In this document: one piece after another, positions 1 through 39,295 of the stretch
Layout of the letters: every line of letters begins with the position of its first letter
Position numbering within the stretch: the stretch's first letter is position 1
Virus record (IMG/VR): IMGVR_UViG_3300045125_000021
Coordinates: 1 to 39,295 of that record
Direction: 5' to 3' (one strand)
Source: a virus
Length of the DNA stretch: 39,295 nucleotides
Made by a program: the position numbers and the translations under genes
Notes under the pieces: generated by a model
Told to the model about the DNA's origin: nothing
Database searches by the model: none
The model's input: the letters and a program-made list of their open reading frames with translations, nothing else

Positions 1-23
1 CCGCCTTCGGGGTTGCGCCGGGG

Positions 24-48
24 AAAATTCGGGTCACTGTGACCCGAA
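24..48 (-). terminator. Intrinsic terminator of the small minus-strand gene
   Basis: A perfect 10-base inverted repeat (TTCGGGTCAC at 28-37 and GTGACCCGAA at 39-48, one base between) is followed on the minus strand by TTTT (27-24). It begins two bases after the stop codon of the minus-strand gene that ends at 50, which is where a terminator is expected. The T run is short, so efficiency may be modest. Its inner dyad is repeated at 559-573. Confidence 0.55.
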
Positions 49-49
49 A

Positions 50-455
50 TCACTTCGTCAGGGCCTTGAACACGGTCAGGCGCGGCTGTCGCCGCACGCG
101 GCCAGGAAAGCCTCGTGACGCTGCGCGCCCGGCGGACACGCGGGTCTTGGTGGGCTCGGCTTGCCTTGGCGCTCCGATGCCTGACGGCGTGTCGTGCCCT
201 GCAGGCCGGTAGCATCACATCGCGCACCGTGGTTTTGGCGGCCTCGTAGCGTGGGTGCTTGCTGCTCGAGCATAGCCTCTGCCTGACGACTCGGCGATCC
301 TGAAGGCGCACCCAGTCTTGGCGCAGGCCCACCTCGACGACGACCGTGTGGGCATCCTCGGCGGTGCGGTATCCCGCCGCCATCGCGCCCTTGATCAAAC
401 CAACGCGGGCGGTGGCGAACTGGTTCAGGGTATTGAATGCTGCTTGCTTGTTCAT
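50..455 (-). CDS. Small hypothetical phage protein, frameshifted
   Basis: I do not recognise this protein. Reading starts at ATG 455, preceded by a good ribosome site (GGAGAGA, 6 bases upstream). The N-terminal half reads cleanly (it begins MNKQAAFNTLNQF and continues to about nt 300) and looks like a compact helical domain. After that the frame breaks near nt 290-300 and again further on; the last codons read RLTVFKALTK before a TGA at 52-50. The intact product would be about 135 residues. It is the only left-end gene on the minus strand, pointing away from the structural operon, so it may belong to the early or regulatory region that continues left of the window. A terminator hairpin follows directly. 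No motif allows a function call. Confidence 0.5.
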
Positions 456-511
456 GGTTATCTCTCCGAAAAGTTAATGCTCGGCAGGGCCGATCCCCAC
501 TGAGTAATTCC

Positions 512-517
512 ATTGTA
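512..517 (-). promoter_or_regulatory. Candidate -10 box for the minus-strand gene
   Basis: On the minus strand this reads TACAAT, one base from the sigma70 -10 consensus, about 57 bases upstream of the ATG at 455. I see no convincing -35 box at the right spacing, so this is a weak call. Transcription from it would give a leader of roughly 50 bases. Confidence 0.25.
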
Positions 518-558
518 CGAAACCCCCCTTTTTGATACCGGTTTCATCCCCGATTTCG

Positions 559-573
559 GGGTCACCGTGACCC
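559..573. promoter_or_regulatory. 15-base dyad GGGTCAC-N-GTGACCC, second copy
   Basis: A perfect 7-base inverted repeat around one base. The same 15-base dyad, apart from the central base, forms the core of the hairpin at 31-45. The two copies bracket the small minus-strand gene. This copy lies about 42 bases upstream of that gene's candidate -10 box, an operator-like position. It could instead be a remnant of a hairpin terminator, because on the plus strand it is followed by CTTTTC. Confidence 0.35.
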
Positions 574-605
574 TTTTCTGCGGGGTTTTTTCGGGGTTTT
601 CTTGA

Positions 606-627
606 CCCCACCCACCCCCCACCCCCC
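606..627 (-). other. G-quadruplex-forming motif on the minus strand
   Basis: The minus strand carries four G tracts of 6, 6, 3 and 4 bases separated by single T residues (plus strand: CCCC, CCC, CCCCCC and CCCCCC with single A spacers). Four runs of at least three G with one-base loops is the strongest class of intramolecular G-quadruplex motif. It lies in a non-coding region between the left minus-strand gene and the structural operon. Confidence 0.6.
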
Positions 628-840
628 GATATTGACAGCGACGGGGCCATGCCACACAAACACTTAATCCCCAACCACACTCCACATTTTTGTCAAACTC
701 AAACCCAATGTTCCCCAAACTCCATGGCCAATACTCAAAAAATAAAACCCCCCACCCCCATATAAATCCAAAATAAATACCCCCCTATATTTCAAAAAAT
801 CCACCCAATTCATGTCAAGCCTTTTGACAACCAACCACGA

Positions 841-874
841 AAAAAGCCCCGCGCCTTCCCTTTGGGCCGGGGCA
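841..874 (-). terminator. Intrinsic terminator facing left
   Basis: Read on the minus strand, a GC-rich hairpin (GCCCCGG...GCGCGGGGC, 874-847) is followed by six T residues (846-841). This is a textbook rho-independent terminator for leftward transcription. No minus-strand gene is visible for many kilobases upstream, so it probably stops antisense or read-through transcription from entering the left region. There is no T run on the plus side. Confidence 0.7.
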
Positions 875-1025
875 TAAAGTCAGTCTTAGCAACTGAGAGG
901 AGAAACAGAAACAAACCACGAGAGGCGCTTGCACACCGCTCGGCATCCACTACTACACTGCGCCCAATTACGGACGCAAGCCCCGCATTGAAATGCTTGA
1001 CCACTTGATTGACTTCCAGCCGCCT
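875..1025 (+). other. Unresolved leader before the small terminase gene
   Basis: A good ribosome site (GAGAGGAG near 894-901) is present, but no start codon sits at the right distance. The frame continuing into the small terminase is open from about 908 (it includes HYYTAPNYGRKPRIEM) and offers ATG at 993 and 1026. Either the terminase starts further left with its start codon lost to a base error, or a tiny leader peptide precedes it. I cannot decide. Confidence 0.3.
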
Positions 1026-1559
1026 ATGGCCACACCGCAGGAGGTGACGCCACTGGATAAGGCGTCGCCCGACGCCATTGTGTCGGCTCAGTCAGCACCG
1101 CTGAGTGGCTCAAGGAAATAGGGGCCACTACCGCCGAAGCAAGCCCAGCAGTCAGCAGCCGCTTCTCAAGCGCGGCAGGCTTTTCAGGCCATAACTACCC
1201 AGTCCCCCGAAGAACAACGCAAGGCGCTTGTTCAGTTAAAGACGCCGCCCGCCGTCAGGCACCTGACAGGGATGCTGGTGGCCTACGACTGGGAGTTTGT
1301 GCAGCAGGCCAAGGAGCTTAGGGCTACGCAGTGGCCCAAATCCTTGAAGAAACCAAGCACCCCGACGCAAAGATTCAGGCTGCGGGCGCTCGACATGCTC
1401 GGGCGGGTGACGGAAGTGGCGCTGTTCACAGACCGAGTAGAGGTTAAGAAGACTGATCTTACGGACGCCGAGATCGAGGCCAAGATCAAGGACAAGATCA
1501 GCCGCTTCATGGGGGTCACAGACGTGATCGACGTGGCGAGCTTAGAAGACGTGGAGTAA
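1026..1559 (+). CDS. terS: Terminase small subunit (TerS)
   Basis: Likely the DNA-recognition subunit of the packaging motor, which binds the phage genome and hands it to TerL. The product joins four frames: the start MATPQEV at 1026 (an in-frame ATG lies at 993), WLKEIGATTAEA near 1110-1150, a Gln/Ala-rich stretch followed by MLVAYDWEFVQQAKELR, an insert YAVAQILEETKHPDAKI in another frame (1324-1375), and a C-terminal half with ALDMLGRVTEVALFTDR ending at 1559. That helical core followed by an acidic tail is typical of small terminases of podovirus-like phages. It lies ten bases before the large subunit gene, the normal order. The assignment rests on this arrangement and general resemblance, not on a catalytic motif. 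The start is uncertain. Confidence 0.7.
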
Positions 1560-1568
1560 GCGCCCACT

Positions 1569-3156
1569 TTGGCAGAAGTCGAAGACAGCCCACCGGAAAC
1601 CCCTGATGAAGCCTCCAGTCACTTCAGTAGCATCACCCCGCGTGAGCTTGCCGCCATCCAGGCGGCGCTGCCGACGCTATCTTTGCAGGAGAAGGTTGAG
1701 CTCTTTGAGGCTCTCGAGGAGAAAGAACGCCGTCTTTCCCGCGATCTGGCCAAAACAAACCTAATTGGCTTCGCTAAACACGTCTATCCGGGGTTCAAGG
1801 TCGGGCCACACCACAAAAAGCTGGCGCCGCATCTTCGAGGACGTTCTTGCGGGCAAGAAAAAGCGGGTGATCATCAACATCGCCCCGCGTATGGGTAAGT
1901 CTGAGTTCAGTTCTTACCTGTTCCCGGCGTACTTCCTGGGTACGTTCCCTGAAGAAGATCATCATGGGCACGCACACTGCGGGCCTGTCGGAGGACTTTG
2001 GTCGTCGCATCAGAAACCTGATCGCCAGCGATGAGTACGCCGAGTTGTACCCCGAAACCAGCGTTGCCGAAGACCAAAAGGCCGCTGGCAAGTGGTCTAC
2101 GTCCAAGGGAGGCCAGTATTACGCTGCTGGTGTCGGTGGTGCTCTGGCTGGTCGCGGTGCTGATCTGTTCGTTATTGACGATCCTCATTCTGAGCAGGAC
2201 GTAAAGATCAACTCGCGGCTCGCGTTCGACACGGCGTGGAACTGGTTCCAGACTGGCCCGCTGCAGCGCTTGATGCCCGGGGGTGCCATCATCGTCATCA
2301 TGACGCGGTGGTCGCTGCTCGACCTCACCGGGCGCCTCATCGACTACCAGACCAAGAACCCCGAGGCGGATCAGTGGGAGATCGTAGAACTCCCGGCCAT
2401 CCTGAACGAAGGCACGGACAACTGAGAAAATCACTCTGGCCAGACCAGTGGCCACTGGACCAACTCAAGTCCAAGAAAGCCAACCTCGACCCACGGTTCT
2501 GGAACGCGCAGTACATGCAGCAGCCTACGGCGGACTCGTCTGCCATCGTCGGACGCAGCACTGTGGCGCATCTGGCCAGGCGACGACCCGCCCACGTGCG
2601 AGTACATCATCCAGTCCTGGGACACGGCGTTTGAGACAAAGACCACCAGCGACTACAGCGCCTGCACCACGTGGGGCGTGTTCGTACAACGAGGAAGAGG
2701 GCGACAGCCCCGCAGCTTATGTTGCTGGATGCGTTCAAAGACCGGATGGCGTTCCCTGAACTTGAAACAAGTCGCGCTCAAGCACTACAAACAGTGGGAG
2801 CCTGATGCGTTCATCGTGGAGAAGAAAGCCGCTGGAGCGCCGCTGATCTGTATGAGCTTCGCAACATGGGCATCCCCGTGGCGGAATACACGCCCAGTCG
2901 GGGCAACGACAAGACGGTCCGCGTAAACGCGGTAGCAGACCTGTTCTCCTCCGGCAAAGTCTGGGCACCCGACACGCGCTGGGCGCGGGAGGTGGTCGAG
3001 GAGATAGCGGCGTTCCCGGTAGGCGAGCACGACGACTTCGTGGACACTATGACCCAGGCGCTCCTGCGCTTCCGTCAAGGGCGGGTTTATCAGCTTTGGA
3101 ATCCGACGAGGCTGAGCAGGGCTACTTCACGCCACGCAAGGCGGCGCTACTACTAA
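1569..3156 (+). CDS. terL: Terminase large subunit (TerL), frameshifted
   Basis: ATPase and nuclease that translocates and cuts phage DNA at the portal. TTG at 1569 is the likely start, followed by an acidic N-terminus and a helical segment (FAKHVYPGFKVGPHHKKLA). Walker A is APRMGKSE (about nt 1882-1905), Walker B is LFVIDDPH (2167-2190) and the coupling motif region is IIVIMTRWS. The C-terminal RNase H-like nuclease shows SWDTAF (about 2617-2635), FIVEKKAAG (2812) and HDDFVDTMTQALL (3030), supplying the expected acidic residues. At least six frame changes occur (near 1830, 1950, 2425, 2560, 2690, 2850), yet every motif survives, so the intact protein of about 530 residues is inferred to be functional. 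It sits between TerS and portal, as usual. Confidence 0.92.
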
Positions 3157-3165
3157 GGATTAAAG

Positions 3166-5659
3166 ATGGCTACGAATATCGACAAAGCGCTGTACCAGCG
3201 CCCTACTGGCATCGAAGAACTGGCGCAGGCTGAGCCTGAGATTGAAATTGAGATCGTTGATCCAGAAGAGGTCAACATCGGCATTGATGGGCTAGAGATC
3301 AGCCTCACACCAGAAGCCCAAGACGGCAGACGTCTTTTGACGCCAACTTGGCCGAGTACTTGGACTCTAGCTTCATTGAAGGTCTAGGCGGTGACTTGGT
3401 TCCCGACATCGACCAAGACAAGGCTCCCGCAAGGAGTGGGAGAAGGCGTACGTGGACGGCCTGAAGCTGCTGGGCTTGCAGATCGAGGAGAGAACGGAGC
3501 CTTGGAACGGCGCCTGTGGCGTGTTCCACCCCATGATCACGGAAGCCGTTGTGCGCTTTCAGTCCGAGATGATCACCGAGACGTTCCCTGCACGGGGTCC
3601 GGTGCAAGACCAAGATCATCGGCAAAGAAACGCCGGAGAAGCAAAGAAGCCGCTGTCCGTGTCGAGGACGACATGAACTTCGAGCTGACCGAGGTCATGA
3701 AGGAGTACCGGCCTGAGCATGAGCGCATGCTGTGGAGCCTGCCCGCTACGGGTTCGGCGTTCAAGAAGGTGTACTACGACCCGAACCTGGGTCGTCAGGT
3801 TTCGATGTTTGTCCCGGCTGAGGACATCATCCTGCCGTACGGCACCACCGACATGGACACCTGCCGCCGCCTGACGCACGTCATGCGCAAGACCAAGAAC
3901 GAGATCGTCAAGCTGCAGGCAAGCGGGCTTCTACCGCGACGTAGAACTGGGCGATGCCCGACAAGAACAAGTCCGACATCCAGCAGGCCAAGGACAAAGA
4001 GACGGGCTTCAGTGACCTCAACGACGACCGCTTCACGCTCTGATGGAGGTGCACGTTGACCTGCACATCCCAGACGGACCCGTACGGCGAAGAAGAAGAC
4101 CGAAATCGCGGTGCCGTACGTGGTCACGCATAATCAAGGGCACGAACGACGTACTTAGCGATCTATCGCAACTGGAACGAAGATGACCCTCTCAAACTCA
4201 AGCGCCAGCACTTCGTGCACTACCAGTATGTCCCCGGCTTTGGGGCGTACGGCTTTGGCCTGTTCCATCTTATCGGCGGCTTTGCGAAGTCTGCTACTTC
4301 GCTCATGCGCCAGCTGGTTGACGCAGGTACGCTTATCTAATCTGCCTGGGGGTCTGAAGTCGCGCGGTCTGCGGATCAAGGGTGACGACACCCCCATCGC
4401 TCCGGGCGAGTTCCGCGATGTCGATGTGGCCAGTGGCAACATCCGCGACAGCATCCTGCCGCTGCCCTACAAGGAGCCAAGCGCAAGTCCTGTACAGCCT
4501 GCTGGGCAACATCGTAGAAGAAGGCCGCCGCTTCGCTGCTACCGCAGACATGAAGGTGGCCGACATGTCTGCGCAGGCTCCGGTGGGTACAACGCTTGCG
4601 TTGCTTGAGCGCCAGTTGAAAGTCCTGACGGCAGTCCAGGCACGCACGCACAACTCGCTCAAGCAAGAGTTCGAGCTGCTCAAGGACATCATCCGCGACT
4701 ACACGGAGCCTGACTACGAGTACGACCCGGAGTACGGCACCAAGCAGGCCAAGCAGGCTGACTATGACATGGTGGACGTGATCCCCGTGTCAGCGACCCC
4801 AACGCGGCCACGCATGTCGCAGCGCGTGGTGCAGTACCAAGCCGTCATTCAGATGGCGCAGATGGCCCCGCAGATTTACGACCTGCCCGCAGCTGCACCG
4901 GGCGATGCTGGACGTGCTGGGCATCAAGAACGCCGAGAAGCTCGTGCCGCTGCCATGAGGACGAGAAGCCCACCGACCCGGTGACGCGAGAACCAGAGAC
5001 ATCCTCAAGATCAAGCCGGTCAAGGCGTTCCTGCACCAGGATCACGACGCCCACATCGCCGTGCACAGCATGATGATGCAGGACCCGATGATCGCTGCAG
5101 CAGTTGTTGGGCAGAACCCACAGGCGCAGCAGATCGCTGGCTGCCATGCAAGCGCACATTGCCGAGCACCTGGGCTACAAGATGCGCAAGATGATCGAGG
5201 CGCAGTTGGGCATGCCCGCTGCCTCCGGAGGACGAGAAGCTCCCGCCGCAGGTTGAGATTGCGCTGTCGGCCATGATGGCCCAGGCGGCGCAGCAGGTTG
5301 TGCGCGCAGAACCAGCAGCAGGCCGCGATGATGCAGGCTCAGCAGCAGGCGCAAGACCCGTTGGTGCAGATGCAGCAGCAAGAACTGATGCTGCGGCAGA
5401 AGGAGCTGGAGCTTGAAGAGCACAGAAGCATCGTGCTCGACGCCACGGCCATGGCAGACAAGCAGGAGCTTGAAGCAAGAGCGCGTCAAGGGCGACCTTG
5501 CAGCTTCGCGCTATGAAGACCGGCTGCTGACATCGAGACGCGACAAGGCGCAGGCGGCATGCGCAACAACGAACGTGATGGCGTCACGCATGGGCATCGA
5601 GATCGCCAAGGCCCAAGCTGCAAGAGGCACGCAACAACGCCGAAGCAAAGCCCACGTAA
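3166..5659 (+). CDS. Portal protein, P22-like type, frameshifted
   Basis: Dodecameric ring at the head vertex through which DNA enters and leaves. Start ATG 3166 follows an AGGATTAAAG site. Recognisable blocks, spread over many frames, are DGLKLLGLQIEERTEPW, VFHPMITEAVVRFQSEM, LPATGSAFKKVYYDP, FVPAEDIILPYGTTDM, HYQYVPGFGAYGFGLFHLI, LLERQLKVLTAVQARTH, MSQRVVQYQAVIQMAQ and a Gln-rich C-terminal coiled coil (QQQELMLRQKELELEEH). The GAYGFGLFHLIGG block and the AQMAPQIYDLP block match the large P22-type portal family. The C-terminal helix would form the barrel. About 830 residues if repaired, within the range of P22-like portals with barrel extensions. About 15-20 breaks make this one of the most damaged genes. 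It ends with EARNNAEAKPT at TAA 5657-5659, directly abutting the next ATG. Confidence 0.88.
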
Positions 5660-5853
5660 ATGATCCAAGACTTCGCACGCGTATTGCGCGAACAAATACG
5701 CACCGACATGAACAACTACGCCGATGACTTGGCGGGGGGCGTGTCGCACATTTTGAGGAATACCAGAAGCTCTGCGGCGTCATTCAAGGTCTGGCGATGG
5801 CAGAGCGTTACATCCTTGACCTTGCGAAGAAAGTCGAAGATGCAGACGAGTGA
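5660..5853 (+). CDS. Small conserved phage protein after the portal
   Basis: About 64 residues. It starts MIQDFARVLREQIRTDMNN immediately after the portal stop and, after one frame change near 5750, continues FEEYQKLCGVIQGLAMAER and ends EDADE at TGA 5851-5853. The pattern is two to three amphipathic helices with a charged tail. Small proteins of this layout are common between portal and head genes in related phages, but no function is established that I know of. A portal- or scaffold-associated helper is only a guess. Its end overlaps the probable start of the co-chaperonin gene by 13 bases, suggesting translational coupling. Confidence 0.65.
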
Positions 5854-6279
5854 AGCGGGAATCATCCTCCCCCAGGCATCAGCCTGCCCAAGACTATTCA
5901 GCCAATGGACGAGCAGGACGAGAACATCGCTCCTGAAGAGAAGGCAACAGCCCTTCCCGAGCCTGCGGGCCACAAACTCCTGTGCATCGTGCCGGACGTC
6001 TCAGACACGTTTGAGAACTCCAGTCTGATCAAGGCCGACACGTACATGAAGCAGGAAGAACACGCCACCACGGTGCTGTTCGTGCTCAAACAAGGCCCCT
6101 CGGCCTACAAAGACCCCGAGCGTTTCCCCACGGGAGCTTGGTGTAAACCCGGAGATTTTGTGCTGGTGCGTACCTACTCGGGTACCCGGTTCAAGATTTT
6201 TGGCAAGGAGTTCCGTCTCATCAACGATGACCAAGTTGATGCTGTTGTGCAAGACCCTCGCGGACTCACCCGCGCTTGA
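5841..6279 (+). CDS. GroES-like co-chaperonin
   Basis: Likely caps the host GroEL cage to assist folding of a phage protein, most plausibly the capsid protein. The C-terminal half matches the GroES beta-barrel pattern: CKPGDFVLVRTYSGTRFKI then GKEFRLINDDQVDAVVQD, aligning with the family's 'VGDRVLF-KYAGTEVK..GEEYLIL.EDDILAV'. The N-terminal strand HKLLCIVPDVSD and a flexible loop with SSLIKAD correspond to the first strand and mobile loop; the hydrophobic part of the usual loop tripeptide is kept as LI. An extra segment of about 15 residues (YKDPERFPTGAW) lies where phage versions commonly differ from bacterial ones. Translation probably starts at ATG 5841 (MQTSEAGIIL) with a base lost in the C run near 5870; otherwise at ATG 5905. 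Ends at TGA 6279, 11 bases before the scaffold gene. Confidence 0.82.
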
Positions 6280-6290
6280 AGGAGTGAAAG

Positions 6291-7249
6291 ATGGCAATTG
6301 ACAAAGAAGAGTACAAGTTCCCTGACGAGCAGGAGAACGAAGTCGAGGTCGAGACTTCGGGTGAAACCGAAGTTGAGATTGAGGTCGTAGACGACACCCT
6401 CGAGCGAGATCGCGGGCGCAAGCCCCTGGAGCGAGAGGTTGCCGATCCGACTGACGAAGAGATCGAGTCCTACTCTGCCAACGTGCAAGTCTCGGATCAA
6501 AGAACTGACCCACGCACGTCACGACGAACGCCGTCAGAAAGAGGCTGTAGCCCGGGAAAAAGCCGAGCTTGAGCGTCTTGCACAGCAGTTGATCGACGAA
6601 AACAACCGCCTCAAGAAGAGTTACAACGAAGGCCAGGAAGTTCTGGTCTCCAGCTGCCCGCAAGGAAGCTGAAACTGAACTGGAAACTGCCCGTCGCAAA
6701 CCTTAAGAGCGGCACAGGAAGCTTTCGATACCGACGCCATCATTGCGGCCCAAGAAGAACTGGCGGCAGCTAAATGGAAAGTCGAAGAAGCAAAAAGATT
6801 CCGTCCACAGGCTTTACAGCCAACGGAAAATCCGGTACAAACTCAGCAACAACCGCAAACTCAGGTTCAACCCGACGAAAAGTCCCTGCGCTGGCAGGCA
6901 AAAAACCAGTGGTTTGGGCAACCGGGGTTTGAGGAATTCACCAGCTACGCACTAGGGCTGCATCAGAAGCTAGTCACCGGGGGTGTTGATCCCCGCTCCG
7001 ATGAGTATTTCGACCAGATCGATGGTCGCATGAAGTCGAAGTTCCCCGAACTGTTCGGGGTAACGAAGACAAGCCGAGAACGGTTGAGGTTCAAAGAAAC
7101 CCACAACGGTCGTGGCTCCCGCTACCCGTACGACGGGTGCCGGAAAAATTCGACTGACCCAAACGCAAGTTGCGTTGGCGAAGAAGCTGGGCCTGACCCC
7201 GCAGCAATACGCTGCTCAAGTGGCAAAACTGGAGAACCAAAATGGCTGA
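6291..7249 (+). CDS. Capsid scaffolding protein
   Basis: Internal scaffold that directs assembly of the prohead and is later lost. Start ATG 6291 follows GGAGTGAAAG. The sequence is very acidic at first (DEQENEVEVETSGETEVEIE), then a long charged helical coiled-coil region rich in Glu, Lys, Arg and Gln (KEAVAREKAELERLAQQLI, then EELAAAKWKVEEAKRFRP), then a Gln-rich linker and a compact C-terminal part with WFGQPGFEEFTSYALGLHQ and a final basic segment (LAKKLGLTPQQYAAQVAKL) that could bind the capsid. Acidic start, coiled coil and basic end are typical of scaffolds. Its place just before the head genes agrees. Breaks near 6490, 6650, 6705, 6790 and 7060. The last codons overlap the next start. 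Confidence 0.78.
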
Positions 7250-7718
7250 AACCCAAAACCGTATCCCTCGTGACCTGACAGTCACGCGAAAAAATCTGCT
7301 CGTATGGTGTATACACCGTCGAGTGCACTGCCCGATCCGACACCTGAGCCGGGTTATGTGTATCGCTGGATTGCGACGCACGTCCTTGGACAGGCCGACC
7401 CGACCAACGTGTCCAAAAAGATGCGTGAGGGTTGGGAGCCGGTGAAGGCGGCTGACCATCCTGAGCTGATGCTGCGCCGGAAACGAGAAGACTGGGAACG
7501 TAGAGATTGGTGGCCTCATGCTTTGCAAGATGCCCGCTGAACTTGCACGCTCCCGGGACGATTACTACGGGCGTCAAGCGCAAGCTCAGATGGACTCAGT
7601 GGACAACCACTTCATGCGAAACAATGACCCGCGTATGCCGTTGTTCTCGGACCGCAAGTCCAGCACGACGCGCGGCGGTGGGTTTGGTTCTGGTTCAAAG
7701 CAACTTAGGAGTCCTTAA
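7242..7718 (+). CDS. Conserved protein between scaffold and capsid genes
   Basis: Starts MAETQNRIPRDLTVTR with ATG 7242 inside the scaffold stop region (overlap 8 bases). After a break near 7290 it reads MVYTPSSALPDPTPEPGYVYR and IATHVLGQADPTNVSKKMREGW, then in another frame GGLMLCKMPAELARSRDDYYG and ends in a Gly/Ser-rich tail (TRGGGFGSGSK). The architecture is a short beta-strand domain followed by a helix and a flexible tail. Proteins with this pattern recur beside the major capsid gene in related phages. A head-completion or minor head role is inferred from position only. About 155 residues if repaired. The true stop may come straight after GSGSK, a few codons earlier than annotated. Confidence 0.65.
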
Positions 7719-8344
7719 ATGGCATGCTACTGCTGCTCCCTACGGCCTACGGGCTGTAAACCGAGTTGACGGTCTACCGTACGCAGGTGAGCACCCGTCA
7801 GTTTCTGATTGACCCCGCCGGCTACGACGACCAACATCTTCAACGGTCCAAGTGGTGACTATGCACACCGACTGGTTACATCAATCTCGGTGACTGCAGA
7901 CTGGCGGCACTCAAGCCGATCGCATTCCCAGCAGGCACCATCGGTGTCTTCGTTGGCTGCTCGTACGTCAATGCACAAGGTCAGACTGTGTCTTTCGCAG
8001 TACTACCCTGCCAGCACGCCGCGTGAACGCTGTCTGCGTACGTGATTGATGATGACCGCGCTGTGTTCCAAGTCGCAGTGCGCATGGTCTCTGTGACGCA
8101 AACTGCTCTGGGTGCCAACGTGTACTTCAACGCTGCTCAGACGCGGTACGACCACCACTGGCAACTCCACCACTGCTCTGGGCACTGCGCTTCGGCTCGA
8201 ACGCCGCGCTACTCGCCTGGCTTCCGTGTGGTCGGTTTTGTGCAACGGTCCGTTCTCGACTGTTGGCGATGCCAACACCGATGTGTTGGTGAAGTTCAAC
8301 ATCGGCTCACGCATTCGTACACGAATGCAACTGGCGTTGCCTGA
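7719..8344 (+). CDS. Putative head structural or decoration protein
   Basis: ATG 7719 directly follows the preceding stop, with AGGAG just upstream. The repaired N-terminus reads as an Ala/Thr-rich start then APYGLRAVNRVDGLPYAG. Later pieces are TRQFLIDPAGYD, IPAGTIGVFVGCSYVNAQG and VVGFV, and the end is DANTDVLVKFNIGS then YTNATGVA at TGA 8344. Short beta strands with glycine turns and almost no lysine suggest a beta-barrel or jelly-roll of roughly 200 residues. Its place just before the major capsid gene fits a decoration or cement protein, but no family signature proves that. The gene is heavily broken (at least seven frame changes), so the translation is unreliable in detail. Confidence 0.55.
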
Positions 8345-8361
8345 TAAGGAGTAATCTGAAC

Positions 8362-9295
8362 ATGGCAATTTCTCGTGCCCAACTACTCAAGGAACTCCTG
8401 CCCGGTCTGAACGCCCTGTTCGGTATGGAGTACGCTCGTTACGGCGAAGAGCACAAGGAAATCTACGAGACTGAGACGTCCGAGCGTTCGCTTTGAAGAA
8501 GAAACCAAGCTGGCTGGCTTCAGTGCCGCTCCGGTGAAGAACGAAGGTTCAGGCCATCGCGTATGACAATGCGCAGGAAGCCTGGACCGCTCGTTACAAC
8601 CACGAGACCATCGCTCTTGGCTTCTCGATCACCGAGGAAGCAATGGAAGACAACCTGTACGACAGTCTGTCTGCCCGCTACACCAAGGCTCTGGCCCGTG
8701 CTATGGCCTACACCAAGCAGGTTAAAGCCGCTGCCGTTCTGAACAACGGCTTCAACGGTACTTACCCTGGTGGCGACGGCGTGTCGCTGTTCGGCTACAA
8801 CTCCTGCGGCACTCGCGTGGGTCACCCCTGGTTTCCGGTGGTGTGAACTACAACAGCCCCACCGCTGGTGCTGACCTGAACGAGACTTCGCTCGAAAACG
8901 CCGTGATTCAGATCGCTGCGTGGACGGATGAACGTGGTCTGCTGATCGCTGCCAAGCCCGAGAAGCTGGTTGTTCCCCCTGCACTGATGTTCGTTGCCAA
9001 GCGCCTGCTGGACACCGAACTGCGTGTGGCTACTGCTGATAACGACATCAACGCTATCAAGCAGATGGGTGCGATCCCCGAGGGCTTACACCGTCAACCA
9101 CTTCTTGACCGACAGCAACGCTTGGTTCCTGACCACGGACGTGCCCAACGGTCTGAAGCACTTCGAGCGTGTCGCCATGTCACACCTCGATGGACGGTGA
9201 CTTCGACACCGGCAACGTCCGCTACAAGGCCCGCGAGCGTTATTCGTTCGGCTGGTCTGATCCGCTGGGTATCTGGGGTTCTGCTCGGCGCCTAA
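8362..9295 (+). CDS. Major capsid protein
   Basis: Forms the icosahedral shell. Start ATG 8362 (MAISRAQLLKELLPGLNAL) with AAGGAG upstream. Characteristic features in order: an N-terminal helix, the E-loop-like stretch GMEYARYGEEHKEIYETE, then ARYNHETIALGFSITEEAMED, LARAMAYTKQVKAAAVLNNG, SLENAVIQIAAWTDERG, KPEKLVVPPALMFVAKRLL, and the end YKARERYSFGWSDPLGIWG. This is the HK97-fold capsid pattern seen in podovirus-like and Mu-like groups (about 310 residues). Breaks lie near 8490, 8545, 8815, 9085, 9185 and 9285. It comes after the scaffold and is followed by a strong terminator, consistent with a highly expressed gene at the end of its transcript. Confidence 0.88.
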
Positions 9296-9315
9296 TCTAA
9301 CGTCAATAGATGGGG

Positions 9316-9343
9316 AAGGGGGCCTCGTGCCCCCTTTCTTTTT
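9316..9343 (+). terminator. Strong terminator after the capsid gene
   Basis: AAGGGGGC then CTCGT then GCCCCCTT forms an 8-base-pair stem with a 5-base loop, followed by TCTTTTT. It begins 20 bases after the capsid stop codon. This is the clearest plus-strand intrinsic terminator in the window. Genes beyond must rely on read-through or a promoter in 9346-9440, where I see no good sigma70 match. Confidence 0.85.
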
Positions 9344-9440
9344 GCCGCTATATTTAACGCAGTCCCAAGATTTCAACCTGCTTGCTGACCGACTTGGCGG
9401 ACTGACCTCACAGACAGCGAGCGCAAATGAGGAGCCATAA

Positions 9441-9775
9441 ATGGCACGCACTACCTTCTCCGGCCCGGTTGTTTCCACCAATGGTTTCATTGCTGGCTCT
9501 GGCGCTACGGTTACCAAAATTCTGACGGCTTCTGCTTCACTGAACTTCCTCCATCTCCGCTGCTTCGCAAGCTGATCTGACGATCACTGTGACTGGCGCG
9601 GCTGTTGGCGATGAAGTCATCATGGCACTGCCTGCTGCACCCGCTGCCGGTCTGGTGTTTAACGCTTTTGTTCCCGCCACGGACACCGTCACTGTTCGCG
9701 CAAGCAATATCACGTGGTAGCCCTGTCGATGCTGCCGCAGCCACGTATGGCGTTATCGTCATCGACGCTGCCTAA
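9441..9775 (+). CDS. Small beta-rich structural protein after the capsid
   Basis: About 112 residues. It starts MARTTFSGPVVSTNGFIAG at ATG 9441, preceded by GAGGAGCC. After a frame change near 9550 it reads AASQADLTITVTGAAVGDEV, then LPAAPAAGLVFNAFVPA and VIVIDAA before TAA 9775. Alternating hydrophobic residues, many Thr/Ala/Val/Gly and no lysine in the core indicate a small beta sandwich. Small proteins starting with 'T-x-F-S-G-P-V-x-S-x-N-G-F' are common near capsid genes of related phages and are virion-associated in some cases (family knowledge, not proved here). A decoration or head-fibre role is plausible but unproved. First gene after the capsid terminator. Confidence 0.62.
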
Positions 9776-9788
9776 CTAGGAGCGCATC

Positions 9789-10291
9789 ATGGCGATGCAA
9801 TACGACGTTAAATCGACGCACCTATCTGCGTCGGGCGTGGTGGTCAGTTATCGTACGCGCATCAAGGGTGCGATTGTTTCGGCCAATGCCAGTGCTGCCA
9901 CGCGCAACACGGTGTTTGCTGACAATCTCACCCAGACGGGCACGTACGGACGCTCCACCACCACGGTTACCGTGACCATCGCCAATCACGGCCTTGCAAC
10001 GGGTGATCGGGTTTGGCTCGGCTTTGCCGCAGGTACGGGCGGTACTGCTACGACCAACGTGTATGTCGGTAACGGTGACGGGAACCAACACGTTCACGGT
10101 GACGGACACGTGCTTCTGGGACCATCACGGGCAGCCCTGCGGTGACCATGTACGCCGACATCCTGTTGGAAGCTGACTCGTACAACCCCACCGCGTTCAA
10201 CGTGATCGTTCCGGGCGAAGGCATCTTGGCACCCAACGGCATCTTTGTTGGCCTAGTGGCGAACGTCACCGCTACGGTGTTCTATGGCTAA
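9789..10291 (+). CDS. Structural protein with an FCCH-like beta module
   Basis: About 165 residues. Start ATG 9789 (MAMQYDVKSTHLSASGVVV) after TAGGAGCG. The middle carries VTIANHGLATGDRVWLGF, then, after an apparent break near 10070-10100, the module end N-T-F-T-V-T. This 'HGLxxGDxV ... NxFTVT' layout is a small beta module often inserted in phage tail and head proteins and sometimes annotated as FCCH-like. A related module occurs in the nozzle-like protein at about 28795-28925. The C-terminal part (SYNPTAFNVIVPGEGILA then GLVANVTATVFYG) is beta-rich. Its last bases overlap the start of the next gene. Role in the virion is inferred from neighbours. Confidence 0.6.
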
Positions 10292-10541
10292 GACCCCGGC
10301 ATGGCAGACGCGAAGGAAGGCAAATCGGAGAAGGGCGGCTTGAACGCCAAGGGGCGAGCCTCCTACAACGCCGCGAATCCCGGGAAGCCGGGGCTGAAGG
10401 CACCTCAGCCGGAGGGCGGTCCACGCCGCGACTCTTTTCTGCGCCCGTATGAAAGGGATGAAGAAGAAGCTCACGAGCGAAAAGACCGCCAACGATCCGA
10501 ATTCGAGGATTAACAAATCCTTGCGCGCATGGAAGTGCTGA
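10284..10541 (+). CDS. Small basic protein, DUF6321-like
   Basis: About 85 residues. The likely start is ATG 10284 (MAKTPAWQ), overlapping the previous stop, with a frame break near 10308; an alternative ATG is at 10301. The body reads KSEKGGLNAKGRASYNAANP, then LKAPQPEGGPRRDSF, then after a second break near 10435 CARMKGMKKKLTSEK, TANDPNSRINKSLRAWKC. 'GGLNxxGRxxYN', 'LKxPQPEGGxRRxSFCARMxGMKKK' and 'ANDPxSRINxSLRxW' are the hallmarks of a small domain of unknown function common in phages. It is strongly basic, which would suit nucleic-acid contact or packing inside the head, but that is inference. First of a run of small Lys/Gly-rich proteins. Confidence 0.72.
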
Positions 10542-10752
10542 AATGGGACAGCATCAAGATACCGTCAAGAACACGCTAGACATCATTGGCTGCGATTGCC
10601 GCCATTTCGTCGTTCTTGCAGTTGCTCACGCCAGTGTTTGGTCTGATCGGTGCCATCTGGACGCTCATGACGTATTGCAGAGATGGTGACCGGTGAAGTC
10701 GTTTGCGGACTTAATCCGTCGAAAGAAAGACGACGATGCCGAGCCAAAGTAA
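10529..10752 (+). CDS. Small membrane protein, possible holin
   Basis: About 73 residues. ATG 10529 lies inside the end of the previous gene and gives MEVLKWDSIK. After one-base breaks it reads TVKNTLDIIG, then AIAAISSFLQLLTPVFGLI and GAIWTLM, a long hydrophobic segment able to span the membrane once or as a hairpin, and a very charged tail (RRKKDDDAEPK) ending at TAA 10752. A short amphipathic start, one hydrophobic hairpin and a charged end are typical of small phage holins or related inner-membrane proteins. A better holin candidate (26776) lies beside the endolysin, so this may be a second holin or an unrelated membrane protein. The stop overlaps the next start by 17 bases. Confidence 0.5.
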
Positions 10753-10960
10753 AGCACAGCACAACCTGATGGCGATGGTGGCCAATGACCCGGCTGCTGC
10801 CAAGCGCACGGGTATTCCGCAGTCTGTTGGCGCTAGAGTTCATGAAGGCCGACAAAGGCCGCAAGTTTGGCTCTGGAGTCGTGCAGACGTTCAGTCCATC
10901 AACAAGCCGAAGACCGAGCACGGCAAGTCGGCAATTGCTTGCAAAGAGGTGGTGACGTGA
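10736..10960 (+). CDS. Small basic conserved protein
   Basis: About 75 residues. Start ATG 10736 (MPSQSKAQHNLMAMVANDP) overlaps the preceding gene. It continues AAAKRTGIPQSVG, then after a break FMKADKGRKFG and, in another frame, ADVQSINKPKTEHGKSA. The opening 'MPSxSKAQxxxMxMV' is a conserved start seen in many small phage and bacterial proteins of unknown function. It is Lys-rich with no hydrophobic core of any length, so probably helical and nucleic-acid or protein binding. The end at TGA 10960 is uncertain: the sequence might run on into the next gene if one base were corrected near 10945. Part of the small basic protein run. Confidence 0.55.
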   Translation: MPSQSKAQHNLMAMVANDPAAAKRTGIPQSVGARVHEGRQRPQVWLWSRADVQSINKPKTEHGKSAIACKEVVT

Positions 10961-11228
10961 AAGAGTCCAAGGCAATGATGAAGAAGGAGGTCGGCTTTAT
11001 GAAGAAGGCTGGCGCCCCCCAGTTCGATGATCAAACATGAGGAAGTCCGAAATGAAGGGCATGAAGAAGATGGCTACTGGTGGCATCACCAAGGCCAAGA
11101 TGGGTACTGTTAAGACCGCTGCTCCTAGCCGCGACGGTGTGGCCACCAAGGGCAAGACCAAGGGCACGATGGTCAAGATGGCCTGCAAGCAAGCCCGTCT
11201 GGGCATGAAGTACGGCGGAAAGTGCTGA
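10957..11228 (+). CDS. Small Lys/Met/Gly-rich basic protein with an MATGG motif
   Basis: About 90 residues. GTG 10957 starts VKESKAMMKKEVGFMKKAG; after a break near 11015 (GAPKSMIKH) the frame runs cleanly through MKGMKKMATGGITKAKMG, TVKTAAPSRDGVATKGKTKG and TMVKMACKQARLGMKYGGKC to TGA 11228. About a quarter of the residues are lysine, and methionine and glycine are frequent. The MATGG segment (11070-11084) is one of the [MYLF]-A-x-G-G motifs discussed in the findings, and DGVATKGKTKGTM is a second motif with weaker echoes in two neighbouring small proteins. I do not know a function. A highly basic small protein in a head-to-tail gene block could coat DNA or cement the head. Confidence 0.6.
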
Positions 11229-11229
11229 C

Positions 11230-11522
11230 ATGATGCCGAGCCGGGGGATGGGGGCTATCGCCCCTCCAAGATGCCCAAGAAGAAGGTCATCCGTCGCAAG
11301 GATGACCCGAATGACGTTGACATGTACGCCGAAGGCGGGACCACCAAGTCCAAGGTCAACGAAGCGGGCAACTACACCAAACCGGGCATGCGCAAATCGC
11401 TGTTTGAGTCCATCAAGGCTCAGGCAACGCAAGGCACGGCGGCAGGTCAGTGGAGCGCCCGCAAGGCACAGCTTCTGGCCAAGAAGTACAAGGCCAAAGG
11501 GCGGCGAGGTTATCGTGGCTGA
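11230..11522 (+). CDS. Small basic protein with a YAEGG motif
   Basis: About 96 residues. ATG 11230 lies one base after the previous stop: MMPSRGMGAIAP, then, after a one-base break near 11270, MPKKKVIRRKDDPNDVDMYA. It continues AEGGTTKSKVNEAGNYTKPG, MRKSLFESIKAQATQGTAAG and QWSARKAQLLAKKYKAKG, ending at TGA 11522. The block 'AGNYTKPGMRKxLFxxIKA...GTxAGQWSARKAQxLAKKYKxxGGGY' is a conserved small domain of unknown function in phages. YAEGG at 11325-11339 belongs to the repeated [MYLF]-A-x-G-G set. The basic helix-rich end suggests nucleic-acid or tail/head contact, which is inference. Confidence 0.65.
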
Positions 11523-11938
11523 GACAGAAACTCAAGAACGAACGCCGCTTCGGAAGAGAAAGAGGCCGAGAATCTTGGTCCTTTAACATCACTACGCCGA
11601 CCCGTTGGGCCGATTTTCGGGCAAGTTAGCCAACATGCTAACTGCGGGGATGTGGACGAGCAGGGCTACGGTACCGCTAGACACCCCGGGGCGGTTTATG
11701 CTGGGGATCAGTTAGCAACAAAATTTTTGACACAGAAGGCAAACACGTCCTTGAGGCGCTAACTGATCCTCGTGTACGGCAGCTCAGGGCGAGCAGCGGC
11801 GGCAGAACAGCAGCGCCGCGAGGATAAAGAGCCGCGCAAATATGCCAAAGGCGGCTCCCGTATCCTCTGCATCCAGAGCGTGCCGATGGTATGCACCAAC
11901 GTGGTAAAACCCGTTGGGCAGCAGATTCGGTGCGCTAA
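11515..11938 (+). CDS. Hypothetical protein with a YAKGG motif, frameshifted
   Basis: Not recognised. GTG 11515 overlaps the end of the previous gene. Readable pieces in different frames are PLGRFSGKLANMLTAGM, EQGYGTA near 11660, FDTEGKHVLEALTDPRVRQL (about 11730-11780), EQQRREDKEPRKYAKGGS (11803-11858), then RADGMHQRGKTRWAADSV before TAA 11938. The intact product would be about 140 residues: a helical N-terminal half, a charged linker and a short basic end. YAKGG (11841-11855) again fits the [MYLF]-A-x-G-G pattern, and ADG-x3-RGKTR resembles the DGVATKGKTKG segment of the 10957 gene. At least six breaks in 424 bases make the exact limits weak. Confidence 0.45.
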
Positions 11939-12153
11939 GCCTCAGCAGCAAACGCTTGAAGGATCTTGCGAACCGGGCAGAAGTGGAGGACCAAGTGGTA
12001 AACCGTCTAGTAAAACTGGTGAGCGATACCTTCCAGAGGCCTTGATCAAGAGTCTTTCCTCCAAGAGTACGCCGCCCAACCCGAGCAAAACGAGCAGGCA
12101 AAGCCTCCGGCAAGCAGTTCGTAGCCCAACCTGGTAGCCATATAGCCAAGTAG
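11939..12153 (+). CDS. Small basic protein, KTGERYLPEA type
   Basis: A short gene of about 70 residues without a clear start codon, presumably lost to a base error near 11940-11970. The readable core is KTGERYLPEALIKSLSS, then in another frame EYAA, RAKRAGKASGKQFVAQPG and SHIAK before TAG 12153. 'TGExYLxxxxIxxLxxxEYAAxxRAKRxGxASGKQFVxQP' is a small conserved domain of unknown function found among phage structural genes. It is basic and helix-rich, like its neighbours. It ends 16 bases before the connector gene. The coding call rests on this conserved pattern; the left limit is arbitrary. Confidence 0.45.
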
Positions 12154-12169
12154 ATCCGCAGAGATTCAG

Positions 12170-13125
12170 ATGACTACATCAGGCGTATCCAGTTTTGACC
12201 TCGATCCTCACGAGATCGTCGAGGAGGCGTTTGAACGTGCGGGTGCGGAACTCCGAACGGGCTACGACCTGCGCACCGCTCGCCGTAGCCTTAACTTGCT
12301 GTTTGCTGATTGGGGTAATCGCGGCGTCAACATGTGGACGTTTGAGCAGCGCGTTATCACCCTGGCTACGGGACAACCGACATACGCGCTACCGGACGAC
12401 ACGGTAGACCTGCTGGATCATGTGATCCGCACTGGCGCCCAACGTCCCCGAACAACCAAGCCGACCTGACCATCACCCGGATCAGCGTCAGCACCTACGC
12501 CACCATCCCCAACAAGCTGATCACAGGGCCGTCCGATTCAGGTCTACATCCAGCGCTTGACGGCGCAGGAGAACTTGATGAGCATCACAGGTGGCAGCGC
12601 CTGGGGCAAACAGCACGACCACGTCGATTCCCGTATCGTCGGTCAACAACATCCCGAATGCGGGCTTCATCCGCATCGGCACCGAACTGATCTTCTACAA
12701 CGAGTACCAGCCTGCGGCTGACGGCAACCCTGCTTACCTGTTGAACTGCTGCCGTGGCCAGGACGGGACGACCGCTGCAAGCCACGCGGCAAGTGCGCCG
12801 ATCTACCTGTCGCAGAAGAACAGCATCACGGTCTGGCCAACGCCTGATCCTGGTCAGACGTATCAGTTCGTCTACTGGCGCATGCGCCGCATGCAGGACG
12901 CCGGTGGTGGCGTCAAGACGATGGATGTGCCGTTCCGTTTCCTGCCAGCCTTGTGGTCCGGTCTGGCTTACTACATCGCCCTGAAGATTCCTGATGGGCT
13001 GCAGCGCTTGGACGTGCTGAAGCAGCAGTACGACGAGGCGTGGCATGATCGCCGCAGGCGAAGATCAAGAGAAGGCGGCGGTGCGGTTTGTGCCCCGGCA
13101 GATGTTCATCGGGAGCGGTACCTAA
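12170..13125 (+). CDS. Head-tail connector or tail tubular A-like protein
   Basis: About 318 residues. ATG 12170 starts MTTSGVSSFDLDPHEIVEEA, then FERAGAELRTGYDLRTARRS and LNLLFADWGNRGVNMWTFEQ, the helical N-terminal part typical of connector or tubular proteins placed below the portal. A central beta module (about 12595-12820) contains SIPVSSVNNIPNAGFIRIG and ELIFYNEYQPA, with a CCRGQDGTTAA segment. The C-terminal part, VWPTPDPGQTYQFVYWRMRR then DVPFRFLPALWSGLAYYIA, returns to the helical fold. It ends RFVPRQMFIGSGT at TAA 13125, with the next ATG immediately following. Breaks occur near 12440, 12530, 12600 and 13050. Likely a ring linking portal to tail; which ring exactly is not certain because a second adaptor candidate follows at 13955. 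Confidence 0.7.
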
Positions 13126-13554
13126 ATGGGTAACCGGTTCTCATCCGGCAAGAACGCGATTGCGCAGTGTGATCGCTGCGACTTTCGGTTCAAGCTACAC
13201 CAGCTTCGCCGGGAGGTTATCAAGACCAAGAACTATGAACTCTTGGTCTGCCGCATTTGTTGGGACCCAGACCAACCGCAGTTGCAGTTGGGCATGTACC
13301 CGGTGGACGACCCACAGGGCGTGCGCAACCCAAGGCCGGATCGAAGCTACACGCAGTCGGGCAACACAGGACTTCAAGTCGTCGATACAACGGCGACCAC
13401 GCAAGACGCGGTGGGCTTCCCTAGTGAAGGCAGCCGGGACTTCCAGTGGGGCTGGAATCCGGTTGGTGGTTCTCGCGGCCCTGACGCAGGTTTGACGCCA
13501 AATAACTTGGTGTTGACCATTCAAGTTGGTACAGTCACGGTTGTGACGGCATAG
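13126..13554 (+). CDS. Zinc-ribbon conserved phage protein
   Basis: A clean open reading frame of 142 residues, ATG directly after the previous stop. The N-terminal third has two cysteine pairs, CDRC (about residues 18-21) and CRIC (43-46), spaced like a zinc ribbon, in a basic context (FRFKLHQLRREVIKTKNYEL). The middle is proline- and asparagine-rich (YPVDDPQGVRNPRPDRSY), and the C-terminal part is beta-prone with Val/Thr repeats (VLTIQVGTVTVVTA). Zinc-ribbon proteins of this length recur next to the connector gene in related phages. A role in tail assembly or in DNA contact is possible; the sequence does not decide. It is one of few genes here without a frame break. Confidence 0.7.
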   Translation: MGNRFSSGKNAIAQCDRCDFRFKLHQLRREVIKTKNYELLVCRICWDPDQPQLQLGMYPVDDPQGVRNPRPDRSYTQSGNTGLQVVDTTATTQDAVGFPSEGSRDFQWGWNPVGGSRGPDAGLTPNNLVLTIQVGTVTVVTA

Positions 13555-13563
13555 GAGCAGAAA

Positions 13564-13749
13564 ATGGCAGGCGTTAAAGAAATGCTGAAGCAAGCACATG
13601 GCCAAGGGCGCAGGCAGCGCATCCTGCATGCCGATGTGAAGAAAATGCGTGCGGGTGGCAAGACCAACAGCGACATGCTGAAGATGGGTCGCAATCTGGC
13701 CAAGGTTGCCAACCAAAAGTCGCCTGGTCGCAAGCAGAAGGGGGTCTGA
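13564..13749 (+). CDS. Small basic protein, KKMRAGGK type
   Basis: 61 residues, intact. ATG 13564 is preceded by AGGAGCAG. The sequence is almost entirely helical and basic: MAGVKEMLKQAHGQGRRQRI, then LHADVKKMRAGGKTNSDMLK and GRNLAKVANQKSPGRKQKG. About a third of the residues are Lys, Arg or His. MRAGG (13645-13659) is a near match to the [MYLF]-A-x-G-G motif, with the Ala one place later. I know of no function. Together with the neighbouring 66-residue gene it forms a tight pair (one base apart) between the zinc-ribbon protein and the adaptor. Confidence 0.7.
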   Translation: MAGVKEMLKQAHGQGRRQRILHADVKKMRAGGKTNSDMLKMGRNLAKVANQKSPGRKQKGV

Positions 13750-13750
13750 C

Positions 13751-13951
13751 ATGGCAACCTACAAGACTCCCAAGACTGTCGCAACGCCTGTTGTTGGCGC
13801 TGACGACATCAAGAAGACACTGCGCGACACCAACATGTCTGTGGCCAACATGCACTCCAACGAGTACAAGGGCACGAAGACTGACGGTATCAAGATTCGC
13901 GGCACTGGCTGCGCCACTAAAGGCGTGATGGCTCGTGGCCCGATGGCCTAA
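13751..13951 (+). CDS. Small conserved basic protein, MATYKTPK type
   Basis: 66 residues, intact; ATG 13751 lies one base after the previous stop. It reads MATYKTPKTVATPVVGADDI, KKTLRDTNMSVANMHSNEYK, GTKTDGIKIRGTGCATKGVM, ARGPMA. The C-terminal TDGIKIRG-TGCATKGVMARG resembles the DGVATKGKTKGTM segment of the protein at 10957 and, more weakly, ADG-x3-RGKTR at 11905: a shared D-G-x-x-x-(K/R)-G pattern followed by Thr and further basic residues. No function known to me. The lack of a hydrophobic core and the many Lys, Thr and Gly residues suggest a flexible or partner-folded virion protein. Confidence 0.7.
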   Translation: MATYKTPKTVATPVVGADDIKKTLRDTNMSVANMHSNEYKGTKTDGIKIRGTGCATKGVMARGPMA

Positions 13952-13954
13952 GAA

Positions 13955-14658
13955 ATGAACTACACGCAACTCAGCAACGCCATTCAGGCGTACACCGAAA
14001 ACCCAAGCAGCGACTTTGTCGCTCAGATACCTGTTTTCGTGCAACAGGCTGAGCAGCGTATTTACAACTCGGTTCAGTTCCCTTCGCTTCGCAAAAACGT
14101 AACCGGGGTTACATCTACGAACAACAAATACCTGTCTTGCCCTGGTGATTTCTTGGCTGTGTATTCATTGGCGGTCATTGACCCCACGGGCAGCTACGAG
14201 TACTTGTTAAACAAGGATGTGAACTTCATTCGGCAGGCATACCCGCATCCGACGCAAGATACGGGCTTGCCACGCTACTACGCACTGTTTGGCCCGACCA
14301 CGACAAACGATCCGTCGCCCGTTATTACGGACGAGTTGTCTTTATTCTTGGCCCAACGCCGGATGCAAGCTACAACGTTGAGTTGCACTATTACTACTAC
14401 CCAGAGTCCATCACCGTTGCGGCTGATGGCCAGACGTGGCTGGGGGATAACTTCGACACTGTGCTGTTGTATGGGTCGCTTGTTGAGGCTTACACCTACA
14501 TGAAAGGTGAGCCAGACATGCTTGCGCTGTACAACCAGAAGTACATGGAAGCATTGCAACTGGCCAAACGCTTGGGCGATGGTCTGGAGCGCAGCGACGC
14601 ATACCGCAGTGGTCAGGCGCGCATCCAACCATTGCCGCAGAATAGGGGTGTTCAGTGA
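13955..14658 (+). CDS. Head-tail adaptor protein
   Basis: About 234 residues, one frame break near 14345. ATG 13955 starts MNYTQLSNAIQAYTENPSSD, then FVAQIPVFVQQAEQRIYNSV and FPSLRKNVTGVTSTNNKYL. The N-terminal helices with 'F...IP.FV..AE.RI' are the hallmark of adaptor proteins that dock under the portal of short-tailed phages such as the SU10/phiEco32 group. A beta-rich middle (YLSCPGDFLAVYSLAVIDP, ELHYYYYPESITV) is followed by C-terminal helices (LYGSLVEAYTYMKGEPDM, LALYNQKYMEALQLAKRLGD). It ends at TGA 14658 sharing one base with the next ATG. Together with the 12170 protein it would form the two rings linking portal to nozzle. Confidence 0.75.
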
Positions 14659-15094
14659 TGCCCATCGACCAGGGTGCAACGAATGCAGTTCAAGAGTTGG
14701 CTTAGCGTCTAGCCAGTTCAACTTCAGTACTGACACGTTCAAGATGGCGCTCTATACGGGCGGAGCTACGCTTGGACCCACCACGGCGGCATATACCACG
14801 ACCAATGAGGTTCCTGCCGGTGCGGGTTACACCACGGGCGGAAACGTGCTGACGGTTACTACCGCGCCTACTACAGGGCCCAACCTCAACAACACGGTCA
14901 TGTATCTGTCGTTTGCCAACGCGGTTTGGAACCCGGCGTCGTTTACCTGCCGTGGGGCACTAATTTATAAGGTTGGTGGTGGGAATCCGACCGTCTGCGT
15001 GTTGGACTTCGGCGCCGACAAGACAGCCGTCAATTCATTCGAGGTGCAGTTCCCGGTAGCGGACAGCACGAACGCCATCATTCGCATCATCTAA
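14658..15094 (+). CDS. Conserved virion-type protein of about 145 residues
   Basis: ATG 14658 overlaps the previous stop (TGATG). MPIDQGATNAVQ is followed by a break near 14690 and then a clean frame: SSQFNFSTDTFKMALYTGGA, TLGPTTAAYTTTNEVPAGAG, YTTGGNVLTVTTAPTTGPNL and so on to ANGAIIRII-like strands ending at TAA 15094. 'TDTFKMALYTGxATLxxxTxxYTTTNEVxGxGYTxGG' is a widespread small phage domain, beta-rich, usually beside tail genes. It may be a small tail or fibre-base protein. No catalytic residues are visible. Function inferred from location only. Confidence 0.65.
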
Positions 15095-15103
15095 GGAGCG
15101 ATC

Positions 15104-15682
15104 ATGTTGAACGAACATTCCCAATCTTCGGACGCCGTTTCGGCGGGCCTCGTTGCCAAGACTGGCTTCTCCGACAGCGCCCGTGGCGGCGGTGTCTTTC
15201 ACGTCCAGTGCTTCGACAAGGACGGCAACCTGAAGTGGGAAGACCAGATGCACAACCTCGTGGTCAACGAGGGACTGCAAAACATGAACACCCAGTATTT
15301 CAAGGGCGCCACCTACCCGGCTGCTTTCTATCTGGGCTTGGTGACTGGCCCCGGCTCGGGCACTGCTTACGCTGCCGGTGACACACTGGCTTCGCACATT
15401 GGTTGGACCGAGTTCACCAACTACTCCGGCTCGCGCAAGGCTGTGACCTTTGGTACTGCCACTACGGCTGATCCTTCGGTAATCAGCAACTCGGCCTCTC
15501 CTTCCCAGTTCAGTATTTCTGGTGGCGGCGGTACGGTGGCCGGTGCGTTCTTGTGCACGGTGGCTTCTGGCACTTCTGGCATCCTGTTCTCTGAAGCTGA
15601 CTTCCAGTCCCCTGGTGACCGGATTGTGGTGGCAGGTGACACGCTGAACGTGACCTACACTTTCAGCCTCGATGCGGCTTGA
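15104..15682 (+). CDS. Tail-region structural protein, 192 residues, intact
   Basis: A clean gene starting at ATG 15104 after AAGGAGCGATC. The N-terminal part reads SGRGGGVFHV-like: ARGGGVFHVQCFDKDGNLKW, EDQMHNLVVNEGLQNMNTQY; the 'F.V.C.D.DG.LKW...HNLVVNEGLxxxN' pattern marks a common small phage tail protein family. The rest is beta-rich with many Gly, Ser and Thr residues and ends DTLNVTYTFSLDAA. It lies between the adaptor block and the fibres, so it may be part of the tail tip or fibre base. No frame break is needed. Confidence is high that it is a gene, moderate for the class. Confidence 0.7.
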   Translation: MLNEHSQSSDAVSAGLVAKTGFSDSARGGGVFHVQCFDKDGNLKWEDQMHNLVVNEGLQNMNTQYFKGATYPAAFYLGLVTGPGSGTAYAAGDTLASHIGWTEFTNYSGSRKAVTFGTATTADPSVISNSASPSQFSISGGGGTVAGAFLCTVASGTSGILFSEADFQSPGDRIVVAGDTLNVTYTFSLDAA

Positions 15683-15694
15683 GGCTGAGGCTTT

Positions 15695-16547
15695 GTGTTT
15701 GGAACCACCGCCTTTGCGGAAACGCCTTTTGCTGCGGCGGGGGGCGGTACTGTCTGGGATTCGGCAGTTGCTGAGTCTTCAACAGCGTCAGACACAGCGG
15801 CGGCTTTTGCCGACTTTCTGACAAGCCTGAGCGAGCAGGCCACGGGAGCGGACCAAACTGCGGTAGCTCCCTCCTCTTTCTCCGCAGTCTTCACAGACAC
15901 GGCTACGCTTTCGGATGCGGCGGCTGTCTTGATGGACTTTGCCGTCGATGTGGCGGAGTCTTCCACCATTTCGGACACAGCGTCGGTCGCCGTTGACTTT
16001 GCGGTGTCGGTAACAGAGGCGGCCTCGGCGTCGGAGACTATTGCCGCCCAGGTGGACTTCAGCGTGAATATCGCAGAGTCTGTGCAGGCATCGGACACTG
16101 TGCAGGCACTGGCGGATTTCTTTGCAGCAGTTGCTGAGGCCGCTACCGGCAGCGACGCTTTGACCACGAGCATCACCTACAACGTTTTCATGGATGAAGG
16201 CGCTTCGGCGTCCGACGCAGTATCTGCGCAGGCCGCATTTGCGGTTGTGGTGTCTGAACTTGCATCAGCGTCTGATACGGCGACGGTGGCCCCGTCGATA
16301 TTCAACGCTCCTGTGTTTGAAGGCGCTACAGCGGCTGATTCTGTGTTGGCTTTGGCAACGTTCTTTGCTATCGTTACTGACGGCGCAGTGGCGGTTGATG
16401 CGAGTTACTGGAAGACTCCTGTGGGAGATCATCAACGACGCACAGACCGCTAACTGGGGCACGATTGCCAACGCACAGACTGCCGGATGGACGACAATCA
16501 ACGACGCTCAAGGCGGCTCTTGGGATGTCGTGAAAACCCAATCGTGA
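15695..16547 (+). CDS. Repeat protein with ten 20-residue repeats and a Trp-rich end
   Basis: Start GTG 15695 (VFGTTAFAETPFAAAGGGT), with GAGGCTGAGG upstream. From residue about 31 to 232 it consists of ten tandem repeats of 20-21 residues with consensus A-S-D-T-x-x-A-x-x-D-F-x-V-x-V-x-E-x-A-T. Two alternating strands per repeat would suit a fibrous beta-solenoid or trimeric shaft. Near 16420 the frame shifts and the end has three 11-residue repeats (INDAQTANWGT, IANAQTAGWTT, INDAQGGSWDV). It ends at TGA 16547, 10 bases before the S74 fibre gene. The repeats are acidic and Ala-rich and contain almost no Lys or Cys. Probably a shaft or connector of the host-binding apparatus; this is inference from composition and neighbours. 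Confidence 0.65.
15785..16391 (+). repeat. Ten degenerate 60-base tandem coding repeats
   Basis: Protein-level repeats with period 20 residues (two copies of 21) beginning at ASDT, GADQ, LSDA, ISDT, ASET, ASDT, GSDA, ASDA, ASDT and AADS in order. Each carries 'D-F/x-F' in the middle and 'E-x-A-T/S' or a close variant at the end. DNA copies have drifted, which suggests old duplication under protein-level constraint rather than recent slippage. Confidence 0.8.
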
Positions 16548-16557
16548 GATACCAAAA

Positions 16558-19500
16558 ATGGCACTTGTCGTAAAAGATCGGGTCAAGGAAATAACCACAA
16601 CCACCGGCACGTCTAACCTGACGCTGGGTGGTGCGGTCTATGGTTTCCAGTCGTTTTCCATCATCGGCAATGGCAACACGACCTACTATGGCATCTATGA
16701 CTCGGCCACGGGTGACTGGGAAGTCGGTATTGGTACGTACTCGACCACCGGCCCGACGCTAAGCCGCGACACGGTTCTGGAGTCAAGCAACTCCGGCAGC
16801 AAGGTAGTGTTTGCGGCAGGCAAGTAAGGATGTTTTTGTCACCTATCCTGCTGAGCGTTCGGTCTATCTCGATGCAGCCGGTTCGGCTGTCACGGTCCTT
16901 GACATCGGCACAGCAGGGATTGGTACGGCCAACATCACGTCGGCCAACATCACAGCAGGCACGATCTCCACAACCCCACGTTAAGCAACGACATTGCCAA
17001 CAAGTCCTACGTGGACGGCATAGCTGCACAGGGCATTTCGTATCACACACCGGTCAAGTATGAGGTGCCCAACACCACGGGTAACCTGAACGCCATCTAC
17101 AGCAATGGTGCGTCGGGGGTTGGCGCTACGCTGACCAACAATGGCACGCTTGCTGCGTTTGCCCCGGACGGCCCTACCGCTTCGCCCGGTGACCGCATTC
17201 TGGTCTACAACCAGACCAACGCCTATGAGAACGGCGTGTACCGTCACCACGGTGGGCAGCGGGTCGGTTGCTTGGGTGCTCACTCGTGCGGCGGACGCTA
17301 ACACCTATGGCGTCAAGGACCCCAACGCACTGGGTGCGGGAGATGCGTTCTACGTCACATCTGGCAATACCGGTGCGGGCGAGACCTACGTCTGCAACAC
17401 GGCAGGCACGATTACCTTCGGCACGACAGCCATCACGTTCGCGCAGATTTCTTCGGCGCAGGTGTGCAGCGCCGGTACTGGGCTGACGCTGAGCAATCTG
17501 CAATTCAGCATCACGCCGGTTGGAACCGCAGGTACGTACGGCTCTTCTTCTCAGGTGCCGGTGTTCACGACCAACGCGTCGGGTCAGGTCACGAGCGTTA
17601 CCAACACGGGCATCGCCATCAGTGCAGGTGCAGTCTCTGGATTGGCACCTTCTGCCACGACGGATACGACCAACGCGTCGAACATCACTTCTGGCACGTT
17701 GCCTGTTGCGCGGCTGTCTGGCTCCTACACCGGCATCACTGGGGTCGGTACGCTGACGGCGGGTACGTGGAATGCAAGCACCATCGGCGCTACGTTTGGT
17801 GGTACGGGCATCACGTCCTACACCATCGGTGACATTCTGTATGCGGACACGGGCACGACACTGGCTCGTCTGGCGGATGTGGCCACGGGCAACGCCCTGA
17901 TCTCTGGTGGTGTGGGCACGGCTCCTTCTTGGGGCAAGATCGGCCTTCAAACCCATGTCAGCGGCACGCTCCAGGTGGCCAACGGCGGTACAGGCGCCAC
18001 TACCCTGACTGGCTACGTGTACGGCAACGGCACGGGTGCGTTCACTGCATCGACCTCGATCCCCAACTCTGCCACCACGGCAACAAGTGCAAACACGGCT
18101 TCGGCCATCGTGGCGCGTGACGCCTCGGGTAACTTCAGCGCAGGCACCATCACTGCTTCGCTGAGTGGCAACGCGAGCACTGCGACCTCTGCGACTTCGG
18201 CAACCACGGCGACCAACTTGGCCGGTGGTGTGGCCGGTGCGATTCCTTACCAGTCTGCCAGTGGCACGACGCTTTTTCTCCGCTGCGGGCACCTCTGGGC
18301 AGTATCTCCAGTCCAACGGCACGTCTGCACCGTCTTGGTCTACGCTGCCCGCAGTTAATGATGGCACGCTGACCATGAACGTGTCGGGCACTGGGCCTGT
18401 CGGGCTCTGCGACCTTCACGGCCAACCAGTCTGGCAACTCGACATTCACGGTCACGTCCAACGCCACATCCGCCAACACGGCGTCAACCATTGTTGCGCG
18501 GGACGCATCGGGTAATTTCAACGCCGGGACGATCACCGCCACGCTCAGCGGTACGGCTACTCAGGTCAGCAACAACCTGACGCTTGCCACCTCTGGCACC
18601 GGCCTGTCCGGTTCGGCCACGTTCAACGGCGCGTCTGCTCAGACCTTCACGGTTACGTCCAACGCCACATCGGCCAACACGGCGTCCACCATCGTGGCTC
18701 GGGATGCTTCTGGCAACTTCAGTGCAGGGACGATAACGGCTTCGCTGAGTGGTAATGCCACGTCTGCTACTACTGCCACCACGGCTACTACTGCCACGAC
18801 AGCAAACGCATTAAATTCTGCAAATAACTATTCGGTCAACCAACTTAATAACAATGCTCGGTATAGCTACAACGACAACGACAGAAACGCCAACAGCGCG
18901 ACTTATTACCCCAACGCTTCCGCAAGAGCGTTCCGTTTTGCTTTTGTTAATGCTTCTTCTGTTGGCACCGGCGGGGAATTATGCAGGGTTGATGCAGTTT
19001 GATCCGTGGGATGGGACTACGTCCAGTACTGGTGATGCATCTTATCAGATGGCCTGGGGTAGCACTGCTGCAAACAGTGGCGGCGTTCCTCAGTTAAGGA
19101 TTCGTAAGGGTATTGATACTACTTGGAACGCTTGGTTAGACATTCTTACTTCGTCCAACTACAACTCCTACGCCCCCACCCTGACCGGCGGCGGTGCTTC
19201 GGGTACTTGGTCAATCAATATCGCCGGGATCCGCAGGTTCGGCAGGCTCTGCTTGACTACGCCAACCTGACCAACAAGACTGGCGGTACGGGCACGTACA
19301 CCACCAGTGGGGATTACTGTGCCCCCATTTTCTACGACAGCAACAACACCGCTTATTACGTAGACCCGGCGAGCAACAGTGTATTAAACACCATAAACAG
19401 CAGGTCAATTACCTACCTGATGTATTACCAGGTTTTACCCGATGCCAGCCGATGGACACCATGCAACGGGTTCACGTACTCGGTTAACGCGCCCTATACC

Positions 19501-20692
19501 GGCCCAGTTGCTCGATTTAGTACTGGCGGCAGTTACGACCTGTGGCTGAATGCGCCCTATACGGGGCACCAACATTGCATTCACCCGCAAGCATACCGGC
19601 TCACTTAATTCGTGGCGTTATCCGGTTGTATATGACGTTAACGGCGCATCTGGGCGCTGTACGGGACGCATTTTCTACGACCAGAACAACACCGGCTACT
19701 ACGTAGACCCCAACAGCGTCTCATACCTGTATGGCCTGACGCGTGGCCGGTGGTTCGTACTCGTCCGAATAACTGGATTCAGTTGGACGGGGACTATGGC
19801 ATTTATTCCGCCGTATACAACAGTGCGCATTTCCTAGCAAACATTTCTTCGTCGTACGGCCAGTGGCGGATAATTGGGTCGCGTAATAGTGGGAGGCATT
19901 TACGATACGTTTTCCGCCGTCAACGGTATCATGTATGACGGCAGCTAACGGGGCGTCTACCGCGAAGCCAACGGTCGGTGGTATATCTACTACCACCTTG
20001 GCAACGACTGCCTTGGTGTTGGCACGGCGAGCACAAGCTCGACCTATAGCCTGTACCTGAACAAAGGCGTGTACGCGCAGAGCCGTATCGACGCGACGAT
20101 TTTCTACGACACCAGCAACACCTGCCACTACTGCATCCGGCGAGCACGTCCAGGTTAGCGGAGCATTCGCGTATGGCAGTTGGTATTTTCAGTCCAACCA
20201 AAACACAGGCTCTGGTTCTTCGCCGCCGCTTCAAGCGTACTCTACTGGCGGCGCTGGCGCCATCATGTCCTTCCATCGTGCGGCCTATTACGCCATCAAC
20301 ATGGGCCTTCGATTCGGACAACGTGTTCCGTATTGGTGGTTGGTCTGCGATCGGCAAACCTTCTTCAGATGGACATGTCCAGCAGCCTCACAATGGCTGC
20401 GAATGTCACCGCCTACCCGACGAACGCCTGACAGAAAGACTGGAACGAATTGCCAGACGACTTTGTTGAGCGTTTGGCCGAGGTCAAGAACGGTACTTAT
20501 ACCCGTACCGACGCAAACATGCGGCAGGTTGGTGTGAGGGCTCAAAGTCTCCAAGAATTGCTGCCTGAAGCGGTATTGGATGGTGAATATCTCTCCTCGC
20601 TTATGGCAACGCCGCCTTGGCAGCATGTGTGTGAATTGGCAAAATCGGTTGTCGCCCTTCGGGCAGAACTCAACGCCCTGCGGGCACATTAA
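16558..20692 (+). CDS. Large tail fibre with C-terminal S74-type chaperone domain
   Basis: Receptor-binding fibre of about 1370 residues. ATG 16558 starts a conserved fibre N-terminal domain (VVKDRVKEITTTTGTSNLTL, YYGIYDSATGDWEVGIGTY, KDVFVTYPAERSVYLDAAG). A repetitive shaft follows, with LQVANGGTGATT and three copies of ARDASGNF(S/N)AGTITA (about 18115, 18499, 18697). The distal part has three FYD-x-x-NT-x-YYVDP-type repeats (19327, 19671, 20101) and MAWGSTAANSGGVPQLRIRK. The end matches the endosialidase-type intramolecular chaperone (peptidase S74): DERL, WNELPDDFVERL, VGVRAQSLQELLPEAV and VELAKSVVALRAELNALRA. The self-cleavage Ser-Asp falls at AY-[S]-DERL near 20408, blurred by an indel. 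This domain aids trimer folding then cuts itself off. Breaks are many but order is preserved. Confidence 0.82.
18112..18760 (+). repeat. Three copies of a fibre-shaft module (ARDASGNF type)
   Basis: Copies begin at about 18115, 18499 and 18697. Each encodes V-A-R-D-A-S-G-N-F-x-A-G-T-I-T-A followed by (S/T)LSG(N/T)A, and the last two are preceded by the same VTSNATSANTAST segment. This is a typical repeat of phage fibre shafts that ends in an S74 chaperone. Confidence 0.75.
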
Positions 20693-20701
20693 GGAAACAT
20701 C

Positions 20702-21052
20702 ATGGCAATCACCTACACCTGGGCCGTGACCGGCATGAAGGTCACCAAGGCTGGAAGCCTCCAGAACTACGTCGTGCAGACGTACTGGACCAAGACCGGC
20801 ACGGATGAGAACGGCAACACCGGCACCTTCAGCGGCGCTACTCCGTTTGAGCCGGACCCCACCCAATCGGGCTTCGTGCCTTATGACCAACTCACGCAGG
20901 CAATCGTTCTGTCGTGGATTCAGCCGGTGGTCACGGGCAGTTACGAAGAGCACGTAAATGCTGCCATCGCCAAGCAGATCGCAGATAAGATTGACCCTGT
21001 GGTTGAAGAGCCACTTCCTTGGGCACCGCCCGCACCTACCCCCACCCCTTAA
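20702..21052 (+). CDS. Small conserved tail-region protein, intact
   Basis: 116 residues, no breaks. ATG 20702 follows AAGGAAACATC. It reads MAITYTWAVTGMKVTKAGSL, QNYVVQTYWTKTGTDENGNT, GTFSGATPFEPDPTQSGFVP, YDQLTQAIVLSWIQPVVTGS and ends with a Pro-rich tail (PLPWAPPAPTPTP). 'ITYTWxVTGMK...NYVVQTYWTKTGTDExGNxGxFxGATPF' is a conserved short phage family, usually beside fibre genes. A beta-sheet front, an amphipathic helix (EEHVNAAIAKQIADKI) and a flexible tail suggest a small structural or fibre-assembly protein. Function not proven. Confidence 0.68.
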   Translation: MAITYTWAVTGMKVTKAGSLQNYVVQTYWTKTGTDENGNTGTFSGATPFEPDPTQSGFVPYDQLTQAIVLSWIQPVVTGSYEEHVNAAIAKQIADKIDPVVEEPLPWAPPAPTPTP

Positions 21053-21065
21053 TAGGGAGCAACGC

Positions 21066-21246
21066 ATGGAGAAAGATCAACCTTGGCGAAGTCACCATCG
21101 CTGAATACAACCTGCTGATGAAGCAACTGGCGATGGGCCAACTTGGCGAGTGCATTGATCTGTTCATGAAACTGCGGCAGATTGGCGTTGAGGCGCAAGC
21201 CAAGGCATCTGGACAGCCTGTTCCGGTGCCTCCGCCCAAAGAGTAA
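21066..21246 (+). CDS. Short helical protein between fibre genes
   Basis: About 60 residues. ATG 21066 follows AGGGAGCAACGC; a one-base break in the first codons leads into KINLGEVTIAEYNLLMKQLA, MGQLGECIDLFMKLRQIGVE, AQAKASGQPVPVPPPKE, ending at TAA 21246. The product is a single long amphipathic helix followed by a Pro-rich tail similar in style to the preceding gene. I do not recognise a family. The helix could be a coiled-coil partner for a fibre. Reality as a gene is supported by the start site, the spacing to both neighbours (13 and 9 bases) and the coherent frame. Confidence 0.55.
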
Positions 21247-21255
21247 GGATTTAAG

Positions 21256-23270
21256 ATGACCACCGCGTACACCTCGCTGCTTGGGTTTGCTCTCCCGGTT
21301 GAGGGGCGAACTTGACGGTACCTGGGGCGACGTAGTCAGCAAAGCATCACGGAGTTGGTTGAAGACGCCATTGCCGCCACGGCTACCCAGACCGTCGCAT
21401 CGGGCGACTGGACCCTGACCACCACAGGTTCTGGAAGCGTCAATCAGGCACGATGCGCGATCCTCGTGCCTACTGGATCGCCGGGTGTAACGCGCAACAT
21501 CATCGCCCCCAGCAGTGGCAAAGCCTACATCGTTGACAACCAGTCCAACGCGGCGGTTGTCGTCAAGGGTCTCTGCTACCGGCGCTACCGTTGCAGCAGG
21601 TGCACGGGCGCTTGTTGCTTGGACGGGCTCTGACTTCGTCACCATCGCCACCTCTACGCCTGACGGCGTGACGTCGGTTAGCGGTACCGGCACGGTTCAG
21701 GGCTTGACGCTCTCAGGCACGGTCACTTCTACCGGGTCGCTCACGCTCGGTGGGTCGCTCTCCGCAGTCAGCCTGACTTCGCAGGTATCGGGCGTTCTGC
21801 CTGTGGCCAACGGCGGCACCAACGCTTCTGACGCGGCCACTGCGCGCACTAACCTGTCTGTTCCCTCCACCACAGGCACTGGCGCAAGTGGCACTTGGGT
21901 GTATCAGCGTGACAGGCAACGCTACCAATGTCACGGGCACGGTGGCTGTGGCCAACGGCGGCACGGGCGCAACGGATGCGGCCACGGCGCGCTCTAATCT
22001 GTCTGTGCCCTCCACCACCGGCTCAGGTGCCTCCGGGCACGTGGGGCATCAACGTCACCGGCAATGCTGCAACCGTGACCAACGGTGTGGTAACGACGGG
22101 CTCCTACGCTGATCCCGCTTGGATCACGTCTCTGGCGGGCTCAAGATTACGGGCAACATCAGCGGTAGCGCAGCGGGCTTGACCTCCACTCTGGCTGTGG
22201 CCAGTGGCGGCACGGGCCTGTCCTCGACGCCTGCCAACGGTGCTCTGGACATCGGCAACGGCACGGGCTTCACGCGCACCACGCTGACGGCGGGCTCTGG
22301 CGTCTCAATTACCAACGCTGCGGGGTCAATCACCATCGCAGCCACCGGCTCGGGCGGCTCGGTCACTTCTGTTGGTTTGTCGGCGCCCACTGGCTTTGCG
22401 GTCAGCAACACGCCTGTTACTACTGCGGGCACGATTGCGCTTTCTTTTGCCTCTGGGTACTCACTGCCAACCAACGCCAGTCAAGCCAACTGGGACACGG
22501 CATACAACGAGCGTGCTACGTGGAACGGTGGCAGTACGGGTCTGGTGGCAGCTACTGGCCGCACCTCGCTTGGCGCCACCACGGTGGGCGGAAACTTCTT
22601 TACGCTGACCAACCCCAGCGCAGTGACGTTCTTGCGGGTCAACGCAGACAACACTGTTTCGACCTTGGATGCAGCGTCTTTCCGAAGCGCGATTGGTGTC
22701 GGTACTGGAACGGGTACGGTCACATCGGTATCTGGCACTGGTACGGTCAACGGCCTGACGCTCACGGGTACGGTCACATCTTCGGGCTCACTGACGCTTG
22801 GCGGCGCGCTGTCGGGGGTAGACCTGACCACGCAAGTTACGGGTGTTCTACCAATTGCCAACGGCGGTACGGGCGCCAACACAGCGGCCAATGCACGCAC
22901 GGCACTGGATGTACCTTCAAGTTCCGGCACCGGTGCTTCTGGTACGTGGAACATCAACGTCACGGGTAACGCGGCCAACATCACAGGCACGGCTGCAATT
23001 GCCAACGGTGGTACTGGAGCTACGACTGCTTCTGGTGCACGAACCAACCTCGACGTGCCATCCACATCGGGTTCGGGCGCCTCCGGTACGTGGGGCATCA
23101 ACATCAGTGGTAACGCGGCCACGGCTACTTCCCTGTCTACGACCAACTTCACAGTTGTCCAGTCAGGCACTAAACTTCTGATCAGTTACAACGGCACGCC
23201 AGTGCTGAGTATCGACAGCAGCGGCAACCTGATCGGCCTGAACAACGTAACTGCCTACGGCACCCCGTAA
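21256..23270 (+). CDS. Second tail fibre with duplicated NGGTG modules
   Basis: About 670 residues. ATG 21256 (MTTAYTSLLGFALPVEGELD, after a break near 21305) follows AAGGATTTAAG. The N-terminal domain with 'LLGFxLPVxGxLxGTWGxxVNxSITxLxExAIA' is a common fibre start. The shaft is Gly/Thr/Ser-rich and contains four 48-residue modules opening with (V/I)-A-N-G-G-T-(G/N)-A and closing with GASGTW-x-I-x-V/I-x-GNA. These occur in pairs at 21803/21948 and 22854/22998, each pair preceded by the same VTSVSGTGTV-x-GLTL segment. The end, GTKLLISYNGTPVLSIDSSG then LIGLNNVTAYGTP, lacks a chaperone domain, so folding may need a partner. Sequence is readable with only four or five breaks. Confidence 0.78.
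21667..23125 (+). repeat. Paired 48-residue modules and a segmental duplication in the fibre
   Basis: Modules A (21803), B (21948), C (22854) and D (22998) are each about 144 bases. The stretch from VTSVSGTGTV through A and B (from about 21671) is repeated as VTSVSGTGTV through C and D (from about 22718), about 1047 bases downstream. Thus an ancestral block of roughly 400 bases was duplicated, with unique DNA between the copies. Confidence 0.75.
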
Positions 23271-23280
23271 GGAGTAGAAG

Positions 23281-24355
23281 ATGCCCTTGCCATCATCCGG
23301 CCCCCTGAGCCTCAACGACATCCAGACTGAGTTCGGCGGCTCTAACCCGATTAGCCTGAACGAGTACTACGCAGGTGGCGCGTACGTCCCTGCCGGTACA
23401 TCCGGCACCTATGGCGCTGTGCCAAGCAGCGGGACTATCTCTATTCAGAATTTCTACGGCACTACTAAAGTTGTTCCTGGATCGCAGTCATATACCATCC
23501 CCGGTACGTACACCTGGGTTGCGCCGTCTGGCGTTACAAAAGTCTCTGTTGTTACTGTTGGCGGCGGCGGCGGTGGCGGGGATGTAACCGGTGGATACTG
23601 CTGTATTCCGCTTATTCATAGAGGAAGCGGGGGTGGGGGCGCATTGGCGTATGCCAACAACATTTCAGTAACTCCAGGTTCGTCATATACCGTTGTTGTC
23701 GGTGTTGGCGGGGCAGGTGGCTGTTTTGGGCAAAATGGCGGAGATAGTTCGTTTAATTCAACAACTGTAAAGGCCGGAGGTGGAAAAGGCGGATCGTGTT
23801 CGTACTACCCCACTATACCGGGAGGCACAGTTATTTACGGGACGGGGGGCGCTGGTGGCGCAGGCTATAGAGGGCTATTTTATAATTGCTGCACTAATTT
23901 TCTTGTTGGTGGCGCTGGTGGCGCTGGTGGATATTCAGGCGCTGGCGGAGCAGGGGCTTTTTAACTACACCCCGCTGCGGCCAAGCAGGCGCTGGTGGCG
24001 GTGGGGGTGGAGCAGCAAGTCATTGCGGAGTTAATGGCATCGGCCTAGCTACTTCTCAAGGCGGGGGCGGTGGAGTTGGGATTTTCGGCCAAGGGAGTAA
24101 TGGCACCGGAGGAGTCTACGATGCTGGACGTGGCGGCGGCGGCTCAGGCGGAGCTAATGGCGCCTTGAGATTAACATTAGGTAACGTATATCTTGACGGC
24201 GGCGCTTATGGTGGTGGTGGTTTTGGCAATCCGCTAACTCCAGCCTGTGGTGGTTTGTATGGTGTCGGCCCTGGTAAGGGGGGTCTGGGGCAGTGCGAAT
24301 AGTTTGGCCCGGTTGTTCAAGAAGTTTTCCTTCTACCTGCGTTGGTTCACCATAA
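23281..24355 (+). CDS. Glycine-rich tail fibre or adhesin
   Basis: About 357 residues. ATG 23281 starts MPLPSSGPLSLNDIQTEFGG, SNPISLNEYYAGG, a start shared by many phage adhesins of this kind. A short beta domain (SYTIPGTYTWVAPSGVTKVS) leads into a long glycine-rich region with GG and GGGG runs (TVGGGGGGGDV, GGAGGAGGYSGAGGAG), the style of polyglycine receptor-binding tips. One break near 23960 divides the frame. The second part, GLATSQGGGGGVGIFGQGS, ends with GAVRIVWPGCSRSFPSTCVG, a conserved closing motif, at TAA 24355. Base composition becomes AT-richer from about 23440. Cysteine pairs (CC at about 23600 and 23890) are unusual in such proteins and could lock the fold. The glycine-rich tip is probably the part that contacts the host. 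Confidence 0.75.
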
Positions 24356-24366
24356 AAGGCTGTTTA

Positions 24367-24891
24367 ATGGAGCACAATCTTTATATATGTATTGAAAACG
24401 GTTTGCCAGTGAACCATCCGGCGTTTACAGAAAATCTTATAGAGGCTTTTGGTAAAGTGCCAGATAATTGGGAACCGTTTATTCGTATCTTAAACCCAAC
24501 GCTGTTGGACAAAAGGATTGTCTTAACGCAGCCTGAGCCGTCTTATGAAAAAATAGATGGTGTTTGGCAAGATGTTTGGCACACCCGCCTTAAAACAGCG
24601 GAAGAAATTGCAGCCGAAAAAGAACAAAAACTTAACTCCGTTCGTCAGCTTTGGGCAAAAAATCCATACGCGCATAACTTTACTGCGTGGATTTTGAATG
24701 AAGAAAAATTTGCGTATGAGCCTCCGCTTCCTCGGCCCACCGACGGCAAGTTCTATCGTTGGCACGGCCCAAGCAACAACTGGCGCGAAGCCGAACCGTT
24801 CCCTCAAGACGGCAAACGCTATACGTTTGATTTCGACAATTGGGTGAACGTGGAGGTTCCTAATGTGCCAATCCAACAGCCCGGTGACTGA
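24367..24891 (+). CDS. Fibre-linked hypothetical protein, AT-rich
   Basis: 174 residues, intact, ATG 24367. It reads MEHNLYICIENGLPVNHPAF, TENLIEAFGKVPDNWEPFIR, with a helical middle (KTAEEIAAEKEQKLNSVRQL) and an end containing FAYEPPLPRPTDGKFYRWHG then NWVNVEVPNV. 'YExPxPxPxDGKxYxWxxxxxxW' is typical of small proteins next to phage fibres, several of which help assemble or tip the fibre. The gene is clearly AT-richer than its surroundings, with many AAA, TTT and TTA codons, matching the adhesin just upstream and suggesting that the two arrived together. It overlaps the oxygenase gene by 29 bases. Tail fibre chaperone is a reasonable but unproved guess. Confidence 0.65.
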   Translation: MEHNLYICIENGLPVNHPAFTENLIEAFGKVPDNWEPFIRILNPTLLDKRIVLTQPEPSYEKIDGVWQDVWHTRLKTAEEIAAEKEQKLNSVRQLWAKNPYAHNFTAWILNEEKFAYEPPLPRPTDGKFYRWHGPSNNWREAEPFPQDGKRYTFDFDNWVNVEVPNVPIQQPGD

Positions 24892-25546
24892 AGCAGTGCA
24901 AGCGACGGAACTGCAAGTGGCGCCGCACTTTGCGTGCCCGGTTTACGTCATCGACCGCCCCGATTTTCTGGGGGCGGTCAGTGCCGTTTCTGAAGAGTCG
25001 CTGAAGGAGCAGCATGCGCAACATGCGGTCAACGACATCTACCCGCTGATGATGAGCGGGAACTTCGTCAATGACCCCCGCGTGCGCGAGTTTGCTGAGT
25101 TTGTGGCCTCGACCGCATGGAACATCCTCGACAGCCAGGGGTATGCCATGCAGCATTTCCACACGCTGTTTGAGTCGATGTGGACCCAAGAGCACCACAA
25201 GCAGTCGTCGATGGAGCAGCACGTCCACGGTGGCGGCGCTCAGATCGTGGGCTTCTACTTCCTCGATGTGCCTGAAGGCTCCTCCCGTGTTGTGTTCCAC
25301 GACCCCCGCCCCGGCAAGGTGATGAGCGAGTTGCCCCAGAAGGACGTGACGCAGGCTACACCGGCAAGCCAGATGATCAACTTTGAGGCCAAGCCCGGTC
25401 GGTTGATTTTCTCAAACGCTTGGCTGCCGCACTCCTTCACCCGGCATGCCGGAGACACGCCGCTGCGCTTCGTGCACTTCAATCTCGTGGTGATGCCTGC
25501 GCAGCAGAACCACACCTGTCAAGCGCCTGCTGCCGAGGTTGTGTGA
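24863..25546 (+). CDS. 2-oxoglutarate/Fe(II)-dependent oxygenase
   Basis: 227 residues, intact. ATG 24863 is inside the previous gene. The fold is the double-stranded beta helix of 2OG-Fe(II) oxygenases: HVHGGGAQIVGFYFLDVPEG (His120 and His122), SSRVVFHDPRPGK, GRLIFSNAWLPHSFTRH (His190) and RFVHFNLVVMP (Arg202). In this family (type 2OG-FeII_Oxy_5) two His plus an acid or nearby His hold the iron and the late Arg binds the 2OG carboxylate. Here the second metal ligand position appears as H-x-H rather than H-x-D, as in many phage members. Such enzymes hydroxylate proteins, nucleobases or small molecules; the substrate is unknown. Position among fibre and assembly genes hints at a virion-protein target, but metabolic or DNA targets remain possible. 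Confidence 0.8.
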   Translation: MCQSNSPVTEAVQATELQVAPHFACPVYVIDRPDFLGAVSAVSEESLKEQHAQHAVNDIYPLMMSGNFVNDPRVREFAEFVASTAWNILDSQGYAMQHFHTLFESMWTQEHHKQSSMEQHVHGGGAQIVGFYFLDVPEGSSRVVFHDPRPGKVMSELPQKDVTQATPASQMINFEAKPGRLIFSNAWLPHSFTRHAGDTPLRFVHFNLVVMPAQQNHTCQAPAAEVV

Positions 25547-25779
25547 ACAAGTACAGCATCCGCTTCAACAAGAGCCGTGGCCAGCCCGGACGAGGCACGA
25601 TGGATCACGTCTGGCGGGTGTTTGAGGGCGAGAAAGAGTACCTGTTCAAGAACCTGGACATCACCGTCCCGGTCAAGAGCGAGAAGGACGCCAACGGGCA
25701 GGACTACAACATCTGCTGCCAAGGCTTCCTGACCATCGACAAGGACACGTCCACGGCAGTCATCACGGCAGGTGCATAG
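25543..25779 (+). CDS. Small conserved protein, NKYSIRFNKSRG type
   Basis: 78 residues, intact. GTG 25543 overlaps the oxygenase stop (GTGTGA). It reads VNKYSIRFNKSRGQPGRGTM, DHVWRVFEGEKEYLFKNLDI, TVPVKSEKDANGQDYNICCQ, GFLTIDKDTSTAVITAGA. A conserved family in phages, beta-rich with an acid- and base-balanced surface; 'NKSRGxPGRGTxDHVWRVFE...YLFKNLDIxVPVxSEKDxxxxDYNIxCxG' is easy to recognise. Its close coupling to the oxygenase (overlap) and to the next gene (one base) suggests the three are translated together. I do not know a role. Confidence 0.7.
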   Translation: MNKYSIRFNKSRGQPGRGTMDHVWRVFEGEKEYLFKNLDITVPVKSEKDANGQDYNICCQGFLTIDKDTSTAVITAGA

Positions 25780-26275
25780 TGGAACCGATCACCGGCATCC
25801 TCGCAGCAGTATCGGCGGCTAATGCTGCCTTCGGGGCTGTCAAGAAACTCGTCGCCACAGGCCGCGAGATTCAGGACGTTGCCGGTCAGATCGGGAAGTG
25901 GTACGGGGCGTTTGGGGACTTCAACCGCCTCGCTACTGAGAAGGCCAACAAGAAACCTTCCGTCTTCAAACGCCTGCTGCACGACGACAGCATTGAGCAG
26001 GAAGCCTTGCAGATCACGATGCACAAGCAGGCGCTGATGAAGCAGGAGTACGAACTCAAGATTCTGATCATCGCGCACTACGGCGAGAACGTTTACAACG
26101 AGATGATCATGGAGCGCATCCGGCTGAAGAAGGAGCGCGAGAAGAAGGAGCGTGAGCACCGCCTTCGACAAGCAGACTTCATGCTCAACGTGAAGTACGG
26201 CGCGGCCAGTTGCTTTTCTTGGAACCGCGGTCATCGCCGGTTTTGTATTATTTGGTGGACAAGGTGAAGCAATGA
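25779..26275 (+). CDS. Coiled-coil protein with C-terminal membrane segment
   Basis: About 165 residues. GTG 25779 (EPITGILAAVSAANAAFGAV) shares a base with the previous stop. The N-terminal segment is hydrophobic and helical, the middle is a helical bundle (VAGQIGKWYGAFGDFNRLAT, IEQEALQITMHKQALMKQEY), and a long charged helix (ERIRLKKEREKKEREHRLRQ) follows. After a break near 26205, AFLGTAVIAGFVLFGG looks like a single transmembrane span close to the end. The stop is not certain: TGA 26275 overlapping the next ATG (ATGA) is most likely. Similar proteins occur in short-tailed phages just ahead of lysis genes. A membrane-anchored accessory lysis role is inferred from context. Confidence 0.55.
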
Positions 26276-26774
26276 GTTTCAAGAAACCCGGCCCTGATGC
26301 CACACGCTCGGAGAGGAAGCGTATGTCAAGGCTCTTGCTGCGATTTCTATTAGCCTGCTTGCTCTACTCCTTGCTGTTACAAATTACTTTGCCGGACGGA
26401 ACTCCTCTGCGGTTCTCAACGGAACCATAGCGGCCAACAACCTATGGACTTGGTACGGCACCAAGAACGTCCGGGCATCCATGTACCTCATCGCGGCAGA
26501 GCAGGGCGGGAAGTCTGCCGACACCTTCGACAAGCAAGCCATCCGTCTCAAAGAAGACATGGTGGAAATTGAAGAGAAGGCACGTGCAGCCGAGGCCGCT
26601 AGGGATGCTGCTAAGGCCAAGTCGTCTTGGTATTCCTACGCAGGCATGGCGCTGCAACTTGGGATTGTGCTGTCATCTGCCGCCATCCTTGCCGTCACGC
26701 TCAGTCTGTTCTATGCCTCAATCGGTATGGGCGCGTTGGGCATCGTGTTCTTCTTCGTAGCCTTGGGAGCCTGA
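26272..26774 (+). CDS. Membrane protein, DUF4337-like
   Basis: About 167 residues. ATG 26272 (MSFKKPGPDA); after breaks near 26310 the frame reads ALAAISISLLALLAVTNYFA, a first transmembrane span. Then follow NNLWTWYGTKNVRASMYLIA, a coiled stretch (IRLKEDMVEIEEKARAAEAA) and two further spans near the end (GIVLSSAAILAVTLSLFYAS and GMGALGIVFFFVALGA). 'NNxWxWYxxKNxRxxxY' followed by a coiled coil and a C-terminal hairpin is the DUF4337 pattern of bacterial and phage inner-membrane proteins of unknown function. It lies between another membrane protein and the holin, so it may belong to the lysis cassette. Confidence 0.62.
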
Positions 26775-26775
26775 G

Positions 26776-27280
26776 ATGCTTTCGCTGTTTTCCACTCTAG
26801 GCGGTCTGCTGATCAGCGGCCTGCCCAAACTGCTTGAGTACTTCCAGAACAAGGCAGACCAAGCCCACGAACTGCGTCTGGCTGCAGATTCAGACCGAGC
26901 GCGAACTCCAGTTGGCGCAGGCAGGCTTTGCCGCCCAGGCCCAGATGGAAGAGATCCGCACCGAGCAGGTGGCGATGGAGACCGACGCCCGGATGACCGA
27001 AGCGGCCCTGGCTCACGATCAGAAGATCATGGACAAGGCGTCCAAGTGGGTGGTGAACTACACCGGTACTGTGCGTCCAACGGTGACCTACCTGTTTGTC
27101 TTTGAACTGATTGCCATCAACGCCTTCATGGCGTGGTACATCTGGAACCACCCCAACCTGATCCAGAGCATCGACGACATCATGCGGTACTCAGACCTGA
27201 TCTTCTCCAGTGATGAGATGAGTATGCTCGGGGCGATCATTGGGTTTTGGTTTGGTTCTCGCCAGTGGGCCAAGAAGTGA
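26776..27280 (+). CDS. Putative holin, three-span GTA type
   Basis: About 168 residues. ATG 26776 lies one base after the previous stop. The start MLSLFSTLGGLLISGLPKLL forms an amphipathic or membrane-inserting helix; after a break near 26890 a Gln/Glu-rich coiled coil follows (ERELQLAQAGFAAQAQMEEI). Then come hydrophobic spans RPTVTYLFVFELIAINAFMA and MLGAIIGFWFGSRQW, ending KK at TGA 27280. 'VRPxxTYLF ... GAIIGFWFGSRxW' is the signature of the three-TM holin family also found in gene transfer agents. It is followed, with overlapping stop and start, by the endolysin, the classical arrangement. Holins make the inner-membrane lesions that let the endolysin reach the cell wall. Confidence 0.78.
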
Positions 27281-27790
27281 AACTGAGTCCGGCAGGGAAA
27301 CCCTCATGCACAAGTATGAGGGCTTTAGGAGTAAACCCTACCTTTGCCCCGCCCACATCTGGACGATTGGCTACGGCCATGTCCTGTATCAAGAGCAGAT
27401 CAGACTGCCGGTAACTAGAAAGCCCGACCAGACGCGGGAAGCCGTGCCCATGATCCGCTCTGAGTTCCCGCTGAAGCCGGAGGACAACCGTGTTTGGACC
27501 AAGACCGAGATCGACGAACTATTCCGTGCTGATGTCACGGTGTTTGAACGTGGTGTTCTTCGACTTGTTCCCCTGTATCTGGGCGTCAAGGGTCTTTTGA
27601 CGCTCTGGTCAGTTTTGCCTTTAATGCAGGGCTAGGCAACTTGCAGCGCAGCCAGATCAGGATGCGTGCCAACCGGGAAGACTGGGACGGAGCGGCAGAC
27701 GCCTTTCGCCAGTGGACGATGGGGGGCGGCAAAGTCTTGCCTGGACTGGTAAAACGCCGGGAAGCCGAGATTGCCCTTTTTCTGTCTTGA
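27277..27790 (+). CDS. Endolysin, GH24 lysozyme
   Basis: Muramidase that cuts peptidoglycan at lysis. GTG 27277 overlaps the holin stop (GTGA). After an early break near 27286 it reads ETLMHKYEGFRSKPYLCP then AHIWTIGYGHVLYQ. The GH24 active-site pattern E-x8-(D/C)-x5-T is present: Glu (codon 27318-27320), Cys and Thr, with Cys in the second position as in the P22/R21-type enzymes. A middle insertion (RLPVTRKPDQTREAVPMIRS) precedes KTEIDELFRADVTVFERGVL. Then follow DALVSFAFNAGLGNLQRSQI and FRQWTMGGGKVLPGLVKRRE, the usual last lobe, ending EIALFLS at TGA 27790. No obvious signal-arrest-release segment is seen, so it would depend on the holin. Confidence 0.85.
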
Positions 27791-27829
27791 CAGGAAAATA
27801 CCGCTATGCCTCAAGCCTTCTCCGCCCGC

Positions 27830-28439
27830 TTACGTTCCCAGTACGCTTTTTCTGGTGGCGGATAATTTTGCCCGGTACTCTGGCGTGTCCCACAACGCCC
27901 GTTTGGCTTGGAAATCGGGCGAACTCATGGTTGCTTTGAGCCGTTCCTTGCGTTGGGCTAGTGCGGCGGGATCGGACATCTTTTCGCGTCTGCGGTCTTG
28001 GGCAGCGCGGATGCCTGCTATGCGCTTCTCCCTGATCACGGGGTCTGTGTTTAGTATCTTGTGGTACTCGCGCATAGGGTTGTCTGGACGCAGCAAGCGT
28101 TGGCGCTTGGCTTCAAGGACCTCTTTTCTTGGTCTTGCCACACCTTCGCCACCGTCTGTGAAGTTTGCAAGCGTGCCCCCATCGGAAATGCGTTTGAAGT
28201 GCGCAATCAGTGACCGCTCCAAGTTGCAGGCGTCTTCCCACGACACGCGCACAAAGCGTTGTACTTTTACATTCTCAGGCCCATACTTCTGCACCATGCG
28301 GAAGCACAAAGAGTTTCGGTCTTTCTTTGACACAGGCTGGCTTCCATCGCCCGGAAGTTTTGCCGATGCCAACGTAAAACGGCACCCAATCAGGACTGAA
28401 CCAAATGTACACGTACGCTGACGTATCGAGTGTTTTCAT
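27830..28439 (-). CDS. GIY-YIG homing endonuclease (free-standing type)
   Basis: Opposite strand, start ATG 28439. The N-terminus has the GIY-YIG signature: YVYI at residues 9-12 and FYVGIG at 21-26. One frame break near 28375 follows. The nuclease domain continues LCFRMVQKYGPENVKVQRFV, SWEDACNLERSLIAHFKRIS and LANFTDGGEGVARP, with Glu in the ERSLI segment as candidate metal ligand and Asn at LANFTDGG. The C-terminal part contains repeated short DNA-binding elements (DPVIREKRIAGIRAAQDRRR, SDPAALAQRKERLKATMSSP, DTPEYRAKLSATRKS), NUMOD3-like. It ends at TAA 27832. It is inserted between endolysin and nozzle genes, head-to-head with the latter (14 bases apart). Such elements cut alleles lacking them and spread between phages. 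Confidence 0.85.
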
Positions 28440-28453
28440 GCGGAGAGCATAAC

Positions 28454-30294
28454 ATGCCCTTGCAAAAAATACTATTTAAGCCGGGGGTGGTGAGGGAGAA
28501 CACGCGGTACACCACCGAGGGTGGATGGTACGAGTGCGACAAGGTCCGTTTCCGTCAAGGCAATCCCGAAATTATTGGCGGTTGGCAACGCATCTCTAGT
28601 GCCACGTATCAGGGTGTTTGCCGTTCATTGTGGAACTGGGTGACGCTTGGCGGTCTTAATCTGGTCAGCGTCGGCACCAACCTAAGTTCTACATTGAACG
28701 TGGTGGCGCTTACTATGACGTCACTCCGATTCGCGCCACGGTTACTTACACCGATCCGTTCTCAGTCACATCGGGTTCTTCTACGGTAACCTGCTACGCG
28801 CCTGCGCATGGCTGCAACACGGGCGATTTCGTGACGTTCACTGCCACCAGTCTGGTGGGCGGCTTGGACATGAACGGCGAGTTCCAAGTCACAGTAGTCA
28901 ACGTTAACGAGTTCACGGTCACGGCCAACGGCACGGCAGGATCAACGGTCACACGACCGCCCGGTGGGGGCGGCACAGTCACGGCGGCATATCAGATAAA
29001 CACAGGCAGCGCGACAGCCGCGCCTATAGTGGGTTGGGGTGCTGGTGCTTGGGGTGCTGGCACTTGGGGTATTGGTGATCCCACTCTGACAACTATCCGT
29101 TTGTGGAGCCAAGGCAACTTTGGTGAAGACTTGGTCTTTGGCCCTCGCGGCGGAACGATTTATTACTGGGATGCAACGACTGGGATTAACACGCGCGGCG
29201 TAGCGCTATCTTCTCTGGCTGGCGCGTCAGATGTGCCAACAGTCCAGAACTTCATCTTCATCTCAGACATTAACCGGTTTGTGTTTGCGATGGGGTGCAA
29301 CGACTACGGCAGCGCCATACAAGACCCGATGCTGATCCGGTGGTCGGACCAAGAAGATGCGGTCAACTGGACGCCTGCAGCCACGAACCAAGCGGGCAGC
29401 ATACGCCTGTCTCACGGCTCAGAGATCGTCACGGCTGTGCAGACTCGTCAGGAAATTGTCGTCTTCACAGACTCTTCTCTGTACTCGCTGCAGTACCTTG
29501 AGCCGCCTATCGTGTGGGGCGCCCAGCTTCTAGGCGACAACATTTCCATCGTCGGGCAGAACGCGGCGGCGATTGCGTCTGGTGTGGTGTATTGGATGGG
29601 CGTGGACAAGTTCTACGCCTACGACGGTCGCGTGCAGACACTCAACTGCGATTTGCGTCGTTATGTGTTTAGCGACTTCAACGCATCTCAATCGGCTCAG
29701 GTGTTTGCCAGCACCAACGAAGGCTTCAATGAAGTCTGGTGGTTCTACTGTTCGGCCAACTCCACTACGGTCAATCGCTACGTTGTCTACAACTACGTTG
29801 AAAACATCTGGTACTACGGCACGATGGGCCGCACCGCTTGGCTTGACTCGGGCCTGCGGGATTACCCCATCGCCGCTACGTACAGCCATAACTTGGTCAA
29901 CCACGAGCAAGGACTGAACGACAACGAGACCGGCACTCCCGTGGCGATCAACGCCTATATCTCGTCGTCCGAGTTTGATATCGGTGATGGCCACAACTTC
30001 GGTTTTGTTTGGCGAGTGCTTCCTGACCTGACGTTTGGAAACTCGACGGCGACTAACCCCACGGTGACGATGACGCTCTATGGCCTGTACAACTCGGGCT
30101 CGGGAAGCATTGACAGCGCCGGTCAGAATGTAGTCAAAGGCACAACGTACAACATCACCGAAGAGTTCACGGGGCAGATTTATACCCGCGTTCGTGGGCG
30201 CCAGATGATTTTTGAGATCGAGTCAAATCAACTCAACACCGCTTGGCAGTTGGGCGCACCCCGAATCGACATCAAGCCGGACGGACGCAGATGA
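28454..30294 (+). CDS. Tail nozzle-like structural protein (P22 gp10/T7 gp12 role)
   Basis: About 614 residues. ATG 28454 with GGAGAG upstream. It starts MPLQKILFKPGVVRENTRYT, EGGWYECDKVRFRQGNPEII and GGWQRI, a conserved opening of short-tail nozzle or stabilisation proteins. A beta module lies at about 28795-28925 (AHGCNTGDFVTFTAT ... VNVNEFTVT), resembling one in the 9789 gene. From 28831 on the frame is clean: WGAGAWGAGTWGIGDPTLTT, GNFGEDLVFGPRGGTIYYWD, then repeated blades of a propeller-like domain (FIFISDINRFVFAMGCND, SLYSLQYLEPPIVWG, VVYWMGVDKFYAYDGRVQ, WFYCSANSTTVNRYVVYNYV). It ends RMIFEIESN-like at TGA 30294, overlapping the next ATG. It is likely the hexameric nozzle. Which family exactly should be settled by profile search. 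Confidence 0.78.
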
Positions 30295-31653
30295 CTTTTC
30301 TCATTGAAGATGCAACCGTACCTGCCCCACCTAACCTGCCTCTGGCCCCACGGGACTACGAGTCGCGTTATCACGAGCAGTTCAACAACGTCCTGCGCCT
30401 GTACTTCAACCGGCTTAACGCACTGCTGAACAAAATCGTGGCCACTACCGTACCCATCGACGTGACCTTTGGCGGCGGCAGCGTCGATGCCTTTGGTCGC
30501 CTGCGCGTCAGCAACCCGCTGACTATTTTTGACAGTCAGAACCGTTACCAGAAAGATAACCAGTTTGACGAGTCCACCGTCAACGGCGCGTCGATCACGT
30601 ACAGCCTGGACGAGTCTACTGTCCTGATGTCAGCAGACACCACGTCCGGTTCAAAAGCCGTACGGCAGACGTACCGCGCCATGCCTTACCAACCGGGCAA
30701 AGGTCTGTTGGTTATGGCCACGTTTGTCATGGCCGCAGCGCAGACTAACCTGCGCCAACGGGTGGGTTACTTCAACACCGCCAACGGTGTGTTCTTTCAG
30801 CAGTCCGGCACGACCAAGTCTTTTGTGCTGCGCACGTCTACGTCCGGCTCCCCGAGTGACGCCCGTACGGTAAATCAGGCGGACTGGAACGGTGACAAAC
30901 TGGACGGCACGGGCGATTCGGGCTTCACCTTGGACACCACCAAGGCGCGGATCTGCTCGGATGGACTTCGAGTGGCTGGGCGTGGGCTCGGTGCGGTGTG
31001 GCTTCATCATCAACGACCAGTACATCATCTGCCACACGTTCAACAACGCCAACGATATTGATAAGGTCTACATGACCACGGCAATTCTGCCGGTGCGGTA
31101 CGAGATCGAGGCGCTCAGCACGCTGTCTGTTGGCGCCACGCTCAAGCACGAATTTGTTCCACTGTTATCTCTGAGGCGGGCTACCAGCAGGCAGCGACCA
31201 ATCAGTTCGCGCGCCGCACGTCGGTATTGGGGACCATCTCCACGACGTTTTTGCCGCTTGTCTCTATTCGGTTGGCGTCTGACAGTCTTGGCGCGGTGGT
31301 GTTAGCTCAGGCCACACAGGTGTTTCCGCTGACCAATCAGAACTATGAGGCGGTGCTGCTGAAGAACGCCACACTGACAGGGGCATCTGGGACACCACGA
31401 CGTTCAATCATGTGGACTACGACGTGACGGCAAGCGCCGTATCCGGGGGCACCATTGTGCTGCACTCCTATGTGTCCTCGACGGCGCAGGGGCGAGCCAT
31501 TTCGGTGTCCCTACCGGCTACAACTTTGATCTTCAATTAGGTGCTAGTCTTGCCGGGGTCAGCGACACTTTCACATTGGCTATCCGCACAGTGTCTGGCG
31601 CTACTACAGGCGACGCCATCGGCGCCATCGACTTCCTGATTTGGACTGACTAA
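30291..31653 (+). CDS. Tail or virion structural protein of about 450 residues
   Basis: ATG 30291 overlaps the previous stop (ATGA). The N-terminus is helical with LAPRDYESRYHEQFNNVLR, LYFNRLNALLNKIVA, then a beta-rich region: VDAFGRLRVSNPLTIFDSQN, RYQKDNQFDESTVNGASITY, VMAAAQTNLRQRVGYFNTAN, WLGVGSVRCGFIINDQYIIC, and ends AIGAIDFLIWTD at TAA 31653. 'FGRLRVSNPxTIFDSQxRYxKD' is a recognisable phage family, often placed just after the nozzle gene. A helical start, possibly attached to the nozzle, followed by a jelly-roll-like body is plausible for a tail knob or tip protein. Five frame breaks lie between 30940 and 31560. Confidence 0.62.
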
Positions 31654-31683
31654 AATGGTTTCAACCTTTTTCTTGGAGGCCGT

Positions 31684-34053
31684 ATGAGCCTTGCTGTACT
31701 AGCCGACCACATGGCCTCTAAGGGGCGCAACGGCGACACGATGCTGGGTGCACATGACCCCAGAAGCAGTTCACGGGTTGCAGGCACTGGCGCTCGCCAG
31801 CGGCGGATCATTAACGATCAATCCCGATACTGGACTCTACGAAGCCAGTTGGCTCAAGAAGCTTCTGCCTGCGATTGCTGGTATGGCGCCAACCTACCGC
31901 TCAGGTGTCGGTACTGCAATTGGCTCGGCTTTGGGCATGAGCGGCGCAGTTGGAACGGGTCTTCTGGTTGGCGGCGTTACGGGGTTGGCTACCGGCAGTC
32001 TCAAGCAAGGCATCATGGCTGGCCTTGGCGCTTATGGCGGCGCTTCGATGATGGGAGGCTGGAATCCGCAGGAATGTCTGCTGCGCAACAAGCGGCTATG
32101 TCTCCAGAGGCTGTTGCGCAGATTACTGGGCCTGAGCTTGTTGGGGAACGCGACTGCGGAAGCCGTTGCGCGCAATCAGCTTGCTGAACAAGCCACAAAA
32201 GATTATTTGGCTGGAGGTGCTATGGACCGCTTTACGGGCGGTATCAGCGCGCTTGGTACAGAAGCAGGCCGTACGGCAGCACTCAGGGTGTTGGCGGCAC
32301 TTCGGGTTTGATGCGCGCAGGCATGATGGCTGCGACACCAGCAATGGTAGAGCCCCCAGAACAGATATGCCGTCGCCCAATCAGTACACGGGCATGGTGC
32401 GACCATTACGTTCGACCCGTATGGCCAGACCATCCGCAAGAGCCGTACAAAGCCGCATCCGGGGGAATCGTGGCCCTAGCCGCTGGTGGAACGCCGGATA
32501 TGAGCGGACTTAGTGCCGCACAGCGCAAGTACGCTGAAGACCTGATGGGGGCGCCAAGCTGAGGAACGCCCGAAGGATTCTTGGGTACGTTAAAGGACTG
32601 AACGACTACCAATGCTTGCATCGCTTGCGGCTGTGCAAGGCAAGCAGGGATGGAATCAGCCCAGTGGTTTTGACACGATGAACACGCTGTCTCAAATGTA
32701 CGAGACACCCATCGTGGAACTATGGCCAAAATAGTACCGCGCAACCCGCACAAGGCGGGCTTGCGGCGCTGTCCGCTGCGCAATCTACGACGCTGACGCC
32801 GGGAACAGTTTAAGCAACAGGATTTATCAAGGTGGCGCAGACGACGTGTTGGCCACTAAGCGCGGTGTTGACTACATCCGGCAAGCGGGGCTATCCCCGC
32901 AGGAATCGCTTGACTTGTGGAATCAGTCGTTGGGCACCAAGTTTGGAATGGCGGACTACGAGCGCGTGATGAAGCAATTCCCCGCCGCTCAACAACCCGC
33001 CCGCACCCGCACCTTCCGGGACGCCGATTGCAGGGCCGGTAGTTCCCGGTACTGTTGGCGAAGACAAGACGTACGGTGGTACCGACGTGCTTGATCGCGT
33101 AACGCCGCCTACTCCAGGCACTTCTGGAAAGGTTACGCAAGAAAACTTGACAATGAAGCAGGTGCGGGACGAGTATGAGAAGGGTGGTGGCAGCTTGGGT
33201 ATGCCCGTCATTCCATTTACTCCACTCCGCTGACCGGTGGAAGCAAAGCAGCATACGACTACTTAGATGGGCCGAGGCGCTTATCCTACGGTTCCCTACA
33301 CCCAGACGGGGCAGTCAGCGTCCGTGCGCAGAAGGCGGTGTTGGGCGTGCCGGTCTGACAAGACGCGCAGCAAGTTAATTTTCGATCCAGCTACGCGCAC
33401 AGTACGTACCTAACCCTGACTATAAAGCGCCGACGTTCCCGAACTGCCTGCATCAATGCCAGCGGTCAGCCCATCGTGCGCGACTACGCAGGCAACCGCA
33501 CTACACGGGGCTTGCCGGTCTTGCTTCTGCCGCCAACCCGGATGTAAAGTCGGCGTTTGAGAAGCAAGTCAGTGGAGATGAGCGCTGATGACTACGTGCG
33601 TTACCACTGAATACTTTTGGAAAAACGAAGGCCGTAAAGGCTATACCGACACCGTTGACGTAGCGCCTGTGGGCGGCGGCTCTCAAGAGCCAAACGCAGA
33701 CATCGTGCCCTTCGCTCGTGGTGGGCTTTCAGATATAGCTGTTGCAGGCTCCGGTGAGTGGGCGGTTCAACCTTGGTGGCTACTCAGATGGCGGGCGTTT
33801 GCTGCGCGGCCCGGGTGATGGCGTCTCTGACAGCATCCCTGCCACGATTGGCAACCGTCAACCCGCACGCCTTGCCGATGGTGAGTTTGTGGTTCCGGCG
33901 AGGATTGTGAGTGAAATAGGGAATGGGTCCACTGAGGCTGGCGCACGCAAGCTCTACGCAATGATGGATCGTGTGCAGCGTGCACGCGCTAAGACAACTG
34001 GTAAGGGCAAGGTGGCCAAGAACACCCGCGCCGACAAGTACCTCCCCGCATAA
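31684..34053 (+). CDS. Large virion protein with LAAGG/FARGG motifs, frameshifted
   Basis: About 790 residues. ATG 31684 follows TTGGAGGCCGT. Opening: MSLAVLADHMASKGRNGDTM, then MTPEAVHGLQALALASGGSL. A glycine/alanine-rich membrane-like segment follows (GVGTAIGSALGMSGAVGTGL, LATGSLKQGIMAGLGAYGG). Then come GGIVALAAGGTPDMSGLSAA near 32461 and RGVDYIRQAGLSPQESLDLW. A Pro/Thr-rich linker leads to FARGGLSDIAV (33711) and the end block GPGDGVSDSIPATIGNRQPA, RLADGEFVVPARIVSEIGNG, TEAGARKLYAMMDRVQRARA, finishing KYLPA at TAA 34053. The last block is a strongly conserved module of large phage virion proteins. The hydrophobic centre suits an ejected, membrane-inserting protein. Dense breaks between 32060 and 33780 make the middle unreliable. 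Confidence 0.68.
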
Positions 34054-34061
34054 GACGGATC

Positions 34062-35729
34062 ATGGCCGAAGCTAATCAAGTCGTTCAATATCAGACTGGC
34101 TTTTGCACGCGCAGCTTGCTCCTTATGCGGAGACGCTGCTTGGGCAGGCTCCAGGCACTGACGGATATCAGCCAGAATCCGTACATGCAGTATCAGGGGA
34201 GCGCTTTGCGCAGTTCACCCCTATGCAGCAACAGGCGCCTGAGCAGGCACAGAAGATGCAAGCCGCGCAGTTGACGAGATGCCACATCTCCTTGCGGGCT
34301 TAGCGGGTCTCCGTGCGCTTGGTTATGGGTATCAGCCGGGGCAGTTTACAACCAGTTTGTTGCGCCGCAGCAGTTTCAGCCATCTTCGTTCACCGCTCCG
34401 GGTGTCTTCGCGCGATCTGACCACATATCAGATGGGTCCGTGCCGAGCGCGTCTCAGCAACGGGCGTCTCGACTCCGCAGATGACAGGCGGCGCAGACTG
34501 GCTATGCCCGGGTCTTCAGGCATATCAGATGGGTCCTGCCGAGCGTGTTCGCACGCAGTCTTTCGCTCGCCCCGGCGCCGCCCAAGCCTACATGTTCCGT
34601 ACATGCAGGACGTGGTGGATATTCAGCAAAGAGAAGCTCAGCGTCAGGCAGATATTGCCGGTACTCAGCGTGCGGGCCGTACACCCGCGCAGGCGCTTTC
34701 GGTGGCGCACGGCAATCATTGAGAATGCTGAGGCTGCACGCAACCTTCGATGCAAATGAAGGGACATCCGAGCTACGGGTCTTCAGGCGGCGTATCAGCA
34801 GGCGCAGCAGCAGTTCAACGCTGAGCAGGCGGCACGCTTCAAGCCAGCAGCAAGCCAATCAACAGGCGGGACTTCACGGTTGGTGGGTCAGAACCTTCAA
34901 GCGGCTCTGGGTGTACAACAACTTGGTACGCAGACTGGGCTGCAGACGGCACTGGCCAACCTGAACGCACAGCAACAAGCTAACGTACAGAACTAAGCCG
35001 CTGCGTTGCAGGCACAAGGTCTGAATGCACAACGGGCGATGCTGGCTTGGCTCTCGCCAACCAGCAAGCCGGTTTGACTGTGAGGGCAACAGAATCTAGC
35101 CGCCGCGTTGGGCACGCAACAATTTGGTGCGCAAAGATACAGGCAGCGCTTGCCAATCAACAGCGCAATGCCCAGGCGCAGCCAGGTTAGCTGAGCAGTC
35201 TAAGCAGTTTGGCTACGGTCAGCAGTTGCAGGCCTGCAGGTATGGGCGCTCAGTATGGGCAAGCCGCCTCAACAGTTGGGCGAGCAGTCAGCACAGTACG
35301 GTGCGGGCTTGGGACTACAAGGACTGCAGAGCGGCGATGCAGGGCGCGACAACTGGAGCAACCTTGGCCAGACGCAGTTCAGTCAAAACTTGGGCTGAAC
35401 CAGTTGCTCTCCGGTATGGCGGTCAGCAACAGCAGCAGATGCAGAACATATTGGGTTCTCAATACCAAGACTTCCTGAACTACCAAAACTACCCATACAA
35501 GCAATTGGGCTTTATGTCCGACATGCTGCGCGGTGCGCCCATATCGCAGACAGGTTCGCGCGATGTATCAGCAGCCTCCCTCTACGGTATCTCAACTGGC
35601 AGGTCTGGGTACCGCAGCGTTTTGGTGCGAGCAAGCTGTTTGGTATGAGGGACGGCAGAAGGTCGAAGATGTGCCACCTAAAAGCCTGCCGGTCTGGCTG
35701 ATCTGGCAATCTACAACATGGGTGCTTGA
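34062..35729 (+). CDS. Gln/Ala-rich ejection-type protein, frameshifted
   Basis: About 555 residues. ATG 34062 (MAEANQVVQYQTG). Pieces in order: PYAETLLGQA, MQYQGSALR and FAQFTPMQQQA, LAGLAGLRALGYGYQPGQF, MQDVVDIQQREAQRQADIAG, AFGGARQS, AIIENAEAARNL, QQFNAEQAARLQASQQ, LQTALANLNAQQQANVQN, RLAEQSKQFGYGQQLQA, AGMGAQYGQAA, LGLNQLLSGMAV, LGSQYQDFLNYQNYPYKQLG, FMSDMLRGAPISQT, PPSTVSQLAGLGTAAF, and the end LADLAIYNMGA at TGA 35729. Extreme Gln and Ala content in long helices is the mark of internal head proteins ejected with the DNA, as in P22 and T7. One internal TAA at 34995-34997 falls where a Gln codon is expected. At least fifteen breaks. Lies two bases before the next gene. Confidence 0.65.
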
Positions 35730-35731
35730 AC

Positions 35732-37335
35732 ATGATCAACGTCAACAGATCACAACCCAACTGCGCATGCTGCCTGATCAGGCGTTGCAGCGCGTGGCCA
35801 TGATGTACAAGCAAGACCCGTACATCCTGCCGTTGGTTGTGTCGGAGGACATGGCCCGCAAGAAGATGCGCGCTGCTGCTCAAGCGCAGATGGCCGCAGC
35901 CTCAGCCTAAAGTTGCCGATCAAGCCATCATGTCGATGGCGCCGCAACCGCAAGCAGCCCCAGTATTGCCGGACTGCAAGCGCCAAACATAGGACGGAAC
36001 GGCCAGACGGCGGGATCGCGGGCTACGCAGATGGTGGGGATTTGCCGACAGCTTTATGGAGCCTGTGGTGCAGAATGGCCGATGGCGGTGTGGCGCGGTA
36101 TCAAGGCAAGACCGAAAGCGCTGTTCGTTTGAGTGACCCCGACGATCTGCTTAGCACTTACTACTCCCAGATGACCCCGCAAGCCGGAGAAACAACCGCA
36201 GAGCGAAAAGCGCGCCGCGCAAAAGAACGGGAGTTGGAAGAGGCGGCGGAGGCGGAGCAGCGCCCTCTTGCGCGTTTGTTGCGTGCAGTTGGTTCGGGCG
36301 AAAGCAAGCTGTACAAAGCGCTGTACCCCACTCAAGAAACCGTAATGAGTCGCCAGCAGGGGCGTGAAGTTGCCCCTATTGAGGCTGCTATCGTGATCCG
36401 CGCAGAGCAGCGCTTAGGGGATTTTCCAGGGCTCCGACTGGTGCTGGCTCCCAACACTGAGCAAGCTCCGCCTCCCAGAAAAGAACAACGCGGGGCGGCG
36501 GATGTAGTGCGTCAAGCAAGCTCCAGTGCCAGCACCAGCGGCTCCCGCCGTGGTAGCGCCCCCGTTTACACTGCGCCCACACCCAGGCTACGGCAACTGG
36601 TAAGAGACTGGCATGGCGGCGCCCAAGAGGTACAGGAGTCTGCCTACGCTGAACTGCGCAAGCTGTACGAGCCTGAAGAGAAGGAGCTTGCACAGCGTCG
36701 TGGACAACGTGGTGGCGAGGCGTTGCTTCGTGCCGGTTTGGCCATGATGAGCGGCACTTCCCGTATGCAGCCGTGAATATCGGCAAGGGGGCTACTGAGG
36801 GCCTGACTGCCCTATCAAGAAGCGCAGCGGTACGTGATCAGGCGGCACGTGCACTACGTCAAGCCCAAATCACTATGCGCATGGCTGAGCGCCAGAGCAA
36901 ATTGGCAACCGCCGCGATGCTGTTACGTTGTTCAGTCAGGCTCAGCAGCAACAGCAGGCAGCAGCGTCATCGGCGCAGCAAGCGCAATGATCAAACAGAC
37001 CGGCGAGTATCGGCAAGGCAGTCGGGCAATCATGCAACAGAACGCCGATACCAGCCCGGTTGGTCAACGCCAAGATCAAGGCTCTCGACGCGCCAAGGCA
37101 GCAACAAGAGCGGATGATGGCAGAGTACGGCAAGATTCAAAAGCAGGTCATGGCTGATCTGTCCAAAGATGTTGCCTACACGACTGAAACTGATCCTGTT
37201 AAAAAGGAGCAGATTTTCCGTTCACACATCAATATGGCCATCGCCAACAGCCCGTTCTTGGCCAATACGCTCTTCAGTTCCGCTCCTACCGGCAAAGTTC
37301 GTGACCTGCTCGGCAAGGATGACGAAGAAGATTGA
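35732..37335 (+). CDS. Virion or ejection protein with YADGG/MADGG motifs
   Basis: About 535 residues. ATG 35732 (MINVN), then ITTQLRMLPDQALQRVAMMY, KQDPYILPLVVSEDMARKKM, RAAAQAQMAAASA. It continues VADQAIMSMAPQPQAAPVLP, then GGIAGYADGGDLP (36009-36047) and MADGGVARYQG (36075-36107). A charged helical part includes TAERKARRAKERELEEAAEA. Further on, YAELRKLYEPEEKELAQRRG and EALLRAGLAMMSGTS precede RQAQITMRMAERQSKL, and the end reads QERMMAEYGKIQKQVMADLS, FRSHINMAIANSPFLANTLF, with an acidic stop region at TGA 37335. Two [MYLF]-A-x-G-G motifs lie close together after a flexible linker. Helix-rich, mixed charge, between two other ejection-type proteins: probably an internal virion protein. It overlaps the next start by 17 bases. 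Confidence 0.65.
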
Positions 37336-39295
37336 ATCTGACAGAATAGGAAACACAGCGCCCCAGTCTGACCCGCTGGGCGTTTGCCCATCTAGGAACG
37401 AGGTTTTCATTGTCGGGATGCGTATGGCCAGAGCACTTTGCCTCTGCCGGATGGTTCATCGCTGAAGGTGCCGGATCGGATGTGCTTATGCGGAGGCCAT
37501 GACGTTGGCCCGCGAGAAGTTCCCGATCTGTGAGAGAGGCTAAGCCCACGCCCGCCACGCCTACGGTGGGTGGCCAAGTCAAGGAATTCTTCAAGGGTCT
37601 GGCCCCAGGCGCCATCGGGATGGTGGAGCAGGCTGCAGTTGGCGCATCCGCCTTGCTGCCCACAAGAGCAGAAGCCGCACGGAAGATCTCATTGCCGAGG
37701 GGCAGGCGCTCTCAAACGCCCGTTTGCCGCCCGTAGAAGAAGGCTACGAAGAAACAGTAGGTCGCAAGTTTGGTGAGGCCACAGGTTCTATTGTTCCGGT
37801 AATTGCCGCCCTTCCATTCGGCCTTCCGGGCGTTGCTGCCCGCAACCACACTGGGTGTGAGTGCCGGAGCCAGTGAGGCTCGCACCAGGGCCGAAGCCGA
37901 GGGCGCGACGGCAGATCAGCGCAGCACTGCTACTGCACTGGGCATCATTCCCGGTGCGTTTGAGGGCCCCCGCTTTGATTCGTATTCTCAACCACGTAGC
38001 TGCTCCCGCTAAGGCTGGCGCTGTTGCGGCCATCAAGCGGGCGCTTGTTGCTGGTGGTGAAGAGGCGGCTCAGAGGCCGCGTCTCAGGCCGCTCCGACCT
38101 GATTGCCAAGGGCGTGTATAAGCCCGAGCGGGAAATCATTGAGCAGGTTGGTGAGCGCAGCCTACGGCGGCGCCGTTGGTGCTCTGGCCCGGGGCCTACT
38201 GGACCTGACAGCAGCCCGTCGTGCACGGGGTCCGCGTGGCTGCAGAAGAGCGGCGTGTTGCCCAGGAACAGGCGCAGGCCGCAGCCGCCCAGGAAGAAGC
38301 TGCAGAACCGGCCAGACGCTCTGATGGCGCTCGATGCGCAGTATCAGCAGTTGCTGACGCGTAAGGAAGAACTGGACGCTTTGGTTGTCAAGCCCAAAAA
38401 GGGTGCAACGCCAGAGGAACGGCAAGCGTATCAAGACGCCAAACAGGCGCGTGATGTTTTGTAGAGGGATGAGTTTCTACCGGTTCGTCAGGAGTGGGAT
38501 AAGCGCAAGGATGCTATTGAGGCTTTGAAAGCCCAGCAGCCCGCCGCTCCCGCGCCTGCAGCACCGCCTGCCCCGGCACCCGAGTTTGTTCCCGATGTGC
38601 AGCGCCTGATGGTTGAGCAGGACATGCTCAACAAGGAGCTTCAGGACTTGCTGCCTAAGTTGCAGACCGCCGCTACCGAAGGTCGCACGGACGACTTCCG
38701 CTCGCTTAACGAACAGCGCCAGCAGCTCCAGCGTCGGATTGACGCGCGCGCCGCGTTGATCGAAGAGCGTGGGGGCGTGGCCGTCCGCAGTCGGGTTCCA
38801 GCAGCAGGCTGCGGCCCAAGATGACGGCCATCGATGGTCGGGATCGCCAAGCTGCGGAGAGGACTTCACCAAGGCGGCGCAAGCAAGCCAACGACTTCGA
38901 CAAGGCGACGGACCTCGGCGCCCAACTGGATGCTGCCAGGAAAGAACGTGAGGCGCTCGCTGCCGATACTGCCAAGCGCATGCAGGCGTTGCAGGAGAAG
39001 CAGATCAACCGAGAGCAGCGCGGCCAGACCCGCCGAGTTGTTCACGCCCGAAGAGGCTCAGTGCCAGTGGCACAGACGCCCGCGACGATGGCCGTTGAGG
39101 TCAAGCCTGCTCCGGCTGTTGAAGCTGCGCCTGCTGTGGATGTTGAGGCGACAGAAGCCGAGCAGCGTGCGGAAACCCTGCGCAAAAGCGATAGAAAAAA
39201 GCGTGACGCCGGAAGGTGTGCGTGTCACATCGCCGCGTCGGATTGAGGAGACAGCAGCAAGAATTGCAAGACGTAATTCCCGCGGGATGCGCAGA
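37319..39295 (+). CDS. N-terminal part of a very large virion protein (runs off the window)
   Basis: Start probably ATG 37319 (MTKKIESDRIGN) or a nearby codon. Readable parts: GQSTLPLPDGSSLKVPD, YAEAMTLAREKFPDL, VGGQVKEFFKGLAPGAIGMV, EQAAVGASALLP, GEATGSIVPVIAALPFGLPG, LGVSAGASEARTRAEAEGAT, ATALGIIPGAFE, VAAIKRALVAGGEEAAQ, GVYKPEREIIEQVGE, AYGGAVGALARGLLDLTAAR, then long Ala/Gln/Glu-rich helices (LDAQYQQLLTRKEELDALVV, MLNKELQDLLPKLQTAATEG, LGAQLDAARKEREALAADTA) and LFTPEEAQ. A peptide-like opening, hydrophobic Gly/Ala helices and endless coiled coil match the start of phage 'large polyvalent' or giant internal proteins that carry enzymes further on. An in-frame TAG at 38463-38465 sits where Gln is expected. 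The rest lies beyond the right edge. Confidence 0.62.

Follow-up and report, generated by a model that had tools for sequence, protein, structure and literature searches.

What role might a closely packed series of minute genes with highly basic products have in a virus, placed as it is after the capsid genes and ahead of the tail genes? The question is raised by an IMG/VR viral record of 39,295 bases, the whole of which is referred to below as the window. Frameshifts are frequent in the window, which makes nearly all of the short frames of this region unreliable, and clean relatives were therefore used for reading it. Gene calls were mended by aligning two clean loci (L003 and L009) to the window. 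The corrected gene list, which leaves out 10551-10735, and the neighbouring genes referred to in the text are as follows.

6291..7246, + strand: scaffold-like protein, 317 aa, with an acidic N-terminus (clean-relative alignment)
8362..9285, + strand: major capsid protein (HTVC023P / Pag-Yong1 / DSL-LC04 lineage), broken into three pieces by frameshifts
9789..10288, + strand: cement-type protein, 166 aa (by position and analogy)
10284..10547, + strand: DUF6321 mini-protein, about 84 aa, frameshifted in the window (Pfam PF19846; clean homologues aligned)
10736..11228, + strand: one gene of about 163 aa, with a PQSVG-type N-terminal module (phrog_16759), a helical middle, an internal form of the GKT tag and the tail KPLGMKxGGKC
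11130..11180, + strand: tag element RDGVATKGKTKGTMVKM, lying within the 10736-11228 gene
11230..11521, + strand: 96-aa basic protein with the conserved C-terminus GQWSARKAQLLAKQYKAKGGGYRD (phrog_17747), one frameshift
about 11515..11938, + strand: tagged gene with several frameshifts; C-terminus after the frameshift YAKGGS..SSAS.RADGMHQRGKTRWAADSVR-stop
11879..11938, + strand: C-terminal tag of the 11515 gene
about 11935..12173, + strand: basic protein F5, about 75 aa, SLKDW..KWRTKSGKPSSKTGERYLPE (phrog_14910), ends approximate
12170..13122, + strand: adaptor of SU10-adaptor-like type, bounding the tagged zone on its downstream side
13126..13554: CxxC protein
13564..13749, + strand: basic protein F6, 61 aa, with the core RAGGKTNSDMLKMGRxLAKVANQ
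13751..13951, + strand: protein F7, 66 aa, with another conserved C-terminus that differs from the tag, KT[SD]GIK[IMV]RGTG[AC]ATKGxMARGPM[AG]

The corrected small-gene run

Alignment of the clean relatives to the window gave a run of seven small basic genes, split into five and two, the last two coming after the adaptor (12170-13122) and the CxxC protein. The clean homologues of these genes have pI values of 9.7-10.9, with G+K+R making up 28-40 % and VILFWY 11-18 % of residues, which confirms a first-pass annotation of this DNA in placing a closely packed set of minute, highly basic genes, poor in hydrophobic residues, between the capsid/cement and tail genes. Its further description of the products as small, basic and largely disordered proteins within the structural gene block was also borne out, and correction did not merge the run into one or two larger genes, an outcome that it had named as grounds for refutation. 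The individual gene calls had to be altered. Those made at 10736 and 10957 belong to one gene (10736-11228), the frame at 11230 is not a whole gene and joins the 11271 frame in the 96-aa gene, the protein called at 11939 was read in the wrong frame (the true product contains KWRTKSGKPSSKTGERYLPE), and the small gene called at 11515 covers only the 5' part of a tagged gene, the tag of which runs to 11938. Judged on the corrected sequence, the original observation is thus partly confirmed, holding in kind and not in detail, and the interpretation offered with it is likewise supported in part. For the 11037 frame, tblastn confirmed at least 436 relatives, the best among the matches listed being 85 % identical.

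Profile searches, proposed earlier as a check on each protein, returned matches to PF19846, phrog_16759, phrog_17747 and phrog_14910 and none to a DNA-binding family. The 11230 gene matched phrog_17747 (E 4e-25) and the N-terminus of the 10736 gene matched phrog_16759 (E 1.5e-11); both are function-unknown families, and the tag described below is absent from both profiles. An earlier suggestion that the small proteins are cement peptides is unlikely given the separate cement-type gene of about 166 aa at 9789-10288, which matches in position a phage DSL-LC04 gene that is annotated 'cement protein'.

The 10284 gene scored 36.4 bits against PF19846 (DUF6321; cut-off 28.5) and belongs to this family, which is itself of unknown function. 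DUF6321 occurs in 530 cultivated phages, mostly cyanomyoviruses, and eight PHROGs of 99-928 aa terminate in it. Whereas it is the end of larger proteins in cyanophages, it stands alone in the window and is followed by the GKT tag in relatives: the tag lies directly behind WxC in 15 of 77 DUF6321 C-termini. In P-SCSP1o an 84-aa DUF6321 gene lies directly between the capsid and tail-tube genes, as in the window, and in one locus (L135) the 10736-type N-terminal module is fused to DUF6321. Syn9 gp114 and S-SCSM1 ORF29 (517 aa, annotated 'virion protein') contain several basic modules in series, some of which resemble separate small genes of HTVC023P. ORF29 has DUF6321 at its C-terminus, not the GKT tag. 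Mass spectrometry identified 45 virion proteins in the S-SCSM1 study, the main text of which does not name ORF29 (PMC9602691). DUF6321 was absent from S-SZBM1_190, a virion protein identified by mass spectrometry, and no SFCAR-type module was present at 60-84 kb of S-CREM2. A Foldseek search with the DUF6321 model gave no match in the PDB and matched only DUF6321 proteins in a viral library.

The C-terminal tag

The element D-G-x3-[KR]-G, which had been noted in several of the small proteins, is insignificant as a bare string (eight occurrences in the six frames of the window, five of them outside the run), whereas a longer form of it is real. Its sharing between the 10957 and 11515 frames stands, the extended forms at 11133 (DGVATKGKTKGTM) and 11885 (DGMHQRGKTR) being genuinely conserved. 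Its sharing between 10957 and 13751 is weak: the copy at 13883 (DGIKIRGTGCATKGVM) is part of a different C-terminus to which the tag profile has no significant match, leaving the 13751 protein unsupported as a bearer of the GKT tag. The conserved C-terminus of this protein (RGTGAATKGxMARGPMA) itself sits on variable N-termini.

In relatives of the window, DG-x3-[KR]-GKT-[KR]-G-x-M forms the very C-terminus of many small genes. The tag comprises about 25 residues, K-G-G-x(2-10)-R-A-D-G-[I/C]-A-x-[R/K]-G-K-T-[R/K]-G-[K/R]-M-V-COOH, with [VYIC] as the last residue in a wider form. The motif was found in 433 distinct ORFs over all loci, at most eight residues from the protein end in 280 of these IMG/VR proteins and exactly four residues from it in 254; a further 16 ORFs had the C-terminus GKTRA. 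After removal of the tag, the N-terminal parts fell into 118 blastp clusters (121 unmasked), the largest of which (n=76) has the hydrophobic segment LAGLAALGALGYM at its start. The median local BLOSUM62 score of random pairs was 73 for the tag, 16 for the 24 residues upstream and 16 for shuffled upstream residues. Since the tags are alike whilst the sequences upstream of them score as shuffled ones do, the carriers represent a portable tag and not a homologous protein family. By these sequence comparisons, scores of unrelated proteins share the element as a portable C-terminal tag, a feature missed in the first-pass annotation, and its portability points to docking or sorting. The search expression fixed D, G, [KR]G, [KHR][TS] and [KRC], at which invariance is by construction; the argument is carried by the unfixed positions and the upstream comparison, and the profile searches were independent of the expression.

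The tag or the C-terminal half of the 10736 gene gave no tblastn match in cultivated phages, PDB sequences compared with the tag, DUF6321, the capsid profile, the 10736 gene and the 13751 protein yielded nothing meaningful, and nothing relevant was found in the literature on DUF6321, RGKTRG or small lysine-rich phage proteins.

Conservation of the 3' end might in principle reside in the DNA, the tag being the by-product of translating a ribosome-binding or recombination site. Its final codons indeed double as a Shine-Dalgarno sequence for the next gene: the next start lies a few bases from the stop in 239 of 254 tagged genes, and the codon of the glycine at position 10 is GGA or GGG in 147 of 251 cases, as against 25 and 12 for the two remaining glycines. 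Entropy over the tag was, however, 0.75, 0.70 and 1.58 bits at the first, second and third codon positions, respectively, so that third positions are free whilst amino acids are kept, also upstream of the Shine-Dalgarno sequence and at positions left open by the search pattern. At R-2 the entropy was 0.85 bits for the amino acid and 2.38 bits for the codon, and at A-1 it was 0.79 and 2.36 bits. Because the unfixed positions R-2, A-1 and A+3 keep their residue while the codon varies, the conservation is a protein-level constraint. The overlap with the Shine-Dalgarno sequence is real and accounts for the choice of terminal codons but not for the tag, and a DNA-level cause, largely refuted by the codon variation, is very improbable.

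When a homologue of the 10736 gene (A3, 53 sequences) was modelled with AlphaFold2, the N-terminal residues 1-40 were confidently helical, at a pLDDT of about 90, and the tag was disordered (pLDDT < 50). In a model of DUF6321 with the tag, the former was predicted with moderate confidence and the latter was again disordered (pLDDT < 50). A terminal peptide that is conserved yet predicted to be unfolded has the look of a docking motif.

The string GxxxxGKT within the tag fits the Walker A motif of P-loop NTPases. This assignment was rejected, as 14 of 251 sequences have H or R in place of K, the segment is terminal and predicted to be disordered, and there was no match to an NTPase fold or family.

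Association with one capsid lineage

The degenerate tag pattern was found in at least 120 stretches in viral contigs and in nine stretches in 257 Gb of cellular genomes. Four of the five genome bins checked for these stretches also contained the capsid gene, and the cellular matches therefore look like phage contigs in bins. In profile searches, 27 of 30 tag-bearing viral records had the same major capsid protein; the remaining three have their tags at the end of the contig that faces the expected site of the capsid gene. By these profiles, each of the 27 tag-bearing viral records in which the capsid could be tested belongs to a single major-capsid lineage. Conversely, when capsid loci were sought first, the tag was present in 19 of the 24 that had at least 5 kb downstream. 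Inspection of the five tagless loci revealed mostly variant tags, such as RADGIAKRGRTHCKIC in L295 and ANGCAVRGKTRGKIC in L279, with no variant seen in L236. All 49 tags in the capsid-first loci lie between the capsid and adaptor genes, and over all capsid loci the distance from the capsid end to the end of the tagged gene was 1.3-6.0 kb.

Among seven cultivated relatives, the Planktothrix phage Pag-Yong1 was the only tag bearer (308-aa protein UMO75986.1). HTVC023P, HTVC027P, CRP-902, DSL-LC04, RW and QDWS535 have the same capsid lineage and no recognizable tag, which indicates that the tag is not essential to this capsid. The lineage-wide linkage could also reflect common descent of a gene block, not physical binding.

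Possible roles of the tag and its carriers

Our preferred reading, held tentatively and at somewhat less than an even chance, is that the run encodes head-associated accessory proteins and that the tag is a docking signal into the assembling head. A few portable basic modules would be assembled into such proteins, and the unfolded, basic C-terminal tag of about 25 residues would dock otherwise unrelated carriers to the head under assembly; the carriers would be packaged and perhaps ejected with the DNA. This reading builds on the portability and terminal position of the tag, its conservation as protein, its linkage to one capsid lineage and to the interval from capsid to adaptor, and its predicted disorder. 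Candidate partners are the capsid protein, the portal/adaptor and the scaffold-like protein (6291-7246) with its acidic N-terminal arm. This arm is a plausible receptor: across 98 homologues its 60 N-terminal residues have a median charge of -14, opposite to that of the carriers, although such complementarity is generic electrostatics. The position of DUF6321 at the end of ORF29, an annotated virion protein, was counted in favour of a head-associated role. A literature search for virion proteomics of any tagged protein of this lineage found none.

Basicity itself suggests another role, in which the carriers condense packaged DNA in the manner of protamines and the tag is a basic DNA- or RNA-binding peptide. 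All 280 carriers have a pI above 9 (median 10.0) and low hydrophobicity, and disorder was predicted in the two carriers modelled, in keeping with such a role. The conserved D, G, G and T and the C-terminal position nevertheless exceed what charge needs and set the tag apart from ordinary disordered tails, equally basic residues upstream are not conserved and no DNA-binding family was matched, and we regard nucleic-acid binding as unlikely. The variable N-termini, which resemble a diversified accessory repertoire, and the large carrier group with the hydrophobic N-terminal segment LAGLAALGALGYM would suit a non-virion role as small proteins of early or mid infection directed at the host, with the tag as a localization or interaction signal in the infected cell. 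This is improbable, since the carriers always lie between capsid and adaptor within the late structural block, tightly packed with their neighbours. A common anchor with a variable display part, linked to one capsid lineage, is also the anatomy expected if the tag fixed diverse N-terminal parts to the outer surface of the capsid or cement layer; the N-termini, however, are basic, mostly disordered and devoid of recognized binding domains, and a cement-type protein is already present, which makes external decoration decidedly improbable.

Within the docking reading, a more specific proposal is that a large phage lineage, common worldwide, uses the tag as a putative uncleaved C-terminal head-loading peptide, the viral counterpart of encapsulin cargo peptides, by which an interchangeable repertoire of small proteins is packaged and delivered with the DNA, as are the internal anti-restriction proteins of T4. 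We consider this rather doubtful in its full form. Were it true, the tag would give a means of recognizing capsid cargo and of loading it: the cargo could be read from sequence alone, and a C-terminal loading signal would be available for engineered capsids. In aquatic phages that are very common, one sequence rule ties together scores of mini-proteins lacking annotation, turning 'hypothetical protein' noise into a testable system, and Pag-Yong1, as a cultivated tag bearer, makes such a test feasible.

Two known systems offer comparison. The T4 capsid-targeting signal is N-terminal and is cleaved by the prohead protease. Like it, the tag is a short terminal peptide on diverse proteins of one phage lineage; unlike it, the tag is C-terminal (254 of 433 ORFs end four residues past the motif) and apparently retained, and incorporation of its carriers is putative. 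Peptidase_S78 was not detected in ten records. The T4 internal proteins are highly diverse, and a common targeting peptide encapsidates them into the scaffolding core (PMC3012670). Encapsulin cargo-loading peptides are short, C-terminal and common to unrelated cargo encoded beside an HK97-fold shell gene (PMC7355545). The tag is C-terminal on unrelated carriers, 1.3-6 kb downstream of a capsid gene to which the PHROG/annotation name assigns a putative HK97 fold. Encapsulin peptides are of about 10 residues, bind in a hydrophobic pocket and load enzymes, whereas the tag is of about 25 residues, basic and viral, with putative shell binding. By analogy, the tag is best read as resembling both the T4 signal and the encapsulin peptides and as a member of neither.

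C-terminal elements and downstream genes

At the 3' ends of genes encoding the ~25-residue basic C-terminal tag, the tag codons also form the Shine-Dalgarno sequence of the next gene, which nearly always overlaps or is adjacent. A second conserved C-terminus, KTSGIKxRGTGAATKGxMARGPMA, is preceded by variable N-termini and was found in the 66-residue protein encoded at 13751-13951 and its relatives (92 distinct proteins in the fetched loci). Further tags may end other basic proteins in two phages:

DSL-LC04 locus L093, 5640-6245: basic protein, candidate tag KGGLVTSKGQGRVIRSKKTRIC
HTVC023P locus L092, 15698-16081: basic protein, candidate tag GGGAAVRGMGFKGVF

Strings of modules and single-module genes

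Two cyanophage proteins are strings of basic Cys/Trp modules, including SLxxWF, WPSAYASGALVKCRK and DUF6321, some of which occur in pelagiphages as individual small genes.

Cyanophage locus L218, 1702-3255: module-string protein
Cyanophage locus L219, 2903-4234: module-string protein

In phiKZ-like jumbo phages, the module at the N-terminus of the 10736 gene product is present as a gene of 58 residues:

phiKZ locus L221, 3001-3177: PHIKZ165.1

Head-gene order and sequence quality

Upstream of the scaffold-like gene there is a reading frame for a GroES-like co-chaperonin:

Window, 5905-6279: GroES-like frame

All seven cultivated relatives examined have an annotated GroES gene at the equivalent place, and the order portal-GroES-scaffold-capsid is conserved across phages of Planktothrix, Pelagibacter, Roseobacter, Alcaligenes and Caulobacter that share the capsid lineage (head regions L091-L097). 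Across the whole window, most genes, such as those at 8362-9285 and 6291-7246, are broken by frequent frameshifts, consistent with an uncorrected long-read contig.

Follow-up and report, generated by a model that had tools for sequence, protein, structure and literature searches.

A glycine pentapeptide of phage late proteins forms part of a bipartite C-terminal tag, a candidate head-cargo signal of aquatic phages

Encapsulins, which have an HK97-type shell, load unrelated cargo proteins through peptides that are short, C-terminal and placed behind a flexible Gly-rich stretch. The internal proteins of phage T4 bear an N-terminal capsid-targeting sequence that is removed by the prohead protease, and maturation sites of the adenovirus type have a hydrophobic residue before a double glycine. 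Polyvalent proteins injected by phages have also been described, in passages that deal with their domains rather than with any short C-terminal tag on small proteins; the terms "glycine" and "short motif" are absent from the main text of that account (Iyer et al. 2017, PMC5512222).

We analysed a window of 39,295 nucleotides of viral DNA (IMG/VR record IMGVR_UViG_3300045125_000021), in which an original prediction had pointed out a recurring [MYLF]-A-x-G-G pentapeptide. As judged by comparing proteins of relatives, this pentapeptide is one half of a tag of about 28 residues common to a large group of aquatic phages. The seven exact sites, and the near match MRAGG, were all recovered in place and in open frames (Table 1). 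Within the window, the plus strand holds nine matches versus a mean of 3.8 in 1000 shuffles (p 0.014), and the six frames together hold 11 versus 6.0 (p 0.029, also 1000 shuffles); this excess is modest and not convincing by itself. Two of the nine plus-strand matches, YADGG at 17749 and LASGG at 31793, were absent from the prediction. The former may be due to chance; its open frame and the fibre frame 17141-18358 overlap in different phases. The claim that capsid, fibre and lysis proteins are motif-free did not stand for the fibre, one frame of which contains IANGG twice if Ile is allowed; Ile was a permitted residue in the search pattern proposed with the prediction. The window is full of frameshifts, and several of the genes holding the motif are therefore broken.

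Table 1. Positions of the tag, of related peptides and of neighbouring features in the window
Feature	Positions	Strand	Profile match
Fragment of the major capsid protein, bordering the slot upstream	8843-9295	+	phrog_371, E 1e-4
MATGG, first part of an internal copy of the tag; small basic protein 11037-11228	11070-11084	+	
SRDGVATKGKTKGTMV, second half of the MATGG tag, same frame as MATGG	11127-11174	+	
GGKC, a lone-cysteine ending at the very C-terminus of the protein 11037-11228	11214-11225	+	
YAEGG, closing the N-terminal extension of the protein 11271-11522 (phrog_17747)	11325-11339	+	
C-terminal tag split over three frames: YAKGG (11841-11855), PVSSAS (11857-11874), RADGMHQRGKTR (11879-11914)	11841-11914	+	
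Head-tail adaptor fragment (name inferred), downstream border of the slot	12170-12469	+	phrog_12985, E 1.5e-9
MRAGG in the small basic protein 13564-13749	13645-13659	+	
RGTGCATKGVMARGPMA, C-terminal peptide ("tag B"), core R-[AG]-x-G-[ACI]-A-x-[KR]-G	13898-13948	+	
LASGG in an ejection-run protein	31793-31807	+	
LAAGG inside GGIVALAAGG, ejection run	32476-32490	+	
FARGG, ejection run	33711-33725	+	
Conserved GPGDGVSDSIPA...DGEFVVPA domain, preceded by LGGYSDGG	33742-34053	+	
YADGG inside GGIAGYADGG	36024-36038	+	
MADGG	36075-36089	+	

Enrichment over shuffled sequences, modest inside the window alone, was strong in related phages. When the YAEGG protein was used to fetch 80 loci, the predicted pattern, extended by I and V, matched 343 times in them versus 78.9 in shuffles, and the reversed (71 vs 79.9) and letter-permuted (66 vs 77.7) controls were both at expectation. 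In a larger set, with one random protein per sequence cluster, [MYFL]A.GG occurred 82 times versus 13.5 in shuffles, whose maximum was 24. These counts bear out the proposal that the pentapeptide goes beyond mere composition. That the pattern arises by itself in glycine-rich proteins would suit the weak excess within the window (p 0.014-0.029), but since the same letters in other orders give expectation-level counts, this explanation is already refuted for the relatives and its overall probability is close to nil. Among the first 80 loci, only 12 of the 58 clusters with three or more members had [MYFL][AK]xGG in at least 30% of them. In five mapped genomes, the 53 genes of a slot adjoining the capsid gene gave 31 occurrences of [MYF][AK]xGG where shuffles gave 1.6, and the 28 genes of the ejection run gave 29 where shuffles gave 3.3. 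No departure from chance was seen in 140 further late genes (5 vs 3.6) or in 149 early-strand genes (1 vs 1.5). Another 32 same-strand genes of these genomes held three motifs versus 0.2 expected, for which we have no explanation.

The pentapeptide is better written [MYF]-[AK]-x-G-G, and it heads a bipartite C-terminal tag with the order GG, usually four to eight residues (often ending SAS-x), RADG(C/I)A-x-(R/K)GKT(R/K)G-x-x and stop. The 80 loci, which were not chosen by the tag, contained 99 tag copies in 97 proteins of 46 clusters, spread over 56 loci; 81 copies end exactly five residues past the core, and 86 have Met, Tyr or Phe at position -3 of the upstream GG. The GG itself is nearly invariant (90% or more of 42 rows). 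In an enlarged set the tag was borne by 268 proteins, and 146 of the 382 clusters had it; this share is no population estimate, because the set was partly fetched by the tag. Of the 268, 234 carry it C-terminally, and hydrophobic-xxGG alone also lies within the first 40 residues of 52. Of 29 long records, 26 were matched by the tag profile; the three without a tag all belong to the 16 that had been selected with the ejection protein, the other 13 of which were matched. A diverged tag was present in the named phages Pag-Yong1, MinM2 and Pra-JY27, represented by three records of equal length. When the longest 110 of the 146 cluster representatives were scanned against Pfam and PHROGs, no convincing family was found: the sole Pfam match was a DUF at 0.004, and the five PHROG matches had one member each (E 0.0006-0.007), one of them being the head scaffolding protein phrog_206 (E 0.0049). 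The tag profile had no match in the PDB up to E 1. The original prediction had held that the motif-bearing proteins share no other similarity, which proved wrong for the small ones, which share the RADG...GKTRG part and cysteine endings.

In the window, tag profile A1 matches 11076-11174 (E 5.9e-5), and at the MATGG site [MYFLIVW]xxGG is retained in 110 of the 178 homologues covering it. Proteins of the 11037-11228 type in relatives, picked by sequence pattern, end in Cys in 50 of 57 cases. The YAEGG site is retained in 144 of 145 homologues covering it; homologues from pelagiphages and Methylophilales phages are devoid of the extension up to the GG, and the predicted model of this protein is poor (mean pLDDT 59). 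YAKGG heads the C-terminal tag of a gene that no longer reads through. The position of MRAGG is conserved, with [MYFLIVW]xxGG in 85 of 94 homologues covering it. Endings similar to tag B were seen in proteins of relatives and, judged by eye only, this peptide appears related to the main tag.

Where a locus includes both borders of the slot, the tagged genes lie, in 120 of 121 cases, between the capsid and the head-tail adaptor genes. A capsid homologue lies at most 6 kb upstream in 35 of the 36 loci with room, and the adaptor at most 6 kb downstream in 53 of 54. Up to five tagged genes stand in a row within this slot, which other small basic proteins occupy too. The capsid matches phrog_371, a major head protein that we take to have the HK97 fold. 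The adaptor family phrog_12985 was matched also in L262:15470-16393; SU10_adaptor was matched by two of 41 late-module proteins, and its matches probably include the phrog_12985 adaptor.

In 125 same-cluster pairs from 25 clusters, mean identity was 0.78 in the tag versus 0.46 in the body, and when tags within a genome were compared, the codons of identical residues matched at a rate of just 0.47. High identity on diverged bodies, with differing codons, shows that the tag is under selection at the protein level. DUF6321-type proteins exist with and without it (33 of 52 end at their WNC and 17 bear an appended tag variant), which implies that the tag is portable. In all 17 of these variants Cys replaces the Met, Tyr or Phe before the GG, and in 13 GGGCE replaces ADG; the module therefore also varies. 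Likeness is greater among tags within a genome (0.782) than between genomes (0.734), and none of 500 label shuffles reached 0.782, as would be expected if there were one partner per phage. Phage kinship could account for part of this likeness.

These counts show that the phages put the tag on the C-termini of many unrelated, basic and nearly cysteine-free proteins encoded in one slot. The C-terminal position, the portability, the slot beside the capsid gene and the unrelated bodies fit well the sorting or docking role that was among those first suggested. We propose, at about even chances, that this is a portable sorting or docking tag that loads putative head cargo in the manner of an encapsulin peptide. 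The tagged bodies would be largely disordered and the two glycines would act as a flexible elbow, so that the aromatic residue or Met before the GG and the RADG...GKTRG part after it may bind a common partner inside the procapsid, with the capsid inner face, the scaffold and the portal as candidates. The tagged proteins would then be loaded as head cargo and delivered together with the DNA, and the pentapeptide copies of the ejection run could use that docking surface as well. We are least sure of the cargo role, of the partner and of the same job for the ejection-run copies. A broader conception, in which the phage head is an encapsulin-like cargo compartment, a generic C-terminal tag, fitted to any small protein of use, loads a fast-changing set of injected proteins encoded in the dedicated capsid-adaptor slot, the tag cysteine helps to hold them and the ejection run shares the docking surface, is possible but rather doubtful.

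The composition of the tagged proteins bears on two other explanations. Their bodies contain 11.0% Lys and 7.9% Arg, versus 6.0 and 4.4 in all locus proteins, and have a low share of ILVFWY (0.160; the comparison value of 0.258 counts Cys as well). Together with the further small basic proteins of the slot, this would suit DNA-condensing tails, whose basic GKTRG and K-rich ends would bind packaged DNA in a protamine-like or nucleoid-like way, the shared peptide being a DNA-binding motif without any sorting partner. However, a plain DNA-binding tail has no need of D-G-(C/I)-A, of an exact distance from the C-terminus or of a lone cysteine, and we consider this explanation unlikely. As for the cysteine, 141 of the 234 C-terminal tags bear it only at DG-C-A, 36 bear it only in the tail, the core position being Ile, one bears it at both sites and 56 lack it; the same classes counted per cluster give 77, 22, 1 and 35 (Fisher p 5e-9, on clusters that are not independent events). 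Only 10 Cys were found in 28371 residues of tagged bodies, and Cys is the last residue in 13 of the 53 slot proteins versus 3 of 349 others. A lone cysteine in the core or the tail of most tags, on nearly Cys-free bodies, and the excess of Cys endings in the slot, speak for thiol anchoring, that is, a covalent link by disulfide or modification to each other or to the shell. Conserved Cys occurs in portal, adaptor, GroES-type (as we would name it) and tail-tube proteins; its absence from capsid, scaffold-type and YAEGG-family proteins, and the Cys-free tags, nevertheless make such anchoring improbable.

The pentapeptide is also repeated in the large proteins of the ejection run. LAAGG is retained in four of four homologues covering the site, YADGG at 36024 in six of seven and MADGG in nine of nine; the context of LASGG (such as QGLQALALAHGG) recurs near residue 37 in several homologues, and a homologue search with the FARGG frame found none. 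The GPGDGVSDSIPA...DGEFVVPA domain has at least 587 relatives among the at least 599 candidate stretches listed. In relatives, GGI[VA]x[MYFL]AxGG occurs 41 times versus 0.0 in shuffles, and in the ejection set the excess of Tyr, Met and Phe is strongest at -3 of the GG (764 vs 372) and is also present at -4 (594 vs 384) and -1 (552 vs 379). [MYF][AK]xGG is absent from the ejection proteins gp20-24, supported by mass spectrometry, of the similarly organised phage SU10, and is thus no general requirement of ejection. The C-terminal tag and the ejection-run xxGG might be two separate systems, the latter being convergent glycine-rich linkers or strands that adjoin the GPGDGxSDSIPA...GEFV domain; this is compatible with our explanation of the tag, and we rate it only a little short of even. 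It would account for the frequent spacing of the repeats by 8 residues (68 cases) or by 5 (52 cases), versus one case each in one shuffle, and for the missing RADG part, with a tag in none of 80 ejection loci over the fetched stretch; moreover, tape-measure proteins carry similar xxGG ahead of a GEFV domain. On the other hand, the same residues are favoured at -3 and -2 of the GG in both, and in the five mapped genomes the motif is concentrated in just the slot and ejection-run gene sets.

The original prediction also considered a virion-maturation protease. A phage or host peptidase would cut after the GG and free a tag or leader during head maturation, which would agree with the near invariance of the GG, with the double-glycine cuts known in other viruses and with the pelagiphage homologues of the YAEGG protein, which start roughly where such a cut would fall. 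However, the conserved part runs about 20 residues past the GG, and neither the prohead protease Peptidase_S78 nor the double-glycine peptidase Peptidase_C39 (PF03412) was found in any of 17 related records (the controls rang in 4 of 14 and 8 of 14, respectively), which weakens the idea while leaving room for a host enzyme. A search with Mu-like_Pro gave 0 of 17 records, its positive control being silent as well. When 41 proteins from the late modules of three genomes were compared with Pfam, they matched 16 families, none of them a peptidase and none the adenain family PF00770. The protease site found no support in these searches, and we regard it as improbable.

If the docking tag indeed loads cargo, the proteins carried into the host would become readable from sequence, which would be relevant to common, mostly uncultured phages whose small late genes lack names. 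It would also offer a portable head-loading signal for laboratory strains and add to the encapsulins a further natural example of a capsid-type shell that takes up its load via a C-terminal peptide. Whatever its function, the tag is a selected and portable module, present on 46 unrelated clusters and absent from the libraries searched.

Compared with the known systems, the tag is like adenovirus-type sites in having a hydrophobic residue ahead of the GG, but this residue stands one position further out, conservation extends beyond the GG and no peptidase was found among the families searched. Like the T4 targeting sequence, it is a short sequence that would mark different proteins for the head, a putative role here; unlike it, the tag mostly stands at the C-terminus (234 of the 268 proteins bearing it), and no Peptidase_S78 prohead protease was found in the 17 relatives. 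The likeness to polyvalent injected proteins lies in the giant ejection-run proteins, which in 11 records out of 17 gave an LPD38 match above the cut-off (open frames of 1964-3273 aa), and in the match to their ADP-ribosyltransferase in the late module. A flexible Gly-rich stretch ahead of the peptide and an HK97-type shell would be points in common with encapsulins. With respect to these, the putative shell differs in being a virus head that also holds DNA, and the tag sequence is, to our knowledge, unrelated to their cargo-loading peptide; in both, however, a conserved short C-terminal peptide is borne by unrelated proteins (here 46 clusters, or 146 of 382 in the enlarged set), whose genes lie near that of the shell, as seen in the 35 of 36 loci with a nearby upstream capsid homologue.

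The seven exact sites and the one near match of the motif [MYLF]-A-x-G-G lie in the window exactly where the original prediction had placed them (Table). In the window by itself, an IMG/VR virus record of 39,295 bases, [MYLF]A.GG exceeded shuffled sequences only modestly (11 matches against 6.0 in six frames, and 9 against 3.8 on the plus strand); among relatives the excess was large. The YAEGG protein is a member of phrog_17747, whose annotation gives no function, and at least 597 of 600 candidates in IMG/VR proved to be its relatives, of which 80 loci were retained. Across the 1482 open frames that our own codon-score script, not a standard program, called in these loci, the predicted pattern extended with I and V was found 343 times against 78.9 in shuffles. 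The form [MYF][AK].GG, sharpened once the data had been inspected and counted alongside, gave 476 matches against 46.5, and reversed and permuted patterns remained at expectation.

The pattern [MYFL][AK]xGG appeared at least once in 81 of the 230 clusters of the 80 loci, and in 30% or more of the members of just 12 of the 58 clusters having three or more members. When one random protein per cluster was drawn from a larger set, [MYF][AK].GG occurred in 147 of 382 proteins with 179 matches (shuffle mean 13.3, maximum 24), and [MYFL]A.GG 82 times against 13.5. The motif was masked for clustering in both sets, and in the larger one so was the C-terminal tag described below, so that this clustering was not driven by tag likeness; one big cluster (523 proteins) lumps several small families together. 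Even clusters without a tagged member held 33 pentapeptides against 7.8 in shuffles, or against 15.7 (maximum 26) when GG was kept in place and mixing was limited to neighbours no more than 15 residues away. Most covering homologues keep the motif at YAEGG, MRAGG, LAAGG, YADGG and MADGG, and a smaller majority keep it at MATGG (Table); a homologue search with the FARGG frame found none within reach, and the comparison leaves out YAKGG, whose frame is broken.

Features of the window, with the fraction of covering homologues that keep each motif site
Feature	Position	Kept in
MATGG site	11070	110/178
YAEGG site	11325	144/145
MRAGG near match	13645	85/94
LAAGG site	32476	4/4
FARGG site	33711	
YADGG site	36024	6/7
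MADGG site	36075	9/9
Split tag, YAKGG (frame one)	11841-11855	
Split tag, PVSSAS (second frame)	11857-11874	
Split tag, RADGMHQRGKTR (third frame; profile match)	11879-11914	
Profile match in MATGG protein	11076-11174	
MATGG protein	11037-11228	
GGKC end of MATGG protein	11214-11225	
YAEGG protein	11271-11522	
KGGLNAKGRAS, AGNYTKPG and GERYLP types	10301-10513, 11271-11522, 12018-12056	
Capsid fragment	8843-9295	
Adaptor fragment	12170	
Second C-terminal peptide, RGTGCATKGVMARGPMA	13898-13948	
Putative 2OG-Fe(II) oxygenase	24863-25546	
Ejection-run domain	33742-34050	

Listing the C-termini of the relatives revealed that the pentapeptide is the first part of a longer tag of about 28 residues, made up of [MYF][AK]xGG, a spacer that is usually 4 or 7 residues long, R-A-D-G-(C/I)-A-x-(R/K)-G-K-T-(R/K)-G-x-x and the stop. 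The 80 loci contained 99 copies in 97 proteins, 46 clusters and 56 loci, and 81 of the 99 ended exactly five residues past the core; the regular expression used for the tag itself fixes several of its residues. A profile built from 42 tags (A1) confirmed at least 446 relatives among 600 candidate stretches of IMG/VR. In the 156 pooled loci, 76 of them fetched by the tag itself and with L001, L082-L090 and the duplicate contigs L099 and L158 excluded, 268 tagged proteins were found, spread over 133 loci and 146 of the 382 clusters, and the tag was C-terminal in 234. At E 0.01 or better the profile matched 26 of 29 long records, with one to five matches each; all three misses were among the 16 chosen by their ejection protein, 13 of which matched. 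Among genome contigs, 19 pattern matches led to five loci, three with tagged proteins (L086, L088, L089) and two (L087, L090) in which our gene caller yielded none. Some tagged proteins also begin with a basic region that closes with [FY]xxGG, and in 52 of the 268 a hydrophobic-xxGG lies within the first 40 residues.

The late genes of the window are heavily frameshifted. Profile A1 matched the MATGG protein and a stretch directly behind YAKGG; as YAKGG, PVSSAS and RADGMHQRGKTR adjoin in three frames, the YAKGG site is a full tag whose gene has lost its frame. Matches to terminase, portal, capsid and adaptor (1569-4056 and elsewhere) span fragments of broken genes only, so sequencing errors are probably numerous in this record. 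The oxygenase candidate (PF13759, E 8e-11) lies among the late genes, and scans for Rfam families (gathering threshold) and tRNAs gave no match in the window. The second C-terminal peptide, on another small protein, is conserved in relatives and its core resembles the main tag; the 66-residue protein bearing it matched nothing among phage records.

The tagged genes occupy one place in the genome. Five mapped genomes share the order terminase, portal, GroES-type, scaffold-type, capsid, decoration, a slot of small genes, adaptor, tail and fibre genes, tail tube and a run of large ejection-type proteins, the names being partly inferred, also from annotated relatives. The window follows this order, with 11070, 11325 and 11841 in the slot. 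In loci showing both borders, 120 of 121 tagged genes lie between the capsid and adaptor genes. Each of the 76 loci that were fetched with the tag alone has one or more of five markers for this phage type, none of them a tagged protein, and the count was unchanged (76/76) when a tag-like marker was removed; the YAEGG protein was present in 72 and the adaptor in 71. In the five genomes the pentapeptide was concentrated in the slot (31 occurrences, 53 genes) and the ejection run (29 occurrences, 28 genes). Its numbers were no higher than chance among the remaining late genes (140 genes, 5 against 3.6) and on the early strand (149 genes, 1 against 1.5). A further 32 same-strand genes had 3 against 0.2 expected, for which we offer no explanation.

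Two observations concern the small proteins of this region. The three small basic kinds named in the Table recur close together, two or three per phage, in HMO-2011, two pelagiphages and a Methylophilales phage (L082-L085). Over a length of 43 residues, the N-terminal segment of the MATGG-type protein, SKKQHNFMAAVANNP, shares about 77% identity with short proteins from phiKZ-like jumbo phages (records H61/H62, phiKZ PHIKZ165.1; L080).

The tag is more conserved than the proteins that carry it: between members of the same cluster (125 pairs, 25 clusters) mean identity was 0.78 for the tag and 0.46 for the rest of the protein. Tags were more alike within a genome (0.782) than between genomes (0.734), a difference reached by none of 500 label shuffles, part of which phage kinship may explain. 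A DNA element rather than a peptide was rejected, since codons for identical residues agree only to 0.47 between the tags of one genome (0.42 between genomes). Portability is evident in a DUF6321-type slot protein, a set chosen with three sequence patterns and named from one Pfam match among 41 proteins, which ends at WNC in 33 of 52 cases and has a tag variant appended in 17, e.g. KEGGSVRGGGCEIRGKTKGKMV or ADGGYVKSADGIAQRGKTKGKMC. In all 17 the WNC cysteine takes the place of Met/Tyr/Phe, and in 13 GGGCE replaces ADG. The YAEGG-protein homologues of pelagiphages and the Methylophilales phage lack the N-terminal extension ending in GG.

Apart from the tag, the 234 C-terminally tagged proteins are nearly devoid of cysteine (10 in 28,371 residues). 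In the tags, 141 have Cys at DG-C-A and none in the tail, 36 have Ile there and a tail Cys, one has both and 56 have none; with one tag per cluster the exclusion holds (77, 22, 1 and 35; Fisher p 5e-9, the clusters not being independent events). Proteins ending in Cys make up 13 of 53 in the slot versus 3 of 349 others in the same genomes, and the MATGG protein of the window ends in GGKC. Many otherwise cysteine-free small slot proteins have a single Cys at or near the C-terminus. No conserved-Cys partner was found in capsid or scaffold-type proteins; conserved Cys in portal, adaptor and other proteins is not decisive for a partner.

In 80 loci fetched with the ejection-run domain of the window, [MYF][AK].GG occurred 342 times against 60.2, [LIV]xxGG and polar-xxGG were at expectation, and Met/Tyr/Phe were also enriched, less strongly, at -4 and -1 of GG. 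These repeats are often spaced 8 or 5 residues apart. A giant protein with an open frame of 1964-3273 aa closes the late module in G002, G008, G009, G017 and others, and 11 of the 17 records examined have LPD38 in it; further late-module matches were to ART-PolyVal and SLT domains. A share of the polyvalent proteins, to which the LPD38 domain belongs, is regarded as likely packaged in the capsid (Iyer et al., PMC5512222). Phage SU10, whose late-gene order resembles that of this group, is described as having five ejection proteins, gp20-24, in the virion that are lost upon genome release (PMC9509320). These proteins lack [MYF][AK]xGG, unlike the ejection run here, implying that the motif is particular to this phage group and not a general ejection signal. 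That the ejection-run repeats share the job of the tag is about an even bet.

The capsid protein is related to those of the Planktothrix/Synechococcus phages Pag-Yong1, Pra-JY27 and MinM2 (70% identity), three records of equal length and perhaps one phage, and further to those of pelagiphages HTVC023P and HTVC027P, DSL-LC04, roseophages CRP-901 and CRP-902, Alcaligenes phage QDWS535 and Caulobacter phages. Behind its capsid genes Pag-Yong1 encodes a 308-residue protein (UMO75986.1) ending in a diverged tag, of which MinM2 and Pra-JY27 have identical copies; looser look-alikes occur in DSL-LC04 and HTVC023P. A typed 28-residue tag had no tblastn match in 50,697 phage records, a result that says little, since this query missed the diverged tags of these three phages; a second typed tag-like query did not match either. 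Other marine phages (L082, L273) have look-alike repeats, e.g. GYKTGGRVGFKYGG, and a C-terminal NRGGMVKKRKK.

Pfam and PHROGs gave no credible family for representatives of 110 of the 146 tagged clusters (weak matches included a head scaffolding PHROG, E 0.0049), and the tag profile matched no solved structure. The literature covered, as titles and abstract openings largely outside subscription papers, bioRxiv and supplements, on the peptides themselves, shared virion C-terminal tags, double-glycine cuts and ejection proteins, polyvalent proteins, and C-terminal cysteines or head proteins that are small and basic, did not describe it. AlphaFold models were too poor for a fold search (mean pLDDT 59 for the YAEGG protein, with the motif in a stretch below 50 at residues 15-33, and 53 for the ejection domain).

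Together, the results identify a C-terminal peptide that is portable and under selection, carried by unrelated proteins of one head-gene slot, with the same pentapeptide recurring in the ejection run. Of the roles first considered for the motif, cleavage at GG by a maturation protease is weakened, because Peptidase_S78 and Peptidase_C39 were absent from 17 of 17 records in searches whose controls worked (a host peptidase, or one of the adenain or T4 gp21 type, may still cut there) and because the conserved stretch runs about 20 residues beyond GG. Binding of DNA by the basic tail of the tag is possible. A tag or docking peptide fits the C-terminal, portable form and the single slot: the tag would dock on one partner in the head that all tagged proteins share, and these proteins might be injected cargo.

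Peptides that load proteins into heads or shells are known in principle from encapsulins and T4. We place this putative loading tag among them because that principle is alike, while in peptide sequence, position and gene slot it differs from those systems and appears to be new within the sources searched.
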